Shown here piece by piece: positions 1-50,083 of a DNA stretch of 50,083 bases. How positions within the stretch are numbered: position 1 is the first letter of the stretch; the number at the start of each line of letters is the position of its first letter. The notes under the pieces were generated by a model. That model made no database searches. It was not told the DNA's origin and saw nothing but the letters and a program-made list of their open reading frames with translations. This DNA is from Nitratireductor sp. (GTDB lineage Bacteria; Pseudomonadota; Alphaproteobacteria; Rhizobiales; Rhizobiaceae), in NCBI GenBank assembly GCA_020441665.1, contig JAGRLT010000060.1, positions 1 through 50,083 on the forward strand, written 5' to 3'. A program made the position numbers and the translations under genes.

Positions 1-104
1 ATGGCGCAGTCATAGCCCAGCTTCTGCAGGAAACCGGCGCTGGCGGGTGTCATCGCCACCCGGTTCTCGCCCGGAAAGACTTCAGCAGGTGTTCCGATCT
101 TCAC
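1..104 (-). CDS. pntA: NAD(P) transhydrogenase subunit alpha, N-terminal fragment (runs off the left edge)
   Basis: Only the first 34 codons are in the window. They read VKIGTPAEVFPGENRVAMTP and onward, which is the characteristic N-terminus of PntA (the MKIGxPKE...ENRVAMTP pattern of the alanine dehydrogenase/PNT domain). The family couples hydride transfer between NADH and NADP+ to proton translocation across the inner membrane. The start is GTG at 104-102, preceded by an AGGAAGGA ribosome binding site 4-5 bases upstream. An ATG at 124-122 lies in another frame and stops after seven codons, so it is not the start. The gene follows the pyruvate dehydrogenase operon on the same strand but is separated from it by about 400 bases and a hairpin terminator, so it is probably its own transcript. 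Confidence 0.8.
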   Translation of the reverse strand, partial: MKIGTPAEVFPGENRVAMTPASAGFLQKLGYDCA

Positions 105-508
105 GTAACTTCCTTCCTCAACATATCTGAACCGGCTCGCCGGATTCGGCTTTCGCCTCGATCCGGACGACCAATGCGTCAAAACCTGCGCCGCTGTTTT
201 CTGGCGCCCCCATCGACCTGCCGCGAGCCACGCTGCGCCAGCCTGCCGCCGACCGCGGCCCGACCAGTATAGAGCGTGTTGTGCCCAGATGAAATCGCTA
301 GAATGCCGGGAGGCTGGTTTTCCTTCCGTTCTGTGTCGGGAACGGCCGGATCGCCGGGCGATGCGGTGCTGTTCGGGAAATTCCGGCCAAAATGACCTCT
401 GAGACGGGGAGGTTGCAAAGCGATCGGGCGGCCCGGTGGAGCCGCCCGATCCCTTTCGCCCGGCTTGGCGCGATCTCGCCAAACCGAATTTCGCATTCCA
501 GATGCCGC
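105..508. other. Intergenic region between lpd and pntA
   Basis: No convincing gene is seen in these 404 bases. The right part holds the lpd terminator hairpin (422-451). Further left, read on the minus strand, there is a TATACT -10-like hexamer at 271-266 with only a weak -35 (TTTCAT) 17 bases upstream. This is a possible but unproven pntA promoter with a leader of roughly 155 bases. Confidence 0.4.
422..451 (-). terminator. Hairpin terminator after lpd
   Basis: A perfect 10-bp inverted repeat, GATCGGGCGG and CCGCCCGATC, flanks a 10-base loop 58 bases past the lpd stop. On the minus strand the stem is followed by GCTTTGC, so the U-tract is short and termination may be partial. Confidence 0.5.
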
Positions 509-2251
509 CTAATGCCGTTTCTTCGGCGGGATCAGGTCGGTTATCGTGCCCTCGAACATCTCGGCGGCGAAATTCACCGTTTCAGAGAGTGTCGGATGCG
601 GGTGGATGGTGTGGCCGAGATCGACCGCATCGGCGCCCATCTCGATGGCCAGCGCCACCTCGGCGATCAGGTCGCCGGCATTGGGGCCGACGATGCCGGC
701 GCCCAGCACGCTGTCGCTGGCCTCGTCGAAGATCACCTTGGTGATGCCCTCGGAGCGGCCGAGCGACAGGGAGCGGCCGGAAGCGGCCCAGGGGAAGACG
801 CCCTTGCCGGTCTTCACGCCCTGCTCCTTGGCCTGGGCCTCGGTCAGGCCGACCCAGGCGACCTCGGGATCGGTATAGGCGACCGAGGGGATCACGCGCG
901 CGTCGAAATGGCGGTTGTGGCCGGCGGCGACCTCGGCGGCGACCTTGCCCTCATGCACCGCCTTGTGGGCGAGCATCGGCTGGCCGACGACGTCGCCGAT
1001 GGCGAAGATGTGGGGTACGCCGGTGCGCTGCTGGCTGTCGACGGCGATGAAGCCGCGATCGTCGACCGCGACGCCGGCTTTTTCGGCATCGATCAGCTTG
1101 CCGTTCGGGCGGCGGCCGACGGCGACCAGCACCTTGTCGAACGTATCGGTCGAGCTTTTGCCGTCCGCGTCCTCAAAGGTTACCTTGAGGCCGGATTTCT
1201 GCGCCTCGACCGCGGTGACCTTGGTCTTGAGCAGGATCTTCTCATACCGGCCCTCGATCCGCTTGTGGAGCGGCTTGACGATGTCCTTGTCGGCGCCGGG
1301 GATGATCTGGTCCATCAGTTCGACGACGGTGATCTTGGAGCCGAGCGCATCGTAGACGCAGGCCATTTCGAGCCCGATGATGCCGCCGCCAAGCACCAGC
1401 AGGCGCTTGGGAATGCCGTCGAGTTCCAGCGCACCGGTCGAATCGATGACGCGCTCGTCGTCATGCGGAACGAAGGGCAGGCGCACCGGCTCCGAGCCGG
1501 CGGCGATGATGCACTGGTCGAAGCTCACGGACCTGCTGCCGTCCTTGCCGACGACCTCGATCATGTTGGGGCCGGTGAACTTGCCATAGCCGTTCACCAC
1601 CTCGACCTTGCGCGCCTTGGCGAGGCCCGAAAGCCCGCCGGTCAGCTGCTTGACGACCGATTCCTTCCAGCCGTGCAGCTTCTTCACATCGACCTTGGGG
1701 GCGCCGAAGCCGACGCCGTGATGTTCCATCTCCTCGGCCTCGGTGATGACCTTGGCGGCGTGGAGCAGCGCCTTCGAGGGGATGCAGCCGACATTGAGGC
1801 AGACGCCGCCCAGGGTCGGGTCCTTTTCGATCAGCACCACCTTCTTGCCGAGATCGGCGGCGCGGAAGGCGGCGGTGTAGCCGCCGGGGCCGGAGCCGAG
1901 CACGACGACCTCGCCATGGATGTCGCCCCTGCCGGAGGCGGTGCCGGTTGCGGTTATGGCGGCGGGGCTGGCCGCTGCGGCAGGTTTCGGCGGTTCGGCC
2001 GCCGCCGGGGCTTCGCCGGTCTGCGCGCCCTCGAGAACCAGGATCGCCGAACCTTCCGAGACCTTGTCGCCTTCCTTGACCCTGATCTCCTTGACGACGC
2101 CGGCGGCGGGCGAGGGAACCTCCATCGTCGCCTTGTCGCTTTCGAGCTCGATCAGCGGGTCTTCCATGGCGACCGTATCGCCGACAGAAACCAGAACGGT
2201 GATGACCGGGACATCCTTGAAATCGCCGATATCGGGAACCTTGACTTCCAT
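509..2251 (-). CDS. lpd: Dihydrolipoyl dehydrogenase (E3) with fused N-terminal lipoyl domain
   Basis: E3 of the pyruvate dehydrogenase complex: it reoxidises dihydrolipoamide and reduces NAD+. The 580-residue protein starts with a lipoyl domain (residues 1-78) carrying the lipoylation motif ESDKATME, with Lys40 as the attachment site, then an Ala/Pro-rich linker (about 80-115). The E3 body follows: FAD-binding GSGPGGYTAAFRAADLG near 119, the redox disulfide CLNVGC (Cys151/Cys156), an NAD-binding GGGIIGLEMA and the C-terminal HTIHPHPTLSE catalytic His segment. About 470 residues is usual for E3, so the extra length is the lipoyl domain, as in beta-proteobacterial and Neisseria complexes. It lies 10 bases after aceF in the same operon and has a purine-rich ribosome binding site (GAGGGGGG). 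Confidence 0.95.
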   Translation of the reverse strand: MEVKVPDIGDFKDVPVITVLVSVGDTVAMEDPLIELESDKATMEVPSPAAGVVKEIRVKEGDKVSEGSAILVLEGAQTGEAPAAAEPPKPAAAASPAAITATGTASGRGDIHGEVVVLGSGPGGYTAAFRAADLGKKVVLIEKDPTLGGVCLNVGCIPSKALLHAAKVITEAEEMEHHGVGFGAPKVDVKKLHGWKESVVKQLTGGLSGLAKARKVEVVNGYGKFTGPNMIEVVGKDGSRSVSFDQCIIAAGSEPVRLPFVPHDDERVIDSTGALELDGIPKRLLVLGGGIIGLEMACVYDALGSKITVVELMDQIIPGADKDIVKPLHKRIEGRYEKILLKTKVTAVEAQKSGLKVTFEDADGKSSTDTFDKVLVAVGRRPNGKLIDAEKAGVAVDDRGFIAVDSQQRTGVPHIFAIGDVVGQPMLAHKAVHEGKVAAEVAAGHNRHFDARVIPSVAYTDPEVAWVGLTEAQAKEQGVKTGKGVFPWAASGRSLSLGRSEGITKVIFDEASDSVLGAGIVGPNAGDLIAEVALAIEMGADAVDLGHTIHPHPTLSETVNFAAEMFEGTITDLIPPKKRH

Positions 2252-2261
2252 GACGCCCCCC

Positions 2262-3533
2262 TCAGAGCATGATGCGACGGACGTCGCCCATCAGGTGTTT
2301 CAGGGTCGCGCAGAAGCGCGCCGCCAGCGCTCCGTCGATGGCGCGGTGATCGTAGCTGAGCGACAGGGGCTGCATGAGGCGCGGCTGGAAGGCCTCGCCG
2401 TCCCAGACCGGCGCCATCTTGGAGCGCGTCAAGCCGAGAATTGCGACCTCGGGAGCGTTGACGATCGGCGTGAACGAGGTGCCGCCGATGCCGCCGAGCG
2501 AGGAGATCGTGAACGAGGCGCCCGACATGTCGTCGCCCTTGAGCTTGCCGTCGCGCGCCTTGGCGGAAAGCTCGCCCAGTTCCTTCGATATCTCGACGAT
2601 GCCCTTGCGGTCGGCATCGCGGATGACCGGAACCACGAGCCCGTTCGGCGTGTCGGCGGCAAAGCCGATATGATAGTAGTTCTTGCGGATCAGCTTGTCG
2701 CCGTCGGGATGGATCGAGGAATTGACCTCCCAATGGCTCTTCAGCGCGGAGACCGAGGCCTTGATGACGAAGCTCAGCAGGGTGACGCGGTAACCGTCCT
2801 TCTTGGCTTCCGTGTCGAGCTCCTTGCGATAGGCGTCGAGCTCGGTGATGTCGGCCTCTTCATTGTGCGTGACATGCGGGATGTTGAGCCAGGAGCGGTG
2901 CAGCGCGGGGCCGGAAATCTTCTTGATCCGCGCCATTTCGACGTTTTCGACGGCGCCGAATTTCGAGAAATCGACGGCGGGGATCGGCGGGATGCCCATG
3001 CCGCCCTGCGCGCCCTGGGCGCCGCCGGCGGCGGGGGCGGCAGTCGCCTTGAAGAAGCCGGTGACGTCCTCGCGCAGGATGCGGCCCTTGCGGCCGGTGC
3101 CGTTGACCTTGGCGAGGTCGACGCCGAGATTGCGGGCAAAGGCGCGCACCGAGGGTGAGGCCTGGGCCTTGCCGAAGCCCGCATCGGTAACCGCGACCGG
3201 GGTGGGGGCAGTCGGGGCGGGGGCTGCCGCCGGAGCAGGAGCGGCGGCTGCCTGCGGCGCGGGCGCTTGGGCGGGGGCCGCGGCGGGGGCCTCTGCGCCG
3301 GCCGCTTCGAGCAGCAGCAGCAGCGAGCCCTGCGAGACCTTGTCGCCCTCGCTGACCTTGATCTCGGTGACCCTGCCGGCTGCCGGCGAAGGCACCTCCA
3401 TGGTCGCCTTGTCGCTTTCGAGTTCGACCAGCGGATCTTCCGCGGCGATCACATCGCCGACCTTGACCAGTATGCTGATGACCGGAACATCGGAGAAGTC
3501 ACCGATATCGGGCACTTTCACTTCGGTTGCCAT
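2262..3533 (-). CDS. aceF: Dihydrolipoyllysine-residue acetyltransferase (E2 of pyruvate dehydrogenase)
   Basis: Forms the core of the pyruvate dehydrogenase complex and transfers the acetyl group to CoA. The 423 residues hold one lipoyl domain (1-80, Lys42 in ESDKATME), an Ala/Pro linker (about 80-120), a peripheral-subunit-binding domain (SPSVRAFARNLGVDL to about 158) and the catalytic acyltransferase domain ending with the active-site segment SYDHRAIDG near residue 400. E. coli AceF has three lipoyl domains; here one sits on E2 and another on E3. The start at 3533 has a strong GGGGAGAAAG site just upstream. The gene is 21 bases downstream of aceE. Confidence 0.95.
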   Translation of the reverse strand: MATEVKVPDIGDFSDVPVISILVKVGDVIAAEDPLVELESDKATMEVPSPAAGRVTEIKVSEGDKVSQGSLLLLLEAAGAEAPAAAPAQAPAPQAAAAPAPAAAPAPTAPTPVAVTDAGFGKAQASPSVRAFARNLGVDLAKVNGTGRKGRILREDVTGFFKATAAPAAGGAQGAQGGMGIPPIPAVDFSKFGAVENVEMARIKKISGPALHRSWLNIPHVTHNEEADITELDAYRKELDTEAKKDGYRVTLLSFVIKASVSALKSHWEVNSSIHPDGDKLIRKNYYHIGFAADTPNGLVVPVIRDADRKGIVEISKELGELSAKARDGKLKGDDMSGASFTISSLGGIGGTSFTPIVNAPEVAILGLTRSKMAPVWDGEAFQPRLMQPLSLSYDHRAIDGALAARFCATLKHLMGDVRRIML

Positions 3534-3554
3534 ATTCTTTCTCCCCTTATCCGA

Positions 3555-6212
3555 TCAGGTTAGCCGCGGGTTTGGCTTGCCGCCATCAATGTCGTATTTC
3601 TTCAAGGCTGTCTCGAGCTCCTTCTTCGTGACCGCGCCTTCGCGGTACAGATCGACCATGGCCGCCGCGGCGATGTGGCTGGCATCGACCTCGAAGAACC
3701 GGCGCAGGTTCACCCGGCTGTCGGAGCGGCCGAACCCGTCAGTGCCCAGAACCGTGAAACGGTGTGGCACGAAGGCGCGGATCTGCTCGGCATAGTTCTT
3801 CATGTAGTCGGTGGCCGCGATGACGGGCCCCGTAGCTTTTTCCAGCTGCCGGGTGACGAAGGGTACGCGTTCCTTCGACAGCGGATTGAGCCGGTTGAAG
3901 CGCGCGCAATCCTGGCCTTCGCGGGCCAATTCGTTGAAGCTCGTCGCCGACCAGATGTCCGAGGTGACGCCGAAATCCTTCTCCAGCATCTTGGAGGCGG
4001 TGATCGCCTGCATCAGGATGGTGCCCGAACCCATCAGGTTGACGTGCTTCTTGCCGGGTTTGCGGGTCTCCTTGAACCGGTACAGGCCCTTGATGATGTC
4101 GTCCTCGACGCCCATCGGCATGTCGGGATGGGCGTAGTTCTCGTTCATCAGCGTGAGGTAGAAATAGACGTCCTCCTGATCGACGAACATCCGCTTCAGG
4201 CCGCTGTGAATGATCGTCGCGACCTCATACTGGAAAGTCGGATCATAGGTGATGCAGTTGGGGATCGTGCCGGCGAGGATGTGGGAATGCCCATCCTCGT
4301 GCTGAAGCCCCTCGCCGTTCAGCGTGGTGCGGCCGGCGGTGCCGCCGAGCATGAAGCCGCGCGCGCGGCTGTCGCCTGCCGCCCAGGCGAGATCGCCGAT
4401 GCGCTGGAAGCCGAACATCGAATAGTAGATGTAGAACGGGATCATCGGGACGCCGTGATTGGAATAGGACGTCGCCGCCGCGATCCAGTCGGCCATGGCG
4501 CCGGCTTCGTTGATGCCTTCCTGGAGCACCTGGCCGTCGGTCGTCTCCTTGTAGAACATCATCTGGTCGGCATCCTCGGGCGTGTATTTCTGCCCGAGGG
4601 GATTGTAGATGCCGGCGGAGCGGAAAAGGCCTTCCATGCCGAAGGTGCGGCTCTCATCGGGGACGATCGGCACCACGTTCTTGCCGACATTCTTGTCGCG
4701 CAGCAGCGTGGTGAGAATGCGCACAAAGGCCATGGTCGTCGAAATCTCGCGATCGCCGGTACCCTTGAGCTGGGCCTCGAACTTGTCGAGCGCTGGAATC
4801 TCCAGCTTGGCGGCGTTGCGCCAGTCGCGCCGGGGGAATTCGCCGCCCAGCGCCTTGCGGCGGTCAGCGAGATAGGCTTTCTGCGCGTTGTTGAGGGTGA
4901 CGAAAGGTGCTTTCGGCAGGTCCTCGTCGGCGATCGGAATCTGGAACCGGTCGCGGAAGGCGCGAAGCTGGTCCTCGGCGAGCTTTTTCTGCTGGTGGGT
5001 GGTGTTCTGCCCTTCGCCGGCCGTCCCCATGCCATAGCCCTTGACGGTCTTGACCAGGAGACAGGTCGGCTGGTTCCTGGTATCGGTCGCCCGCTTGAAA
5101 ACCGTGTAGACCTTCTCGGGATCGTGGCCGCCGCGCCGAAGCGCCCAGATCTGCTCGTCGGTCCAGTCCTCGACGAGGGCGGCGGTCTCGGGATATTTGC
5201 CGAAGAAATGCTTGCGGATATAGGCACCGTCCTTCGACTTGAAGGTCTGGTAGTCGCCGTCGACGGTCTCGTCCATCAATTGAGACAGGCGGCCGCTCAC
5301 GTCCTTCTCCAGAAGCTCGTCCCAGCCCTTGCCCCAGAGAAGCTTGATCACGTTCCAGCCGGCGCCGCGGAAATCCCCTTCGAGTTCCTGGACGATCTTG
5401 CTGTTGCCCCGCACGGGGCCGTCAAGGCGCTGGAGGTTGCAGTTGACGACGAAGATCAGGTTGTCGAGCTGCTCGCGCGCGGCCAGATCGATCGCGCCGC
5501 GGCTTTCCGGCTCGTCCATCTCGCCATCGCCGAGAAAACACCAGACCTTGCGGTCGGCCATGTCGATCAGGCCGCGATTGTGCATGTATTTCATGAACCG
5601 CGCCTGATAGATCGCCATCAGGGGTCCGAGGCCCATCGACACGGTGGGGAATTGCCAGTAGTCGGGCATCAGCCAGGGGTGGGGGTAGGAGGACAGGCCG
5701 CCGCCGGAAACCTCGGAGCGGAAATTCTCCATCTGGGCCTCGCTGATCCGGCCTTCCATGAAGGAGCGGGCATAGATGCCGGGGATCACGTGGCCCTGGA
5801 AAAACACCAGGTCGCCGCCGTGAATGGCCGACTTCGAGCGCCAGAAATGGTTGAGCCCGATATCGTACATGACCGCCGAGGAGGCGAAGGAGGCGATATG
5901 GCCGCCATACTCGCTGGATTCCTTGTTCCTGCGGACAACCGTCGCCATCGCGTTCCAGCGGTTGATGGTGCGAATGCGCCATTCCATCTCCAGATCGCCG
6001 GGAAAGTCGGGCTGGTCGTCGGAGGGAATGGTGTTCTGATACGGCGTGGTCGAGGAGAAGGGCAGCGTCGCGCCTGCCGCCCGTGCCTGGCTGACCGCCT
6101 GGTCCAGCAGGAAATGAGCGCGGTTGGCACCGTCTCGTTCGATTACATCGGCGATAGCATCGCGCCATTCCTGGGATTCGAGTGGATCGATGTCGTTTGT
6201 GTTTGCGGACAT
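3555..6212 (-). CDS. aceE: Pyruvate dehydrogenase E1, homodimeric type
   Basis: Thiamine-diphosphate-dependent decarboxylation of pyruvate, first step of acetyl-CoA formation. From the chosen start the protein has 885 residues, the normal size for the single-chain E1; most alphaproteobacteria instead use separate alpha and beta chains. Recognisable segments include LSSYPHPWLMP, the thiamine-diphosphate motif CFLGDGEMDEPES...NLIFVVNCN, VKGYGMGTAGEGQNTTHQQKK and EGLQHEDGHSH. The start is placed at the ATG 6212-6210 (MSANTNDID) because GGAGG lies 7 bases upstream. An in-frame extension to 6296 has no such site and unlikely composition. It heads aceE-aceF-lpd. Confidence 0.95.
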   Translation of the reverse strand: MSANTNDIDPLESQEWRDAIADVIERDGANRAHFLLDQAVSQARAAGATLPFSSTTPYQNTIPSDDQPDFPGDLEMEWRIRTINRWNAMATVVRRNKESSEYGGHIASFASSAVMYDIGLNHFWRSKSAIHGGDLVFFQGHVIPGIYARSFMEGRISEAQMENFRSEVSGGGLSSYPHPWLMPDYWQFPTVSMGLGPLMAIYQARFMKYMHNRGLIDMADRKVWCFLGDGEMDEPESRGAIDLAAREQLDNLIFVVNCNLQRLDGPVRGNSKIVQELEGDFRGAGWNVIKLLWGKGWDELLEKDVSGRLSQLMDETVDGDYQTFKSKDGAYIRKHFFGKYPETAALVEDWTDEQIWALRRGGHDPEKVYTVFKRATDTRNQPTCLLVKTVKGYGMGTAGEGQNTTHQQKKLAEDQLRAFRDRFQIPIADEDLPKAPFVTLNNAQKAYLADRRKALGGEFPRRDWRNAAKLEIPALDKFEAQLKGTGDREISTTMAFVRILTTLLRDKNVGKNVVPIVPDESRTFGMEGLFRSAGIYNPLGQKYTPEDADQMMFYKETTDGQVLQEGINEAGAMADWIAAATSYSNHGVPMIPFYIYYSMFGFQRIGDLAWAAGDSRARGFMLGGTAGRTTLNGEGLQHEDGHSHILAGTIPNCITYDPTFQYEVATIIHSGLKRMFVDQEDVYFYLTLMNENYAHPDMPMGVEDDIIKGLYRFKETRKPGKKHVNLMGSGTILMQAITASKMLEKDFGVTSDIWSATSFNELAREGQDCARFNRLNPLSKERVPFVTRQLEKATGPVIAATDYMKNYAEQIRAFVPHRFTVLGTDGFGRSDSRVNLRRFFEVDASHIAAAAMVDLYREGAVTKKELETALKKYDIDGGKPNPRLT

Positions 6213-6370
6213 GGCTGCGCCTCCAGGAGCAGGTGGAAATTCATTGCGGGCGAAGAAGTTTCGGATGGTGCCTGCAGCGTTCGGCGAAGCGAACATCCGA
6301 CAGGTCGGGTGAGATCCTGATCGGCGGTCTGTGTGCCTTGCCCATATGCCACGAGAACGCGCCGTGCCGA

Positions 6371-6856
6371 TCAGGATACGATGAACGGCTCGTCGAAGAA
6401 ATATTCCTCAAGATTGACGCCTTTGCCAGCCCAATCGACGACGACGAAGTCCGAAACGCCCTCCAGCGGCGTGAGAATGCCGTGCCAGACGTTGCGGCCG
6501 ATGTTCACACCCTGACCCGAGCTGGTCACAAAGGCCAGCGGATCGACCGGAACGCCGTCCTGGTCCTTGCAGACGACGACCAGAAAGGGATGGTCGGTGG
6601 TGGGAATGAACGCCTGGCTGCCGAACGGATGTCTTTCGACCATCGGTATTTCGATCGGCAGCTTGTAGGGTTTTCCGCTCACGATGCTGATGATCGGGCG
6701 GCAGTCGTCGCCGGTAATCTCGATTACGGCGAGGTCGTGATAGCGGGTGCAATTGCCCGCATTGATCGGAAAGCTGTTCGCGCCTTCCTTCTCAATGACC
6801 TGTCCATAGCCGCTAAACGCTTCCCGGGTTAGCGGTTTTGCCTTCAACTGTATCAC
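6371..6856 (-). CDS. allA: Ureidoglycolate lyase
   Basis: Splits (S)-ureidoglycolate into glyoxylate and urea, the last step of allantoin breakdown. The 161 residues match the AllA family in length and order: N-terminal LKAKPLTREAFSGYGQVIE, ERHPFGSQAFIP in the cupin-like barrel, and the conserved NIGRNVWHGILTPL. Translation begins at a GTG (6856-6854) preceded by GGGAGGAATTC. The gene is 151 bases downstream of bhcR on the same strand and appears to have its own promoter (6888-6916). It produces the glyoxylate that the adjacent bhc genes consume, and lies about 10 kb from the other ureide genes (allE, puuE, uraH, puuD). Confidence 0.9.
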   Translation of the reverse strand: MIQLKAKPLTREAFSGYGQVIEKEGANSFPINAGNCTRYHDLAVIEITGDDCRPIISIVSGKPYKLPIEIPMVERHPFGSQAFIPTTDHPFLVVVCKDQDGVPVDPLAFVTSSGQGVNIGRNVWHGILTPLEGVSDFVVVDWAGKGVNLEEYFFDEPFIVS

Positions 6857-6887
6857 GAATTCCTCCCGAACCGTTTCTCATGAAGCT

Positions 6888-6916
6888 ATATGAGAGATAG
6901 TTGCACTTTCCTGCAA
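6888..6916 (-). promoter_or_regulatory. Candidate sigma-70-type promoter for allA
   Basis: On the minus strand, TTGCAG (6916-6911) and TCATAT (6893-6888) are 17 bases apart. A transcript starting near 6880 would have a leader of about 25 bases ending at the GGGAGG site of allA. This is inferred from consensus matching only. Confidence 0.45.
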
Positions 6917-6923
6917 GCCAGTG

Positions 6924-6974
6924 ATCCCATATCATTTTTCTATCTGTTTCTTGAAAATGCTGAAAATCCCATAT
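6924..6974. repeat. Two ATCCCATAT direct repeats 42 bp apart upstream of allA
   Basis: The 9-mer ATCCCATAT occurs at 6924-6932 and 6966-6974 in the same orientation. Start-to-start spacing is 42 bases, four turns of B-DNA. Both lie just upstream of the proposed allA -35 box, where activators usually bind. The binding protein is unknown; BhcR, encoded next door, is a candidate. Confidence 0.45.
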
Positions 6975-7007
6975 GGCGACGTTGCATTTTTGAAGAAGGG
7001 TCGTCAA

Positions 7008-7847
7008 TCACCCTTTGCCACTCTCCGTCGCGTTGAGGGGTGGCAATGTGCCGCCGATCGCCATCGTTATCTCGTCGGCGGCCTCCCGGATGATCCTTCC
7101 CCACTCCTGATACGCGTCCTTCAGCATTCGCACGGTCGGACCGGAGACGGAAACGCCCGCAACCGGCTGTCCGTCATGGTTGAATATCGGGGCGGCGATG
7201 CATCGCATGCCAAGGGTGCGCTCCTCGTCATCGAGGCTCCATCCCGTCGCCTTGCACCAATCCAGGTGCCGCTCGATCTCGGCCCGCTCGGTAATGGTGT
7301 TCGGCGTGTAGCGATCGAGTTCGGCCTGTCCCAGGATTTCCGATCTTTGGGCCGACGGCATGTAGGCGAGGATCGCCTTTCCGATACCCGAGGCATGGAC
7401 GGGGCCCCTCGTGCCCGGGCGGAAGAACGCCCGGATCGGCTCGTGGGTTTCGACCTGGCTCACGAATACCACTTCGGATTTGTCGATAATGGCCAGATTG
7501 GCGGTTTCGCCGATCCTCTGCATGATCCGTTCCATCACGGGCCGGCTCTGCTCCACCAACTGGGTGCGCCGAAGGAAGGCGGAGCCGATCCTGAAGGCTC
7601 CCGCTCCCACGTGCCAGGTCTGGTTGGCCTCGTCATAGTCCACGATGGCATGCAGTCTGAGGGTCGACAGGATGCGGTAGACGGTGGGGGCGGTTTCTCC
7701 ACTCGTATCGCAAACCTCGCTGAGGGTCATGCCGCCGGAAGCCGATACGGTGGAAAGGACGTGCATGGCGCGGTCCAGCGAGCGTATCGTCGTGCTTTCG
7801 GGTTTTTCGTAGAATGCTTTCGGCCGCCCGCGCTTGCGCTTTTCCAT
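7008..7847 (-). CDS. bhcR: IclR-family transcriptional regulator, likely BhcR-type glyoxylate sensor
   Basis: 279 residues: a winged helix-turn-helix (about 22-85, TLSEVCDTSGETAPTVYRIL) and an IclR ligand-binding domain (about 95-270) with the family segments HASGIGKAILAY, DDEERTLGMRCIAAPIF and AGVSVSGPT. The basic start MEKRKRGRPKAF is also typical of BhcR proteins. In Paracoccus denitrificans an IclR regulator, BhcR, sits divergent to bhcABCD and senses glyoxylate; the same divergent arrangement is seen here, with a 184-base AT-rich gap to bhcA. An AllR-like role on allantoin genes is the alternative. AllR also senses glyoxylate, and with allA downstream one protein could serve both pathways. 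Confidence 0.85.
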   Translation of the reverse strand: MEKRKRGRPKAFYEKPESTTIRSLDRAMHVLSTVSASGGMTLSEVCDTSGETAPTVYRILSTLRLHAIVDYDEANQTWHVGAGAFRIGSAFLRRTQLVEQSRPVMERIMQRIGETANLAIIDKSEVVFVSQVETHEPIRAFFRPGTRGPVHASGIGKAILAYMPSAQRSEILGQAELDRYTPNTITERAEIERHLDWCKATGWSLDDEERTLGMRCIAAPIFNHDGQPVAGVSVSGPTVRMLKDAYQEWGRIIREAADEITMAIGGTLPPLNATESGKG

Positions 7848-7879
7848 CCGGTTTGACCTTTCCTGACTGTGAAATGGGC

Positions 7880-7931
7880 TTTCAAGCTTTGAAAAAATAA
7901 ATAAATCATATAAATCAATATCTTATATTGA
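7880..7931. promoter_or_regulatory. Two palindromes in the bhcR-bhcA divergent region (candidate BhcR operators)
   Basis: TTTCAAGCTTTGAAA (7880-7894) is a 6-bp inverted repeat with a 3-base spacer, the 15-bp layout common for IclR-family operators. TCAATATCTTATATTGA (7915-7931) is a 7-bp inverted repeat, also with a 3-base spacer, centred 36 bases further right. Both lie in a strongly AT-rich stretch between bhcR and the proposed bhcA promoter. Assignment to BhcR is inferred. Confidence 0.5.
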
Positions 7932-7965
7932 AATAAACAATTTATGAAACTATTTTTCAAAAAAA

Positions 7966-7994
7966 TTGTCAACAAAAACCGGCTAGGATAGTCT
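7966..7994 (+). promoter_or_regulatory. Candidate promoter for bhcABC
   Basis: TTGTCA (7966-7971) and TAGTCT (7989-7994) are 17 bases apart, with a predicted start near 8001 and the bhcA ATG at 8032. The palindromes lie 35-90 bases upstream of the -35 box, consistent with activation by a bound regulator. Confidence 0.4.
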
Positions 7995-8031
7995 GCCCCC
8001 ATCGTGAACAGCACAAGGTCAGGACAAGTCG

Positions 8032-9222
8032 ATGTTCAGTCAAAATCCCGTTTTCATTCCCGGTCCTACGAACATTCCCGAGGAATTGCGGAGGGCTATC
8101 AGCAATCCGTCGATCGACCACAGGTCCGAGACCTTCGTCGAGATGTTCAAGCCCGCCCTTGCGGGGGTCAGGCGGATCCTCAAGACGGATACTGCCGAGG
8201 TCTTCATCTTCCCGTCCACCGGAACGGGCGGATGGGAGGCGACCATCACCAACCTCCTCTCTCCCGGCGACCGGATCCTGGCATCGCGTCACGGCATGTT
8301 CTCCCATCGCTGGATCGATCTTTGCCAGCGTCACGGCATGGATATGCAGGTCATCCATGAAGAATGGGGCAAGGGTGCTCCCGCCGAAGCCTTCGGTGCC
8401 GCCCTTGCCGAAGACAAGGGCCACCAGATCAAGGCGGTGCTGGTCACGCACAACGAGACAGCGACCGGCGTTCGTTCCGATGTCGCGGCGGTTCGCAGGG
8501 CGCTCGATGCTGCCGGACACCCGGCCCTGCTGCTGGTCGACGGGGTGAGCTCCATCGCCTCGATGGACTTCCGGATGGACGAATGGGGGGTCGATGCCGC
8601 TGTAACCGGTTCGCAGAAGGGGTTCATGCTGCCGCCCGGCCTCGCCATTCTGGGCATCAGCCAGAAGGCGATGCAGATGGTCGGCGACGCCAAGTCCTAC
8701 CGCTGCTTCTTCGATTTCAACGACATGAAGAAGATGAACGCCTCGGGTGGCTTCCCCTATACGCCGCCGGCAAACCTTATCCGCGGTCTCGACACCGCGA
8801 TCGGAATGCTTGAAGCGGAAGGGATCGAAAACGTCTTTGCCCGCCATCACCGCATCGCCGAAGGCGTCCGCCAGGCGGTCTCCGCCTGGAACATGAAACT
8901 GTGCGCCCATGAGCCGTCGCTCTATTCGGACACGGTAAGCGCGATCCGGACCCCGGAAGGGTTCAACTCAACCCAGATCGTGACCCATGCCGCGAACAAA
9001 TATCAGGTTGCGTTCGGCGTTGGATTGGGCGATGTCGCAGGAAAGGTCTTCCGCATCGGTCATCTTGGATCCATGACCGATGTGATGGCTCTGTCCGGCA
9101 TTGCCGCGGCCGAGATGACCATGGTGGATCTCGGGCTCGATGTCCGTCTTGGCTCCGGCGTCGCAGCCGCCCAGGAATATTACCGGACTCATTCGGTAGC
9201 AGCGCAGAAGGATGCAGCCTGA
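8032..9222 (+). CDS. bhcA: L-aspartate:glyoxylate aminotransferase of the beta-hydroxyaspartate cycle
   Basis: A PLP-dependent class V aminotransferase (396 residues). In the cycle it transfers the amino group of aspartate to glyoxylate, giving oxaloacetate and glycine. Motifs: N-terminal NPVFIPGPTNIPEELR, PSTGTGGWEA, THNETATGV, LLVDGVSSI and the PLP-lysine segment VTGSQKGFMLPPG with Lys196. It heads bhcA-bhcB-bhcC, has an AGGA ribosome binding site, and its stop overlaps the bhcB start by one base (TGATG). The nearest family alternative is PucG, (S)-ureidoglycine:glyoxylate aminotransferase, which would also fit a purine locus. The bhcB, bhcC and bhcD neighbours and the overall match to BhcA favour BhcA. 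Confidence 0.9.
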   Translation: MFSQNPVFIPGPTNIPEELRRAISNPSIDHRSETFVEMFKPALAGVRRILKTDTAEVFIFPSTGTGGWEATITNLLSPGDRILASRHGMFSHRWIDLCQRHGMDMQVIHEEWGKGAPAEAFGAALAEDKGHQIKAVLVTHNETATGVRSDVAAVRRALDAAGHPALLLVDGVSSIASMDFRMDEWGVDAAVTGSQKGFMLPPGLAILGISQKAMQMVGDAKSYRCFFDFNDMKKMNASGGFPYTPPANLIRGLDTAIGMLEAEGIENVFARHHRIAEGVRQAVSAWNMKLCAHEPSLYSDTVSAIRTPEGFNSTQIVTHAANKYQVAFGVGLGDVAGKVFRIGHLGSMTDVMALSGIAAAEMTMVDLGLDVRLGSGVAAAQEYYRTHSVAAQKDAA

Positions 9223-10190
9223 TGTCGGCAGAGCCTGAGATGATCATCCCGACCTATGATGACATGCTTGCGGCCCATGAGCGGATCAAGCCGCATATCC
9301 GCCGCACGCCGATTCGCGTCTCGAACTATCTGAACGAGCTGACCGGCGCGCAGCTGTTCTTCAAATGCGAGAACTTTCAGGAGCCGGGCGCCTTCAAGGT
9401 GCGCGGCGCGACGAACGCCGTTTTCGGCCTCGACGACGAGCAGGCGAGGAAGGGTGTGGCGACGCACTCTTCCGGCAACCACGCATCCTGCCTCTCCTAT
9501 GCGGCGATGCTGCGCGGCATTCCGTGCAACGTGGTGATGCCGCGCACGGCGCCGCAGGCGAAGAAGGATACCGTGCGCCGCTACGGCGGAAAGATCACCG
9601 AGTGCGAACCTTCCACGAGTTCGCGCGAGGCCACGTTCGCGAAGGTGCAGGCCGAGACCGGCGGCGATTTCGTTCATCCCTATAACGATCCTCGCGTCAT
9701 TGCCGGGCAGGGAACCTGCTCGAAGGAACTGATCGAGCAGACCGATGGCCTGGATTTCGTCGTTGCCCCGATCGGCGGCGGCGGCATGATCTCGGGCACC
9801 TGCCTGACCCTGTCGACCCTGGCGCCGGAAACCAAGGTGATCGCCGCCGAGCCTGAACAGGCCGACGATGCGTATCGCAGTTTCAAGGCCGGGCACATCA
9901 TTGCCGACGATGCGCCGAAAACCATTGCGGACGGACTGCTGGTGCCCCTGAAAGAGCTGACATGGCACTTCGTTTCCAATCACGTGTCGGATATCTTCAC
10001 GGCGTCGGAACAGGAAATCGTCGATGCCATGAAACTGATCTGGAAACATCTGCGCGTCGTCATGGAGCCCAGTTCGGCTGTGCCCCTGGCCACGATCCTC
10101 AAAAACGCCGACAGCTTCAAGGGCAAGCGCGTCGGAATCATCATCACAGGCGGAAATGTCGATCTCGACAAACTGCCCTGGCTCGGTTGA
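9222..10190 (+). CDS. bhcB: Beta-hydroxyaspartate dehydratase
   Basis: A PLP enzyme of the threonine dehydratase/serine racemase fold (322 residues) that in the beta-hydroxyaspartate cycle dehydrates erythro-beta-hydroxyaspartate to iminosuccinate. The PLP lysine is Lys59 in FQEPGAFKVRGA; SSGNHASCLSYAA is the substrate-binding loop, and GGGGMISG near residue 185 holds the cofactor phosphate. Judged alone it could be called threonine ammonia-lyase. The tight coupling (one-base overlap with bhcA, 14 bases to bhcC) decides for BhcB. It is shorter than biosynthetic IlvA because it lacks the C-terminal ACT-like regulatory domain. Confidence 0.9.
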   Translation: MSAEPEMIIPTYDDMLAAHERIKPHIRRTPIRVSNYLNELTGAQLFFKCENFQEPGAFKVRGATNAVFGLDDEQARKGVATHSSGNHASCLSYAAMLRGIPCNVVMPRTAPQAKKDTVRRYGGKITECEPSTSSREATFAKVQAETGGDFVHPYNDPRVIAGQGTCSKELIEQTDGLDFVVAPIGGGGMISGTCLTLSTLAPETKVIAAEPEQADDAYRSFKAGHIIADDAPKTIADGLLVPLKELTWHFVSNHVSDIFTASEQEIVDAMKLIWKHLRVVMEPSSAVPLATILKNADSFKGKRVGIIITGGNVDLDKLPWLG

Positions 10191-10204
10191 AGGGAGCAAT
10201 ATCA

Positions 10205-11368
10205 ATGAACGCACCGGTCAATTTTGACAAACTCGAAGTCGGTTTCGACGTGCCTGCCGTACCGGGCATGGATGAAGCCGATATCCAGACCCCGTGCCTT
10301 GTGCTCGATCTCGACGCGCTGGAGCGTAACATCAAGAAGATGGGTGACTACGCCAAGGCCCATGGCATGCGGCACCGTGTTCACGGCAAGATGCACAAAT
10401 CCGTCGATGTCGCCAAGCTGCAGGAGCGCTTGGGCGGCGCGGTCGGCGTGTGCTGCCAGAAGGTTTCCGAGGCCGAGGTGTTCGTTCGCGGCGGCATCAA
10501 GGACGTGCTGGTTTCCAACCAGGTTCGCGATCCGCGCAAGATCGACCGTCTGGCGCAGCTTCCCAAGCTCGGTTCGCGCATCATCGTGTGTGTCGACGAC
10601 GTGGACAATGTGGCGGAACTCTCGGCCGCCGCGCAGAAACACCGCACGACGCTCGAAGTGTTTGTCGAGATCGATTGCGGTGCGGGACGCTGTGGCGTCA
10701 CCACCTCGCAGGACGTCGTGGCGATCGCCAAGGCGATCGATGCCGCTCCCGGGCTGAAGTTCACGGGTATTCAGGCCTATCAGGGCGCGATGCAGCACCT
10801 CGACAGCTATGAGGCCCGCAAGGAGAAGCTCGACATCGCGATCGAGATGGTCGACAGCGCGGTCAAGGCGCTCACATCGGTCGGCCTCGAGCCGGAACTC
10901 GTCTCGGGCGGCGGCACCGGTTCGTATTACTTCGAGTCCAATTCAGGCGTTTACAACGAATTGCAGTGCGGTTCCTACGCCTTCATGGATGCCGATTACG
11001 GCCGCATCCTCGACAAGGACGGCAAACGCATCGACCAGGGGGAATGGGAGAATTCCTTCTTTATCCTGACCCAGGTGATGAGCCACGCGAAAGCCGACAA
11101 GGCGATCTGCGACGCCGGTCTGAAGGCCCAGTCGGTCGATAGCGGCCTTCCGGTCATCTACGGACGCGACGATGTGAAATACATCAAGTGCTCGGACGAG
11201 CATGGTGTCATCGAGGATACCAAGGGCGTTCTGAAGGTCGGCGAGAAGGTTCGCCTGATCCCCGGCCATTGCGACCCGACCGCCAATGTCCATGACTGGT
11301 ATGTGGGCGTGCGCAACGGCAAGGTGGAAACCGTCTGGCCCGTCTCCGCTCGCGGCAAGGCATATTGA
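10205..11368 (+). CDS. bhcC: Beta-hydroxyaspartate aldolase
   Basis: Joins glyoxylate and glycine to give beta-hydroxyaspartate, the carbon-carbon bond-forming step of the cycle. A 387-residue protein of the D-threonine aldolase/alanine racemase-like fold type III family. The PLP lysine is probably Lys62 in RVHGKMHKS, matching the HxKxHK signature of D-threonine aldolases. The metal-binding His/Asp pair is visible near the C-terminus in LIPGHCDPTANVHDW. The start is the ATG at 10205 with AGGGAGC upstream; in-frame extension to the left would overlap bhcB and has no ribosome binding site. It is followed by a hairpin and then a permease, not directly by bhcD as in the Paracoccus operon. Confidence 0.9.
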   Translation: MNAPVNFDKLEVGFDVPAVPGMDEADIQTPCLVLDLDALERNIKKMGDYAKAHGMRHRVHGKMHKSVDVAKLQERLGGAVGVCCQKVSEAEVFVRGGIKDVLVSNQVRDPRKIDRLAQLPKLGSRIIVCVDDVDNVAELSAAAQKHRTTLEVFVEIDCGAGRCGVTTSQDVVAIAKAIDAAPGLKFTGIQAYQGAMQHLDSYEARKEKLDIAIEMVDSAVKALTSVGLEPELVSGGGTGSYYFESNSGVYNELQCGSYAFMDADYGRILDKDGKRIDQGEWENSFFILTQVMSHAKADKAICDAGLKAQSVDSGLPVIYGRDDVKYIKCSDEHGVIEDTKGVLKVGEKVRLIPGHCDPTANVHDWYVGVRNGKVETVWPVSARGKAY

Positions 11369-11391
11369 GGCGAGACGCGTCGACAGGAGGA

Positions 11392-11414
11392 CCCGGCTCC
11401 AGGAGGGAGCCGGG
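11392..11414 (+). promoter_or_regulatory. Intercistronic hairpin after bhcC
   Basis: CCCGGCTCC and GGAGCCGGG form a perfect 9-bp stem with loop AGGAG, 24 bases past the bhcC stop. No U-tract follows, so it is more likely an mRNA stabiliser or partial attenuator that lowers permease expression than a full terminator. Confidence 0.5.
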
Positions 11415-11528
11415 AATTCGTCCATCGTAGGCTCTCCTTGCGGCAGAGCAAGGCGGGCGCACGAAGGCAGGGTCTCGGACAAGAGGCCAGAGAACAACAA
11501 CTGATCAAAGTCTAAGGGAGAGAGAACG

Positions 11529-12974
11529 ATGGCGTCTCTGGATCAGCATCACGTCGCCCATGGCGATACCATGGCCGGGGAAAGCAAGCACACGCTGCAC
11601 CCGGTAAGCAAAGATGAAAAAACCTGGGGATGGTTCGCCATCTTCAATATCTGGGCCAACGACGTGCAGTCGTTGTTCGGATATACGTTGGTGGCATCGC
11701 TGTTCATCTCATTCGGCGTCAGCGGCTGGACGGCGTTTGCCGCGCTCATCGCCGCCGGCCTGTTCACCATGTGGATGGTCAATCTTTCCGGTGCGCCGGG
11801 CGAGAAATACGGCATTCCCTATCCCGTGCTGGCGCGGGCGAGCCTTGGCACCCAAGGGGCCAAGTTGCCGGCGATCCTGCGCTCGACCGTCGCTGTGTTC
11901 TGGTACGGCGTGCAGGTCTATTTCGCCTCGACGGCGCTGGCGCTGCTGATCCGCTCGCTTACCGGCATCCACGGTGGCGCCGAGATTCTCGGGCTGACCG
12001 GGATCGACTGGATCTCCTTCGTGATCGTCTGGGCCCTGCACATCTTCATCTTCTGGCGCGGCATGGGCTGGGTTGAGACCTTCCTCAACATCGCCGGTCC
12101 CTTCGTCTACCTTGTGATGATCGGTCTGGTGATCGTGCTGTGGAACAAGTCCGACGGCCAGCTGCTGTCGGCGACGGCGACGATCTTCGCCAATCCCGAA
12201 GGCACCTTTGCCAGCGAGTTCCGCGGCTTCATCGCCATCATCGGCACCATGGTTGCCTATTTCGCCGCGGTGATGATCAACTTCAGCGACTTTTCGCGCT
12301 ATGCCAAGGACAGGAAGGCCATGGTTCTTGGCAACCTCGCCGGACTGCCGTTCAACATGATCCTGTTCTCCGCGCTGGCGCTTCTGACCACCGGCGGTGC
12401 GGCCGTGGTCTACGGCGAGCAAATCATCAACCCGACCGAGATCGTCGAGCGCACCGACAGCGTACTCCTCAGCGTCATCGCCGCGATCACCTTCTTCGCC
12501 GCGACCGTGGGCATCAATCTGGTGGCCAACTTCATCCCGGCGGTGAACGGTATCGCCAACCTGTCGCCCGACAAGATCAGCTTCCGCCGCGCCGGCCTGA
12601 TCACGTCGGTCTTTGCGCTGATCATCGGCGGGTTCTGGAACAGCTTCATCAGCGAGTTCGGCATCAGCGGCTTCGTCAACACGCTCGGCGCGACGCTGGC
12701 ACCGATCTTCGGGATCATGATCGTCGACTACTACTGGCACCGGAACCAGACGCTGAGCGAGGATGACCTCTACGACCTGGAGGGCGGCGCCTATCACTAC
12801 ACCAACGGCTGGAACCAGCCTGCGGTCAAGGCCTTCGCGCTGGCGGCCATCTTCTCGGTGGCGACGGTCTGGGTGCCCTGGTTCGCTTTCCTCAGCGGCT
12901 ATAACTGGGTGATCGGCGCGCTCCTCGGCGGCGTGGTCTACCACGCCCTGGCCGGCAACCGCGCCGCCGGCTGA
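11529..12974 (+). CDS. NCS1-family nucleobase/allantoin permease
   Basis: A 481-residue membrane protein with about 12 hydrophobic segments. The nucleobase:cation symporter-1 pattern is clear: KTWGWFAIFNIWANDVQS at the first helix, the GEKYGIPYPVLARASLG loop, NFSDFSRYAKD, and a late IFGIMIVDYYWHRN. The family carries uracil, cytosine, allantoin, hydantoins or thiamine. Enclosed between bhcC and bhcD and near ureide genes, allantoin (or another ureide) is the best guess; sequence alone does not fix the substrate. AGGGAGAGAG precedes the ATG. Hairpins flank the gene on both sides, suggesting differential expression within one transcript. Confidence 0.85.
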   Translation: MASLDQHHVAHGDTMAGESKHTLHPVSKDEKTWGWFAIFNIWANDVQSLFGYTLVASLFISFGVSGWTAFAALIAAGLFTMWMVNLSGAPGEKYGIPYPVLARASLGTQGAKLPAILRSTVAVFWYGVQVYFASTALALLIRSLTGIHGGAEILGLTGIDWISFVIVWALHIFIFWRGMGWVETFLNIAGPFVYLVMIGLVIVLWNKSDGQLLSATATIFANPEGTFASEFRGFIAIIGTMVAYFAAVMINFSDFSRYAKDRKAMVLGNLAGLPFNMILFSALALLTTGGAAVVYGEQIINPTEIVERTDSVLLSVIAAITFFAATVGINLVANFIPAVNGIANLSPDKISFRRAGLITSVFALIIGGFWNSFISEFGISGFVNTLGATLAPIFGIMIVDYYWHRNQTLSEDDLYDLEGGAYHYTNGWNQPAVKAFALAAIFSVATVWVPWFAFLSGYNWVIGALLGGVVYHALAGNRAAG

Positions 12975-12992
12975 TCCGGGCTCGGCCCGAAC

Positions 12993-13015
12993 CCGGCCCG
13001 CCGCCTGCGGGCCGG
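12993..13015 (+). promoter_or_regulatory. Intercistronic hairpin before bhcD
   Basis: CCGGCCCGC and GCGGGCCGG form a 9-bp stem with a 5-base loop, 18 bases after the permease stop and 32 bases before bhcD. No U-tract follows. It mirrors the hairpin after bhcC. Confidence 0.45.
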
Positions 13016-13047
13016 TCCCACTCAACGACCAAGCGGAGAGCAAGAGC

Positions 13048-14013
13048 ATGCTGATTGTACCTGAGCGCGACATCGCCAACCTCATGACGCGGGAGGCCGC
13101 TTTCGACGCGGTGGAGAAGGTCTTCGCCGCGATGGCGGCCGGGGACGCCTACAACTTCCCGGTGGTGCGCGAGGCGATCGGGCACGAGGATGCGCTCTAC
13201 GGCTTCAAGGGCGGGTTCGACCGAGCCGGGCTGACGCTGGGGCTCAAGGCCGGCGGCTACTGGCCCAACAACCTTGCCAAGCGCAATCTCATCAACCACC
13301 AGTCGACCGTGTTCCTGTTCGACCCGGACACCGGCAAGGCCAAGGCGATGGTCGGCGGCAACCTGCTGACGGCGTTGCGCACCGCCGCAGCGTCTTCAGT
13401 CTCGATCAAGCATCTCGCCCGTCCCGACTCGAAGGTGATCGGCATGATCGGCGCCGGGCACCAGGCCACGTTCCAGCTTCGCGCCGCGCTGGAGCAGCGT
13501 GATTTCGACAAGGTGATCGGCTGGAACTTCCACCCCGAGATGCTGCCCAATATCGAGAAGGTCGCCACCGAGGCCGGCCTGCCCTTCGAGGCGGTTGAGC
13601 TGGAGGGGATGCGCGAGGCCGACGTTATCATCACCATCACCTCGGCCTTCTCGCCCTCGCTCATGGCCGATCACGTCTCGCCCGGCACCCATATCGCCTG
13701 CATGGGCACCGACACCAAGGGCAAGCAGGAGGTCGAGGCCGCGCTGCTGGTCAAGGCCACGGTGTTCACCGACGAGGTGGCGCAGTCGATCAGCATCGGC
13801 GAAGCGCAGCATGCGGTGGCGCAGGGATTGATCGCCGAGGCCGATGTCAACCAGATCGGTGCGGTGATCAACGGTACCCATGCGGGGCGGAAATCGGCGG
13901 AGGAGATCACCCTCTTCGACGGCACTGGCGTCGGCCTGCAGGATTTGGCGGTCGCGGCTGCCGTGGTCGACCTCGCGGTCGAGAAGGGTATCGCCATCGA
14001 GGTCGATTTCTGA
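13048..14013 (+). CDS. bhcD: Iminosuccinate reductase
   Basis: An ornithine cyclodeaminase/mu-crystallin family oxidoreductase (321 residues). In the cycle it reduces iminosuccinate to L-aspartate with NAD(P)H, closing the loop to BhcA. Visible elements: Rossmann GMIGAGHQATFQ near residue 133, the substrate-side NHQSTVFLFDPDTGKAKAMV, NLLTALRTAAASSVS, ACMGTDTKGKQE and the C-terminal DGTGVGLQDLAVAA. It differs clearly from the true ornithine cyclodeaminase at 42275-43339. The start has GGAGAG upstream. It is separated from bhcABC by the NCS1 permease but lies in the same direction with only 73 bases before it. Confidence 0.9.
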   Translation: MLIVPERDIANLMTREAAFDAVEKVFAAMAAGDAYNFPVVREAIGHEDALYGFKGGFDRAGLTLGLKAGGYWPNNLAKRNLINHQSTVFLFDPDTGKAKAMVGGNLLTALRTAAASSVSIKHLARPDSKVIGMIGAGHQATFQLRAALEQRDFDKVIGWNFHPEMLPNIEKVATEAGLPFEAVELEGMREADVIITITSAFSPSLMADHVSPGTHIACMGTDTKGKQEVEAALLVKATVFTDEVAQSISIGEAQHAVAQGLIAEADVNQIGAVINGTHAGRKSAEEITLFDGTGVGLQDLAVAAAVVDLAVEKGIAIEVDF

Positions 14014-14152
14014 GGCCGTGCGGCCCGCTCCGGCGGCATGATCGCCGGCGGGTGGCCGCATCATCGCATCATCCCAAGCAGGTCAACAAGGGCCTGTGCT
14101 TGCCTTCATCTTCCGCGGCGTGCTCGACGCGGCAAGCCCTGTCGACGTGCTT

Positions 14153-14869
14153 TCAAAAGAACGCCTTCCAAAGGATCGGCAGGAGGATCGCGGTCGCCAG
14201 GGCATTGAGGCCCATGGCGAGACCCGAAAACGCGCCGGCGACTTCGTTTACCTGCAAGGCGCGCGCCGTGCCTATGCCGTGGCTTGTCGTCCCCAGCGCC
14301 AGGCCCCGCGCGGACCAGTCCCTCACGCCGATCGCATCGAGGATCATCGGGCCTGTCATCGCGCCGAATATGCCCGTCACGATCACCAAGACGGCGGTCA
14401 GCGAAGGCAGGCCGCCCAATTGCTCGGATATGCCCATGGCGACGGGCGCGGTGACGGATTTCGGTGCCATGGACACCAGGGCGGTTTTTGAGAGTCCCGC
14501 CACGTAACCGATTGCAAGCGAGGACAGGATGGCGGTGAGTGACCCGGCGCCGATGCTCGTGAAAATCGCCAGCGCTGAATGCCTGATCCGCTCGACCTGC
14601 CGGTAGAGCGGCACGGCCAGCGCGACGGTCGCCGGCCCGAGCAGGAAATGGACGAACTGCGCGCCGTCGAAATATTCCTGATAGCTCGTCGCGGTGAAGA
14701 CAAGCAGCGAAACGATGAGGATGATGGCGAGCAGAACCGGGTTCAGCAGCGAGTTCATCCTGCTTCGCATGTAGCACCAGTTGCCGAGCTGGAACGCGGC
14801 GAGCGTCAGCGTCAGGTGAAGCAGCGGCGATGCGCTCAGATAGACCCAGATATCCTTGAGGCCGGCCAT
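14153..14869 (-). CDS. lrgB: LrgB/CidB-family membrane protein
   Basis: 238 residues with about seven to eight hydrophobic helices and the family motifs FLLGPATVALAVPLY, SMAPKSVTAPVAM and GTTSHGIGTARA. LrgB works with LrgA. The pair was first described with murein hydrolase control, but Bacillus relatives import pyruvate and the plant homologue PLGG1 (an LrgA-LrgB fusion) moves glycolate and glycerate across the plastid envelope. It lies three bases after lrgA and converges with bhcD, so a role in moving a small organic acid linked to glyoxylate metabolism is plausible but inferred. Confidence 0.85.
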   Translation of the reverse strand: MAGLKDIWVYLSASPLLHLTLTLAAFQLGNWCYMRSRMNSLLNPVLLAIILIVSLLVFTATSYQEYFDGAQFVHFLLGPATVALAVPLYRQVERIRHSALAIFTSIGAGSLTAILSSLAIGYVAGLSKTALVSMAPKSVTAPVAMGISEQLGGLPSLTAVLVIVTGIFGAMTGPMILDAIGVRDWSARGLALGTTSHGIGTARALQVNEVAGAFSGLAMGLNALATAILLPILWKAFF

Positions 14870-14872
14870 GGC

Positions 14873-15232
14873 TCAACGCTCCCCGGTCTGCTGTTTTGCA
14901 CGCTTGGCAAACCAGTTCATGACGGCGCCCGTCACGGCGATCGTGAGGACGGCGCTGACGCCGAGCGGAATGGCGATCGCCAGCCAGTCACTGCCGAGCA
15001 GCTTGAAGTGAAGCATCACCCCGACGCCGGCGGGTACGAACAGCAGGGAGAGGTGGCGCAGCAGCCCGTCGGCCAGGGCCGACAGATCTTCCGGTATGCG
15101 GCCAAGGACGGTCAGCAGGCCGAAGAGCGCCACCATGCCGACCACGGGCCCGGGCACCGGCACATGGAAGGTCGCGACGGCAAGCTCGCCGAGCAGTTGG
15201 CAGCCCAGGATGAGAACCAGATAATTCAGCAT
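14873..15232 (-). CDS. lrgA: LrgA/CidA-family membrane protein
   Basis: 119 residues from the ATG at 15232-15230, four predicted membrane helices, family motifs CQLLGELAV, PVPGPVVGMVALF and HLSLLFVPAGVGVM. An in-frame start at 15265 would reach towards the terminator and lacks a ribosome binding site. It forms a two-gene unit with lrgB. It lies on the same strand as the upstream purine operon but beyond a strong intrinsic terminator, so it probably depends on its own promoter or on read-through. Confidence 0.85.
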   Translation of the reverse strand: MLNYLVLILGCQLLGELAVATFHVPVPGPVVGMVALFGLLTVLGRIPEDLSALADGLLRHLSLLFVPAGVGVMLHFKLLGSDWLAIAIPLGVSAVLTIAVTGAVMNWFAKRAKQQTGER

Positions 15233-15261
15233 TTTTGTTTTCCAGGGTTCGGGTGAGGATA

Positions 15262-15299
15262 CCAAACAAAAAGGGCCGCGGCGTTTCTGCCGCGGCCCT
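15262..15299 (-). terminator. Strong intrinsic terminator of the puuE-allE-NCS2 operon
   Basis: AGGGCCGCGGC (15272-15282) and GCCGCGGCCCT (15289-15299) make an 11-bp GC-rich stem with a 6-base loop. On the minus strand it is followed at once by TTTTTGTTTGG. It lies just after the NCS2 stop and before lrgA, the clearest terminator in the window. Confidence 0.9.
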
Positions 15300-15322
15300 C
15301 GTCTGTACGTGCGGATGGAACC

Positions 15323-16813
15323 TTAGTGGCCACCCTCGCTTGCGAGCGCCGCGGCTTTGATGTCCTCTTCGCTGCCACCGGCGCCGTTCAGGAACAGGTT
15401 CAGCAGGACGGCGGCGAACGAGGCGAGCAGGATGCCGGAGTCGATCAGCGGACCGATCGCATGCGGCAGCCAGGTGTGGAAATCCGGAGCCACCATCGGG
15501 ATCATGCCGAAGCCGATCGCCACCGCGACGATGATCAGATTGTGACGGTTGTTCGCGAAATCGACCTTCGAAAGGATGCGAATGCCGGTCGCCGCGACCA
15601 TTCCGAACATGACCAGGCCGGCGCCGCCGAGCACGGCGGTTGGCAGCGATTCGACCAGGGCGGCGAGCTTGGGCACCAGACCGAGCACGATCATGATGAT
15701 GCCGCCGGCGACGCAGACGAAACGGCTCTTGATGCCCGTCACACCCACCAGACCGACGTTTTGCGAGAAGCTGGTATAGGGGAAGGTGTTGAAGATGCCG
15801 CCGATCAGGGTGCCGAGACCGTCGGTGCGCAGGCCGGCCGACAGCATCGGCTGGGTGATCTTGCGGCCCGTCATGTCGCCGAGCGCCAGGAACATGCCGG
15901 TCGATTCGATCATCACGACGACCATGACCAGGGTCATGGTGAGGATCATGATCGGGTTGAAGATCGGTATGCCGAAATGCAGCGGCAGGATGATGTCGAA
16001 CCAGGCGGCATTGCCGACCTTGTCGAAGTGCATCATGCCGAGGAACGTGGCGAGGATGCCGCCAAACACGATGCCGATGAGGACGGCGATGTTGGACACG
16101 AAGCCTCTGGCATATTTGAAGACGAGCAGGATGACGACCAGGACCGCCGCCGATACCGCCATGTTGATCGGCGAGGCGTAGGCCGGGTTCGGCACGGATG
16201 GCGCGATGCCCATGCGGGCGGGAACTTCGGGGATGCTTCCGCCGGAAGTGCCGGCAAGTTCACCGATCTGCTTCAGCCACTCGGCATGTTCGGGCGAGAC
16301 GAGTTTCGGCGCGGTCGGGCCGACCGGGACACCGAAGATCCACTGGATGCCGACGCGCATCAGGGTGACGCCGATCACCAGGATGATCGTGCCTGTGACG
16401 ATCGGCGGGAAGAACCGCAGCATCCGGCTGACAAAGGGCGCGATCACCATGCCGATGATGCCGGCGCCGATGACGGCGCCGTAGATCATTCGCGCGCCAT
16501 CCAGGCCGGGATTGGCGATCGCGATGGAGATCATCGGGCCGACCGCCGCAAAGGTCACGCCCATCATGACCGGCAGGCGAATGCCGAACCACTGGGTGGC
16601 GCCAAGCGACTGGATGATCGAGACGACGCCGCAGACGAACAGGTCGGCGGAAATCAGAAACGCGACCTGTTCCGGTTCCAGCTTCAGAACCCGGCCGATG
16701 ATCAGCGGAACCGCAATGGCGCCCGCATACATGACGAGCACGTGTTGCAGCCCAAGCGTGAACAGCTTGGGTGCCGGCAGAACTTCGTCCACCGGGTGTG
16801 TCGTTTGAGACAT
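15323..16813 (-). CDS. NCS2-family purine (xanthine/urate) permease
   Basis: 496 residues with about 12-14 helices. Nucleobase:cation symporter-2 signatures include LGLQHVLVMYAGAIAVPLI at the start, the helix-3 segment VMMGVTFAAVGPM, and FGMVAATGIRIL with downstream NRHNLIIVAVAIG. The family imports xanthine, urate or uracil with protons. Position in the puuE-uraD/allE operon points to urate or xanthine. The start at 16813 has GGGAGG 8 bases upstream. The gene is 51 bases after allE and ends at the strong terminator. Confidence 0.9.
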   Translation of the reverse strand: MSQTTHPVDEVLPAPKLFTLGLQHVLVMYAGAIAVPLIIGRVLKLEPEQVAFLISADLFVCGVVSIIQSLGATQWFGIRLPVMMGVTFAAVGPMISIAIANPGLDGARMIYGAVIGAGIIGMVIAPFVSRMLRFFPPIVTGTIILVIGVTLMRVGIQWIFGVPVGPTAPKLVSPEHAEWLKQIGELAGTSGGSIPEVPARMGIAPSVPNPAYASPINMAVSAAVLVVILLVFKYARGFVSNIAVLIGIVFGGILATFLGMMHFDKVGNAAWFDIILPLHFGIPIFNPIMILTMTLVMVVVMIESTGMFLALGDMTGRKITQPMLSAGLRTDGLGTLIGGIFNTFPYTSFSQNVGLVGVTGIKSRFVCVAGGIIMIVLGLVPKLAALVESLPTAVLGGAGLVMFGMVAATGIRILSKVDFANNRHNLIIVAVAIGFGMIPMVAPDFHTWLPHAIGPLIDSGILLASFAAVLLNLFLNGAGGSEEDIKAAALASEGGH

Positions 16814-16864
16814 TTGAGTACCCTCCCTTGGAGATGTCAGAGATTGGTCGAAATCACGCGGTCC

Positions 16865-17719
16865 TCATCCGGCTGCCCCGAAGGGCGCAAGGCGCGGATG
16901 ACGGTTTACGTCCTTGTACAGAAGATAGCGGAACGGACCCGGCCCGCCGGCGTAGCAGGCCTGCGGGCAGAAGGCGCGAAGCCACATGAAGTCGCCGGCC
17001 TCCACTTCCACCCAGTCATTGTTGAGCTTGTAGACGGCCTTGCCCTCCAGAACGTACAGGCCGTGCTCCATGACATGGGTTTCCTCGAAGGGAATGACCC
17101 CGCCCGGCTGCAAGGTGACGATGGTGACATGCATGTCGTGCCGCAGGTCCTGCGGGTCGACAAAGCGCGTCGTCGCCCAGCGCCCGTTCGTGTCGGGCAT
17201 GGAGGCCGGTGCGATATCCTGTTCGTTGGTCACGACAATATCGGGATGGTCTATTCCCTCGACCGCCTCATAGCGCTTGCGGAACCAGTGAAAGCAGGCG
17301 TTCTGCGACCCGGTGTTGGAGACCTTCCATTGCGTGCCGGCGGGGATGTAGGCATAGCCGCCGGGCTTGAGGGTCGCGGTTTCGCCGGCAAGGGTCAGGG
17401 TCAGTTCACCCGACGTGACAAACAGGACGGCCTGCGCCTCGCTGTCCGGCTCCGGCCGGTCGCTGCCGCCACCGGGAGCCACTTCCATGATATACTGGCA
17501 GAAGGTTTCGGCAAATCCGGAGAGCGGACGCGCGATGATCCATCCGCGGGTCTTCTCCCAATGCGGGAACAAACTCGTGACGATATCGCGCATCACGCCC
17601 CCGGGGAGGACCGCATAGGCCTCGGTGAAAATCGCACGCCCGGTCATCAACTCGGTCTGTGCGGGAAGCCCCCCCTCAACGGTGTGATAGCTGCGGTTGG
17701 ATTTGGAAACTGCGTTCAT
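16865..17719 (-). CDS. allE: (S)-ureidoglycine aminohydrolase
   Basis: Hydrolyses ureidoglycine to (S)-ureidoglycolate and ammonia using a bound metal. 284 residues forming two cupin domains. The first (about 45-135) contains PLSGFAETFCQYIMEV, GELTLTLAGE and GGYAYIPAGT. The second (about 180-265) carries the metal ligands in FEETHVMEHGLYVLEGKAVY. The start is the ATG at 17719, whose ATGA overlaps the puuE-uraD stop (translational coupling); an upstream extension to 17770 would lie fully inside puuE. Its substrate normally comes from allantoate amidohydrolase (AllC), which is not encoded in the window. Confidence 0.9.
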   Translation of the reverse strand: MNAVSKSNRSYHTVEGGLPAQTELMTGRAIFTEAYAVLPGGVMRDIVTSLFPHWEKTRGWIIARPLSGFAETFCQYIMEVAPGGGSDRPEPDSEAQAVLFVTSGELTLTLAGETATLKPGGYAYIPAGTQWKVSNTGSQNACFHWFRKRYEAVEGIDHPDIVVTNEQDIAPASMPDTNGRWATTRFVDPQDLRHDMHVTIVTLQPGGVIPFEETHVMEHGLYVLEGKAVYKLNNDWVEVEAGDFMWLRAFCPQACYAGGPGPFRYLLYKDVNRHPRLAPFGAAG

Positions 17720-19140
17720 GGCAACATGTCCCTTAGCCGAAGCAATGCGATGCGCTCGACCTGCTCGCATGCGGTTTCAAATTCCTCGGATTTGCCGTTG
17801 TCCACCCGTTTGCTGAACGCGGCGAGGATCTGCTCCTTGTTCAGCCCCTTCACCGCGATGATGAAGGGAAATCCGAACCGGGAGGTGTAGGCTTCGTTCA
17901 ACCGGGTGAACTGTTCGCGCTCGCCGTCGGTAAGGGCATCGAGGCCGGCCGAGGCCTGTTCGGCCGTCGATTCCTGCGTCAACCGCTTTGCCTGGGCCAG
18001 TTTCCCGGCAAGATCGGGGTGGGCGGTCAAAACGCCCAGCCTTTCGTCCTGGGAGGCCGAGCGGAAGATGCGCGTCAGCGCATTGTGGAGACCGGTCGCG
18101 CCGTCATGGGCGGGGCCGAGCTCCAGGTCAAAGGCGCGTTCGGCGATCCATGGCGAGTGCTCGAAGATCGAACCGAACCGCTCGACGAAGTCGGCGCGGT
18201 CCATCTGGCTGGGAACGAGGGCGGGCCGCGCCGGGGCGTGGTTTTTCGACCAGTGTTCGGCGATGTCGATACGGCGCGGGAACCAGACGCCTTCATGGCC
18301 CGCGGCATAGTCGATGAACCGCTGCAAGGATGCCGCGCGACCCGGGCGGCCGATCAATCGGCAGTGCAGGCCGATGTTGAGCATCTTGGCTGCGCCATTG
18401 CTGCCTTCCTCATACAGGACGTCGAAGGCATCCTTGAGATAGGTGAAGAACTGGTCGCCCGAATTGAAACCCTGGGTATTGGCAAAACGCATGTCGTTGC
18501 TATCGAGGGTGTAGGGGATGATCAGCTGGTTCTTGCCGGCATGCTCGATCCAGTAGGGAAGATCGTCGGCGTAGGAATCGGAAATGTAGTCGAAATCGCC
18601 GTACTCGGCGGCAAGGGGAACCGTGTTCAGGGAAGCGCGGCCGAGATAGAAGCCGCGCGGTCTGCTGCCGGTCACTTCGGTGTGGAGCGCGATCGCCGCC
18701 TTGAGATGCTCCAGCTCGGCTTCGCGATCGAAATCCTTGTACTCGATCCACTTGTAGCCGTGGGAAGCGATCTCCCAGTCGGCCTCCAGCATCGCCGCAA
18801 CCTGATCGGGCGAGCGCGCGAGCGCGGTGGCGACGCCATATACCGTGACCGGAATTCGGGACTGGGTGAACATGCGGTGCAAACGCCAGAAGCCGGCGCG
18901 CGCGCCGTATTCGTAGATCGATTCCATGTTCCAATGGCGCTGGTTCGGCCAATTGGCAGCCCCGACGATTTCGGACAGGAATGCTTCGGACTGGCCGTCG
19001 CCGTGCAGCAGGCAGTTCTCACCGCCCTCTTCATAGTTGATGACGAATTGGACGGCGATGCGCGCGCCGTTCGGCCACACATCCTTTGTCGGGTTCGGTC
19101 CGTAACCCCGCATGTCGCGTTCGTAGCGCGCAGCTTCCAT
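17716..19140 (-). CDS. puuE: Allantoinase PuuE fused to OHCU decarboxylase
   Basis: A 474-residue two-domain protein. Residues 1-300 are the cofactor-independent allantoinase PuuE of the polysaccharide deacetylase family (VQFVINYEEGGENCLLHGD, EIASHGYKWIEY, LNIGLHCRLIGRPGR). Residues about 310-470 are 2-oxo-4-hydroxy-4-carboxy-5-ureidoimidazoline decarboxylase (FEHSPWIAERAF, AHPDLAGKLA, NEAYTSRFGFPFIIAVKG). One chain therefore makes (S)-allantoin and opens its ring to allantoate. The order of domains is the reverse of the pathway order. GGGAGG precedes the ATG. It is first in the operon puuE-uraD/allE/NCS2 permease and divergent from uraH. Confidence 0.93.
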   Translation of the reverse strand: MEAARYERDMRGYGPNPTKDVWPNGARIAVQFVINYEEGGENCLLHGDGQSEAFLSEIVGAANWPNQRHWNMESIYEYGARAGFWRLHRMFTQSRIPVTVYGVATALARSPDQVAAMLEADWEIASHGYKWIEYKDFDREAELEHLKAAIALHTEVTGSRPRGFYLGRASLNTVPLAAEYGDFDYISDSYADDLPYWIEHAGKNQLIIPYTLDSNDMRFANTQGFNSGDQFFTYLKDAFDVLYEEGSNGAAKMLNIGLHCRLIGRPGRAASLQRFIDYAAGHEGVWFPRRIDIAEHWSKNHAPARPALVPSQMDRADFVERFGSIFEHSPWIAERAFDLELGPAHDGATGLHNALTRIFRSASQDERLGVLTAHPDLAGKLAQAKRLTQESTAEQASAGLDALTDGEREQFTRLNEAYTSRFGFPFIIAVKGLNKEQILAAFSKRVDNGKSEEFETACEQVERIALLRLRDMLP

Positions 19141-19231
19141 TCTGATTGCCTCCCGGATAGCGTTCGTCGCAGTTTCAGTATATCAACGCAAACAAATCCT
19201 TTTTTCAAAAAATACTAGAAACAGAGCCTGA

Positions 19232-19249
19232 CAAAACCAGACTGTTTTG
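19232..19249. promoter_or_regulatory. Inverted repeat in the puuE-uraH divergent region
   Basis: CAAAAC (19232-19237) and GTTTTG (19244-19249) form a dyad with a 6-base spacer, roughly midway in the 218-base gap between the two divergent genes. It is a candidate operator for a shared regulator such as the LysR protein at 19758-20657. Confidence 0.35.
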
Positions 19250-19358
19250 CGTAAGAGAATGCTGGCATTTAGTGCATCGGTCAAATGGTTTGAGCTGTTT
19301 GGGCAGGATGCGGTCTGGTTGCCGTGAAAGGCTCTGGGAATCCGGAAAGGATACGATC

Positions 19359-19718
19359 ATGAAGAACGAAGGCTGGTTGAGCACCCACGTATTGGATACC
19401 GCCAATGGTTGCCCCGGGGCCGCCATCGCGGTCCGTCTGTATAGCCTGAGCGGCCAAGGCCGGTCGCTGGTCAAGGAGACGGTCACGAATTCAGACGGCA
19501 GGACCGATACGCCATTGCTGTCGGGCGAGGAAATCGCCGAAGGGGAATACGAGCTGGAGTTCGATACCGAATCCTATTTCCGGTCGCTGGGCAACGCCCA
19601 TGCCGGCACCTTCCTCGCGACCATACCGATTCGTTTTCGGATTTCGGATGTGAGCCAGCACTATCACGTTCCGCTCCTCGTCTCGCCGTTCAGCTATTCC
19701 ACCTATCGTGGCAGCTGA
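19359..19718 (+). CDS. uraH: 5-hydroxyisourate hydrolase
   Basis: A 119-residue transthyretin-like enzyme that hydrolyses 5-hydroxyisourate to OHCU, the step after urate oxidation. The N-terminal signature [17 protein letters not shown], the central [11 protein letters not shown] and the C-terminal tetrapeptide YRGS are all present, and the length is right for the family. The ATG at 19359 is chosen because GGAAAGG lies upstream and the protein then begins just before the signature. It is divergent from puuE-uraD, whose product takes the next step. Confidence 0.93.
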
Positions 19719-19757
19719 GGCGCTTGCCGGCGCCGGCTTCCGGCCGGCTTGCGGCGC

Positions 19758-20657
19758 CTATCCCAAATCGCTGCAAGAGGCGAGGATATGGTCCAGGAAC
19801 AGCCTTGCCTTGGGATCCTGCAAACGCTTATGCGGATAGACGCATGAGAGCGGGGTGGGGGTCGGCGGCGTTTCCTCGGCGACGACAACGAGGCGTCCGC
19901 TCGCCAAATGCTCGGCAACTTCGAAGCGCGGCTTGTTGACGATGCCGCATCCCGCCAGCGCCCAGTCCGTCAGCACATCGCCATCATCCGATTCCAGCGG
20001 ACCGAGGGCGTCGAACCGCTTGGGCGCGCCATTGACCCGCAACATCCAGAAAAACTCGTTTGCCCCCGGATAGCGATGCAACAGGCAATGGTGCTTGCGT
20101 TCGACAAGTTCACTGCCGCGCGCCGGTTTCCCGAACTGCTCGATGTAAGAGGGCGCGGCGCACAGAACGCGCTCCAGATCGCAGATGTGGCGTACCCTGA
20201 GATTCGAATCCGACAGTTGCCCGACCATGATCGCCAGGTCCAGTCCTTCCGCGGCAACGTCGATCTTGCGGTCCGATAGCCGCAGCCGGATGTTGAGCTC
20301 GGGGTAGGACGCCTTGAAGCCGGGAATGGTCGGGGCGATGAGTTTCTTGCCCAATCCAAGGGGCGCTGCTACAAACAAGGTTCCCCGCGGATTGTTGGTG
20401 ATGTCGCTTACCGACGATTCAGCCTCATTGATTGCATCGAGTACCCTGGTTGCACCCGTATAGAAGACTTTTCCCTGATCGGTGGGATGCAGCGCCCGGG
20501 TCGTCCGGTGGAACAGGCGAACGCCCAGATATTTTTCGAGGTCGTTTATTCGGCTGCTCGCTACCGCCGCCGAGACCCGCAGGTCGCGGCCGGCGGCCGA
20601 CATGCTGCCCAGTTCATAAGCTCTGACGAAGGTCTTCAAATTATCCAGATAGGCCAT
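19758..20657 (-). CDS. LysR-family transcriptional regulator
   Basis: 299 residues: an N-terminal helix-turn-helix (about 4-62: FVRAYELGSMSAAGRDLRVS, then VASSRINDLEKYLGVRLFHR) and a substrate-binding co-inducer domain from about 90. It is divergent from puuD across a 103-base gap with two dyads, the usual layout of a LysR regulator and its target, so it probably controls urate oxidation and perhaps uraH/puuE. The effector is not evident; urate or a ureide is a guess. Confidence 0.9.
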   Translation of the reverse strand: MAYLDNLKTFVRAYELGSMSAAGRDLRVSAAVASSRINDLEKYLGVRLFHRTTRALHPTDQGKVFYTGATRVLDAINEAESSVSDITNNPRGTLFVAAPLGLGKKLIAPTIPGFKASYPELNIRLRLSDRKIDVAAEGLDLAIMVGQLSDSNLRVRHICDLERVLCAAPSYIEQFGKPARGSELVERKHHCLLHRYPGANEFFWMLRVNGAPKRFDALGPLESDDGDVLTDWALAGCGIVNKPRFEVAEHLASGRLVVVAEETPPTPTPLSCVYPHKRLQDPKARLFLDHILASCSDLG

Positions 20658-20693
20658 GGCTCATTTTCTCGATAATCATGAAACAGATGGAAG

Positions 20694-20729
20694 AAATAGC
20701 GCTATTTTTTGAGGGTGGCAATTCTGCCA
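20694..20729. promoter_or_regulatory. Two dyads between the LysR gene and puuD
   Basis: AAATAGCGCTATTT (20694-20707) is a perfect 14-bp palindrome. TGGCAATTCTGCCA (20716-20729) has 5-bp arms and a 4-base spacer. Both lie in the divergent intergenic region and are candidate sites for the LysR protein; the second is close to the size of the T-N11-A motif of that family. Confidence 0.4.
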
Positions 20730-20760
20730 AGATGCGGCTTCGGCAATTTGTTGGGAGGCA

Positions 20761-22008
20761 ATGATGTATGACCTTGCTGTAATGTGGGACTGGTTGGGGT
20801 TTTCGGTGCGCTGGCTGCATGTCATCACCGCGATGGCGTGGATCGGCGCCAGTTTCTACTTCATCGCACTGGACCTGATGCTGAAGCCGGCGGCCGACAT
20901 GCCCGAAGGCGCCTATGGCGAGGAATGGGAAGTGCATGGCGGCGGCTTCTATCATACCACCAAATATCTTGTTGCGCCCGCCCGGATGCCCGAGCATCTG
21001 ACCTGGCACAAATGGCAGAGCTACTCCACCTGGCTTTCCGGTGCCACGCTTCTGATGATCGTCTATTGGGTCGGCGGCGAGATTTTCCTGCTCGACCCCA
21101 ACAAGGCCGAGCTGCAGCTCTGGCAGGGAATTCTGATTTCCGGCGGTTCGCTGACGATCGGCTGGCTTGCCTACGACCAGCTGTGCAAATCCAAGCTGAG
21201 CGACAATCCCACCCTTTTGATGCTGCTCCTGTTCGTCATCCTTGTGGCGATGTCCTGGGGCTACAACCAGATATTCACGGGCCGTGCCGCCCTGCTTCAC
21301 CTCGGCGCGTTTACCGCCACGATCATGACGGCGAACGTGTTCTTCCAGATCATGCCGAACCAGCGGATCGTGGTGGAGGATCTGAAGGCGGGGCGGAAAC
21401 CGGATCCAAAGTACGGAAAGATTGCCAAGGTCCGTTCCACGCACAACAACTACCTGACGCTTCCCGTGGTGTTCCTGATGCTGAGCAACCACTATCCGCT
21501 CGCCTTCGCCACGGAATATTCCTGGATCATCGCCAGCCTGATCTTCCTGACCGGCGTTACCATCCGCCACTACTTCAACACCATGCATGCCACCGGAAGC
21601 GGCCCGCACTGGACCTGGCTGGTGACGGTCGTGCTGATGCTGATCATCGCCTGGCTGTCGGTTGCGCCCATGCTCGACACCGCCGAGAACGCCGAATCGC
21701 GGAAACTCACTCCCTATGAGCAGCAATTCGCCTCGGCGGCGGGTTTCGAAGAGGCTTTCGACGTGGTCCAGGGCAATTGCTCGATGTGCCATTCGCGCGA
21801 GCCCTTCTTCAGCGAAAGCATGCTCTGGCCGCCGAAGGGCGTGGTGCTTGAAACGAAGTCGGACGTCGCGCGCCGCGCCGAGCAGATATTCCTGCAGGCC
21901 GGTGTGACCCACGCCATGCCGCCGCCGAATGCGGTGCGGACCATGACGGAGGAAAACCGCAAGACGATCATCGCCTGGTACCGCGACGCGACGCGCAAGA
22001 GCAACTGA
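20761..22008 (+). CDS. puuD: Membrane urate oxidase with C-terminal cytochrome c domain
   Basis: 415 residues. The N-terminal part (about 1-300) has eight or so membrane helices starting with WDWLGFSVRWLHVITAMAWIG, as in the PuuD/urate hydroxylase family. The C-terminal domain carries a single haem c site CSMCH (Cys340, Cys343, His344). Members oxidise urate to 5-hydroxyisourate and pass electrons to the respiratory chain rather than to oxygen, so no peroxide is formed. Two ATG codons are adjacent (20761 and 20764); the second has the better distance from GGGAGG. Followed after 124 bases by a TSUP permease. Confidence 0.92.
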   Translation: MMYDLAVMWDWLGFSVRWLHVITAMAWIGASFYFIALDLMLKPAADMPEGAYGEEWEVHGGGFYHTTKYLVAPARMPEHLTWHKWQSYSTWLSGATLLMIVYWVGGEIFLLDPNKAELQLWQGILISGGSLTIGWLAYDQLCKSKLSDNPTLLMLLLFVILVAMSWGYNQIFTGRAALLHLGAFTATIMTANVFFQIMPNQRIVVEDLKAGRKPDPKYGKIAKVRSTHNNYLTLPVVFLMLSNHYPLAFATEYSWIIASLIFLTGVTIRHYFNTMHATGSGPHWTWLVTVVLMLIIAWLSVAPMLDTAENAESRKLTPYEQQFASAAGFEEAFDVVQGNCSMCHSREPFFSESMLWPPKGVVLETKSDVARRAEQIFLQAGVTHAMPPPNAVRTMTEENRKTIIAWYRDATRKSN

Positions 22009-22132
22009 CGGTATCCTGGAGCGGTAGACCGGGGCAATCCTTGCCTTCGGACAAATCCCTTCCGATCGGGTAAACGCTGCCGCGTCTTTGGCGACATGAA
22101 AGACCGCGCCGGCCTGGGGAAAAACAAGTTCG

Positions 22133-22885
22133 ATGGCTGAGTGGCTGTTGCTGATCTTTTCGGCTTTCTTCGCCGGCGTCGTCAATACGATCGCCGGCGG
22201 CGGCACGTTTCTGACGTTTCCCGCGCTGGTCTTTGCCGGCGTCCCGCCGGTTGCCGCCAACGCGACGAGCGCGGTCGCCGTCTTTCCGGGCTATCTCGGC
22301 GGCGCGCTGGGATTTCAGCAGGAAATGAGAGCGTTCGACCGCCGGCGTCTCGTCAGGCTCGTCCTGATCACGCTTGCCGGCGGTGTCGCGGGATCCGGCC
22401 TTCTGCTGGTTTCCTCGAACGCGGCATTCTCGATGGTTGTTCCCTTTCTCCTGTTCGGGGCAACGCTGGTGTTCCTGTTCGGCGACCGCCTGCGCGACTG
22501 GGCTGCCTCGCGGGCGAGCGCCTTCGCGCCCGAGGGGGCGATGGGCCTGTTCGCCGTCAGCGCCTATGGCGGCTACTTCAACGGCGGCCTGGGCATCGTT
22601 CTGCTGGCGCTTTTTTCGATATGGGGGATGACGGACATCCACCTGATGAACGGCCTGAAGAACGGATTGAGCTTCGCGCTTTCCGCCATTTCGGTAGCGA
22701 TCTTTTCCGTCGCGGGACTGGTGCACTGGCCGCAGGCGCTGGCCATGATGGCCGCCGCGATCCTGGGAGGCTATGCCGGCGCGCCGGTCGCCCGCGCGCT
22801 GCCCAAGGCGGTCATCCGCGCCCTCATCGCCGTCATCGGTTTCGGGATGAGCTGCGTCTTCTTCCTGCGGCTTTTGGGCGCGTGA
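22133..22885 (+). CDS. TSUP (TauE/SafE) family membrane permease
   Basis: 250 residues with about eight hydrophobic segments and the family pattern FFAGVVNTIAGGGTFLTFPAL near the start, repeated in weaker form as GGYFNGGLGIVLLALF. TSUP proteins export or import sulfite, sulfoacetate and other small organic anions. It lies 124 bases after puuD in the same direction and converges with kynU. A role exporting an anion of the purine pathway is possible but there is no direct sign of it. Confidence 0.8.
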   Translation: MAEWLLLIFSAFFAGVVNTIAGGGTFLTFPALVFAGVPPVAANATSAVAVFPGYLGGALGFQQEMRAFDRRRLVRLVLITLAGGVAGSGLLLVSSNAAFSMVVPFLLFGATLVFLFGDRLRDWAASRASAFAPEGAMGLFAVSAYGGYFNGGLGIVLLALFSIWGMTDIHLMNGLKNGLSFALSAISVAIFSVAGLVHWPQALAMMAAAILGGYAGAPVARALPKAVIRALIAVIGFGMSCVFFLRLLGA

Positions 22886-22901
22886 GAGACGGCGCGCGGA
22901 C

Positions 22902-24089
22902 TTATGTCACGCGCGACTTCACCTGATATTTCGGATCGCGCCACAGTTCGCCGCCAAGGACCTCCTCGATGATGCCGGCGGCTTTGACGATGTCCTCGCG
23001 GTCGAGATAGAGCGGGGTGAAGCCGAAGCGCATGATGTCGGGCGCGCGGAAATCGCCGATGACGCCGTGATCGATCAGCGCCTGCATGGCGGCATAGCCA
23101 TGTTCGAAACGGAACGAAACCTGGCTGCCGCGCCTTGATCCGTCGCGCGGGGAGGCAAGAGTCAGTTGCGGGCAACGCGCCTCGACCTCGGCGATGAAAA
23201 GGTTCGACAGTTCGAGCGAGGCTGTGCGGATATCGGCCATGTCGACGCCCTCCCAGACATCGAGGGCAGCTTCGAGCAGGGCAAGCTGGACGATGGGCGG
23301 CGTGCCGACGCGCAGGCGCTCGGTGGACATGGCGGGGCGGTAGGCGAGTTCCATGGCAAAGGGATTGTCGTGGCCAAGCCAGCCGGCAAGGGCGGGCTCG
23401 ATGGATTGCACGATATCCGGCCGGGCATAGATGAAGGCCGGCGCGCCCGGGCCGCCATTGAGATATTTGTAGGTGCAGCCGACGGCGAACTCGGCGTTCG
23501 ACGCGGCGATGTCGATGGGCAGGGCGCCGGCGCTGTGGGCAAGATCCCAGATCATCACGGCGCCGGCCTTGTGGGCCGCCTCGGTGATGGCGGCCATGTC
23601 GTGCAGCCTTCCGGTGCGGTAGTCGACCTGGGTCAGCATAACCACGGCGACGTCTTCGCCGATTGCCGCCTCGACGTCCTCGGGCGCCGGCGTGCGCAGT
23701 TCATGCTCCCCGCCGATGGTGCGGATCAGCCCGCCCGCCATGTAGAGATCGGTCGGGAAGTTGCCGTTGTCGGACAGGATCACCCTGCGACCGGGCCGCA
23801 TCTTGAGCGCCGCGTCGAGCGCCTGATAGACCTTGATCGACAGTGTGTCGCCGGTCGCGACAGAACCCGCCGGCGCGCCGATCAGCCGGCCGAGCCGATC
23901 GCCCACCTTTTGCGGCAGGGCCATCCAGCCGGCCGTGTTCCAGGCGCGGATCAGTTCGCCGCCCCATTGCCGGGTAACCACGTCGCGGACGCGGTTGGCC
24001 GCCTGTGCCGGCAGGGGGCCGAGCGAATTGCCGTCGAGATAGATCACCCCCTGCGGCAGTTCGAACAGGTGCTTCTTCGGTAGTGTCAT
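22902..24089 (-). CDS. kynU: Kynureninase
   Basis: PLP enzyme cleaving kynurenine to anthranilate and alanine. 395 residues from the ATG at 24089-24087. The motifs are [11 protein letters not shown] at the N-terminus, [16 protein letters not shown], and the PLP lysine segment [16 protein letters not shown]. The start overlaps the kynA stop by ATGA (24086-24089), so the two are translationally coupled; reading further upstream would run inside kynA. Kynurenine formamidase, the step between KynA and KynU, is not in the window. Confidence 0.93.
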
Positions 24090-24925
24090 AATTCGCCCCT
24101 CAGGTGCCAGAGTTCGGGAAACAGCTCGACCTCGAGCATTTTGCGCAGGTACTGAACGCCCGACGTGCCGCCGGTGCCGCGCTTGAAACCGATGATGCGC
24201 TCCACCGTGGTGACGTGGTTGAAGCGCCAGCGGCGGAAATAGTCCTCGAGATCGACCAGCTTCTCGCCGAGTTCGTAGAGCGTCCACCAGCGATCGACAT
24301 CCTGATAGACGGTTTTCCACCGCGCCTGGATTTCGGGCACGGCCTTGTGGGGCGTGTCGAGTTGCGGAGCGGGCAGAGCGCGGGTATCGCCGTCGATCGT
24401 CTGGAAGAGGAAGCGGATGACCTCATCGTAGAAGCTCGGCCGGGAAAGCTCCTCGCCGAGCAGACGGTGGATGTCGGGAACGTGCTCATGGGGCTTGAGC
24501 ATGTTCGGGTTCCGGTTGCCCAGAATGTATTCGATCATGCGGTACTGATAGGACTGGAACCCCGATGAGGGACCGAGCGCCTCGCGAAACCGGGTGTAGT
24601 CGGCCGGCGTCATGGTGCGCAGCACTTCCCAGGCATTGTTGAGCTGTTCGAAGATCCGGCTCACCCGCGCCAGCATCTTGAACATGGCGGCGGTCTCACC
24701 CGCGACCAGCGCCCCGCGGCAGGCCGCCAGTTCGTGGATGGCGAGTTTCATCCACAATTCGCTGGTCTGGTGCTGGATGATGAACAGCATCTCGTCATGG
24801 GCGTCGCTCAGGCAGGTCTGCAGGCCGAGAAGCCCGTCGATATGCAGGTAGTCGCCGTAGGACATGGCATCGGCAAAGGCCATCTTCGCGCCTTCGGAGC
24901 CTGGATCGTAGGGTCGGTTCTTCAT
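24086..24925 (-). CDS. kynA: Tryptophan 2,3-dioxygenase
   Basis: Haem enzyme opening the indole ring of L-tryptophan to N-formylkynurenine. 279 residues with the family motifs [44 protein letters not shown] and [15 protein letters not shown]; the length is normal for the bacterial tetrameric enzyme. It lies 36 bases after pobA and overlaps kynU by 4 bases, so pobA-kynA-kynU is probably one transcript. Confidence 0.93.
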
Positions 24926-24961
24926 CTCGCCTGTTTTCCGCTGCGGCCCGCCAATGCCCGT

Positions 24962-26131
24962 TCAATAGGGCAGGCCGACATAATTTTCCGCCATGGCTTT
25001 CTGTGCGGCTTCGTTCTCGCGCAGGAATTCAAGCTCGGCGATCTGCATCTTGCGGTCGAACGGCGACTGGTCGGGGAAGCGGTGCATCAGATTGGTCAGC
25101 CACCAGGAGAACCGCTCGGCCTTCCATACCCGCGCCAGCGCCCTGGCGGAATAGGCGTCGAGGCCGACGGTATCCTTGTCCTCATAATATTGGCAAAGGC
25201 CGTGATAGAGATAGTGGACGTCGGATGCGGCCAAGTTGAGACCCTTGGCGCCGGTCGGCGGCACGATATGGGCGGCATCGCCGCACAGGAAGAGCCGGCC
25301 CCAGCGCATCGGCTCGGTGACGAAGGAGCGCAAGGGCGCGATCGACTTTTCGATCGTGGGCCCGGTGACGAGGTTCGCCGCGGCCTGTTCCGGCAGACGG
25401 CGCTTGAGCTCCTCCCAGAAATTGCCGTCCGACCAGCTTTCGACGCGGTCCTCGGCGGAGCACTGGATGTAGTAACGCGCCAGGTGCCGGTTGCGCATCG
25501 AGCACAGGGCAAAGCCGCGCGGCGAGTTGGCATAGATCAGTTCGTCGTCAACGGGCGGGGTTTCGGACAGGACGCCGAGCCAGCCGAAGGGATAGACCTT
25601 TTCATAGTCGCTGCGAACGGCTTGCGGGATCGATGGACGGCTGACGCCGTGAAAACCGTCGCATCCGGCGATGAAATCGCAGTCCATGGTGTGGCGTGTG
25701 CCGTCGGCGGTATAGCTTACCCGGGGATGGTCGGTATCGGCGCCGGAAAGACTGACATCGCTGACCGTGAAGACGGTCTTGCAGCCGGCCTCGTCGCGCG
25801 CCTGATAGAGATCATGGGTGACCTCGGTCTGGCCGTAGACGGTGACCGGCGTTCCGGTCAGCCTGCGGAAATCGATGTGTAGCGTCTCGCCGCCAAAGGC
25901 GAGCCGGGTTCCGTCATGCTCGAAGCCTTCCCTGTTCAGGCGGCCCGCGACGCCGGCTTCCTTCAGCAGCGCGACCAGGCCCTGTTCCAGCACGCCGGCA
26001 CGGATGCGGCTCAGCACGTGTTCGCGGGTCTGGCGTTCCAGCACGACGGTGTCGATGCCGCGGCGATGCAGCAGCAGACTCAGCAGGAGGCCCGACGGGC
26101 CGCCGCCGATGATGCAGATTTGAGTGCGCAT
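24962..26131 (-). CDS. pobA: 4-hydroxybenzoate 3-monooxygenase
   Basis: FAD- and NADPH-dependent hydroxylation of 4-hydroxybenzoate to protocatechuate. 389 residues, close to the 394 of the Pseudomonas enzyme. Visible: the Rossmann GGGPSGLLLSLLLHRRG, EHVLSRIRAGVLEQG, CDGFHGVSR and the second FAD motif FLCGDAAHIVPPTGAKGLN. It heads an operon with tryptophan catabolic genes, an unusual pairing, since pobA is normally beside pca genes. An enzyme acting on a related hydroxyaromatic acid cannot be excluded. Confidence 0.9.
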   Translation of the reverse strand: MRTQICIIGGGPSGLLLSLLLHRRGIDTVVLERQTREHVLSRIRAGVLEQGLVALLKEAGVAGRLNREGFEHDGTRLAFGGETLHIDFRRLTGTPVTVYGQTEVTHDLYQARDEAGCKTVFTVSDVSLSGADTDHPRVSYTADGTRHTMDCDFIAGCDGFHGVSRPSIPQAVRSDYEKVYPFGWLGVLSETPPVDDELIYANSPRGFALCSMRNRHLARYYIQCSAEDRVESWSDGNFWEELKRRLPEQAAANLVTGPTIEKSIAPLRSFVTEPMRWGRLFLCGDAAHIVPPTGAKGLNLAASDVHYLYHGLCQYYEDKDTVGLDAYSARALARVWKAERFSWWLTNLMHRFPDQSPFDRKMQIAELEFLRENEAAQKAMAENYVGLPY

Positions 26132-26217
26132 GATGCCTCCGTCTCTCGACCCGCACTAAGCCGCATTCCTCGCCAGCTTGCAATGGCGGTCTTGGCCGGT
26201 GGCGGTATGGCGGCGCG

Positions 26218-27162
26218 TCAGCCGCGTGCCGAGGACAGGCAATCCACCATGGTGTCGGCGATGTCGTTCATCAGGTCGAAATACAGATCCGGGCCGTCGG
26301 CAAGGCTTGCGCCGAGAGGATCGAGGGTGGCGGTCCGGGCATGGGTGTCCTCGGTGACCGTGCGGATCAGCTTCGGCTCGAATTGCGGTTCGCTGAAGAC
26401 GCAGGGCGTGTCGTCGGCCCGCAGCCGGGCACGGATAGCGGTGATGCGTTCGGCACCGGGCATCACTTCGGGCGAAAGGGTGATCGACGCGCCGGCGGCA
26501 AGGCCGTAGCGCCGTTCGAAATAGCCATAGGCATCGTGAAAGGTGACATAGGGGCGGTCGCCGAGCGGGGCGAGGCGGTCTGTGATTTCCCGGTCAAGCG
26601 CATCGAGCCGGCCGGCAGTGGCGGCGGCGTTGCTCCGATAGAGCGCTGCGTTGCCGGGGTCAGCTTGCGCCAGGGCGTCGGCGATTGCTGCGACCATGGC
26701 CCTGGCGTTTTGTGCGTCGAGCCAGATATGGCCATCCGTGCCTTCATGGTGATGATGGTGGTCGCCCTCTTCTTCCTCGGCATGTTCTGCCTCTCCTGCT
26801 ACTTCGACGGGTTCCTCGAATTGTCTCAGATGCAGGCCCTCGGCATCGATCAGTTCGACCGATCGTGCCCTTGCCGCGATGGTTTCGAGCGGCTTTTCGA
26901 GGAAGGCTTCGAGTTCATGGCCGACCCAGAAGACGAGATCGGCCTGTTCCAGCAGACGCGCCTGGGAAGGCTTGAGGGCGAAATCGTGCGGCGAGGAAGC
27001 GCCCTCGACGATCAGGTCGGGTTCGCCGGCGCCAGCCATGACCGCGGCGACCAGAGAATGGACCGGCTTGATGGAGGCAACGACCTTCACCTCGGCCATG
27101 GCGGCGGGGGCGACGAGCATCAACAGGAAGGCGGTGAAGCTAGGGAGGAGACGAGCGCGCAT
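26218..27162 (-). CDS. znuA: Zinc ABC transporter, periplasmic zinc-binding protein
   Basis: 314 residues from the ATG at 27162-27160, which begins a clear signal peptide (MRARLLPSFTAFLLM, then LVAPAAMA). The cluster A-I fold is recognisable: VVASIKPVHSLVAAVM, SSPHDFALKPSQARLL with the first zinc His, and a charged His-rich loop (HAEEEEGDHHHHH) at about 120-140 that captures Zn2+. Further zinc ligands are in GHIWLDAQNARA and TFHDAYGYFERRYGL. Longer in-frame starts (to 27387) would cross the Zur-box-like site and the divergent promoter. Divergent from znuC-znuB-zur. Confidence 0.93.
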   Translation of the reverse strand: MRARLLPSFTAFLLMLVAPAAMAEVKVVASIKPVHSLVAAVMAGAGEPDLIVEGASSPHDFALKPSQARLLEQADLVFWVGHELEAFLEKPLETIAARARSVELIDAEGLHLRQFEEPVEVAGEAEHAEEEEGDHHHHHEGTDGHIWLDAQNARAMVAAIADALAQADPGNAALYRSNAAATAGRLDALDREITDRLAPLGDRPYVTFHDAYGYFERRYGLAAGASITLSPEVMPGAERITAIRARLRADDTPCVFSEPQFEPKLIRTVTEDTHARTATLDPLGASLADGPDLYFDLMNDIADTMVDCLSSARG

Positions 27163-27259
27163 GAAGTTTTTCCCGAATGGTTGGAGGGTGTGAGTGACTC
27201 TTGCGATCGGCAGGCATATCCGGCCCCTGATCCGGGCAACCGATGCGGCTTGCCAATGT

Positions 27260-27278
27260 GATGTTATAAGATTACATC
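27260..27278. promoter_or_regulatory. Zur-box-like dyad in the znuA-znuC divergent region
   Basis: GATGTTATAAGATTACATC is an imperfect 19-bp palindrome with GATGT/ACATC outer arms and an AT-rich centre, similar to Zur boxes of alphaproteobacteria. It lies between the divergent zinc uptake genes, with zur itself at the end of the znuC operon, so autoregulated zinc repression is likely. Confidence 0.7.
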
Positions 27279-27377
27279 CTATGGCAGGTATAGCCGCGAT
27301 CACCGGTTGCGGCAAGCACGAAGTTGGTGGCATGAAGCAGCGGGAGGCAGGCGGAGAATGAACAGCGGGGCGGAAAG

Positions 27378-28307
27378 GTGAAGACAAGCGGATCGGACAT
27401 GCTGGTGGTGCTGCAGAATGCCGGCGCCGAGCGGGCCGGAAGATGGCTGGTGCGCGGTGTCGATCTCGCCATCGCGCCGGGCGAGATCGTCACGCTTGTC
27501 GGACCCAACGGGTCGGGCAAGTCGACCACGGCGAAACTGGCGCTGGGCGTCATGACGCCGGATGAGGGCTCGGTCCGGCGCAGGGCGGGGCTCGCCATCG
27601 GCTACGTGCCGCAGAAACTTGCCATCGACTGGACCCTGCCGCTGAGCGTCAAGCGGTTCATGGGGCTGACGGCCCGGTTATCCGACGCGGCGATCGGCGA
27701 AGCGCTCGAGGCGACCGGGGTGCGGCATCTGCTTGGCGAAGAAATGGCGACGCTGTCGGGCGGCGAGTTCCAGCGGGTTCTGCTGGCACGCGCCATGGCC
27801 CGCAAACCCGACCTTCTGGTGCTGGACGAGCCGGTCCAGGGGGTCGATTTCTCGGGTGAAATCCGCCTTTATGAACTGATCGGCGAAATTCGCGACCGGT
27901 TGCAATGCGGCATTCTGATGATCTCGCACGATCTGCATGTGGTGATGGCGGCGACCGACCGGGTATTGTGCCTCAACGGTCATGTCTGCTGTTCGGGAAC
28001 GCCGACGGCGGTTGCCGCGAGCGAGGGGTACAAGGCGCTGTTCGGCGGGCGGGCGGAACCCATGCTGGCGGTCTATGAGCACCATCACGATCATGTTCAC
28101 CTGGCCGATGGCAGGGTGCGCCATTCCGATGGGACGGTGACCGATCACTGCCATCGCGAGGACGGTCATCATCGCGGCGATCATCCGCACGATCCTGCGC
28201 ATTCTCATTCCCACTCTCCGGCCCACTCTCCGGCCCATTCCCCGGCCCACGCCCACGGCCAACCCCACGGTCACGGCGAAACCGGGCGGGAGGATTCCGA
28301 TGCTTGA
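27378..28307 (+). CDS. znuC: Zinc ABC transporter, ATP-binding protein with His-rich tail
   Basis: 309 residues. Walker A GPNGSGKSTT, signature LSGGEFQR and Walker B DLLVLDEP are present in a standard ZnuC body of about 225 residues. The last 70 or so residues are very rich in His (28080-28300), far longer than the E. coli tail, and include a small tandem repeat. The GTG at 27378 is the longest start; an ATG at 27399 is an alternative with no better ribosome binding site. The stop overlaps the znuB start by 8 bases. Confidence 0.92.
   Translation: MKTSGSDMLVVLQNAGAERAGRWLVRGVDLAIAPGEIVTLVGPNGSGKSTTAKLALGVMTPDEGSVRRRAGLAIGYVPQKLAIDWTLPLSVKRFMGLTARLSDAAIGEALEATGVRHLLGEEMATLSGGEFQRVLLARAMARKPDLLVLDEPVQGVDFSGEIRLYELIGEIRDRLQCGILMISHDLHVVMAATDRVLCLNGHVCCSGTPTAVAASEGYKALFGGRAEPMLAVYEHHHDHVHLADGRVRHSDGTVTDHCHREDGHHRGDHPHDPAHSHSHSPAHSPAHSPAHAHGQPHGHGETGREDSDA
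28212..28247 (+). repeat. Three 12-bp tandem repeats in znuC encoding His-Ser-Pro-Ala
   Basis: CACTCTCCGGCC occurs twice in a row (28212-28223, 28224-28235), followed by CATTCCCCGGCC (28236-28247). Each unit encodes HSPA within the His-rich tail, suggesting recent expansion by slippage. Confidence 0.85.
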
Positions 28308-29124
28308 CGACTTCTTTGTCCGCGCCCTGCTGGCGGGGATCGGCGTTGCGCTGATCGCCGGCCCGCTGGGCTGCTTCATCGTCTGGCGGCGGCTCGCCTA
28401 TTTCGGCGATACCCTTTCCCATTCCGCCCTTCTCGGCGTTTCGCTGGCGCTGCTGATGGATATCAATGTGACGCTGGCCGTCTTCGCGGTGTCCGCCGCG
28501 GTAGCGCTGCTGATGCTCGGGCTGCAGCGCCGCTCCGCCGTTTCGGGCGACACGCTTCTGGGCCTGCTCTCCCATTCGGCACTGGCGCTCGGGCTCGTCG
28601 TGCTCGCCTTTCTGACCTGGGTAAGGATCGATCTCATGGGATTGCTGTTCGGCGATATCCTGGCGGTTTCGAAAATCGATCTCGGCGTCATCTGGCTTGG
28701 CGGTGCCGCGGTGCTGGCGGTCCTCGCGGCGATCTGGCGGCCGCTCTTCGCGGCAACGGTCAATCATGAACTCGCGCTGGCCGAAGGCATGGCGCCGGCC
28801 CGGGCCGATCTTGTTTTCATGCTGCTGCTGGCGGGCGCCATCGCCATCGCGATGAAGATCACCGGTGTCCTGCTGATCACCGCCCTGCTGATCATTCCGG
28901 CCGCCGCCGCCCGGCGGTTCGCCTCGGGGCCCGAGGGGATGGCGGTGCTTGCGGCGCTGATCGGTGCCGCCTCGGTCGCCGCCGGCCTGTTCGGCTCGCT
29001 GCAATGGGACACGCCGTCGGGGCCGAGCATCGTGGTCGCCGCCATGATGCTGTTCGCCGTCGGCGCGTCGCCGCTCGCCGCAGGGTTCAGAGCGGCGCGG
29101 AAAACCGGAGCCCAGGAGCGATGA
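28300..29124 (+). CDS. znuB: Zinc ABC transporter, membrane permease
   Basis: 274 residues, about eight to nine helices; belongs to the ABC-3 family of manganese/zinc permeases. Recognisable parts are FVRALLAGIGVALIAGPLG at the start, the RRLAYFGDTLSHSALLGV segment conserved throughout the family, and KITGVLLITALLIIPAAAA near the coupling helix. It overlaps znuC by 8 bases and is followed one base later by zur, so the three form one operon. Confidence 0.93.
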   Translation: MLDDFFVRALLAGIGVALIAGPLGCFIVWRRLAYFGDTLSHSALLGVSLALLMDINVTLAVFAVSAAVALLMLGLQRRSAVSGDTLLGLLSHSALALGLVVLAFLTWVRIDLMGLLFGDILAVSKIDLGVIWLGGAAVLAVLAAIWRPLFAATVNHELALAEGMAPARADLVFMLLLAGAIAIAMKITGVLLITALLIIPAAAARRFASGPEGMAVLAALIGAASVAAGLFGSLQWDTPSGPSIVVAAMMLFAVGASPLAAGFRAARKTGAQER

Positions 29125-29125
29125 C

Positions 29126-29551
29126 ATGAGCGATGACACGGCACACCCTCACGATCAGGAAGCGGTCGATCTTACCCGCAACCAGTCGCTGGTCCTTGGC
29201 GTTCTCCAACAGACCCACGGCCCGCTCTCGGCCTATGCGATCCTCGACGAATTGCGCGATCACGGCCTGCGCGCGCCGCTGCAGATCTATCGCGCGCTCG
29301 ACAAGCTGGTGGAATATGGCAGGGTGCACCGGCTCGAAAGCCTCAATGCCTTCGTCGCCTGCAGCCACCCGGGCTGCGAGGATCATGGTACGATCGCCTT
29401 CGCGATCTGCGAATCCTGCCGCCAGGTGGTCGAGATCACCGATCACAGGCTTGCCGGGCAATTGCAGCTTCTTGCCGGCGAAGCGGGATTGCGGCTCAAC
29501 ACGTCCGTGGTCGAATTGCGCGGCCGTTGCGCCCAATGCGCCGCAGCGTAA
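29126..29551 (+). CDS. zur: Zinc uptake regulator, Fur family
   Basis: 141 residues. The N-terminal winged helix (LTRNQSLVLGVLQQTHGPLS...LQIYRALDKLVEYGRVHRL) and C-terminal metal-binding half are typical of Zur. Zinc ligands are visible as His81/Cys84/His87 in CSHPGCEDHG, the CESC pair (Cys95/Cys98) and the structural CAQC pair (Cys135/Cys138). Last gene of znuC-znuB-zur; it is expected to repress both znuA and its own operon when zinc is ample. Confidence 0.92.
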   Translation: MSDDTAHPHDQEAVDLTRNQSLVLGVLQQTHGPLSAYAILDELRDHGLRAPLQIYRALDKLVEYGRVHRLESLNAFVACSHPGCEDHGTIAFAICESCRQVVEITDHRLAGQLQLLAGEAGLRLNTSVVELRGRCAQCAAA

Positions 29552-29583
29552 TGCATAGGCGCTTCGGGGTGTAATGTACATTT

Positions 29584-29595
29584 CTGTCTAGACAG
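29584..29595. promoter_or_regulatory. Perfect palindrome upstream of the TetR gene
   Basis: CTGTCTAGACAG, a 12-bp perfect palindrome, lies in the 209-base gap between zur and the TetR gene. It is a candidate autoregulatory operator, although no clear promoter elements frame it. Confidence 0.4.
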
Positions 29596-29760
29596 GGGTT
29601 GAAAGCTCCGCTAGCGTTTTTGCAAGCGGTGGCTTCGGGCGTGCGCCCGCCGCATCGGATCGCCGTCACGGCCCGTCGTGCGGTGCGGTTTCCCGGAATG
29701 GACCGAAAAAGACGGGGCGAAAACGGGCCGGACAAGCATGGTCCGGCAAGGGGCTAAGAC

Positions 29761-30450
29761 ATGGCGAATGGCAGTTCCAACGTGACCCCGCTCCCGCGCC
29801 GCGACGATCCCAAGCGGGAGCCGCTTTCCGGCAATATCAAGGTCACGCGGAAGGACTGGCTCGACGTCGCCATGGACGTGCTGGTCTCGGACGGGGTTGA
29901 ACAGGTCAAGGTGCTCAATCTCGCCGAGCGCCTCGGCGTCTCGCGGTCGAGCTTCTACTGGTACTTCAAGAGCCGCAAGGATCTGCTCAACGCGCTGCTG
30001 GCGCATTGGGAGGCGACCAACACGGCGATCCTGATCGACCATGCCTCGGCGCCGAGCGAGACCATAGCGGGGGCGGTGCTCTATCTTTTCCGCTGTTTCA
30101 TCGATCCGGACCTGTTCAACACCGGGCTCGATTTCGCGGTGCGCGACTGGGCGCGGCGCGACGGCAAGGTGCGGCGCATTCTCGATCTTTCCGATGCCGC
30201 ACGGGTCGAGGCGCTGCAAAGGATGTTCGCCCGCCACGGCTATGAAGCCGAGGAGGCCCATATCCGCGCCCGCATCCTCTATTACATGCAAATCGGCTAC
30301 AACATCGCCGATCTCAACGAGACCGTCGAGCAGCGCACCCGGCTCGGCCCGCTCTATGTCGTCGGCTTTACCGGCGAACATGCGAGCGCCGAAGAGATCG
30401 AGGCCCATACCGAATACGCCGCCGCCGTCCTGGCAAGGAACAGACTATGA
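29761..30450 (+). CDS. TetR-family transcriptional regulator
   Basis: 229 residues. The N-terminal helix-turn-helix is clear: WLDVAMDVLVSDGVEQVKVL followed by LAERLGVSRSSFYWYFKSRK (about 35-82), then a helical ligand domain. AAGGGG lies upstream of the ATG. Its stop overlaps the start of the following FAD oxidoreductase gene (ATGA, 30447-30450), so it almost certainly controls that enzyme and senses its substrate or a related amine. The ligand is not identifiable from sequence. Confidence 0.9.
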   Translation: MANGSSNVTPLPRRDDPKREPLSGNIKVTRKDWLDVAMDVLVSDGVEQVKVLNLAERLGVSRSSFYWYFKSRKDLLNALLAHWEATNTAILIDHASAPSETIAGAVLYLFRCFIDPDLFNTGLDFAVRDWARRDGKVRRILDLSDAARVEALQRMFARHGYEAEEAHIRARILYYMQIGYNIADLNETVEQRTRLGPLYVVGFTGEHASAEEIEAHTEYAAAVLARNRL

Positions 30451-31751
30451 GCAATCCCGACGTCATCATCATCGGTACCGGCGTGATCGGCACCGCAACC
30501 GCCTTCGAACTCGCCAAGGCGGGTTACAAGACCCTGTCGCTCGATCGCAATACGCAGATCGGCCACGGGTCGACGGCCGGCTCCTGCGCCATCATCCGGA
30601 TGCATTACTCGACCTTCGACGGCACCGCGTTCGCCTGGGAGGGATACCACTACTGGCGCGACTGGGCCGACTATCTGGGGCTCGGCAAGGAAGCCGATCT
30701 CGCCACCTTCCGCGAAACCGGCTGCATCGTGATGAAGACCGAGGCCAATGGTCATCTCGAAAAGCATATGGAAAACAGCCGCAGGCTCAATTGCCCGTTC
30801 GAGGATCTGAGCGGCGAGGAAGTCGTCAGGCGGGTACCGATCTTCACGCTGGAAAGCTTCGCGCCGCCGAGGGCGATGAAAGATCCTGAATTCGGCCAGT
30901 CGAATGGCGGCACGCTGCGCGGCGGGGTCTACTGGCCCAATGCGGGCTATGTGACCGATCCGGCGCTGTCGAGCCAGAACCTTGCCGATGCCGCGCGCAG
31001 GCACGGCGCCGAATTCCGCATGGGGGTCACGGTGACGGAAATCCTGCGCCAGGGCGGACGGGTCAAGGGAGTGAAGCTTGCGGGCGGCGAGGAACTGCAC
31101 GCCCCGGTCGTGATCAACGTCGCCGGCCCCGGCTCGTCGATCGTCAACCGGATGGCCGGCGTCACGGATGACATGACCATCGAGACCCGCCCCCTGCGCC
31201 AGGAAGTGGTGCATGTGCCGTCGCCGGCCGGATTCGATTTCTACCATAACGGGATGATCATTTCCGACAGCGATATCGCCTGCTACAGCCGGCCCGAGCA
31301 CGGCAACAATATCCTGATCGGCTCGGAGGATCCCGAATGCGACCCGCATTACTGGGTCGACGACGATGTCGATTACGACCGCAATTTCACCGATCAGTGG
31401 ACGGTGCAGGCGATGCGCTACGCCCAGCGCGTGCCGTCGCTTGGCATTCCGTCGAAAACCCGCGGCGTGGTCGATCTCTACGACGCATCGACCGACTGGA
31501 TTCCGATCTACGACAAGTCGTCCCTGCCGGGCTTCTACATGGCCTGCGGCACCAGCGGCAATCAGTACAAGAACGCGCCGATCGCCGGCAAGATGATGGC
31601 GGCGCTGGTCGATTATTGCGAGAACGGCGCCGATCACGATGTTCGGCCGATGCAGTTCACGCTGCCTTATCTGGGGCTCGAAACCAGTGCCGGCTTCTAT
31701 TCGCGCAAGCGCGAGATCAACCGGGAATCGAGTTTTTCGGTCCTGGGATAA
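30447..31751 (+). CDS. FAD-dependent amine/amino-acid oxidoreductase (DAO family)
   Basis: 434 residues with an N-terminal Rossmann motif VIIIGTGVIGTATAFELAKAG and the DAO-family segments GSTAGSCAIIRMHYS, YVTDPALSSQNLADAARRHG and FYMACGTSGNQYKNAPIAGK. The GSTxGSCAIIR stretch resembles sarcosine/dimethylglycine dehydrogenase-type proteins, but the family includes glycine, sarcosine and D-amino-acid oxidases and the substrate cannot be fixed here. Coupled to the upstream TetR gene by a 4-base overlap. If it oxidises glycine or sarcosine it could also feed glyoxylate to the bhc cycle; this is speculation. Confidence 0.8.
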   Translation: MSNPDVIIIGTGVIGTATAFELAKAGYKTLSLDRNTQIGHGSTAGSCAIIRMHYSTFDGTAFAWEGYHYWRDWADYLGLGKEADLATFRETGCIVMKTEANGHLEKHMENSRRLNCPFEDLSGEEVVRRVPIFTLESFAPPRAMKDPEFGQSNGGTLRGGVYWPNAGYVTDPALSSQNLADAARRHGAEFRMGVTVTEILRQGGRVKGVKLAGGEELHAPVVINVAGPGSSIVNRMAGVTDDMTIETRPLRQEVVHVPSPAGFDFYHNGMIISDSDIACYSRPEHGNNILIGSEDPECDPHYWVDDDVDYDRNFTDQWTVQAMRYAQRVPSLGIPSKTRGVVDLYDASTDWIPIYDKSSLPGFYMACGTSGNQYKNAPIAGKMMAALVDYCENGADHDVRPMQFTLPYLGLETSAGFYSRKREINRESSFSVLG

Positions 31752-31769
31752 GTTGGTCTCCCTATGCCC

Positions 31770-31800
31770 TTGACCTTCCAGTCACTGGAAGGCCTATCCT
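31770..31800 (+). promoter_or_regulatory. CueR/MerR-type copper-responsive promoter for copA
   Basis: TTGACC (31770-31775) and TATCCT (31795-31800) are separated by a 19-base spacer, longer than the usual 17. The spacer is occupied by the dyad CCTTCCAGTCACTGGAAGG (31774-31792). This is the standard architecture of CueR-controlled promoters. No MerR-family gene is in the window, so the regulator is encoded elsewhere. Confidence 0.85.
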
Positions 31801-31886
31801 GACAGCAACAGGAATCACACCCGTTGGCGCGGAGGCGCCCGGGATATTGATGCGGGCGCGTCTGTGTCCGGGAAAGTTGTCAGATC

Positions 31887-34277
31887 ATGAGTGAGCACAA
31901 GCACAGTCACGCCCATGGTGGCGCCGCAGTTGCAATCGATCCCGAGGCGCTGCGCAGGGCTGCCACCGTTGCCCAGGACGGCACGGTCAAGGATATCGTC
32001 TGCGGCATGACGGTGACCCTCGGCAAGGGCAAGCCGTCGCTCAAATACAAGGGCGACGAATTTCACTTCTGCAATCCGAAGTGCCATGACCGGTTCGAGG
32101 CCGATCCGTATTTCTATCTGTCGGGCAACAAGGCGCGCAAAGGCAAGGTCGAGAAGAAGAGCGCGCTCTATACCTGTCCGATGGATCCCGAGATCGTGCA
32201 GGAGGGACCGGGCACCTGTCCGATCTGCGGCATGGCGCTCGAACCGATGGACGGCATTGCCGAAGGCCCCAACCCCGAACTGATAGACTTCACCCGCAGG
32301 CTGTGGGTCAGCGCGCTGGCGGCGATCCCGCTGCTGCTGCTGACCATGGGGCCGATGCTGGGCCTGCCCGTGCGGCACTGGATCGGCGAGGGCAATGCGC
32401 TTTATGCCGAATTCCTGCTGGCAACGCCGGTGGTGCTCTGGGCGGCGCAGCCTTTCTTCCATCGCGGTTGGACCTCGGTCAGGACCTGGAACCTCAACAT
32501 GTGGACGCTGATCATGCTCGGCGTCCTGGCGGCCTATCTCTATTCGGTCACCGCCACCTTCCTGCCGCAGCTCTTCCCGCAATCGCTCAAGATGGCGAGC
32601 GGCCATCTGCCGGTCTATTACGAGGCGTCGGTGGTGATCATCGCGCTGGTTTTCGTCGGCCAGGTGCTGGAGTTGAGGGCGCGGGAAAGGACCGGCGACG
32701 CGATCCGGGCGCTGATCGATCTCGCGCCCAGAACCGCGCGGCGGATCCTGCCTGATGGCGAGGAATACGATGCGCCGCTCGAAAACATCATGGCCGGTGA
32801 CCGGCTTCGGGTGCGGCCCGGCGAGAGCGTTCCGGTCGACGGGCGGATTGCCGAGGGCCATTCCTCGATCGACGAGAGCATGCTGACAGGCGAACCCGTG
32901 CCGGTCGAAAAGCGCGTCGGCGATGCGGTGACCGGCGGCACGCTCAACAGACAAGGTTCGCTGATCATCGAGGCCGAAAGGGTCGGCGACGAAACCCGAC
33001 TGGCGCAGATCGTCGCCATGGTATCGAGCGCCCAGCGCTCGCGTGCGCCGATCCAGGGGCTGGCGGACCGGGTAGCCGGCTGGTTCGTGCCGGTGGTGGT
33101 CGGCGTCGCTGTGATCGCCTTCATCGCGTGGAGCCTGGTCGGTCCCGAGCCGGCCCTTGTCCATGCGATCATCGCGGCGGTCTCGGTGCTGATCATCGCC
33201 TGTCCCTGCGCGTTGGGGCTTGCGACGCCGGTATCGATCATGACGGCAACCGGGCGCGGCGCCCAGGCGGGCGTGCTGGTCAAGGAGGCGGGCGCGCTGG
33301 AAAGGCTTGCCGCCGTCGATACGCTGGTGGTCGACAAGACCGGCACGCTGACGCAAGGACGGCCGGCGCTGACCGATGTGGTGGCGTTCGGAAGGGTTGG
33401 CGAGAAGATCGTGCTGGAAGCCGCCAGCGGCCTCGAACAGGGGTCGGAACATCCGCTCGCCGAGGCGATCGTGGCCGGCGCGCGAGAGCGCAAGGTCCAG
33501 GCGGTCGCGGCCGCGGGCTTCGAGGCGGTCACCGGCAAGGGCGTGCGCGGCCGCGTGGCGGGAAAGCCGGTCGCGCTCGGCAATGCCGCGATGATGGAAG
33601 CCGAGGGCGTCGCCGTCCAAGGCGCGGAGGAAACCGCCCGGACCCTGCGCGGCGAGGGCAAGACGGTGATGTTCGTGGCGCGCGACGGCAGGCTTGCCGG
33701 CCTGCTCGCGGTCGCCGATCCGGTCAAGGAAAACGCACTGGCCTCGATCGAGGCGCTGCATGAAGCGGGCATTCGCGTCATCATGGCGACGGGCGACAGC
33801 GAAGGCACGGCGAAGGTGGTGGCCTCGCGGCTCGGGATTGACGAATACCGCGCCGGCATCCTGCCGGAGGAAAAGAAGGCGCTGATCGATGCGCTGCGCG
33901 GTGCGGGAAGCGTCGTTGCCATGGCCGGCGACGGGATCAACGATGCGCCGGCGCTTGCCGCCGCCGATGTGGGCATAGCGATGGGAACGGGAACCGATGT
34001 GGCGCTGGAAAGTGCCGGCATCACCCTGCTCAAGGGCGATCTCTCCGGCATTATCCGGGCGCGCAGGCTGGCCGGAGCGACGCTCGGCAACATTCGGCAG
34101 AACCTCGTTTTCGCCTTCGGCTACAATGCGCTCGGCGTGCCGCTGGCAGCCGGCATCCTCTATCCGTTCACCGGTACCCTGCTGTCGCCGATGATCGCCG
34201 CCGCCGCCATGAGCCTGTCCTCGGTATCGGTGATTTCCAATGCCTTGCGGCTTCGCTCGCTGAAGCTCGAGGGATAG
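31887..34277 (+). CDS. copA: P1B-type copper-exporting ATPase with YHS and CPxCG-type N-terminal domains
   Basis: 796 residues. N-terminal His-rich HKHSHAHGG; a YHS-type metal-binding domain (about 28-75: [25 protein letters not shown]); a second Cys domain (about 92-120: [24 protein letters not shown]) in place of the usual HMA domains; then about eight helices. The Cu(I)-selective CPC is in [14 protein letters not shown], the phosphorylated Asp in DKTGTLT, HPLAEA binds ATP, and [11 protein letters not shown] closes the hinge. It exports Cu(I) from the cytoplasm. Expression fits the CueR-type promoter 87 bases upstream. Confidence 0.93.
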
Positions 34278-34278
34278 G

Positions 34279-35037
34279 ATGCCGCGCTTCTCGGCCAATC
34301 TCGGCTTTCTGTGGCGGGAACTCTCCCTGCCGGAGGCCATCGGCGCGGCGGCGCAGGCGGGCTTCGACGCCGTGGAATGCCATTGGCCCTATGGCCATGA
34401 TCCGCTTGCGGTCAAGGCGGCGCTTGATGCCGGCAGGCTGACCATGCTCGGCATCAATACGATGCCGGGCCGGGAAGGCGAATTCGGGCTTTCGGCCCTT
34501 CCGGGCCGCGAGGCCGAGGCGCGGGCCGCGATCGATGAGGCGATTGGGTATGCCGTTATGATCGGCGCCAAACGGATACATGTGATGGCGGGACTGGCAG
34601 CCGGCGGGAAAGCGCGGCGCGTCTTCCTGGCCAATCTCGACCATGCCTGCTGCGTTGCCGAGGAGCACGATATCGGCATCCTCGTCGAGCCGATCAACAG
34701 CCATGACGTGCCCGGCTATTTTCTCGACGGCTTCGATCTGGCCGCGGAACTGATTTCCAGGGCCGGGCGGAGAAACCTCAAACTGATGTTCGATTTCTAC
34801 CATGCCGGCCGGATGGGCCATGACGTGCTGCGCCTGTTCGAAAACCTCATGCCCGTGACCGGCCATGTGCAGATCGCCGCCGTGCCCGATCGCGGCCCGC
34901 CGGACCATGGCGAGATCGACTATGCGGAAGTGTTCGATTTCCTCGACGCCATCGGCTGGAGCGAGCCGGTCGGTGCCGAATACCGGCCTGTCGGAAAGAC
35001 GGAGGAAAGCCTCGCCTGGCTCGGACGCCGGATATGA
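34279..35037 (+). CDS. hyi: Hydroxypyruvate isomerase-like TIM-barrel protein
   Basis: 252 residues of the xylose isomerase-like/AP-endonuclease-2 TIM-barrel superfamily. The start MPRFSANLGFLWRELSLPEA, the metal-site segments ILVEPINSHDVPGYFL and LKLMFDFYHAGRMG, and EIDYAEVFDFLDAIGW match hydroxypyruvate isomerase (and OtnI, its 2-oxo-tetronate isomerase relative). Hydroxypyruvate isomerase interconverts hydroxypyruvate and tartronate semialdehyde in glyoxylate/glycerate metabolism. It begins one base after the copA stop, so it is co-transcribed with a copper pump, an odd pairing. Confidence 0.75.
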   Translation: MPRFSANLGFLWRELSLPEAIGAAAQAGFDAVECHWPYGHDPLAVKAALDAGRLTMLGINTMPGREGEFGLSALPGREAEARAAIDEAIGYAVMIGAKRIHVMAGLAAGGKARRVFLANLDHACCVAEEHDIGILVEPINSHDVPGYFLDGFDLAAELISRAGRRNLKLMFDFYHAGRMGHDVLRLFENLMPVTGHVQIAAVPDRGPPDHGEIDYAEVFDFLDAIGWSEPVGAEYRPVGKTEESLAWLGRRI

Positions 35038-35050
35038 AGCTTTGCTCGGT

Positions 35051-35395
35051 TCAGGCTCTTTCGGCTGTTCTTTCGCGGGATGCCGCGGCCGTCATTGCCG
35101 GCGCGCAATAGAGGTCGTGCAGGGTCGCCAGAACGGCGCGCACTTCCCGTCCCCTGAGCGAATAATAGATCGTCTGGGCGCTGCGGCGGGTCTCCACCAG
35201 ATCGGCCTCGCGCAATTTGCGCAGGTGGTGCGACATGGCCGGCTGCGACAGGCCGGCCGTGTCGGCAAGCTGCAGCACGCTGCGCTCGCCTTCGAGCAGC
35301 AGGCAGAGGATCTTGAGCCTGACGGGCTGCGACAGCATTTCCATCAGCCTGGCCGCCTCGGCAACCTTCGGCTCCAGCTCTTCCAGGGGCGTCAT
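35051..35395 (-). CDS. bigR: ArsR-family repressor, BigR/SqrR-like persulfide sensor
   Basis: 114 residues, ArsR winged helix (SQPVRLKILCLLLEGERSV, then LSQPAMSHHLRKLREADLVE). Two cysteines, Cys31 and Cys97, are 66 residues apart in the ILCLLLEGE and LYCAP contexts. BigR and SqrR sense persulfides with a pair at the same spacing and positions. It is divergent from two YeeE/YedE-type genes, as in known BigR regulons. I infer derepression by reactive sulfur species. An arsenic-type sensor is less likely because the CxC motif is absent. Confidence 0.8.
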   Translation of the reverse strand: MTPLEELEPKVAEAARLMEMLSQPVRLKILCLLLEGERSVLQLADTAGLSQPAMSHHLRKLREADLVETRRSAQTIYYSLRGREVRAVLATLHDLYCAPAMTAAASRERTAERA

Positions 35396-35408
35396 TGCAT
35401 AAATCCTC

Positions 35409-35437
35409 TTGAATATAAGCGTTCTCTTACATAATAT
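35409..35437 (+). promoter_or_regulatory. Promoter and candidate BigR operator upstream of yeeE
   Basis: TTGAAT (35409-35414) and TAATAT (35432-35437) are 17 bases apart, a near-consensus promoter. Inside it lies an imperfect dyad, ATATAAG and CTTACATA, so a repressor bound there would block RNA polymerase. It lies 14 bases from the start of the divergent bigR-like gene and would also allow autoregulation. Confidence 0.6.
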
Positions 35438-35526
35438 GGATGGCGAAGAAATGCAAACAACAATCCGGCCGTCACTCCTCTCGGTTTCGGCGCGGATTGT
35501 TCTGTTTCAAGACCGGGAAGCCTTCG

Positions 35527-35952
35527 ATGGAAACCGAATTTACCCCCTACTGGTCGCTTTTGGGCGGCGTATTGATCGGGCTGGCGGCGACGCTGCTGAT
35601 GGCGCTGCACGGGCGCATTGCCGGCATGACCGGCATTTTGAGCGGTGTGCTGCCGCCGCCGGCCACTGACTGGCAATGGCGCGCCGCCTTTCTGGCCGGC
35701 GCCATTGTCGCGCCGATGGTGTTTGTTGCTGCCGGCGGCACGATCGAATTCGCCGTGCCGGTCAATACCCTGCCGCTGATCTTCGGCGGCTTCATCGTCG
35801 GCATCGGCGTCTATTTCGGATCGGGCTGCACCAGCGGCCACGGGGTGTGCGGCATGGCGCGGCTGTCGCCGCGTTCGATCGCGGCAACCCTGGTGTTCAT
35901 GCTCGCCGCCTTCATCACCGTCTATGTCAGCCGGCATGTCATTGGAGTTTGA
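35527..35952 (+). CDS. YeeE/YedE-family sulfur transport half-protein 1
   Basis: 141 residues with four predicted helices. The family signature GSGCTSGHGVCG, with the cysteine thought to relay sulfur (thiosulfate/persulfide sulfur in YeeE), is present near residue 100. GGGAAG precedes the ATG at 35527; an in-frame extension to 35440 is unlikely. It is one half of a two-gene transporter (PmpA-like); the other half starts 3 bases later. Confidence 0.88.
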   Translation: METEFTPYWSLLGGVLIGLAATLLMALHGRIAGMTGILSGVLPPPATDWQWRAAFLAGAIVAPMVFVAAGGTIEFAVPVNTLPLIFGGFIVGIGVYFGSGCTSGHGVCGMARLSPRSIAATLVFMLAAFITVYVSRHVIGV

Positions 35953-35955
35953 ACG

Positions 35956-36399
35956 ATGAAACGCGTTTCCGCCTTTCTGATCGGCGCCGTGTTCGGCCTC
36001 GGCATCGCCCTTGCCGGCATGGCCAACCCCGCCAAGGTGCTCAACTTCTTCGATCTCGCCGGAAGCTGGGATCCAAGCCTGGTCTTCGTCATGGGCGGTG
36101 CGCTCGTCACCACGGCGATCGGCTACCGGATCGTTTTCGGCGCGCGGCAGAAGCCGGTGCTCGAAGCGGCGTTCAACGTGCCGGCCAGCCGGGTCATCGA
36201 CCGCTATCTCGTCGGCGGTTCGGCGCTGTTCGGCATCGGCTGGGGCATAGCCGGCTTCTGTCCGGGCGGTGCCATTCCGGCGCTCGGCCTTGGCTATGGC
36301 GAGACCTTCCAGTTCGTCGGCGCGATGATCGCGGGGATTCTGGCGGCGCGGCTTGTCAACACGCAAATCCTTCAACCGGCCATCGCCCGATCGGCGTGA
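35956..36399 (+). CDS. YeeE/YedE-family sulfur transport half-protein 2 (DUF6691-like)
   Basis: 147 residues, about four helices. FLIGAVFGLGIALAGMANPA at the start and GIGWGIAGFCPGGAIPALG with the conserved Cys mark the second half-protein of the YeeE/YedE family (PmpB-like). It is separated from the first half by 3 bases and probably assembles with it. The bigR-like gene upstream suggests sulfide/persulfide-responsive control. Confidence 0.85.
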   Translation: MKRVSAFLIGAVFGLGIALAGMANPAKVLNFFDLAGSWDPSLVFVMGGALVTTAIGYRIVFGARQKPVLEAAFNVPASRVIDRYLVGGSALFGIGWGIAGFCPGGAIPALGLGYGETFQFVGAMIAGILAARLVNTQILQPAIARSA

Positions 36400-36543
36400 T
36401 CGGATGACATGATGGGCAGGATGCCTTCTCGCAGGGCAAACGGACGCGCAGGGTCCATGGGCCTCGGCGCTGCGCTCTTTCCGTCCTGATTTCCACCTAT
36501 CCCGCAGTGGAGCGGCAGCAGATAAAAAAGTCGCGGCACCCCG

Positions 36544-36572
36544 TTGCCGCCCGACATCTGCCGGTCTATAAA
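36544..36572 (+). promoter_or_regulatory. Promoter of tRNA-Pro
   Basis: TTGCCG (36544-36549) and TATAAA (36567-36572) are 17 bases apart and 40 bases upstream of the mature tRNA 5' end. The rest of the 212-base gap after the YeeE pair shows nothing else convincing. Confidence 0.6.
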
Positions 36573-36611
36573 CCGCTCGCTTTTCCGGGTGGCGCATGCG
36601 CCGCCCGATGT

Positions 36612-36688
36612 CGGAGTGTGGCGCAGCCTGGTAGCGCACCTCGTTCGGGACGAGGGGGTCGCAGGTTCGAATCCTGCCACTCCGACCA
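36612..36688 (+). tRNA. tRNA-Pro (anticodon CGG), CCA encoded
   Basis: 77 bases fold as a complete cloverleaf: acceptor CGGAGTG/CACTCCG, D stem GCGC/GCGC, anticodon stem CCTCG/CGAGG with loop TTCGGGA (anticodon CGG), T stem GCAGG/CCTGC with loop TTCGAAT, discriminator A and genomic CCA. No intron or mismatch is seen. Confidence 0.97.
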
Positions 36689-36697
36689 GCCTTCACT

Positions 36698-36812
36698 TGT
36701 ACGGCCCGGAGACATGGGTAACAGTTCGTACCTGAGACATGGGTGACAACCTCGCGCCGAAGCGTAGCGAAGGCGGACCTGCTCCTTCCGGCTGGCTTGA
36801 TTGAAAGCGTTC
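36698..36812. mobile_element. Probable insertion-sequence end remnant (IS481-like) next to tRNA-Pro
   Basis: Ten bases after the tRNA, GAGACATGGGTAACA (36709-36723) and GAGACATGGGTGACA (36734-36748) form a direct repeat offset by 25 bases. Repeated GAGACATGGGT blocks of this kind resemble, from memory, the ends of IS481-type elements in Rhizobiales. No transposase open reading frame of meaningful length is present, so at most a terminal scar remains. It immediately precedes a probably deleted gene. Confidence 0.4.
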
Positions 36813-37115
36813 ATGACCCGTTTCACCAAGGCCTTCACCCAGCAGGAAGCCATTCCCGAGGCGGGCATCGAGCGGGCGGTGGCATTGCTGCGTAGCGGCC
36901 GGCTGCACCGCTACAATGTGATGGCGGGCTTTACCGGCCGCTATGACAGCTGGAGATACATCGAGGACCTGCCGGACCTGGCGCAGACGCGCCGTGTGCT
37001 GTCGACGACCTGCGACATGCGGGTGCCGCTGACCTTCGACGTGGAGGATTGCCGCCTGATCACCGCCATCATCGGTGAGGAATGCGCGGCGGTCCGCAAG
37101 GTCGACAGAGCCTGA
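36813..37115 (+). pseudogene. Probable internally deleted DegT/DnrJ/StrS-type aminotransferase remnant
   Basis: An open frame of 100 codons from the ATG at 36813 (a TTG at 36801 is also in frame). Residues from about 10 to 40, reading EAIPEAGIERAVALLRSGRL and HRYN, look like the N-terminus of large DegT-family PLP aminotransferases. The part from YDSWRYIEDLPDLAQTRRVL onward looks like a C-terminal tail of the same kind of protein. The catalytic middle, more than 300 residues, is missing, without a frameshift at the join. I cannot exclude a genuine small protein of unknown function. Confidence 0.4.
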
Positions 37116-37223
37116 GCCGGCCCGATAGTTCCGTTTCGGCGGAACTGCGTATTTCAATTTCCGGCACGCTGATCTAAGAACCGCGTGAGCCGTCTTTCCA
37201 TCGCAACCGAACCTCCCGTGTCC

Positions 37224-40200
37224 ATGTCTGCCGAGCAAAACGAGATCAAGAAAATCCTGGTGGCCAACCGGGGTGAAATCGCCATCCGCATTCTGCGTGC
37301 CTGTAACGAACTGGGCAAGAAAACGGTCGCCGTCTATGCCAAGGAGGACCGGCTCAGCCTGCACCGCTTCAAATCGGATGAAAGCTATCTGATCGGCGAG
37401 GCGCTCGGCCCGGTTCAGGCCTATCTTTCGATCGACGAGATCATCCGCGTGGCGAAGCAGTCGGGCGCCGATGCGATCCATCCGGGCTATGGTCTGTTGT
37501 CGGAAAACCCGGATTTCGTCGATGCCTGCGAAAGGAACGGCATCCTGTTCATCGGCCCGAAGGCCAGCACCATGCGGCAATTGGGCGACAAGGCCTCGGC
37601 CCGGCGCATCGCGATCGAAGCGGGCGTGCCGGTGATCCCGGCAACGGATGTGCTGCCCGACGACATGGATGAAGTGCGCCGGATGGCCGAGGCGGTCGGC
37701 TATCCCTTCATGCTGAAGGCCTCGTGGGGCGGCGGCGGGCGCGGCATGCGGCCGATCCTGAAGCCGGAAGAACTGGAGCAGAAAGTGCTCGAAGGCCGCC
37801 GCGAGGCGGAGGCCGCCTTCGGCAATGGCGAGGGCTATCTCGAAAAACTCGTCGAGCGGGCGCGCCATGTGGAAGTGCAGGTGCTGGGCGACCGATATGG
37901 CAATCTCTACCATCTGTGGGAACGCGACTGCTCGGTGCAGCGGCGCAACCAGAAGGTCGTCGAGCGCGCGCCCGCACCCTATCTGACCCAGGCCCAGCGC
38001 GAGGAACTGTGCGAGCTCGGGCTCAGGATCTGCCGCCATGTCGGCTATCAATGCGCCGGCACGGTCGAGTTCCTGATGGATATGGATACCGGCGCGTTCT
38101 ACTTCATCGAGGTCAATCCGCGCGTCCAGGTCGAGCATACGGTGACGGAGGAAGTGACCGGCATCGACATCGTGCGGGCGCAGATCCTGATCACCGAGGG
38201 CAAGACGATCCAGGAGGCGACCGGCACACAGAGCCAGGCCGATGTGGGGCTCAACGGCCACGCCCTGCAATGCCGCATCACCACCGAAGACCCGCAGAAC
38301 AATTTCGTGCCTGACTACGGCCGCATCACCGCCTACCGCTCGGCGACGGGCATGGGCATAAGGCTCGACGGCGGCACGACCTATTCGGGCGCGGTGATCA
38401 CGCGTTTCTACGATTCGCTGCTGGTGAAGGTCACCGCCTGGGCGCCGACACCGGAACTGGCGATCGCGCGCATGGACCGGACCTTGCGCGAATTCCGCGT
38501 TCGCGGCGTGTCGACCAACATCGCCTTCGTCGAGAACCTGCTGAAGCATCCGACCTTTCTCGACAACACCTATACGACCAAGTTCATCGACACGACGCCG
38601 GGACTCTTCCAGTTCAGCAAAAGGCGTGACCGGGCGACCAAGATCCTCAACTACATCGCTGATATCTCGGTCAACGGCCATCCGGAGACCAAGTCGAAGC
38701 CGCGGCCCGCCGTGCCACTCGAATCGCCCCGGCCGCCCCGGCTTCGCAGCGATGAGGCGCCGCGCGGGGTGAAGAACCTGCTGGAAGAAAAAGGGCCGAG
38801 GGCGGTCGCCGACTGGATGCTCGAACAGAAGCGGCTGCTGATCACCGACACGACCATGCGCGACGGACACCAGTCGCTGCTGGCGACGCGCATGCGCTCC
38901 ATCGACATGGTCAATGCGGCACGGGCCTATGCGCACAACCTGCCGCAGCTCTTCTCGGTCGAGTGCTGGGGCGGGGCGACCTTCGACGTTTCCTACCGTT
39001 TCCTGCAGGAATGCCCCTGGCAGCGGTTGCGCGATCTGCGCGACCGGATGCCGAACCTGCTGACCCAGATGCTGCTGCGCGCATCGAACGGGGTCGGCTA
39101 CACCAACTATCCCGACAACGTCGTGGTGAAATTCGTCGACCAGGCGGCAAGGAGCGGCGTCGATGTGTTCCGCGTGTTCGATTCCCTCAACTGGGTCGAG
39201 AACATGCGGGTGGCGATCGATGCGGTGCTCGAAACCGGCAAGATCTGCGAGGCGGCGATCTGCTATACCGGCGACATCCTCGATCCCGAGCGACCGAAAT
39301 ACGATCTCGACTACTACGTCAGCATGGCGCGCGACCTGAAGGCTGCCGGCACCCATATTCTCGGCCTGAAGGACATGGCCGGCCTGCTGAAGCCGGCCGC
39401 CGCCTATGATCTCATCCGGGCGATCAAGGAGGAGACCGGCCTGCCGGTGCACTTCCACACCCATGATACCAGCGGCATTTCGGCGGCGACCGTGCTGGCG
39501 GCGAGCGCCGCCGGGGTCGATTGCGTCGATGCGGCGATGGACGCGTTTTCCGGTTCCACCTCGCAGCCCTGTCTCGGCTCGATCGTCGAGGCGCTGCGGC
39601 ATACCGAGCGCGATACCGGCATCGATGTCGAGGCGGTGCGCGCCATGTCCGATTACTGGGAGCAGGTGCGGGCGCAATATGCGGCGTTCGAGAGCGGGCT
39701 CGCGGCGCCCGCATCGGAAGTCTATCTGCATGAAATGCCGGGCGGCCAGTTCACCAATCTCAAGGCACAGGCCAAGAGCCTTGGCCTCGAGGAGCGCTGG
39801 CACGAGGTCGCCAAGGCCTATGCGGAGGTCAACGACATGTTCGGCGACATCGTCAAGGTGACGCCGTCATCCAAGGTCGTCGGCGACATGGCGCTGATGA
39901 TGGTGGCGCAGGGGATTTCGCGCGAGGACGTGGAAAATCCGGCCAAGGAAATTTCCTTCCCCGATTCGGTCGTCGACATGATGAAGGGCAATCTCGGCCA
40001 GCCGCCGGGCGGCTGGCCTCAGGCGTTGCAGAAGAAGGTGCTCAAGGGCGAAAAACCGATCACGACGCGGCCCGGCGCCGACATGAAACCGGTCGATATC
40101 GAGGCGACGCGCCGGGCGGTGATCGAGGAACTGGAGGGTTTCAAGGTCGATGACGAGGATCTGTGCGGCTATCTGATGTATCCCAAGGTCTATCTCGACT

Positions 40201-40682
40201 ATATGGGCCGCCATCGCGGCTATGGGCCGGTGCGCACCCTGCCGACGCCGGTCTTCTTTTACGGCATGGAGCCGGCGGAGCAGATTTCGGTCGAGATCGA
40301 TCCGGGCAAGACGCTGGAAATCCGCCTGCAGGCGATCGGCGAGACCCATGACGACGGCGAGGTGCGGGTGTTCTTCGAACTGAACGGCCAGCCGCGCACG
40401 GTGCGCGTGCCGAACCGGGCGATCGCCTCGCAGGTTGCCAAGCAGCGCAAGGCCGAAGAAGGCAATGCCGATCACGTGAGTTCGCCCATGCCCGGCACGA
40501 TCGCCAGCGTGGCGGTGAAGCCCGGCATGATGGTCAATGCCGGCGATGTGCTGTTCACCATCGAGGCGATGAAGATGGAGACGGCGATCCATGCCGACCG
40601 CAAGGGGATCGTTGCCGCCGTTCACGTGACGCCCGGCGCCTCGGTCGACGCCAAGGACCTGCTGCTCGAATATGAGGGGTAG
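37224..40682 (+). CDS. pyc: Pyruvate carboxylase
   Basis: Biotin-dependent ATP-driven carboxylation of pyruvate to oxaloacetate, anaplerotic. About 1150 residues in the usual order: biotin carboxylase (1-450; [49 protein letters not shown]), carboxyltransferase (about 535-830; [47 protein letters not shown]) and the biotin carrier at the C-terminus ([10 protein letters not shown]). The ATG at 37224 is preferred because the family begins shortly before KILVANR; a GTG at 37185 adds 13 residues, and neither has a strong ribosome binding site. It stands alone and converges with the Lrp gene. Confidence 0.95.
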
Positions 40683-40729
40683 GCGATGATCGCCATCCCC
40701 GGCGCGCGGTCGAGGATGGCGATGGCACA

Positions 40730-41167
40730 CTACCCCCTGAGCGATGAGGGATGGCGGGTTGCCAGCAGGATGCTGGTCTCGCTGGCGGCAATACCCTCGA
40801 TTTCGCGCAGGGCCGTCAGGGCCTGGTCGATTTCCTCGACCGAGCCGGTCTGCAATTCGGCGACGAGATCCCATTTGCCATTGGTGGCGTGAACGAGCTG
40901 CACCGCCGCGATGCGGTACATGCGGGCGATGATCCGGTCGGCCTTGTGGCCCTCGATGGCGATCATGGTGTGGGCGCGAATGCCGCGCGGGATGGCGTCC
41001 TCGCGCAGCGTCACCGTGTAGCCCAGAATGCGGCCGTCGGCTTCCATGCGGTTCATGTGCTGGCGGATCGTGGTGCGCGATACCCCCAGGGCTACCGACA
41101 GATTGGCGACCGATTCCCGCCCGTTGCGGCGCAGGGCGGCGATCAATTTCGCATCGAGACTTTCCAT
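40730..41167 (-). CDS. Lrp/AsnC-family transcriptional regulator
   Basis: 145 residues: an N-terminal helix-turn-helix (LDAKLIAALRRNGRESVANL, then SVALGVSRTTIRQHMNRM) and a C-terminal RAM/ACT-like domain with GYTVTLREDAIPRGIRAHT and an amino-acid-binding face. It is divergent from arginase and ornithine cyclodeaminase, so it most likely activates arginine/ornithine catabolism in response to arginine or ornithine, as PutR- and ArcR-type relatives do. Confidence 0.9.
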   Translation of the reverse strand: MESLDAKLIAALRRNGRESVANLSVALGVSRTTIRQHMNRMEADGRILGYTVTLREDAIPRGIRAHTMIAIEGHKADRIIARMYRIAAVQLVHATNGKWDLVAELQTGSVEEIDQALTALREIEGIAASETSILLATRHPSSLRG

Positions 41168-41192
41168 TTTGCACTATCTCCTTGTCAAAATA

Positions 41193-41206
41193 GGAAGAAG
41201 ACTTCC
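41193..41206. promoter_or_regulatory. Inverted repeat between lrp and arginase
   Basis: GGAAG and CTTCC flank a 4-base spacer, 26 bases upstream of the lrp start within the 168-base AT-rich divergent region. It is a candidate Lrp-family site; the region also has A/T tracts typical of such operators. Confidence 0.35.
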
Positions 41207-41335
41207 CATTATGCGCATTTTTTCAGCTTATAAGTTCCGCTTTAAATAGCAATAGTGCGCGCCGATGGATGGGTCCGCAAACGGGCGGGCCCGTGAGAGG
41301 CGGCCGCTTTGCGGCCAGGTTTACGGGAGCAGGAT

Positions 41336-42271
41336 TTGAACGCGATCAACCGCCATTGCATCTTTGTCGGGGCACCGGTTCAGGTCGGGGCGAGCCAGCC
41401 GGGCTGCCTGATGGGGCCGGACGCGCTGCGCACCGCCGGTATTTGCGAGGCGATCGCCGCGCTCGGCTACAAGGTGAGCGACGCCGGCAATGTGACCTTC
41501 ACGCCGCGCGACCTGCCGCGCCATCCCAACCCCGCCATTCACGACCTCGAAGCCGTATCCGGCTGGATTGAGGCGCTTGCCGAGCGGGCGCATGAAAAGG
41601 CGAGGGAAGGCGTACCGGTCTTCCTCGGCGGCGACCATTCGCTGTCGGCGGGAACGATTGCCGGTGTCGCCCGTGCCGCCCGGGACGAGGGCAGGCCGCT
41701 CTATGTGCTGTGGCTCGACGCCCATCCCGACGTGCATACGCTGGACACCACTTCGAGCGGCAACCTGCACGGAACGCCGCTGGCCTATCTGACCGGCGAA
41801 GCCGGTTTCAAGGACTGGTATCCGCCGCTTGAGGTCGCGGTCGATCCAAGCAAGGTCTGCCTGCTCGGCCTGCGTTCGGTCGACCGGGACGAAAGCGCCA
41901 AGCTCATCGCCCGTCACTTCACCGTGCACGACATGCGCTCCGTCGACGAGCATGGCATTGTCAGCCTGGTGCGCAATTTCGCCGAGCGCGCGGTTGCCGA
42001 CAATGGCTGGCTGCATATCAGCCTCGATGTCGATTTCCTCGACCCGGAAGTGGCGCCCGCCGTAGGCACCACGGTACCGGGCGGCGCGACGGTGCGCGAA
42101 GCCCATCTCATCATGGAACTGCTGCACGAATGCGGCGCGGTGCGCTCGCTCGATCTCGTCGAGCTCAATCCGTTTCTCGACGTGCGCGGACGAACCGCGA
42201 AACTCCTGGTCGATCTGACCTCAAGCCTGTTCGGCAAGACCATCCTCGACCGCAAGACGCGGAGCTATTGA
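41336..42271 (+). CDS. rocF: Arginase
   Basis: Hydrolyses arginine to ornithine and urea with two Mn2+ ions. 311 residues. The three ureohydrolase metal motifs are present: GGDHSLSAG, LWLDAHPDVHT (DAHxD) and ISLDVDFLDP (SxDxDxxDP), followed by LDLVELNPFLD. The start is probably the TTG at 41336, with GGAG 7 bases upstream; an upstream in-frame codon at 41309 lacks a site. It is followed 3 bases later by ornithine cyclodeaminase. Confidence 0.93.
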   Translation: MNAINRHCIFVGAPVQVGASQPGCLMGPDALRTAGICEAIAALGYKVSDAGNVTFTPRDLPRHPNPAIHDLEAVSGWIEALAERAHEKAREGVPVFLGGDHSLSAGTIAGVARAARDEGRPLYVLWLDAHPDVHTLDTTSSGNLHGTPLAYLTGEAGFKDWYPPLEVAVDPSKVCLLGLRSVDRDESAKLIARHFTVHDMRSVDEHGIVSLVRNFAERAVADNGWLHISLDVDFLDPEVAPAVGTTVPGGATVREAHLIMELLHECGAVRSLDLVELNPFLDVRGRTAKLLVDLTSSLFGKTILDRKTRSY

Positions 42272-42274
42272 GCC

Positions 42275-43339
42275 ATGATGGACCGCAAGCATCTCAACGA
42301 GGTTCCCTTCGTCAGCGTCGAAAACATGATGCGACTGGCGCTGGCGACGGGGATCGAGCAGTGCCTGATCGAGCTGACCGGCTATATCGAAGAGGATTTC
42401 CGGCGCTGGCCGCTGTTTGACAAGACGCCGCGCGTCGCCTCGCATTCCAAGGAGGGCGTGATCGAACTGATGCCGACCTCGGACGGGATCGATTACGGCT
42501 TCAAATATGTCAACGGCCATCCCAAGAACATGCGCGAGGGCCTGCAGACGGTGACGGCGTTCGGCCTGCTGGCGAGCGTCGATACCGGCTATCCGGTGCT
42601 GCTGACCGAAATGACCGTGCTGACGGCGCTCAGGACGGCGGCAACCTCGGCGATGGCGACCAGGTATCTGGCGCGGCCCAATCCGAGGACGCTCTGCCTG
42701 ATCGGCAATGGCGCGCAGGCGGAATTCCAGGCGCTGGCGCTGAAGGCGGTTTGCGGCATCACCCATTTGCGGCTCTACGACATCGACCGCACGGCGTCGG
42801 AAAAATGCCGGCGCAATCTGGCCGATAGCGGGCTTGCCATCACGCTGTGTTCGTCGCCCGAAGAGGCGATCGAGGGCGCCGATGTGGTGACGACCTGCAC
42901 CGCCGACAAGAATTACGCGACGATCCTGACCGACAACATGATCGGCGCCGGCCTGCACATCAACGCCATTGGCGGCGATTGCCCCGGCAAGACGGAACTG
43001 CACCGCGATGTGCTGCTGCGCTCGGAGATCTTCGTCGAATATCCGCCGCAGACCCGCATCGAGGGCGATATCCAGCAGCTCGATGACGACCATCCGGTGC
43101 GCGAATTGTGGCAGGTGGTCGCCGGCGAGGCGCCTGGCCGCGGCAGCGAAACCGAGATCACGCTGTTTGACGGGGTCGGTTTTGCGATCGAGGATTTTTC
43201 CGCCCTGCGCTGGCTGCGCGGCAAGATCGAAAGCGGCAGCGGGTATTGCGAACGGCTGGACATGATCGCCGATCCCGACGAGCCGCGCGATCTTTACGGC
43301 ATGGTCCTGCGCGAAGCGGGCAGAATGGCGGAGGCGTGA
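42275..43339 (+). CDS. ocd: Ornithine cyclodeaminase
   Basis: NAD-dependent conversion of ornithine to proline and ammonia, the step after arginase. 354 residues with KYVNGHPKNMREGLQTVTAF, the Rossmann segment CLIGNGAQAEFQALALKAV, INAIGGDCPGKTEL and DGVGFAIEDFSALRWL. The length and extended N-terminus match true ornithine cyclodeaminases (about 350), unlike BhcD (321), which belongs to the same superfamily. It is in an operon with arginase (3-base gap). Confidence 0.92.
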   Translation: MMDRKHLNEVPFVSVENMMRLALATGIEQCLIELTGYIEEDFRRWPLFDKTPRVASHSKEGVIELMPTSDGIDYGFKYVNGHPKNMREGLQTVTAFGLLASVDTGYPVLLTEMTVLTALRTAATSAMATRYLARPNPRTLCLIGNGAQAEFQALALKAVCGITHLRLYDIDRTASEKCRRNLADSGLAITLCSSPEEAIEGADVVTTCTADKNYATILTDNMIGAGLHINAIGGDCPGKTELHRDVLLRSEIFVEYPPQTRIEGDIQQLDDDHPVRELWQVVAGEAPGRGSETEITLFDGVGFAIEDFSALRWLRGKIESGSGYCERLDMIADPDEPRDLYGMVLREAGRMAEA

Positions 43340-43454
43340 AATCCGCGCCGGGCGGTAAATCGCCGGGCACGGTACGGTTGCAGTTTGCGCTTGCAGTAAA
43401 CGAGCGCGATGTGCTTCGATGGGTGGCGTTCTTTTGGGAGGAAGTCGATTGAGC

Positions 43455-44255
43455 ATGAAGACAAGCGACGGTGCGGAACGGGTGGCGCAGGTGGTTCCTG
43501 CGGTCGAAGTTGGAAATATCCACAAACGGTTCGGCGATCTTGAAGTGCTCAAGGGCATCTCCATGTCGGCGCATAAGGGGGATGTGATCTCGATCATCGG
43601 AGCGTCGGGCTCAGGCAAGAGCACGTTCCTGCGGTGCATCAACCTGCTCGAACTGCCGTCGCAGGGCGAGATCATCGTTTCCGGCGAGGCGATCCGCTTC
43701 AAGTCCGGCAATGACGGCAATCTGCATCCCGCCGATGTCAAGCAGGTCCAGCGGCTGCGCACCAAGCTCGGCATGGTGTTTCAGAGTTTCAACCTGTGGC
43801 AGCACATGAACGTGCTGCAAAACGTCATCGAGGCGCCGGTGCATGTCCAGGGCGTTTCGAAGGCCGAGGCGATCGAACAGGCGGAAGACCTGCTCAACAA
43901 GGTCGGCCTCTGGGAGAAGCGCGACCAGTATCCGGGGTTCCTTTCCGGCGGCCAGCAGCAGCGCGTCGCGATCGCCCGGGCGCTTGCCATCAACCCCGAT
44001 GTGATGCTGTTCGACGAACCGACCTCGGCGCTCGATCCAGAACTCGTCGGCGAAGTCCTGCGGGTCATACGCGGCCTCGCCGATGAAGGCCGCACGATGA
44101 TCCTCGTCACCCATGAGATGAAGTTCGCGCGCGACGTTTCCTCGCATGTGATCTATCTGCATCAGGGTCTTGTCGAGGAGGAGGGACCGCCGAAGAAGGT
44201 CTTCTACGAGCCTGACAGCGAGCGCTGCCGGGCGTTTGTCAGTTCCATCCACTGA
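43455..44255 (+). CDS. Polar amino-acid ABC transporter, ATP-binding protein
   Basis: About 266 residues of the HisP/OccP/GlnQ type: Walker A GASGSGKST, LGMVFQSFNLWQHMNVLQNV, signature LSGGQQQRVAIARAL, Walker B VMLFDEPTSALDPE and the switch His in LVTHEMKFARDV. An in-frame TTG at 43449 has a better distance from GGAGG (7 bases) than the ATG at 43455 and may be the real start. It is 115 bases after ocd and is followed by its binding protein and two permeases. Confidence 0.92.
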   Translation: MKTSDGAERVAQVVPAVEVGNIHKRFGDLEVLKGISMSAHKGDVISIIGASGSGKSTFLRCINLLELPSQGEIIVSGEAIRFKSGNDGNLHPADVKQVQRLRTKLGMVFQSFNLWQHMNVLQNVIEAPVHVQGVSKAEAIEQAEDLLNKVGLWEKRDQYPGFLSGGQQQRVAIARALAINPDVMLFDEPTSALDPELVGEVLRVIRGLADEGRTMILVTHEMKFARDVSSHVIYLHQGLVEEEGPPKKVFYEPDSERCRAFVSSIH

Positions 44256-44379
44256 AAGGCAAGTTCAACCGATTGTGGGGCAACCAGCCGGCCTTGTTGG
44301 GAGGCGGGCAGACGATCAGCCGGGGCTGCCATGAGGGGCGCCCGACACACATCAAACGCATGTCAACACGGAGGTTATC

Positions 44380-45153
44380 ATGAGGACAGCGATCAAGTTA
44401 CTGGCAGTTGCGGCGCTTTCGGCCGGCTTTGCCACCGGTGCGGCTGCCGAGCTCAAGCTCGGCCTCGATACCGCGCCCTATCCGCCGTTTGCCGATCAGG
44501 ACGCCTCCGGCAACCGCAGCGGTTTCGAGATCGAACTCGGCGAGGCGGTCTGCGCTGCCATGGGCGAGACCTGCGTGTGGACGCCGATTGCCTGGGACGG
44601 CATCATTCCGGCGCTGACCGAGGGCAAGATCGACGCGATCTTCGCCTCCATGTCGATCACCGAAGAGCGGATGAAGACGATCGACTTTTCCGACAAGTAC
44701 TACAACACGCCGGCCGCCCTCGTCGCGCCGAAGGACATGGACATTGACGGTTCGCCGGAAAGCATGAAGGGCAAGATCGTCGGTGCCCAGGTATCGACCA
44801 TCCATGCCAATTATGCCGAGGCCCACTACAAGGACACGGCCGACGAGATCAAGGTCACCTATCAGGCCTTTGACGAGCACAACAACGATCTGGTTGCCGG
44901 TCGCCTCGACGCCGTGGTCGGCGATTCGCTCGCCTTCGTCGATTTCCTCGCCTCCGATGCCGGCCAGTGCTGCGAGATCAAGGCCTATCTGAAAGACGAG
45001 GCGATCTTCGGCAAGGGCGTCGGCGTGGGCCTGCGCAAGGGCGACGATGCGCTGAAGCAGAAGTTCAACGACGCGATCGCCAAGGTGCGTGCCGACGGCA
45101 CCTATGACGCGATCGCCAAGAAGTATTTCGACTTCGACATTTATGGCGACTGA
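44380..45153 (+). CDS. Polar amino-acid ABC transporter, periplasmic binding protein
   Basis: 257 residues. MRTAIKLLAVAALSAGFATG then AAA is a signal peptide, and the mature chain starts ELKLGLDTAPYPPFAD. Family segments include GFEIELGEAVCAAMGETC, DGIIPALTEGKIDAIFASMS, TEERMKTIDFSDKYY and a late RLDAVVGDSLAFVDFL. The layout is that of lysine/arginine/ornithine, octopine or nopaline binding proteins. Given the arginase and ocd upstream, arginine, ornithine or an arginine derivative is the probable ligand. A CGGAGGT site precedes the ATG. Confidence 0.9.
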   Translation: MRTAIKLLAVAALSAGFATGAAAELKLGLDTAPYPPFADQDASGNRSGFEIELGEAVCAAMGETCVWTPIAWDGIIPALTEGKIDAIFASMSITEERMKTIDFSDKYYNTPAALVAPKDMDIDGSPESMKGKIVGAQVSTIHANYAEAHYKDTADEIKVTYQAFDEHNNDLVAGRLDAVVGDSLAFVDFLASDAGQCCEIKAYLKDEAIFGKGVGVGLRKGDDALKQKFNDAIAKVRADGTYDAIAKKYFDFDIYGD

Positions 45154-45165
45154 TCGATAGCGGTT

Positions 45166-45185
45166 CCGGCCGGGTGACCGGCCGG
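45166..45185 (+). promoter_or_regulatory. Hairpin with GTGA loop after the binding-protein gene
   Basis: CCGGCCGG repeats on both sides of a GTGA tetraloop (a GNRA-type loop), 12 bases after the stop. Stable hairpins here commonly protect the binding-protein mRNA and reduce permease expression. There is no U-tract. Confidence 0.7.
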
Positions 45186-45268
45186 GGCCTGGACATACGC
45201 CTTGGGATGCGTTGCCCGGCCACGCGGTGGCGCATCGCTTCTGTTGGCAGACGATAAGGGGGTCGCTC

Positions 45269-46009
45269 ATGTGGGACAGTCTGCACCTGCTGGCATTTTC
45301 GCCACCCGGCTGGGGCGGTGTGCTGCTCAAGGGCCTGTTCGTTACGGTCTTTGTGGCACTGGGCGCCTATGGCGTCGGATTGCTGATCGGCTTTGCCGGA
45401 GCGGTGGGCAAGATCCATGGCGGGCCGGTCCTCAGGACGATCCTTGAAATCTATACGACGCTCATCCGGGCGGTGCCGGAACTGGTGCTGATCCTGCTGC
45501 TGTTCTATTCCGGCCAAAGCCTGATCAATTCGATCATGGACGGGCTCGGCTCGGGACGGGTGGATATCAACCCGATCGCCGCCGGTATCGGCGTTCTCGG
45601 CTTCGTCCAGGGCGCCTATACGACGGAAGTGATCCGCGCCGCCATGCTGGCGGTGCCGAAGGGCCAGGTGGAAGCCGCCTTCGCCTATGGCATGAGCCGC
45701 GGCAAGATGCTGTGGCGCATCATGGTTCCCTCGATGATTCCGTTCGCGATCCCCGGCCTTGCCAATCTGTGGCTCATCGTCACCAAGGACACAGCGCTTC
45801 TCGCCGTGGTCGGGTCGAGCGAACTGGCGACGGTAACCCGGCAGGCGGCGGGCAGCACGCGCAACTATCTGTTGTTCTTCATCGCCGCTGCCGTGCTTTA
45901 TCTGATGCTGAGCCTGGTTTCGACCTATCTGATCCGCAAGCTCGAACGGCGCTATCGGCCGGTGTCGAGAACGAGCAAGCTCAACGCGCAGACAGCAGGA
46001 GGGCGGTGA
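45269..46009 (+). CDS. Polar amino-acid ABC transporter permease 1
   Basis: 246 residues with five or so helices and the HisQ-type conserved parts: LLKGLFVTVFVALGAYGVGL, TTLIRAVPELVLILLLFY, AYTTEVIRAAMLAVPKGQVE and AFAYGMSRGKMLWRIMVP (the EAA loop). Starts at the ATG 45269 after AAGGGGG. Its stop overlaps the next permease start by one base. Confidence 0.92.
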   Translation: MWDSLHLLAFSPPGWGGVLLKGLFVTVFVALGAYGVGLLIGFAGAVGKIHGGPVLRTILEIYTTLIRAVPELVLILLLFYSGQSLINSIMDGLGSGRVDINPIAAGIGVLGFVQGAYTTEVIRAAMLAVPKGQVEAAFAYGMSRGKMLWRIMVPSMIPFAIPGLANLWLIVTKDTALLAVVGSSELATVTRQAAGSTRNYLLFFIAAAVLYLMLSLVSTYLIRKLERRYRPVSRTSKLNAQTAGGR

Positions 46010-46704
46010 TGGTCTGGGATTGGCTGCCGGTCTATTTCGAACAATTGCTCGGCGGGTTGTGGGTGACGCTGCAACTGGTCGTTATCTGCGCCGGTTTCGG
46101 CATGGCCGCGGCCATTCCGATCGGGCTGGTGCAGGTCACCGGGCCGAAATGGCTCGCCAACATCGCGCTGGGCTTCTGCACCGTCATCCGCGGTACGCCG
46201 CTGCTGATCCAGCTCTGGCTGATCTATTACGGGCTCGGCTCGGTCTTTCCCTCGATTCCCGGCATCCGCGAAAGCGTGTTCTGGCCCTATCTGAGGGCGG
46301 CCTATCCCTACGCGGTCTTCGCCTTCTCCCTTTCGGTGGCAGGCTATGTGGGCGAGGTGATGCGCGGTGCCTTTGCCGGCGTGCCGAAAGGCGAGCTGGA
46401 GGCCGCCCATGCCATGGGCATGGGTCCGTTCACCGTGTTGCGGCGCGTCTGGCTGCCGCGCGCGCTGCAGAACGTCTTCCCGACGCTGGCGGGGGAACTG
46501 GTGCTGACGCTCAAGGCAACGCCGCTTGCCGCCACCATCACCATTCAGGAACTGTTCGGCGTCGGAACCCAGATCCGCCAGGATACCTATCGGGTCTATG
46601 AGCCGCTGCTGCTGATCGCCGGCATCTACATCGTTCTCACCGGTATCATCGTCCTGGTGATGCGGTATTTCGAAAACCGCATTCCGCGACCGGCCTCCGT
46701 GTAG
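46009..46704 (+). CDS. Polar amino-acid ABC transporter permease 2
   Basis: 231 residues of the HisM type: LLGGLWVTLQLVVICAGFGM, VIRGTPLLIQLWLIYYG, AGYVGEVMRGAFAGVPKGE and AAHAMGMGPFTVLRRVWLPR (EAA loop). The start overlaps the permease 1 stop by one base (TGATG). Together with permease 1 it forms the membrane heterodimer served by the ATPase at 43455-44255. Confidence 0.92.
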   Translation: MVWDWLPVYFEQLLGGLWVTLQLVVICAGFGMAAAIPIGLVQVTGPKWLANIALGFCTVIRGTPLLIQLWLIYYGLGSVFPSIPGIRESVFWPYLRAAYPYAVFAFSLSVAGYVGEVMRGAFAGVPKGELEAAHAMGMGPFTVLRRVWLPRALQNVFPTLAGELVLTLKATPLAATITIQELFGVGTQIRQDTYRVYEPLLLIAGIYIVLTGIIVLVMRYFENRIPRPASV

Positions 46705-46735
46705 GCCCATTTTCCGCGCCAGACGACAGGCATCC

Positions 46736-48016
46736 ATGAAAGATACAAGCCGCCGGAATGGGGATGCCCCGGGCGCGTCGAAGCGGGTTCTGGTGATCGG
46801 GGCGGGGATCGTCGGCGTGGCGGCGGCGATCTGGCTCAAGCGCGACGGCCATGATGTGACGCTGGTCGACCGCGGGGGACCGGCCGCGGGCACCAGCTAC
46901 GGCAATGCCGGCCTGCTGGCGTCTTCGGCCATCATTCCGGTGGCCACGCCCGGCCTGCTCGCCAAGGCGCCGAAAATGCTGCTCGATCCCAACGAGCCGC
47001 TGTTTGTCAAGTGGCGCTATCTGCCGAAGCTGCTGCCCTGGCTGCCGGCCTTTCTGAAAAACGCCAATGCCGCGGATGCGAAGCGGATCGCCGCCGCGCT
47101 CTATCACATCGTCGGCGACAGCCTGGCCGATCATCAGGCGCTTGCCGCCGGAACGGGCGCCGAACACCATATCGTTCCGTCGGACTACATGGTGGTCTAC
47201 AAGGATCGCGCGGCCTTCGAGAAGGATGCTTTCGGCTGGGGCATCCGCAAGGCGCACGGCTTTGAGTGGCAGGAACTGGAGGGCGATGCCCTGCGCCGGC
47301 GGGTGCCGGGCCTGGCGCCGGGGCAGGATTTCGCCGTGGTGCTCGGCAATCACGGCTACATCACCGATCCCGGCCGGTATGTGGCGGCGCTGGCAAGGCA
47401 TTTTGCCGGGCAGGGCGGCAGGGAGATCCGCGCCGAGGTGAGCGAAATCGCGATCGAGGCCGGCAGGCTCAGGGGTGCGGTGATCGATCGCGTCCTTGAA
47501 CCCTACGACGCGGTGCTGGTCGCCACCGGCGCCTGGTCGCGGCGGCTGATGCAATCGTTCGGCCTTCGTATGCCGCTCGAATCGGAGCGTGGCTACCATA
47601 TGGAATTCTGGAACCCGTCGCGCCGGTTCGACACGCCGATGATGATTTCGAGCGGCAAGTTCGTCGCGACTTCGATGGAGGGGCGCATCCGCTGTGCCGG
47701 CATCGTTGAACTGGGCGGGCTCGCCGCGCCGCCGTCGAAGGCGCCTTTCGCCCTGCTCGAGCGGCAGTTCCGCCGGGCATTTCCCGACCTGACCTGGGAG
47801 CGCACCGAAACCTGGATGGGGCACCGGCCGACGCTGACCGATTCGCTGCCGGTGATCGGCGAGATCGATGGTGCTGCCGGGGTCTTTGCCGGCTTTGGCC
47901 ACCAGCATGTGGGGCTTACCGGTGGACCGAAGACCGGCTGGCTGCTTGCGCAGTTGATTGGCGGCAAAAAACCCAATACGGACCTTGCAGCCTATTCGCC
48001 GATGCGATTTCAATAG
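46736..48016 (+). CDS. FAD-dependent D-amino-acid dehydrogenase-like protein
   Basis: 426 residues of the DAO family: VLVIGAGIVGVAAAIWLKRDG, GPAAGTSYGNAGLLASSAIIP (DadA-like), YITDPGRYVAALARHF, GYHMEFWNP and the C-terminal FAGFGHQHVGLTGGPKTG. DadA oxidises D-amino acids to keto acids and feeds electrons to quinone. It lies 31 bases after the basic amino-acid transporter and in the arginase/ocd direction, so D-arginine, D-ornithine or an opine is a likely substrate. The relationship to the B subunits of octopine/nopaline oxidases is a further option. Confidence 0.85.
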   Translation: MKDTSRRNGDAPGASKRVLVIGAGIVGVAAAIWLKRDGHDVTLVDRGGPAAGTSYGNAGLLASSAIIPVATPGLLAKAPKMLLDPNEPLFVKWRYLPKLLPWLPAFLKNANAADAKRIAAALYHIVGDSLADHQALAAGTGAEHHIVPSDYMVVYKDRAAFEKDAFGWGIRKAHGFEWQELEGDALRRRVPGLAPGQDFAVVLGNHGYITDPGRYVAALARHFAGQGGREIRAEVSEIAIEAGRLRGAVIDRVLEPYDAVLVATGAWSRRLMQSFGLRMPLESERGYHMEFWNPSRRFDTPMMISSGKFVATSMEGRIRCAGIVELGGLAAPPSKAPFALLERQFRRAFPDLTWERTETWMGHRPTLTDSLPVIGEIDGAAGVFAGFGHQHVGLTGGPKTGWLLAQLIGGKKPNTDLAAYSPMRFQ

Positions 48017-48110
48017 ATCGGAATTCGATGGCGGGCGCCCGGCTGCGGGCGCGGCGGTGTGCGTAAGACGACCGGCGGCAAGGGCTTGCCGCCTGGCAGG
48101 AGAGATCAGC

Positions 48111-49331
48111 ATGACCATCCAGAAACCGGTATCCCGCGGGCGCGGGGCAGTTCTCGCGCTGCTGGCGGGCCTTGCGGGCATGGCCGGGTTTGCCGGCACG
48201 GCACGGGCGCAGAACTGGGACATGGCGCTCGGCTATGAAGCGGAAATCTATCATTCGCAGATTGCCGCCGATTTCGCCCGGTGCGTCGGCGATGCGGGTT
48301 CGAGCCTCGCGATTTCGACCCATCCGGGCGGGCTGCTGTTTCGCGGCGCCGACATCAAGCGGGCGGTTTCCGGCGGCCAGGCGCTGATCGGCGAACGGCT
48401 CCTGTCGGCGCATGCGGAGGAAAACGCGGTCTACGGCATCGATTCGGTTCCCTTCCTGGCGGGTTCGTTCGACGAAGCGGAGAAACTCTGGGCGGCGGCG
48501 ATGCCGGAAGTCGCGGCGGCGCTCGCGCGGGAAAATCTCGTGCCCGTCTATTCGGTGCCATGGCCGCCGCAGGGGCTCTATTCGCGCGCACCGGTCAATT
48601 CGGCGAGTGATCTTTCCGGCATCAAGTTCCGCGCCTACAACGACGCGACCGCGCGGATCGCCGGACTTACCGGCATGGTGGCGGTCGACATGCCGGCGGT
48701 CGAACTGCTGCCGGCGCTTGGCGACGGGCGGGTCGATGCCTTCATGTCCTCGGCATCGACGGGCGCCGGACGCAAGGTGTGGACGGCGGTGAAGAACTTT
48801 ACCGATCTCGCGGCCTGGCTGCCGCGCAATGTGATCTTCGCCAACAAGCAGGCCTATGACGCGCTGTCGCCCGCCGCCCGGCAGGCGCTGACCGATTGCG
48901 GCGCCCGGGCCTCGGCGCAGGGGCTGGCAAAGGTGAAGGAAATCGCCGCGTCCGATCTTGCTGCCCTGGGCGCCAACGGCATGACCGTCGCCCGACCCTC
49001 GGCGCAGCTCCGGGGAGAGCTGGCGGCGATTGGCGAAACCATGCTTGATGAATGGCTGGCGCGCGCCGGCGGTGCCGGCCAGGCGATCATCGAGGCTTAT
49101 CGCAACCCGGCACCTGCGATGGAAAATGCCGCGCCTGCCGCGTCCCGGACCGGTGCCGGGTCCGGCGAACCGGCGCAGGAGGGCAATGGCAGCGCTGACG
49201 AGCCGGCTCCGGCACCTTCCGGGCAAGCGGCACAGCCGGCCGATGCGGCTTCCGCTCAGGATGCCACCGACGGCGCGAGCGAAGGCCAGGGCACGGAACC
49301 CGTGCTGCAGCAGAGCGATGGCAATCAGTAG
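48111..49331 (+). CDS. TRAP-transporter-type periplasmic binding protein with low-complexity tail
   Basis: 406 residues. MTIQKPVSRGRGAVLALLAG to about residue 33 (GTARA) is a signal peptide. The DctP-like fold is recognisable: SHSQIAADFARCVGD is weak, but DLSGIKFRAYNDATARIAGL, LPALGDGRVDAFMSSAS and YDALSPAARQALTDCG are typical of TRAP solute-binding proteins. From about residue 325 the chain continues as an 80-residue Ala/Pro/Gly/Glu/Gln-rich tail that the family does not normally have. No TRAP membrane genes (dctQ, dctM) are adjacent within the window. AGGAGAG precedes the ATG. Confidence 0.8.
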   Translation: MTIQKPVSRGRGAVLALLAGLAGMAGFAGTARAQNWDMALGYEAEIYHSQIAADFARCVGDAGSSLAISTHPGGLLFRGADIKRAVSGGQALIGERLLSAHAEENAVYGIDSVPFLAGSFDEAEKLWAAAMPEVAAALARENLVPVYSVPWPPQGLYSRAPVNSASDLSGIKFRAYNDATARIAGLTGMVAVDMPAVELLPALGDGRVDAFMSSASTGAGRKVWTAVKNFTDLAAWLPRNVIFANKQAYDALSPAARQALTDCGARASAQGLAKVKEIAASDLAALGANGMTVARPSAQLRGELAAIGETMLDEWLARAGGAGQAIIEAYRNPAPAMENAAPAASRTGAGSGEPAQEGNGSADEPAPAPSGQAAQPADAASAQDATDGASEGQGTEPVLQQSDGNQ

Positions 49332-49410
49332 TCCATGCCGGTGCGCTGCCCGGTCCCTTTCTCTGTTTGTGCCGGCATGACACGCTATTACCGCAGGACG
49401 GGAGGGCGGC

Positions 49411-50083
49411 ATGGAATTGCTGGCTGAAACGCTTGCTGCCTATCCGCTTTCAAGCTGGCTCCTGGCGCTCTTCGCCATCTTCGCTGCGACCTGTATCCAG
49501 TTTTCGCTGGGCATTGCCTTCGGCCTGATCGCCGGGCCGGCGCTGGCGCTCATTCATGTGGATTTCGTGCCGGCGCCGGTGCTGATGCTGACCTGCGTGA
49601 CGGCGACGACCGGTGCGGTTCGCGAATGGCGGCTGGTGCGGTGGGACCAGGTGCGCTGGTCGGTGAGCGGACGGTTTCTCGGCGCACTCGTTGCGATCTA
49701 TTGTCTGGCGCTGATCCCGGACGAGAAGACCTTTCTGCTGGTTTTCGGCCTGCTGATCGGCTTCGCGGTGCTGCTGTCGGTATCGGGATTGCGGTTTCCC
49801 TTCACCCTGCCGACGATCGGCGCCGCCGGCATGGTTTCGGGGTTTACCGCGACGATTACCGGCGTCGGCGGGCCGCCCATGGCGGTGGTCTTCCAGCACC
49901 AGAAGGCAATCGATGCGCGGCCGACGCTGCAATCCTTCTTCGCGCTTGGCAGTCTGGCGAGTTTCCTGCTGCTGATGGTATCCGGCCATGTGGGGGCGCG
50001 GGCGATCGCCATCGCGCTGCTGCTGGTGCCGGGCTTTGTAGCCGGTTATTTCGTGGCGCCTCATGTGCGCGGCTGGTTCGACC
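49411..50083 (+). CDS. TSUP (TauE/SafE) family membrane permease, C-terminus cut by the window edge
   Basis: 224 codons are open to the end of the window with no stop. The ATG at 49411 follows GGGAGGGC. The sequence is strongly hydrophobic (six or seven helices seen) and fits TSUP: ATCIQFSLGIAFGLIAGPAL near the start, VTATTGAVREW, and ATITGVGGPPMAVVFQHQ in the second repeat. The usual length is about 250 residues, so only the last helix should be missing. It is 79 bases after the TRAP-type binding protein. Confidence 0.8.
   Translation, partial: MELLAETLAAYPLSSWLLALFAIFAATCIQFSLGIAFGLIAGPALALIHVDFVPAPVLMLTCVTATTGAVREWRLVRWDQVRWSVSGRFLGALVAIYCLALIPDEKTFLLVFGLLIGFAVLLSVSGLRFPFTLPTIGAAGMVSGFTATITGVGGPPMAVVFQHQKAIDARPTLQSFFALGSLASFLLLMVSGHVGARAIAIALLLVPGFVAGYFVAPHVRGWFD

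Follow-up and report, generated by a model that had tools for sequence, protein, structure and literature searches.

The clustering of purine breakdown genes with those of the beta-hydroxyaspartate cycle (BHAC) in Nitratireductor sp. raises the question of whether glyoxylate released from purines is assimilated through this cycle, which earlier work treated as a route for algal glycolate. The whole stretch of DNA analyzed, here called the window, is 50,083 bp long. Gene identities were assigned by comparing NCBIfam bit scores with curated cut-offs, with Pfam used for PuuD, LrgA, and LrgB (Table 1). The reading favored here, to which we assign a probability of roughly two in three, is that the cluster is a purine-carbon module, in which purine-derived glyoxylate feeds the BHAC and pyruvate dehydrogenase (PDH) makes acetyl-CoA.

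Table 1. Features of the window, with bit scores followed by the cut-off where one applies
Feature	Position	Strand	Match
lpdA, dihydrolipoyl dehydrogenase, N-terminal lipoyl domain	509..2251	-	TIGR01350, 516.8/408.8
aceF, PDH E2 component	2262..3533	-	TIGR01348, 576/552
aceE, homodimeric-type pyruvate dehydrogenase E1	3555..6296	-	TIGR00759, 1436/860
allA, ureidoglycolate lyase (glyoxylate + urea)	6371..6856	-	NF009932, 205/160
bhcR, IclR-family regulator	7008..7847	-	NF045644, 379/350
Putative BhcR-type box facing bhcR	7866..7888	.	TGAAA-N5-TTTCA, exact
Putative BhcR-type box facing bhcA	7941..7963	.	exact; top-scoring site of whole window
bhcA, L-aspartate--glyoxylate aminotransferase	8032..9222	+	NF045640, 713/650
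bhcB, beta-hydroxyaspartate dehydratase	9222..10190	+	NF045641, 590/550
bhcC, 3-hydroxy-D-aspartate aldolase	10205..11368 (start ~10205)	+	NF045642, 765/690
NCS1-family permease, between bhcC and bhcD	11529..12974	+	allantoin permease model, 254, under cut-off
bhcD, iminosuccinate reductase	13048..14013	+	NF045643, 593/500
lrgB	14153..14869	-	PF04172, 270
lrgA	14873..15232	-	PF03788, 87
Terminator-like hairpin 3' of pbuX	15271..15300	-	12-pair stem, 10 G-C pairs
pbuX-type NCS2 xanthine/purine permease	15323..16813	-	TIGR03173, 505/414
allE-like cupin, ureidoglycine aminohydrolase	16865..17770	-	NF008373, 518/445; exception model NF040771, 497/350
puuE-uraD, single fused frame: allantoinase + OHCU decarboxylase	17716..19140	-	TIGR03212, 513/425; TIGR03164, 220/96
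uraH, hydroxyisourate hydrolase	19359..19718	+	TIGR02962, 131/87
LysR-family regulator, divergent from puuD	19758..20657	-	profile match
puuD, membrane urate hydroxylase	20761..22008	+	PF06181 (Urate_ox_N), 436

The identity and order of the genes were read directly from the sequence. BhcA to BhcD are all full length and match near end to end above the NCBIfam equivalog cut-offs, bearing out the complete cycle claimed in the initial annotation, while the start of bhcC was revised to approximately 10205. Residues 1 to 387 of BhcC align with residues 1 to 387 of PDB 6qkb, a D-3-hydroxyaspartate aldolase, and BhcD matches the iminosuccinate reductase 6rqa at 462 bits; we take both structures to be of Paracoccus proteins. 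The closest PDB chain to BhcA is 6pk1, a serine--glyoxylate aminotransferase, and the relatives of BhcB in the PDB are serine racemase and threonine dehydratase. All genes listed in the initial annotation lie where it placed them within 6371 to 22008, including lrgBA, except that lrgA and lrgB were reassigned to the minus strand and the LysR gene inside this span had been left out.

The divergent bhcR shares a promoter region with bhcA, with two conserved boxes in between, and the box facing bhcA has a weight-matrix score of 33.5, against a training-site median of 31.5. Exact boxes were found in 40 of 75 bhcR-bhcA intergenic regions (the window counted in), rising to 58 with up to one mismatch, compared with 0 and 1, respectively, in plain shuffles. 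The boxes are limited to the bhc promoter, as no exact copy was present in relatives upstream of puuE, uraH, allE, allA, pbuX, puuD, or five other genes. Glyoxylate-dependent induction of the BHAC and a need for it on glyoxylate are described for Paracoccus denitrificans in the available part of PMC11323563.

Profile matches cover the steps from urate to allantoin (PuuD, UraH, and UraD) and from allantoin to allantoate (PuuE). The translated tail of PuuD carries a CxxCH heme motif. The longest frame of uraH begins at 19272, but its first 35 residues lie outside the family match, and 19359 is an in-frame ATG. The genes xdhA, xdhB, and guaD sit together on another contig of the host. Conversion of ureidoglycine via ureidoglycolate to glyoxylate is predicted to be covered by AllE and AllA. 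AllA passes the subfamily model NF009932, falls under the cut-offs of seven other listed ureidoglycolate lyase models, and matches PDB chains named ureidoglycolate hydrolase (2bdr, 1xsq, 1xsr, and 1yqc). The AllE-like cupin, the longest frame of which overlaps puuE-uraD, is closest to 1sq4, a glyoxylate-induced protein (456 bits), and matches YlbA (1rc6), presumably the E. coli AllE, at 114 bits.

Cleavage of allantoate was the step passed over when the chain from urate to glyoxylate and urea was proposed; genes for the other steps are present, and a separate dedicated gene for this one was not found in the host. No host match to the allantoicase family PF03561 was obtained, in a search in which no control genome matched either. 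The sole strong AllC-like host gene scores above the cut-off with two allantoate amidohydrolase subfamily models but not with the AllC equivalog; because its neighbors are preT-like, preA-like, and amidohydrolase genes, a pyrimidine-type cluster, an amidase of the pyrimidine pathway is its more likely identity. The AllE-like cupin falls in the group named by NCBI as bifunctional with allantoicase (NF040771), although it passes plain AllE models too.

Downstream of allA, on the same strand, lie the aceE-aceF-lpdA genes (509 to 6296), which had been overlooked. The start of aceE may lie further in, as the family match starts at residue 33, and LpdA residues 1 to 101 match the E2 model TIGR01348. 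We infer that bhcR-allA-aceE-aceF-lpdA forms one unit, with lpdA last. Homodimeric-type aceE was present in 12 of 387 genomes sampled from the host's class. AceE residues 15 to 912 share 90.9% identity with the copy on plasmid NZ_CP156080 of Defluviimonas, and allA followed by aceE-aceF-lpd on one strand was found in three genomes: the window, this plasmid, and one other (G216), in which a 1.6-kb gap intervenes. In a further genome (G261), aceE and a gene for glyoxylate carboligase are approximately 6 kb apart.

The best matches of the NCS1 protein are allantoin-permease models, but its 254 and 234 bits are far below the respective cut-offs of 620 and 800, and it matches the hydantoin permease Mhp1 in the PDB at 54 bits. 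An NCS1 gene occupies the bhcC-bhcD gap in three genomes: the window, Puniceibacterium confluentis (L063, 85%), and a Pseudosulfitobacter plasmid (L098, 81%). A LysR gene with >45% identity is present in many purine-linked loci, as defined below, while lrgA and lrgB gave no match at an E value of 1e-6 across the 80 named bhcC loci. The hairpin listed in Table 1 comes from a scan that overall returned 13 sites against a shuffle mean of 14.0, and thus no excess.

To survey bhc genes together with purine genes, as the initial annotation had proposed, the best-scoring 80 named bhcC loci of at least 592 were collected, and a locus was termed purine-linked when at least two of six purine genes lay in the fetched flanks (within 10 kb) of bhcC. 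Linkage was found at 33 of these 80 loci, and at 27 of the 58 with more than 9 kb on both sides; each of the six purine genes occurred near bhcC in 21 to 25 of the 80. Three other window genes put to the same test were rarely near bhcC (kynU at 2, tauE at 1, and aceE at 0 of the 80 loci); the aceE figure also weighs against the module reading. By chance, a given gene would be expected within 10 kb of bhcC in approximately 0.5% of 4-Mb genomes (shared ancestry ignored), and the linkage exceeds chance. On the BhcC tree, linkage switches at least 15 times, and the 33 linked loci show 15 gene order strings, some of which are truncations of others. In the 387 class genomes, puuE was present in 20 of 22 that carry bhcC and in 132 of 365 others (Fisher P = 3e-7, ancestry ignored); with curated cut-offs for both genes, the figures are 13 of 16 and 125 of 371 (P = 2e-4, ancestry ignored). 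Among the 20 class genomes with both genes, the two were within 10 kb in four. Malic enzyme was found near bhcC at 6 of the 33 purine-linked loci versus 1 of the 47 others (P = 0.018). Since the pairing recurs in numerous related bacteria, it is probably meaningful.

Whether purines are the main source of glyoxylate for the cycle is a separate matter. The BHAC might instead serve glycolate, as in Paracoccus, with the purine genes kept for nitrogen and purine-derived glyoxylate minor. The genes glcD, glcE, and glcF sit together on host contig C108 (GlcF over its cut-off, GlcD and GlcE under theirs), a competing source that the initial annotation omitted. The confinement of BhcR-type boxes to the bhc promoter also suits this explanation, as do the 47 of 80 named loci that are not purine-linked (42 with no purine gene nearby and 5 with one). 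The R. pomeroyi megaplasmid copy of bhcC has no purine gene nearby. The available text of PMC11323563 gives the inducing chain in P. denitrificans as glycolate to glyoxylate. Against this stand the 33 of 80 loci with purine linkage compared with one clear glcD match near bhcC (L050; three more at 24 to 31% identity), the repeated changes of linkage on the tree, and, in the window, the position of allA after bhcR on the bhcR strand and of the NCS1 gene within the bhc operon. Glycolate is unlikely to be what the cycle chiefly serves, yet it is likely a second feeder of the host BHAC, because a housekeeping-type PDH gene (PdhA-type E1 alpha, contig C97) and glcDEF are also in the host.

It is less probable again that purines are a nitrogen source only, with glyoxylate passing mainly to malate synthase G or transamination and the BHAC dispensable. 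The host does carry malate synthase G, a competing sink likewise omitted before (contig C107, outside the window; 1156 bits, cut-off 989), and the literature, as far as available, describes allantoin as a nitrogen source in E. coli; however, the enzymes physically attached in the window are those of the BHAC and PDH. Malate synthase alone, moreover, gives no net carbon gain unless acetyl-CoA comes from elsewhere. Glyoxylate carboligase, which gives off CO2, was also looked for: TIGR01504 had no host match at an E value of 1e-200 in an assembly that is 93.65% complete, while the E. coli control matched. None of the 22 bhcC genomes had a carboligase either, which is weak evidence because only 10 of the 387 class genomes carry one. 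Least probable of all is that separately useful catabolic blocks merely traveled together on plasmids or islands with no joint pathway: five of eight bhcC plasmid stretches examined are linked copies, the aceEF-lpd cassette is also found with lactate-use and polyhydroxybutyrate (PHB) genes (close copies on Paracoccus plasmids adjoin lactate-use genes) and with malic enzyme, and an NCS1 relative (75% identity) lies among L-arabinonate (sugar-acid) genes, with neither a bhc nor a purine gene up to 12 kb away, but the blocks are biochemically consecutive, the window neighbors kynU and tauE are seldom carried along (at 2 and 1 of the 80 loci), the association persists while the order is reshuffled, and linked copies also occur on contigs of at least 1 Mb.

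For the purine-carbon module, we infer the operons, the activities of the enzymes, the opening of allantoate by AllE, and the flow of carbon as follows. PuuD would oxidize urate, and UraH, UraD, and PuuE would take the product on to allantoate. From there, the AllE-like cupin, which probably accepts both allantoate and ureidoglycine, and then AllA would yield glyoxylate and urea, and BhcABCD would convert two glyoxylate to one oxaloacetate with no CO2 lost at this stage. The saving of CO2 holds from glyoxylate onward and not from urate: two of urate's five carbons end up in glyoxylate. Glyoxylate would signal to BhcR, which would drive a bhcABC-ncs1-bhcD operon and, via the promoter of bhcR itself, probably bhcR-allA-aceE-aceF-lpdA. 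Oxaloacetate or malate would be converted to pyruvate and, by the extra PDH, to acetyl-CoA, so that energy might be drawn from the same substrate. Malate synthase G could close a dicarboxylic acid cycle, of which it and pyruvate dehydrogenase (the window genes and the PdhA-type enzyme) are the parts present in the host; no malic enzyme was found in the host stretches examined, a small part of the genome. The original interpretation is supported in part, by the enzymes, the recurrent ureide link, and the lack of a carboligase match, whereas PDH, the allantoate step, and the recurrence were missing from it.

A wider reading is put forward tentatively and, taken jointly, is more doubtful than not. 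In many BHAC-bearing alphaproteobacteria, purine rather than glycolate use might be the main role of a transferable module; glyoxylate might be split between the BHAC for biosynthesis and malate synthase G, malic enzyme, and accessory PDH for energy; and a bifunctional AllE might replace allantoicase, making purines a sole source of carbon, energy, and nitrogen. If purines do feed the BHAC, the cycle connects the turnover of carbon with that of nitrogen for one more widespread class of substrate; urate or allantoin would be growth carbon, assimilated without the CO2 release that the carboligase entails. The named relatives are culturable strains with the linked module. P. denitrificans HAMBI_2443, with both bhcC and puuE-uraD-allE, is a model species for a simple test, and a bhcABCD deletion in P. 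denitrificans has already been made, according to the available part of PMC11323563. In the introduction of that article, as far as available, purine bases and allantoin are given as origins of glyoxylate directly before the BHAC is presented, so that the literature already implies that the cycle could take up glyoxylate from purines. The claim that the gene union is undescribed holds insofar as no such description was found among the matches listed.

Compared with known systems, the window matches bhcR-bhcABCD of P. denitrificans in its four enzymes and in the divergent regulator of the IclR family, but differs in having NCS1 between bhcC and bhcD, allA and the PDH genes after bhcR, and adjoining ureide genes. 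In P. denitrificans HAMBI_2443, puuE-uraD-allE is approximately 125 kb from bhcC, and no allA, uraH, or puuD was found in the 37 kb examined. The allantoin-inducible gcl cluster of Pseudomonas aeruginosa (PA1498-PA1502), as far as PMC12694930 is available, resembles the proposed window module as a glyoxylate route from purines, with allantoin used as a sole carbon source through a dedicated carboligase cluster; P. aeruginosa uses glyoxylate carboligase, whereas the host has no carboligase match. The allantoin regulon of E. coli (AllR, gcl, and allA), outlined in the accessible text of PMC11323563, also ties a glyoxylate-responsive IclR-family regulator to allA and a glyoxylate sink, although there the sink is the glycerate pathway, and E. 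coli YlbA is far from the host AllE by the bit scores given above. The nearest full relative found is plasmid NZ_CP156080 of Defluviimonas sp. SAOS-178_SWC, which shares bhcR-bhcABCD, ncs1, an allE-like gene, allA-aceE-aceF-lpdA, puuE, uraH, and puuD with the window. In its layout, ncs1 follows bhcD, puuE adjoins allA, and lrgAB is not annotated in the stretches examined; it additionally carries malic enzyme, malate synthase G, and an AmiS/UreI transporter.

Family scans of the window bore out the gene list of the initial annotation, with BhcR and BhcA-D all scoring above the curated equivalog cut-offs. BhcC matched PDB 6qkb over residues 1 to 387, and BhcD matched PDB 6rqa. The window is the entire contig C17 (50,083 bases) of a 3.34-Mb host assembly of 173 contigs that is 93.65% complete. 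Three further genes, aceE, aceF and lpdA, lie to the left of allA and share its strand; the earlier observation that purine genes and the beta-hydroxyaspartate cycle (BHAC) are joined was right, and the union is larger than stated. Taking the longest reading frames, minus-strand gaps are 151 bases between bhcR and allA, 74 between allA and aceE, and then 21 and 10, while bhcA, bhcB, bhcC, the NCS1 permease gene and bhcD follow one another on the plus strand with no gap exceeding 160 bases. Because strands are shared and gaps are short, four likely units are predicted: bhcR-allA-aceE-aceF-lpdA, lrgA-lrgB and puuE/uraD-allE-pbuX on the minus strand, and bhcA-B-C-ncs1-D on the plus strand. A terminator-like hairpin follows the puuE/uraD-allE-pbuX unit, in a scan that as a whole gave no more sites than shuffled sequences. 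The G+C content gave no sign of foreign origin, with pieces of the module at 0.609 to 0.643, the rest of the window at 0.644 and other host stretches at 0.604 to 0.682. No counterpart of lrgAB, which is located between bhcD and pbuX, was found near bhcC in 80 named loci; in the available part of the literature, LrgAB relatives are described as transporters of pyruvate or of glycolate/glycerate. Elsewhere in the window, a predicted tryptophan/kynurenine catabolic unit adjoins the module, and the pyruvate carboxylase-like reading frame would encode another oxaloacetate-forming enzyme on the same contig.

Coordinates of features in the window and in the compared loci
Sequence	Positions	Strand	Feature
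Window	14153-15232	-	lrgA and lrgB
Window	15300-15271		Terminator-like hairpin, 12 pairs
Window	19189-19211		Site between puuE and uraH, score 14.2
Window	22902-26131	-	Consecutive kynureninase-type, tryptophan 2,3-dioxygenase and FAD monooxygenase-like genes
Window	27378-35037		ABC transporter genes (ABC_tran, ABC-3), TIM-barrel isomerase-like gene, metal P-type ATPase-like gene with YHS and HMBD domains
Window	37185-40682	+	One long reading frame with pyruvate carboxylase-like domains (Pfam)
L026, 11-kb contig labelled Spirulina subsalsa	3693-4853		bhcC
L097, 30-kb conjugative Roseovarius plasmid	9759-14164		bhcB and bhcC
L104, Paracoccus plasmid	17010-22753		Accessory aceE-aceF-lpdA cassette
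L105, Paracoccus plasmid	16983-22687		Accessory aceE-aceF-lpdA cassette
L106, Paracoccus plasmid	9627-15397		Accessory aceE-aceF-lpdA cassette
L115, genome G261	4235-17963		lpd, aceF, aceE and glyoxylate carboligase gene
L125, Limimaricola variabilis plasmid	477-25157		bhcABCD and neighbors

The initial annotation had read the stretch as feeding purine-derived glyoxylate into the BHAC, and as a route proposed from gene content this is the most likely of the readings. Urate would be converted to allantoate via PuuD, UraH, UraD and PuuE, and AllE and AllA would then yield glyoxylate. BhcA-D would turn two glyoxylate into oxaloacetate, a conversion that is established for the BHAC. The oxaloacetate could enter biosynthesis or be converted to pyruvate and then, by pyruvate dehydrogenase (PDH), to acetyl-CoA, and extra glyoxylate would be taken by malate synthase G, which is encoded on host contig C107. 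The host also carries xdhA, xdhB and guaD as a group on contig C125, and glcD-glcE-glcF on contig C108; glycolate would therefore be a second glyoxylate source. No match to glyoxylate carboligase was found in the host assembly at its 93.65% completeness, and the Escherichia coli control matched.

Cleavage of allantoate is the weak link of the proposed route. A profile search for allantoicase gave no match in the host, nor in any control genome. The one strong AllC-type amidohydrolase of the host scored above two allantoate amidohydrolase subfamily models (693 versus 452 bits and 399.9 versus 399 bits), reached 235 bits against the AllC equivalog, for which the cut-off is 598, and is encoded among pyrimidine-breakdown genes (preT-like, preA-like and amidohydrolase). 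AllE of the window bears little resemblance to YlbA (114 bits); a close match is PDB 1sq4, a "glyoxylate-induced protein" (456 bits). Proteins of this kind are named bifunctional allantoicase/ureidoglycine aminohydrolase by the NCBI exception model NF040771.

To identify how widely the two gene sets are linked, species genomes were scanned for BhcC. The 80 named loci are the best scoring of at least 592 matches, and the set therefore leans toward close relatives; flanks of up to 10 kb were considered, with 22 loci having less than 9 kb on one side. Near bhcC, allA was found in 24 loci, allE in 23, puuE in 23, uraD in 22, uraH in 25 and puuD in 21. At least two of these six purine genes were present in 33 of the 80 loci (termed linked), exactly one in 5 and none in 42, and 27 of the 58 loci with more than 9 kb on both sides were linked. 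As a yardstick, window genes from outside the pathway were found near bhcC in two (kynU), one (tauE) and none (aceE) of the 80 loci. The linked loci carry 18 taxon labels, one a family name only, and comprise 28 from Rhodobacterales, three from Hyphomicrobiales and two without an order. Around bhcC the six genes form 15 order strings, some of which are truncations of others. Mapped onto a 90-row BhcC tree, linkage requires a minimum of 15 state changes, with many forks weakly supported and gain indistinguishable from loss; nine of the rows were added by choice (linked, L094, L096, L098, L099 and L116 to L118; unlinked, L095 and L097), and unlinked loci with short flanks carried no label. Separately, L026 holds bhcB and a bhcC 86% identical to that of the window on a contig labelled as a cyanobacterium, likely a contaminant from a bacterium associated with Spirulina subsalsa.

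In a sample of 387 genomes from the class of the host, using hand-set E-value limits (1e-150 or better for bhcC and 1e-90 or better for puuE, with the limits for glyoxylate carboligase and aceE also set by hand), bhcC was found in 22 genomes, puuE in 152 and both in 20. Thus, puuE was present in 20 of 22 bhcC genomes versus 132 of 365 others (Fisher P = 3e-7, ancestry ignored); with curated cut-offs for both genes the counts were 13 of 16 versus 125 of 371 (P = 2e-4, ancestry ignored). The two genes lie within 10 kb of each other in four of the 20 genomes, the host (G000), G236, G328 and G514, and on one contig at least 190 kb apart in G216, G408, G450 and G516; for the rest, the matches listed fall on separate contigs, or the listing lacks the puuE match. 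The stretches in G236, G328 and G514 contain bhcABCD with allE, allA, uraD, puuE and uraH, with puuD in G236 and G328; no bhcR match was among those listed for the G236 stretch.

Of 75 bhcR-bhcA intergenic regions, 40 contain an exact copy of the palindrome TGAAA-N5-TTTCA, which no shuffled sequence did; upstream of bhcA it was found exactly in 38 of 80 cases versus 0.3 expected. The window has two such predicted BhcR-type boxes, one facing bhcR and the other bhcA, in line with the two-site model suggested for Paracoccus denitrificans in the accessible part of PMC11323563. BhcR as a regulator of all the purine genes was rejected, as the exact box occurred in none of 11 other upstream sets in relatives (puuE, uraH, allE, allA, pbuX, puuD, ncs1, maeB, xdhA, bhcD and lysR; window excluded). 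When as many as two mismatches were allowed, the most sizeable excess was that for uraH (7 of 32 versus 3.5 expected). The window site between puuE and uraH is weaker and not conserved and is not claimed as a box. Since in relatives the other purine genes were found to lack an exact upstream box, any joint control in the window would depend on gene order, with allA behind bhcR and ncs1 inside the bhc operon, and not on extra BhcR sites.

The homodimeric-type aceE of the window was found in 12 of the 387 genomes, five of which are 1.2 to 1.3 Mb in size; the host also has an ordinary PDH E1-alpha gene on contig C97. Among the seven other aceE genomes, aceE and puuE are within 15 kb in the host and G216, and for four no link to puuE or glyoxylate carboligase was found among the places listed. 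In G261, lpd, aceF and aceE are within a few kilobases of a glyoxylate carboligase gene (about 6 kb in the case of aceE), placing this type of PDH next to the other glyoxylate route. In G216, puuE, uraD, allA, aceE, aceF and lpd share one strand (aceE identity, 86%; allA-aceE gap, 1.6 kb), with bhcC more than 1 Mb away from this run. Overall, aceE follows allA in three genomes only, and its absence near bhcC in all 80 loci led us to reject it as a standing companion of bhc. Malic enzyme was near bhcC in seven of the 80 loci, six of them purine linked (P = 0.018), and AmiS/UreI in five, all purine linked (P = 0.010), both values being uncorrected for ancestry and multiple tests. Three Paracoccus plasmids carry close homodimeric-type cassettes beside L-lactate permease and lactate-utilization genes, with PHB genes also adjacent in two, which counts against a special tie; two further plasmids have a cassette near neither lactate-use nor purine genes. 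On the Paracoccus plasmids, aceE-aceF-lpdA is apparently a travelling PDH cassette and, because it is found with purine/bhc genes, with lactate-use genes and elsewhere, it seems to attach to pyruvate-yielding pathways.

BhcC relatives were found on 117 plasmid records. Inspection of 15 plasmid records, hand-picked and not random, covered the surroundings of bhcC in eight cases, and in five of these purine-breakdown genes lie beside bhc; the five include the Defluviimonas plasmid described below. The Leisingera aquaemixtae plasmid has allE, allA, puuE, uraH, puuD and xdhAB; two Pseudosulfitobacter plasmids have allE, xdhABC and guaD; and on the Rhodobacteraceae SC52 plasmid, allE, uraH, puuD, allA and puuE surround bhc-like genes annotated under general names. 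No purine-breakdown genes were found within 13 kb of the bhc copy on the R. pomeroyi megaplasmid. The only cycle genes on the Roseovarius plasmid are bhcB and bhcC, which follow RidA-family and FAD oxidoreductase genes, adjoin mercury-resistance genes and could belong to a pathway acting on hydroxyaspartate itself. On the Limimaricola variabilis plasmid, bhcABCD adjoins two NCS1 genes and a urea ABC transporter; this stretch, in which no member of the purine set of six was found, also contains an aspartate/glutamate racemase-family gene and gcvTHP. As in the window, an NCS1 gene lies between bhcC and bhcD in one Pseudosulfitobacter plasmid and in Puniceibacterium confluentis; a 75% relative among L-arabinonate genes in Paracoccus liaowanqingii counts against a purine role for this NCS1 group.

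Defluviimonas sp. SAOS-178_SWC carries the nearest plasmid relative of the window aceE (identity, 90.9%). On this plasmid aceE-aceF-lpdA comes after puuE and allA, in a region that also contains uraH, puuD, bhcABCD, ncs1, malate synthase G, malic enzyme and an AmiS/UreI transporter. No description of a union of BHAC and ureide genes was found among the full-text matches listed, in the portions available, with the 2019 BHAC-defining paper outside that search; the sources of glyoxylate given in the accessible part of PMC11323563 include purines and allantoin. For Pseudomonas aeruginosa, the available text of PMC12694930 describes growth on allantoin carbon via the carboligase route. The arrangement in the window joins two known pathways, a union that recurs and at times includes enzymes to oxidize the product.
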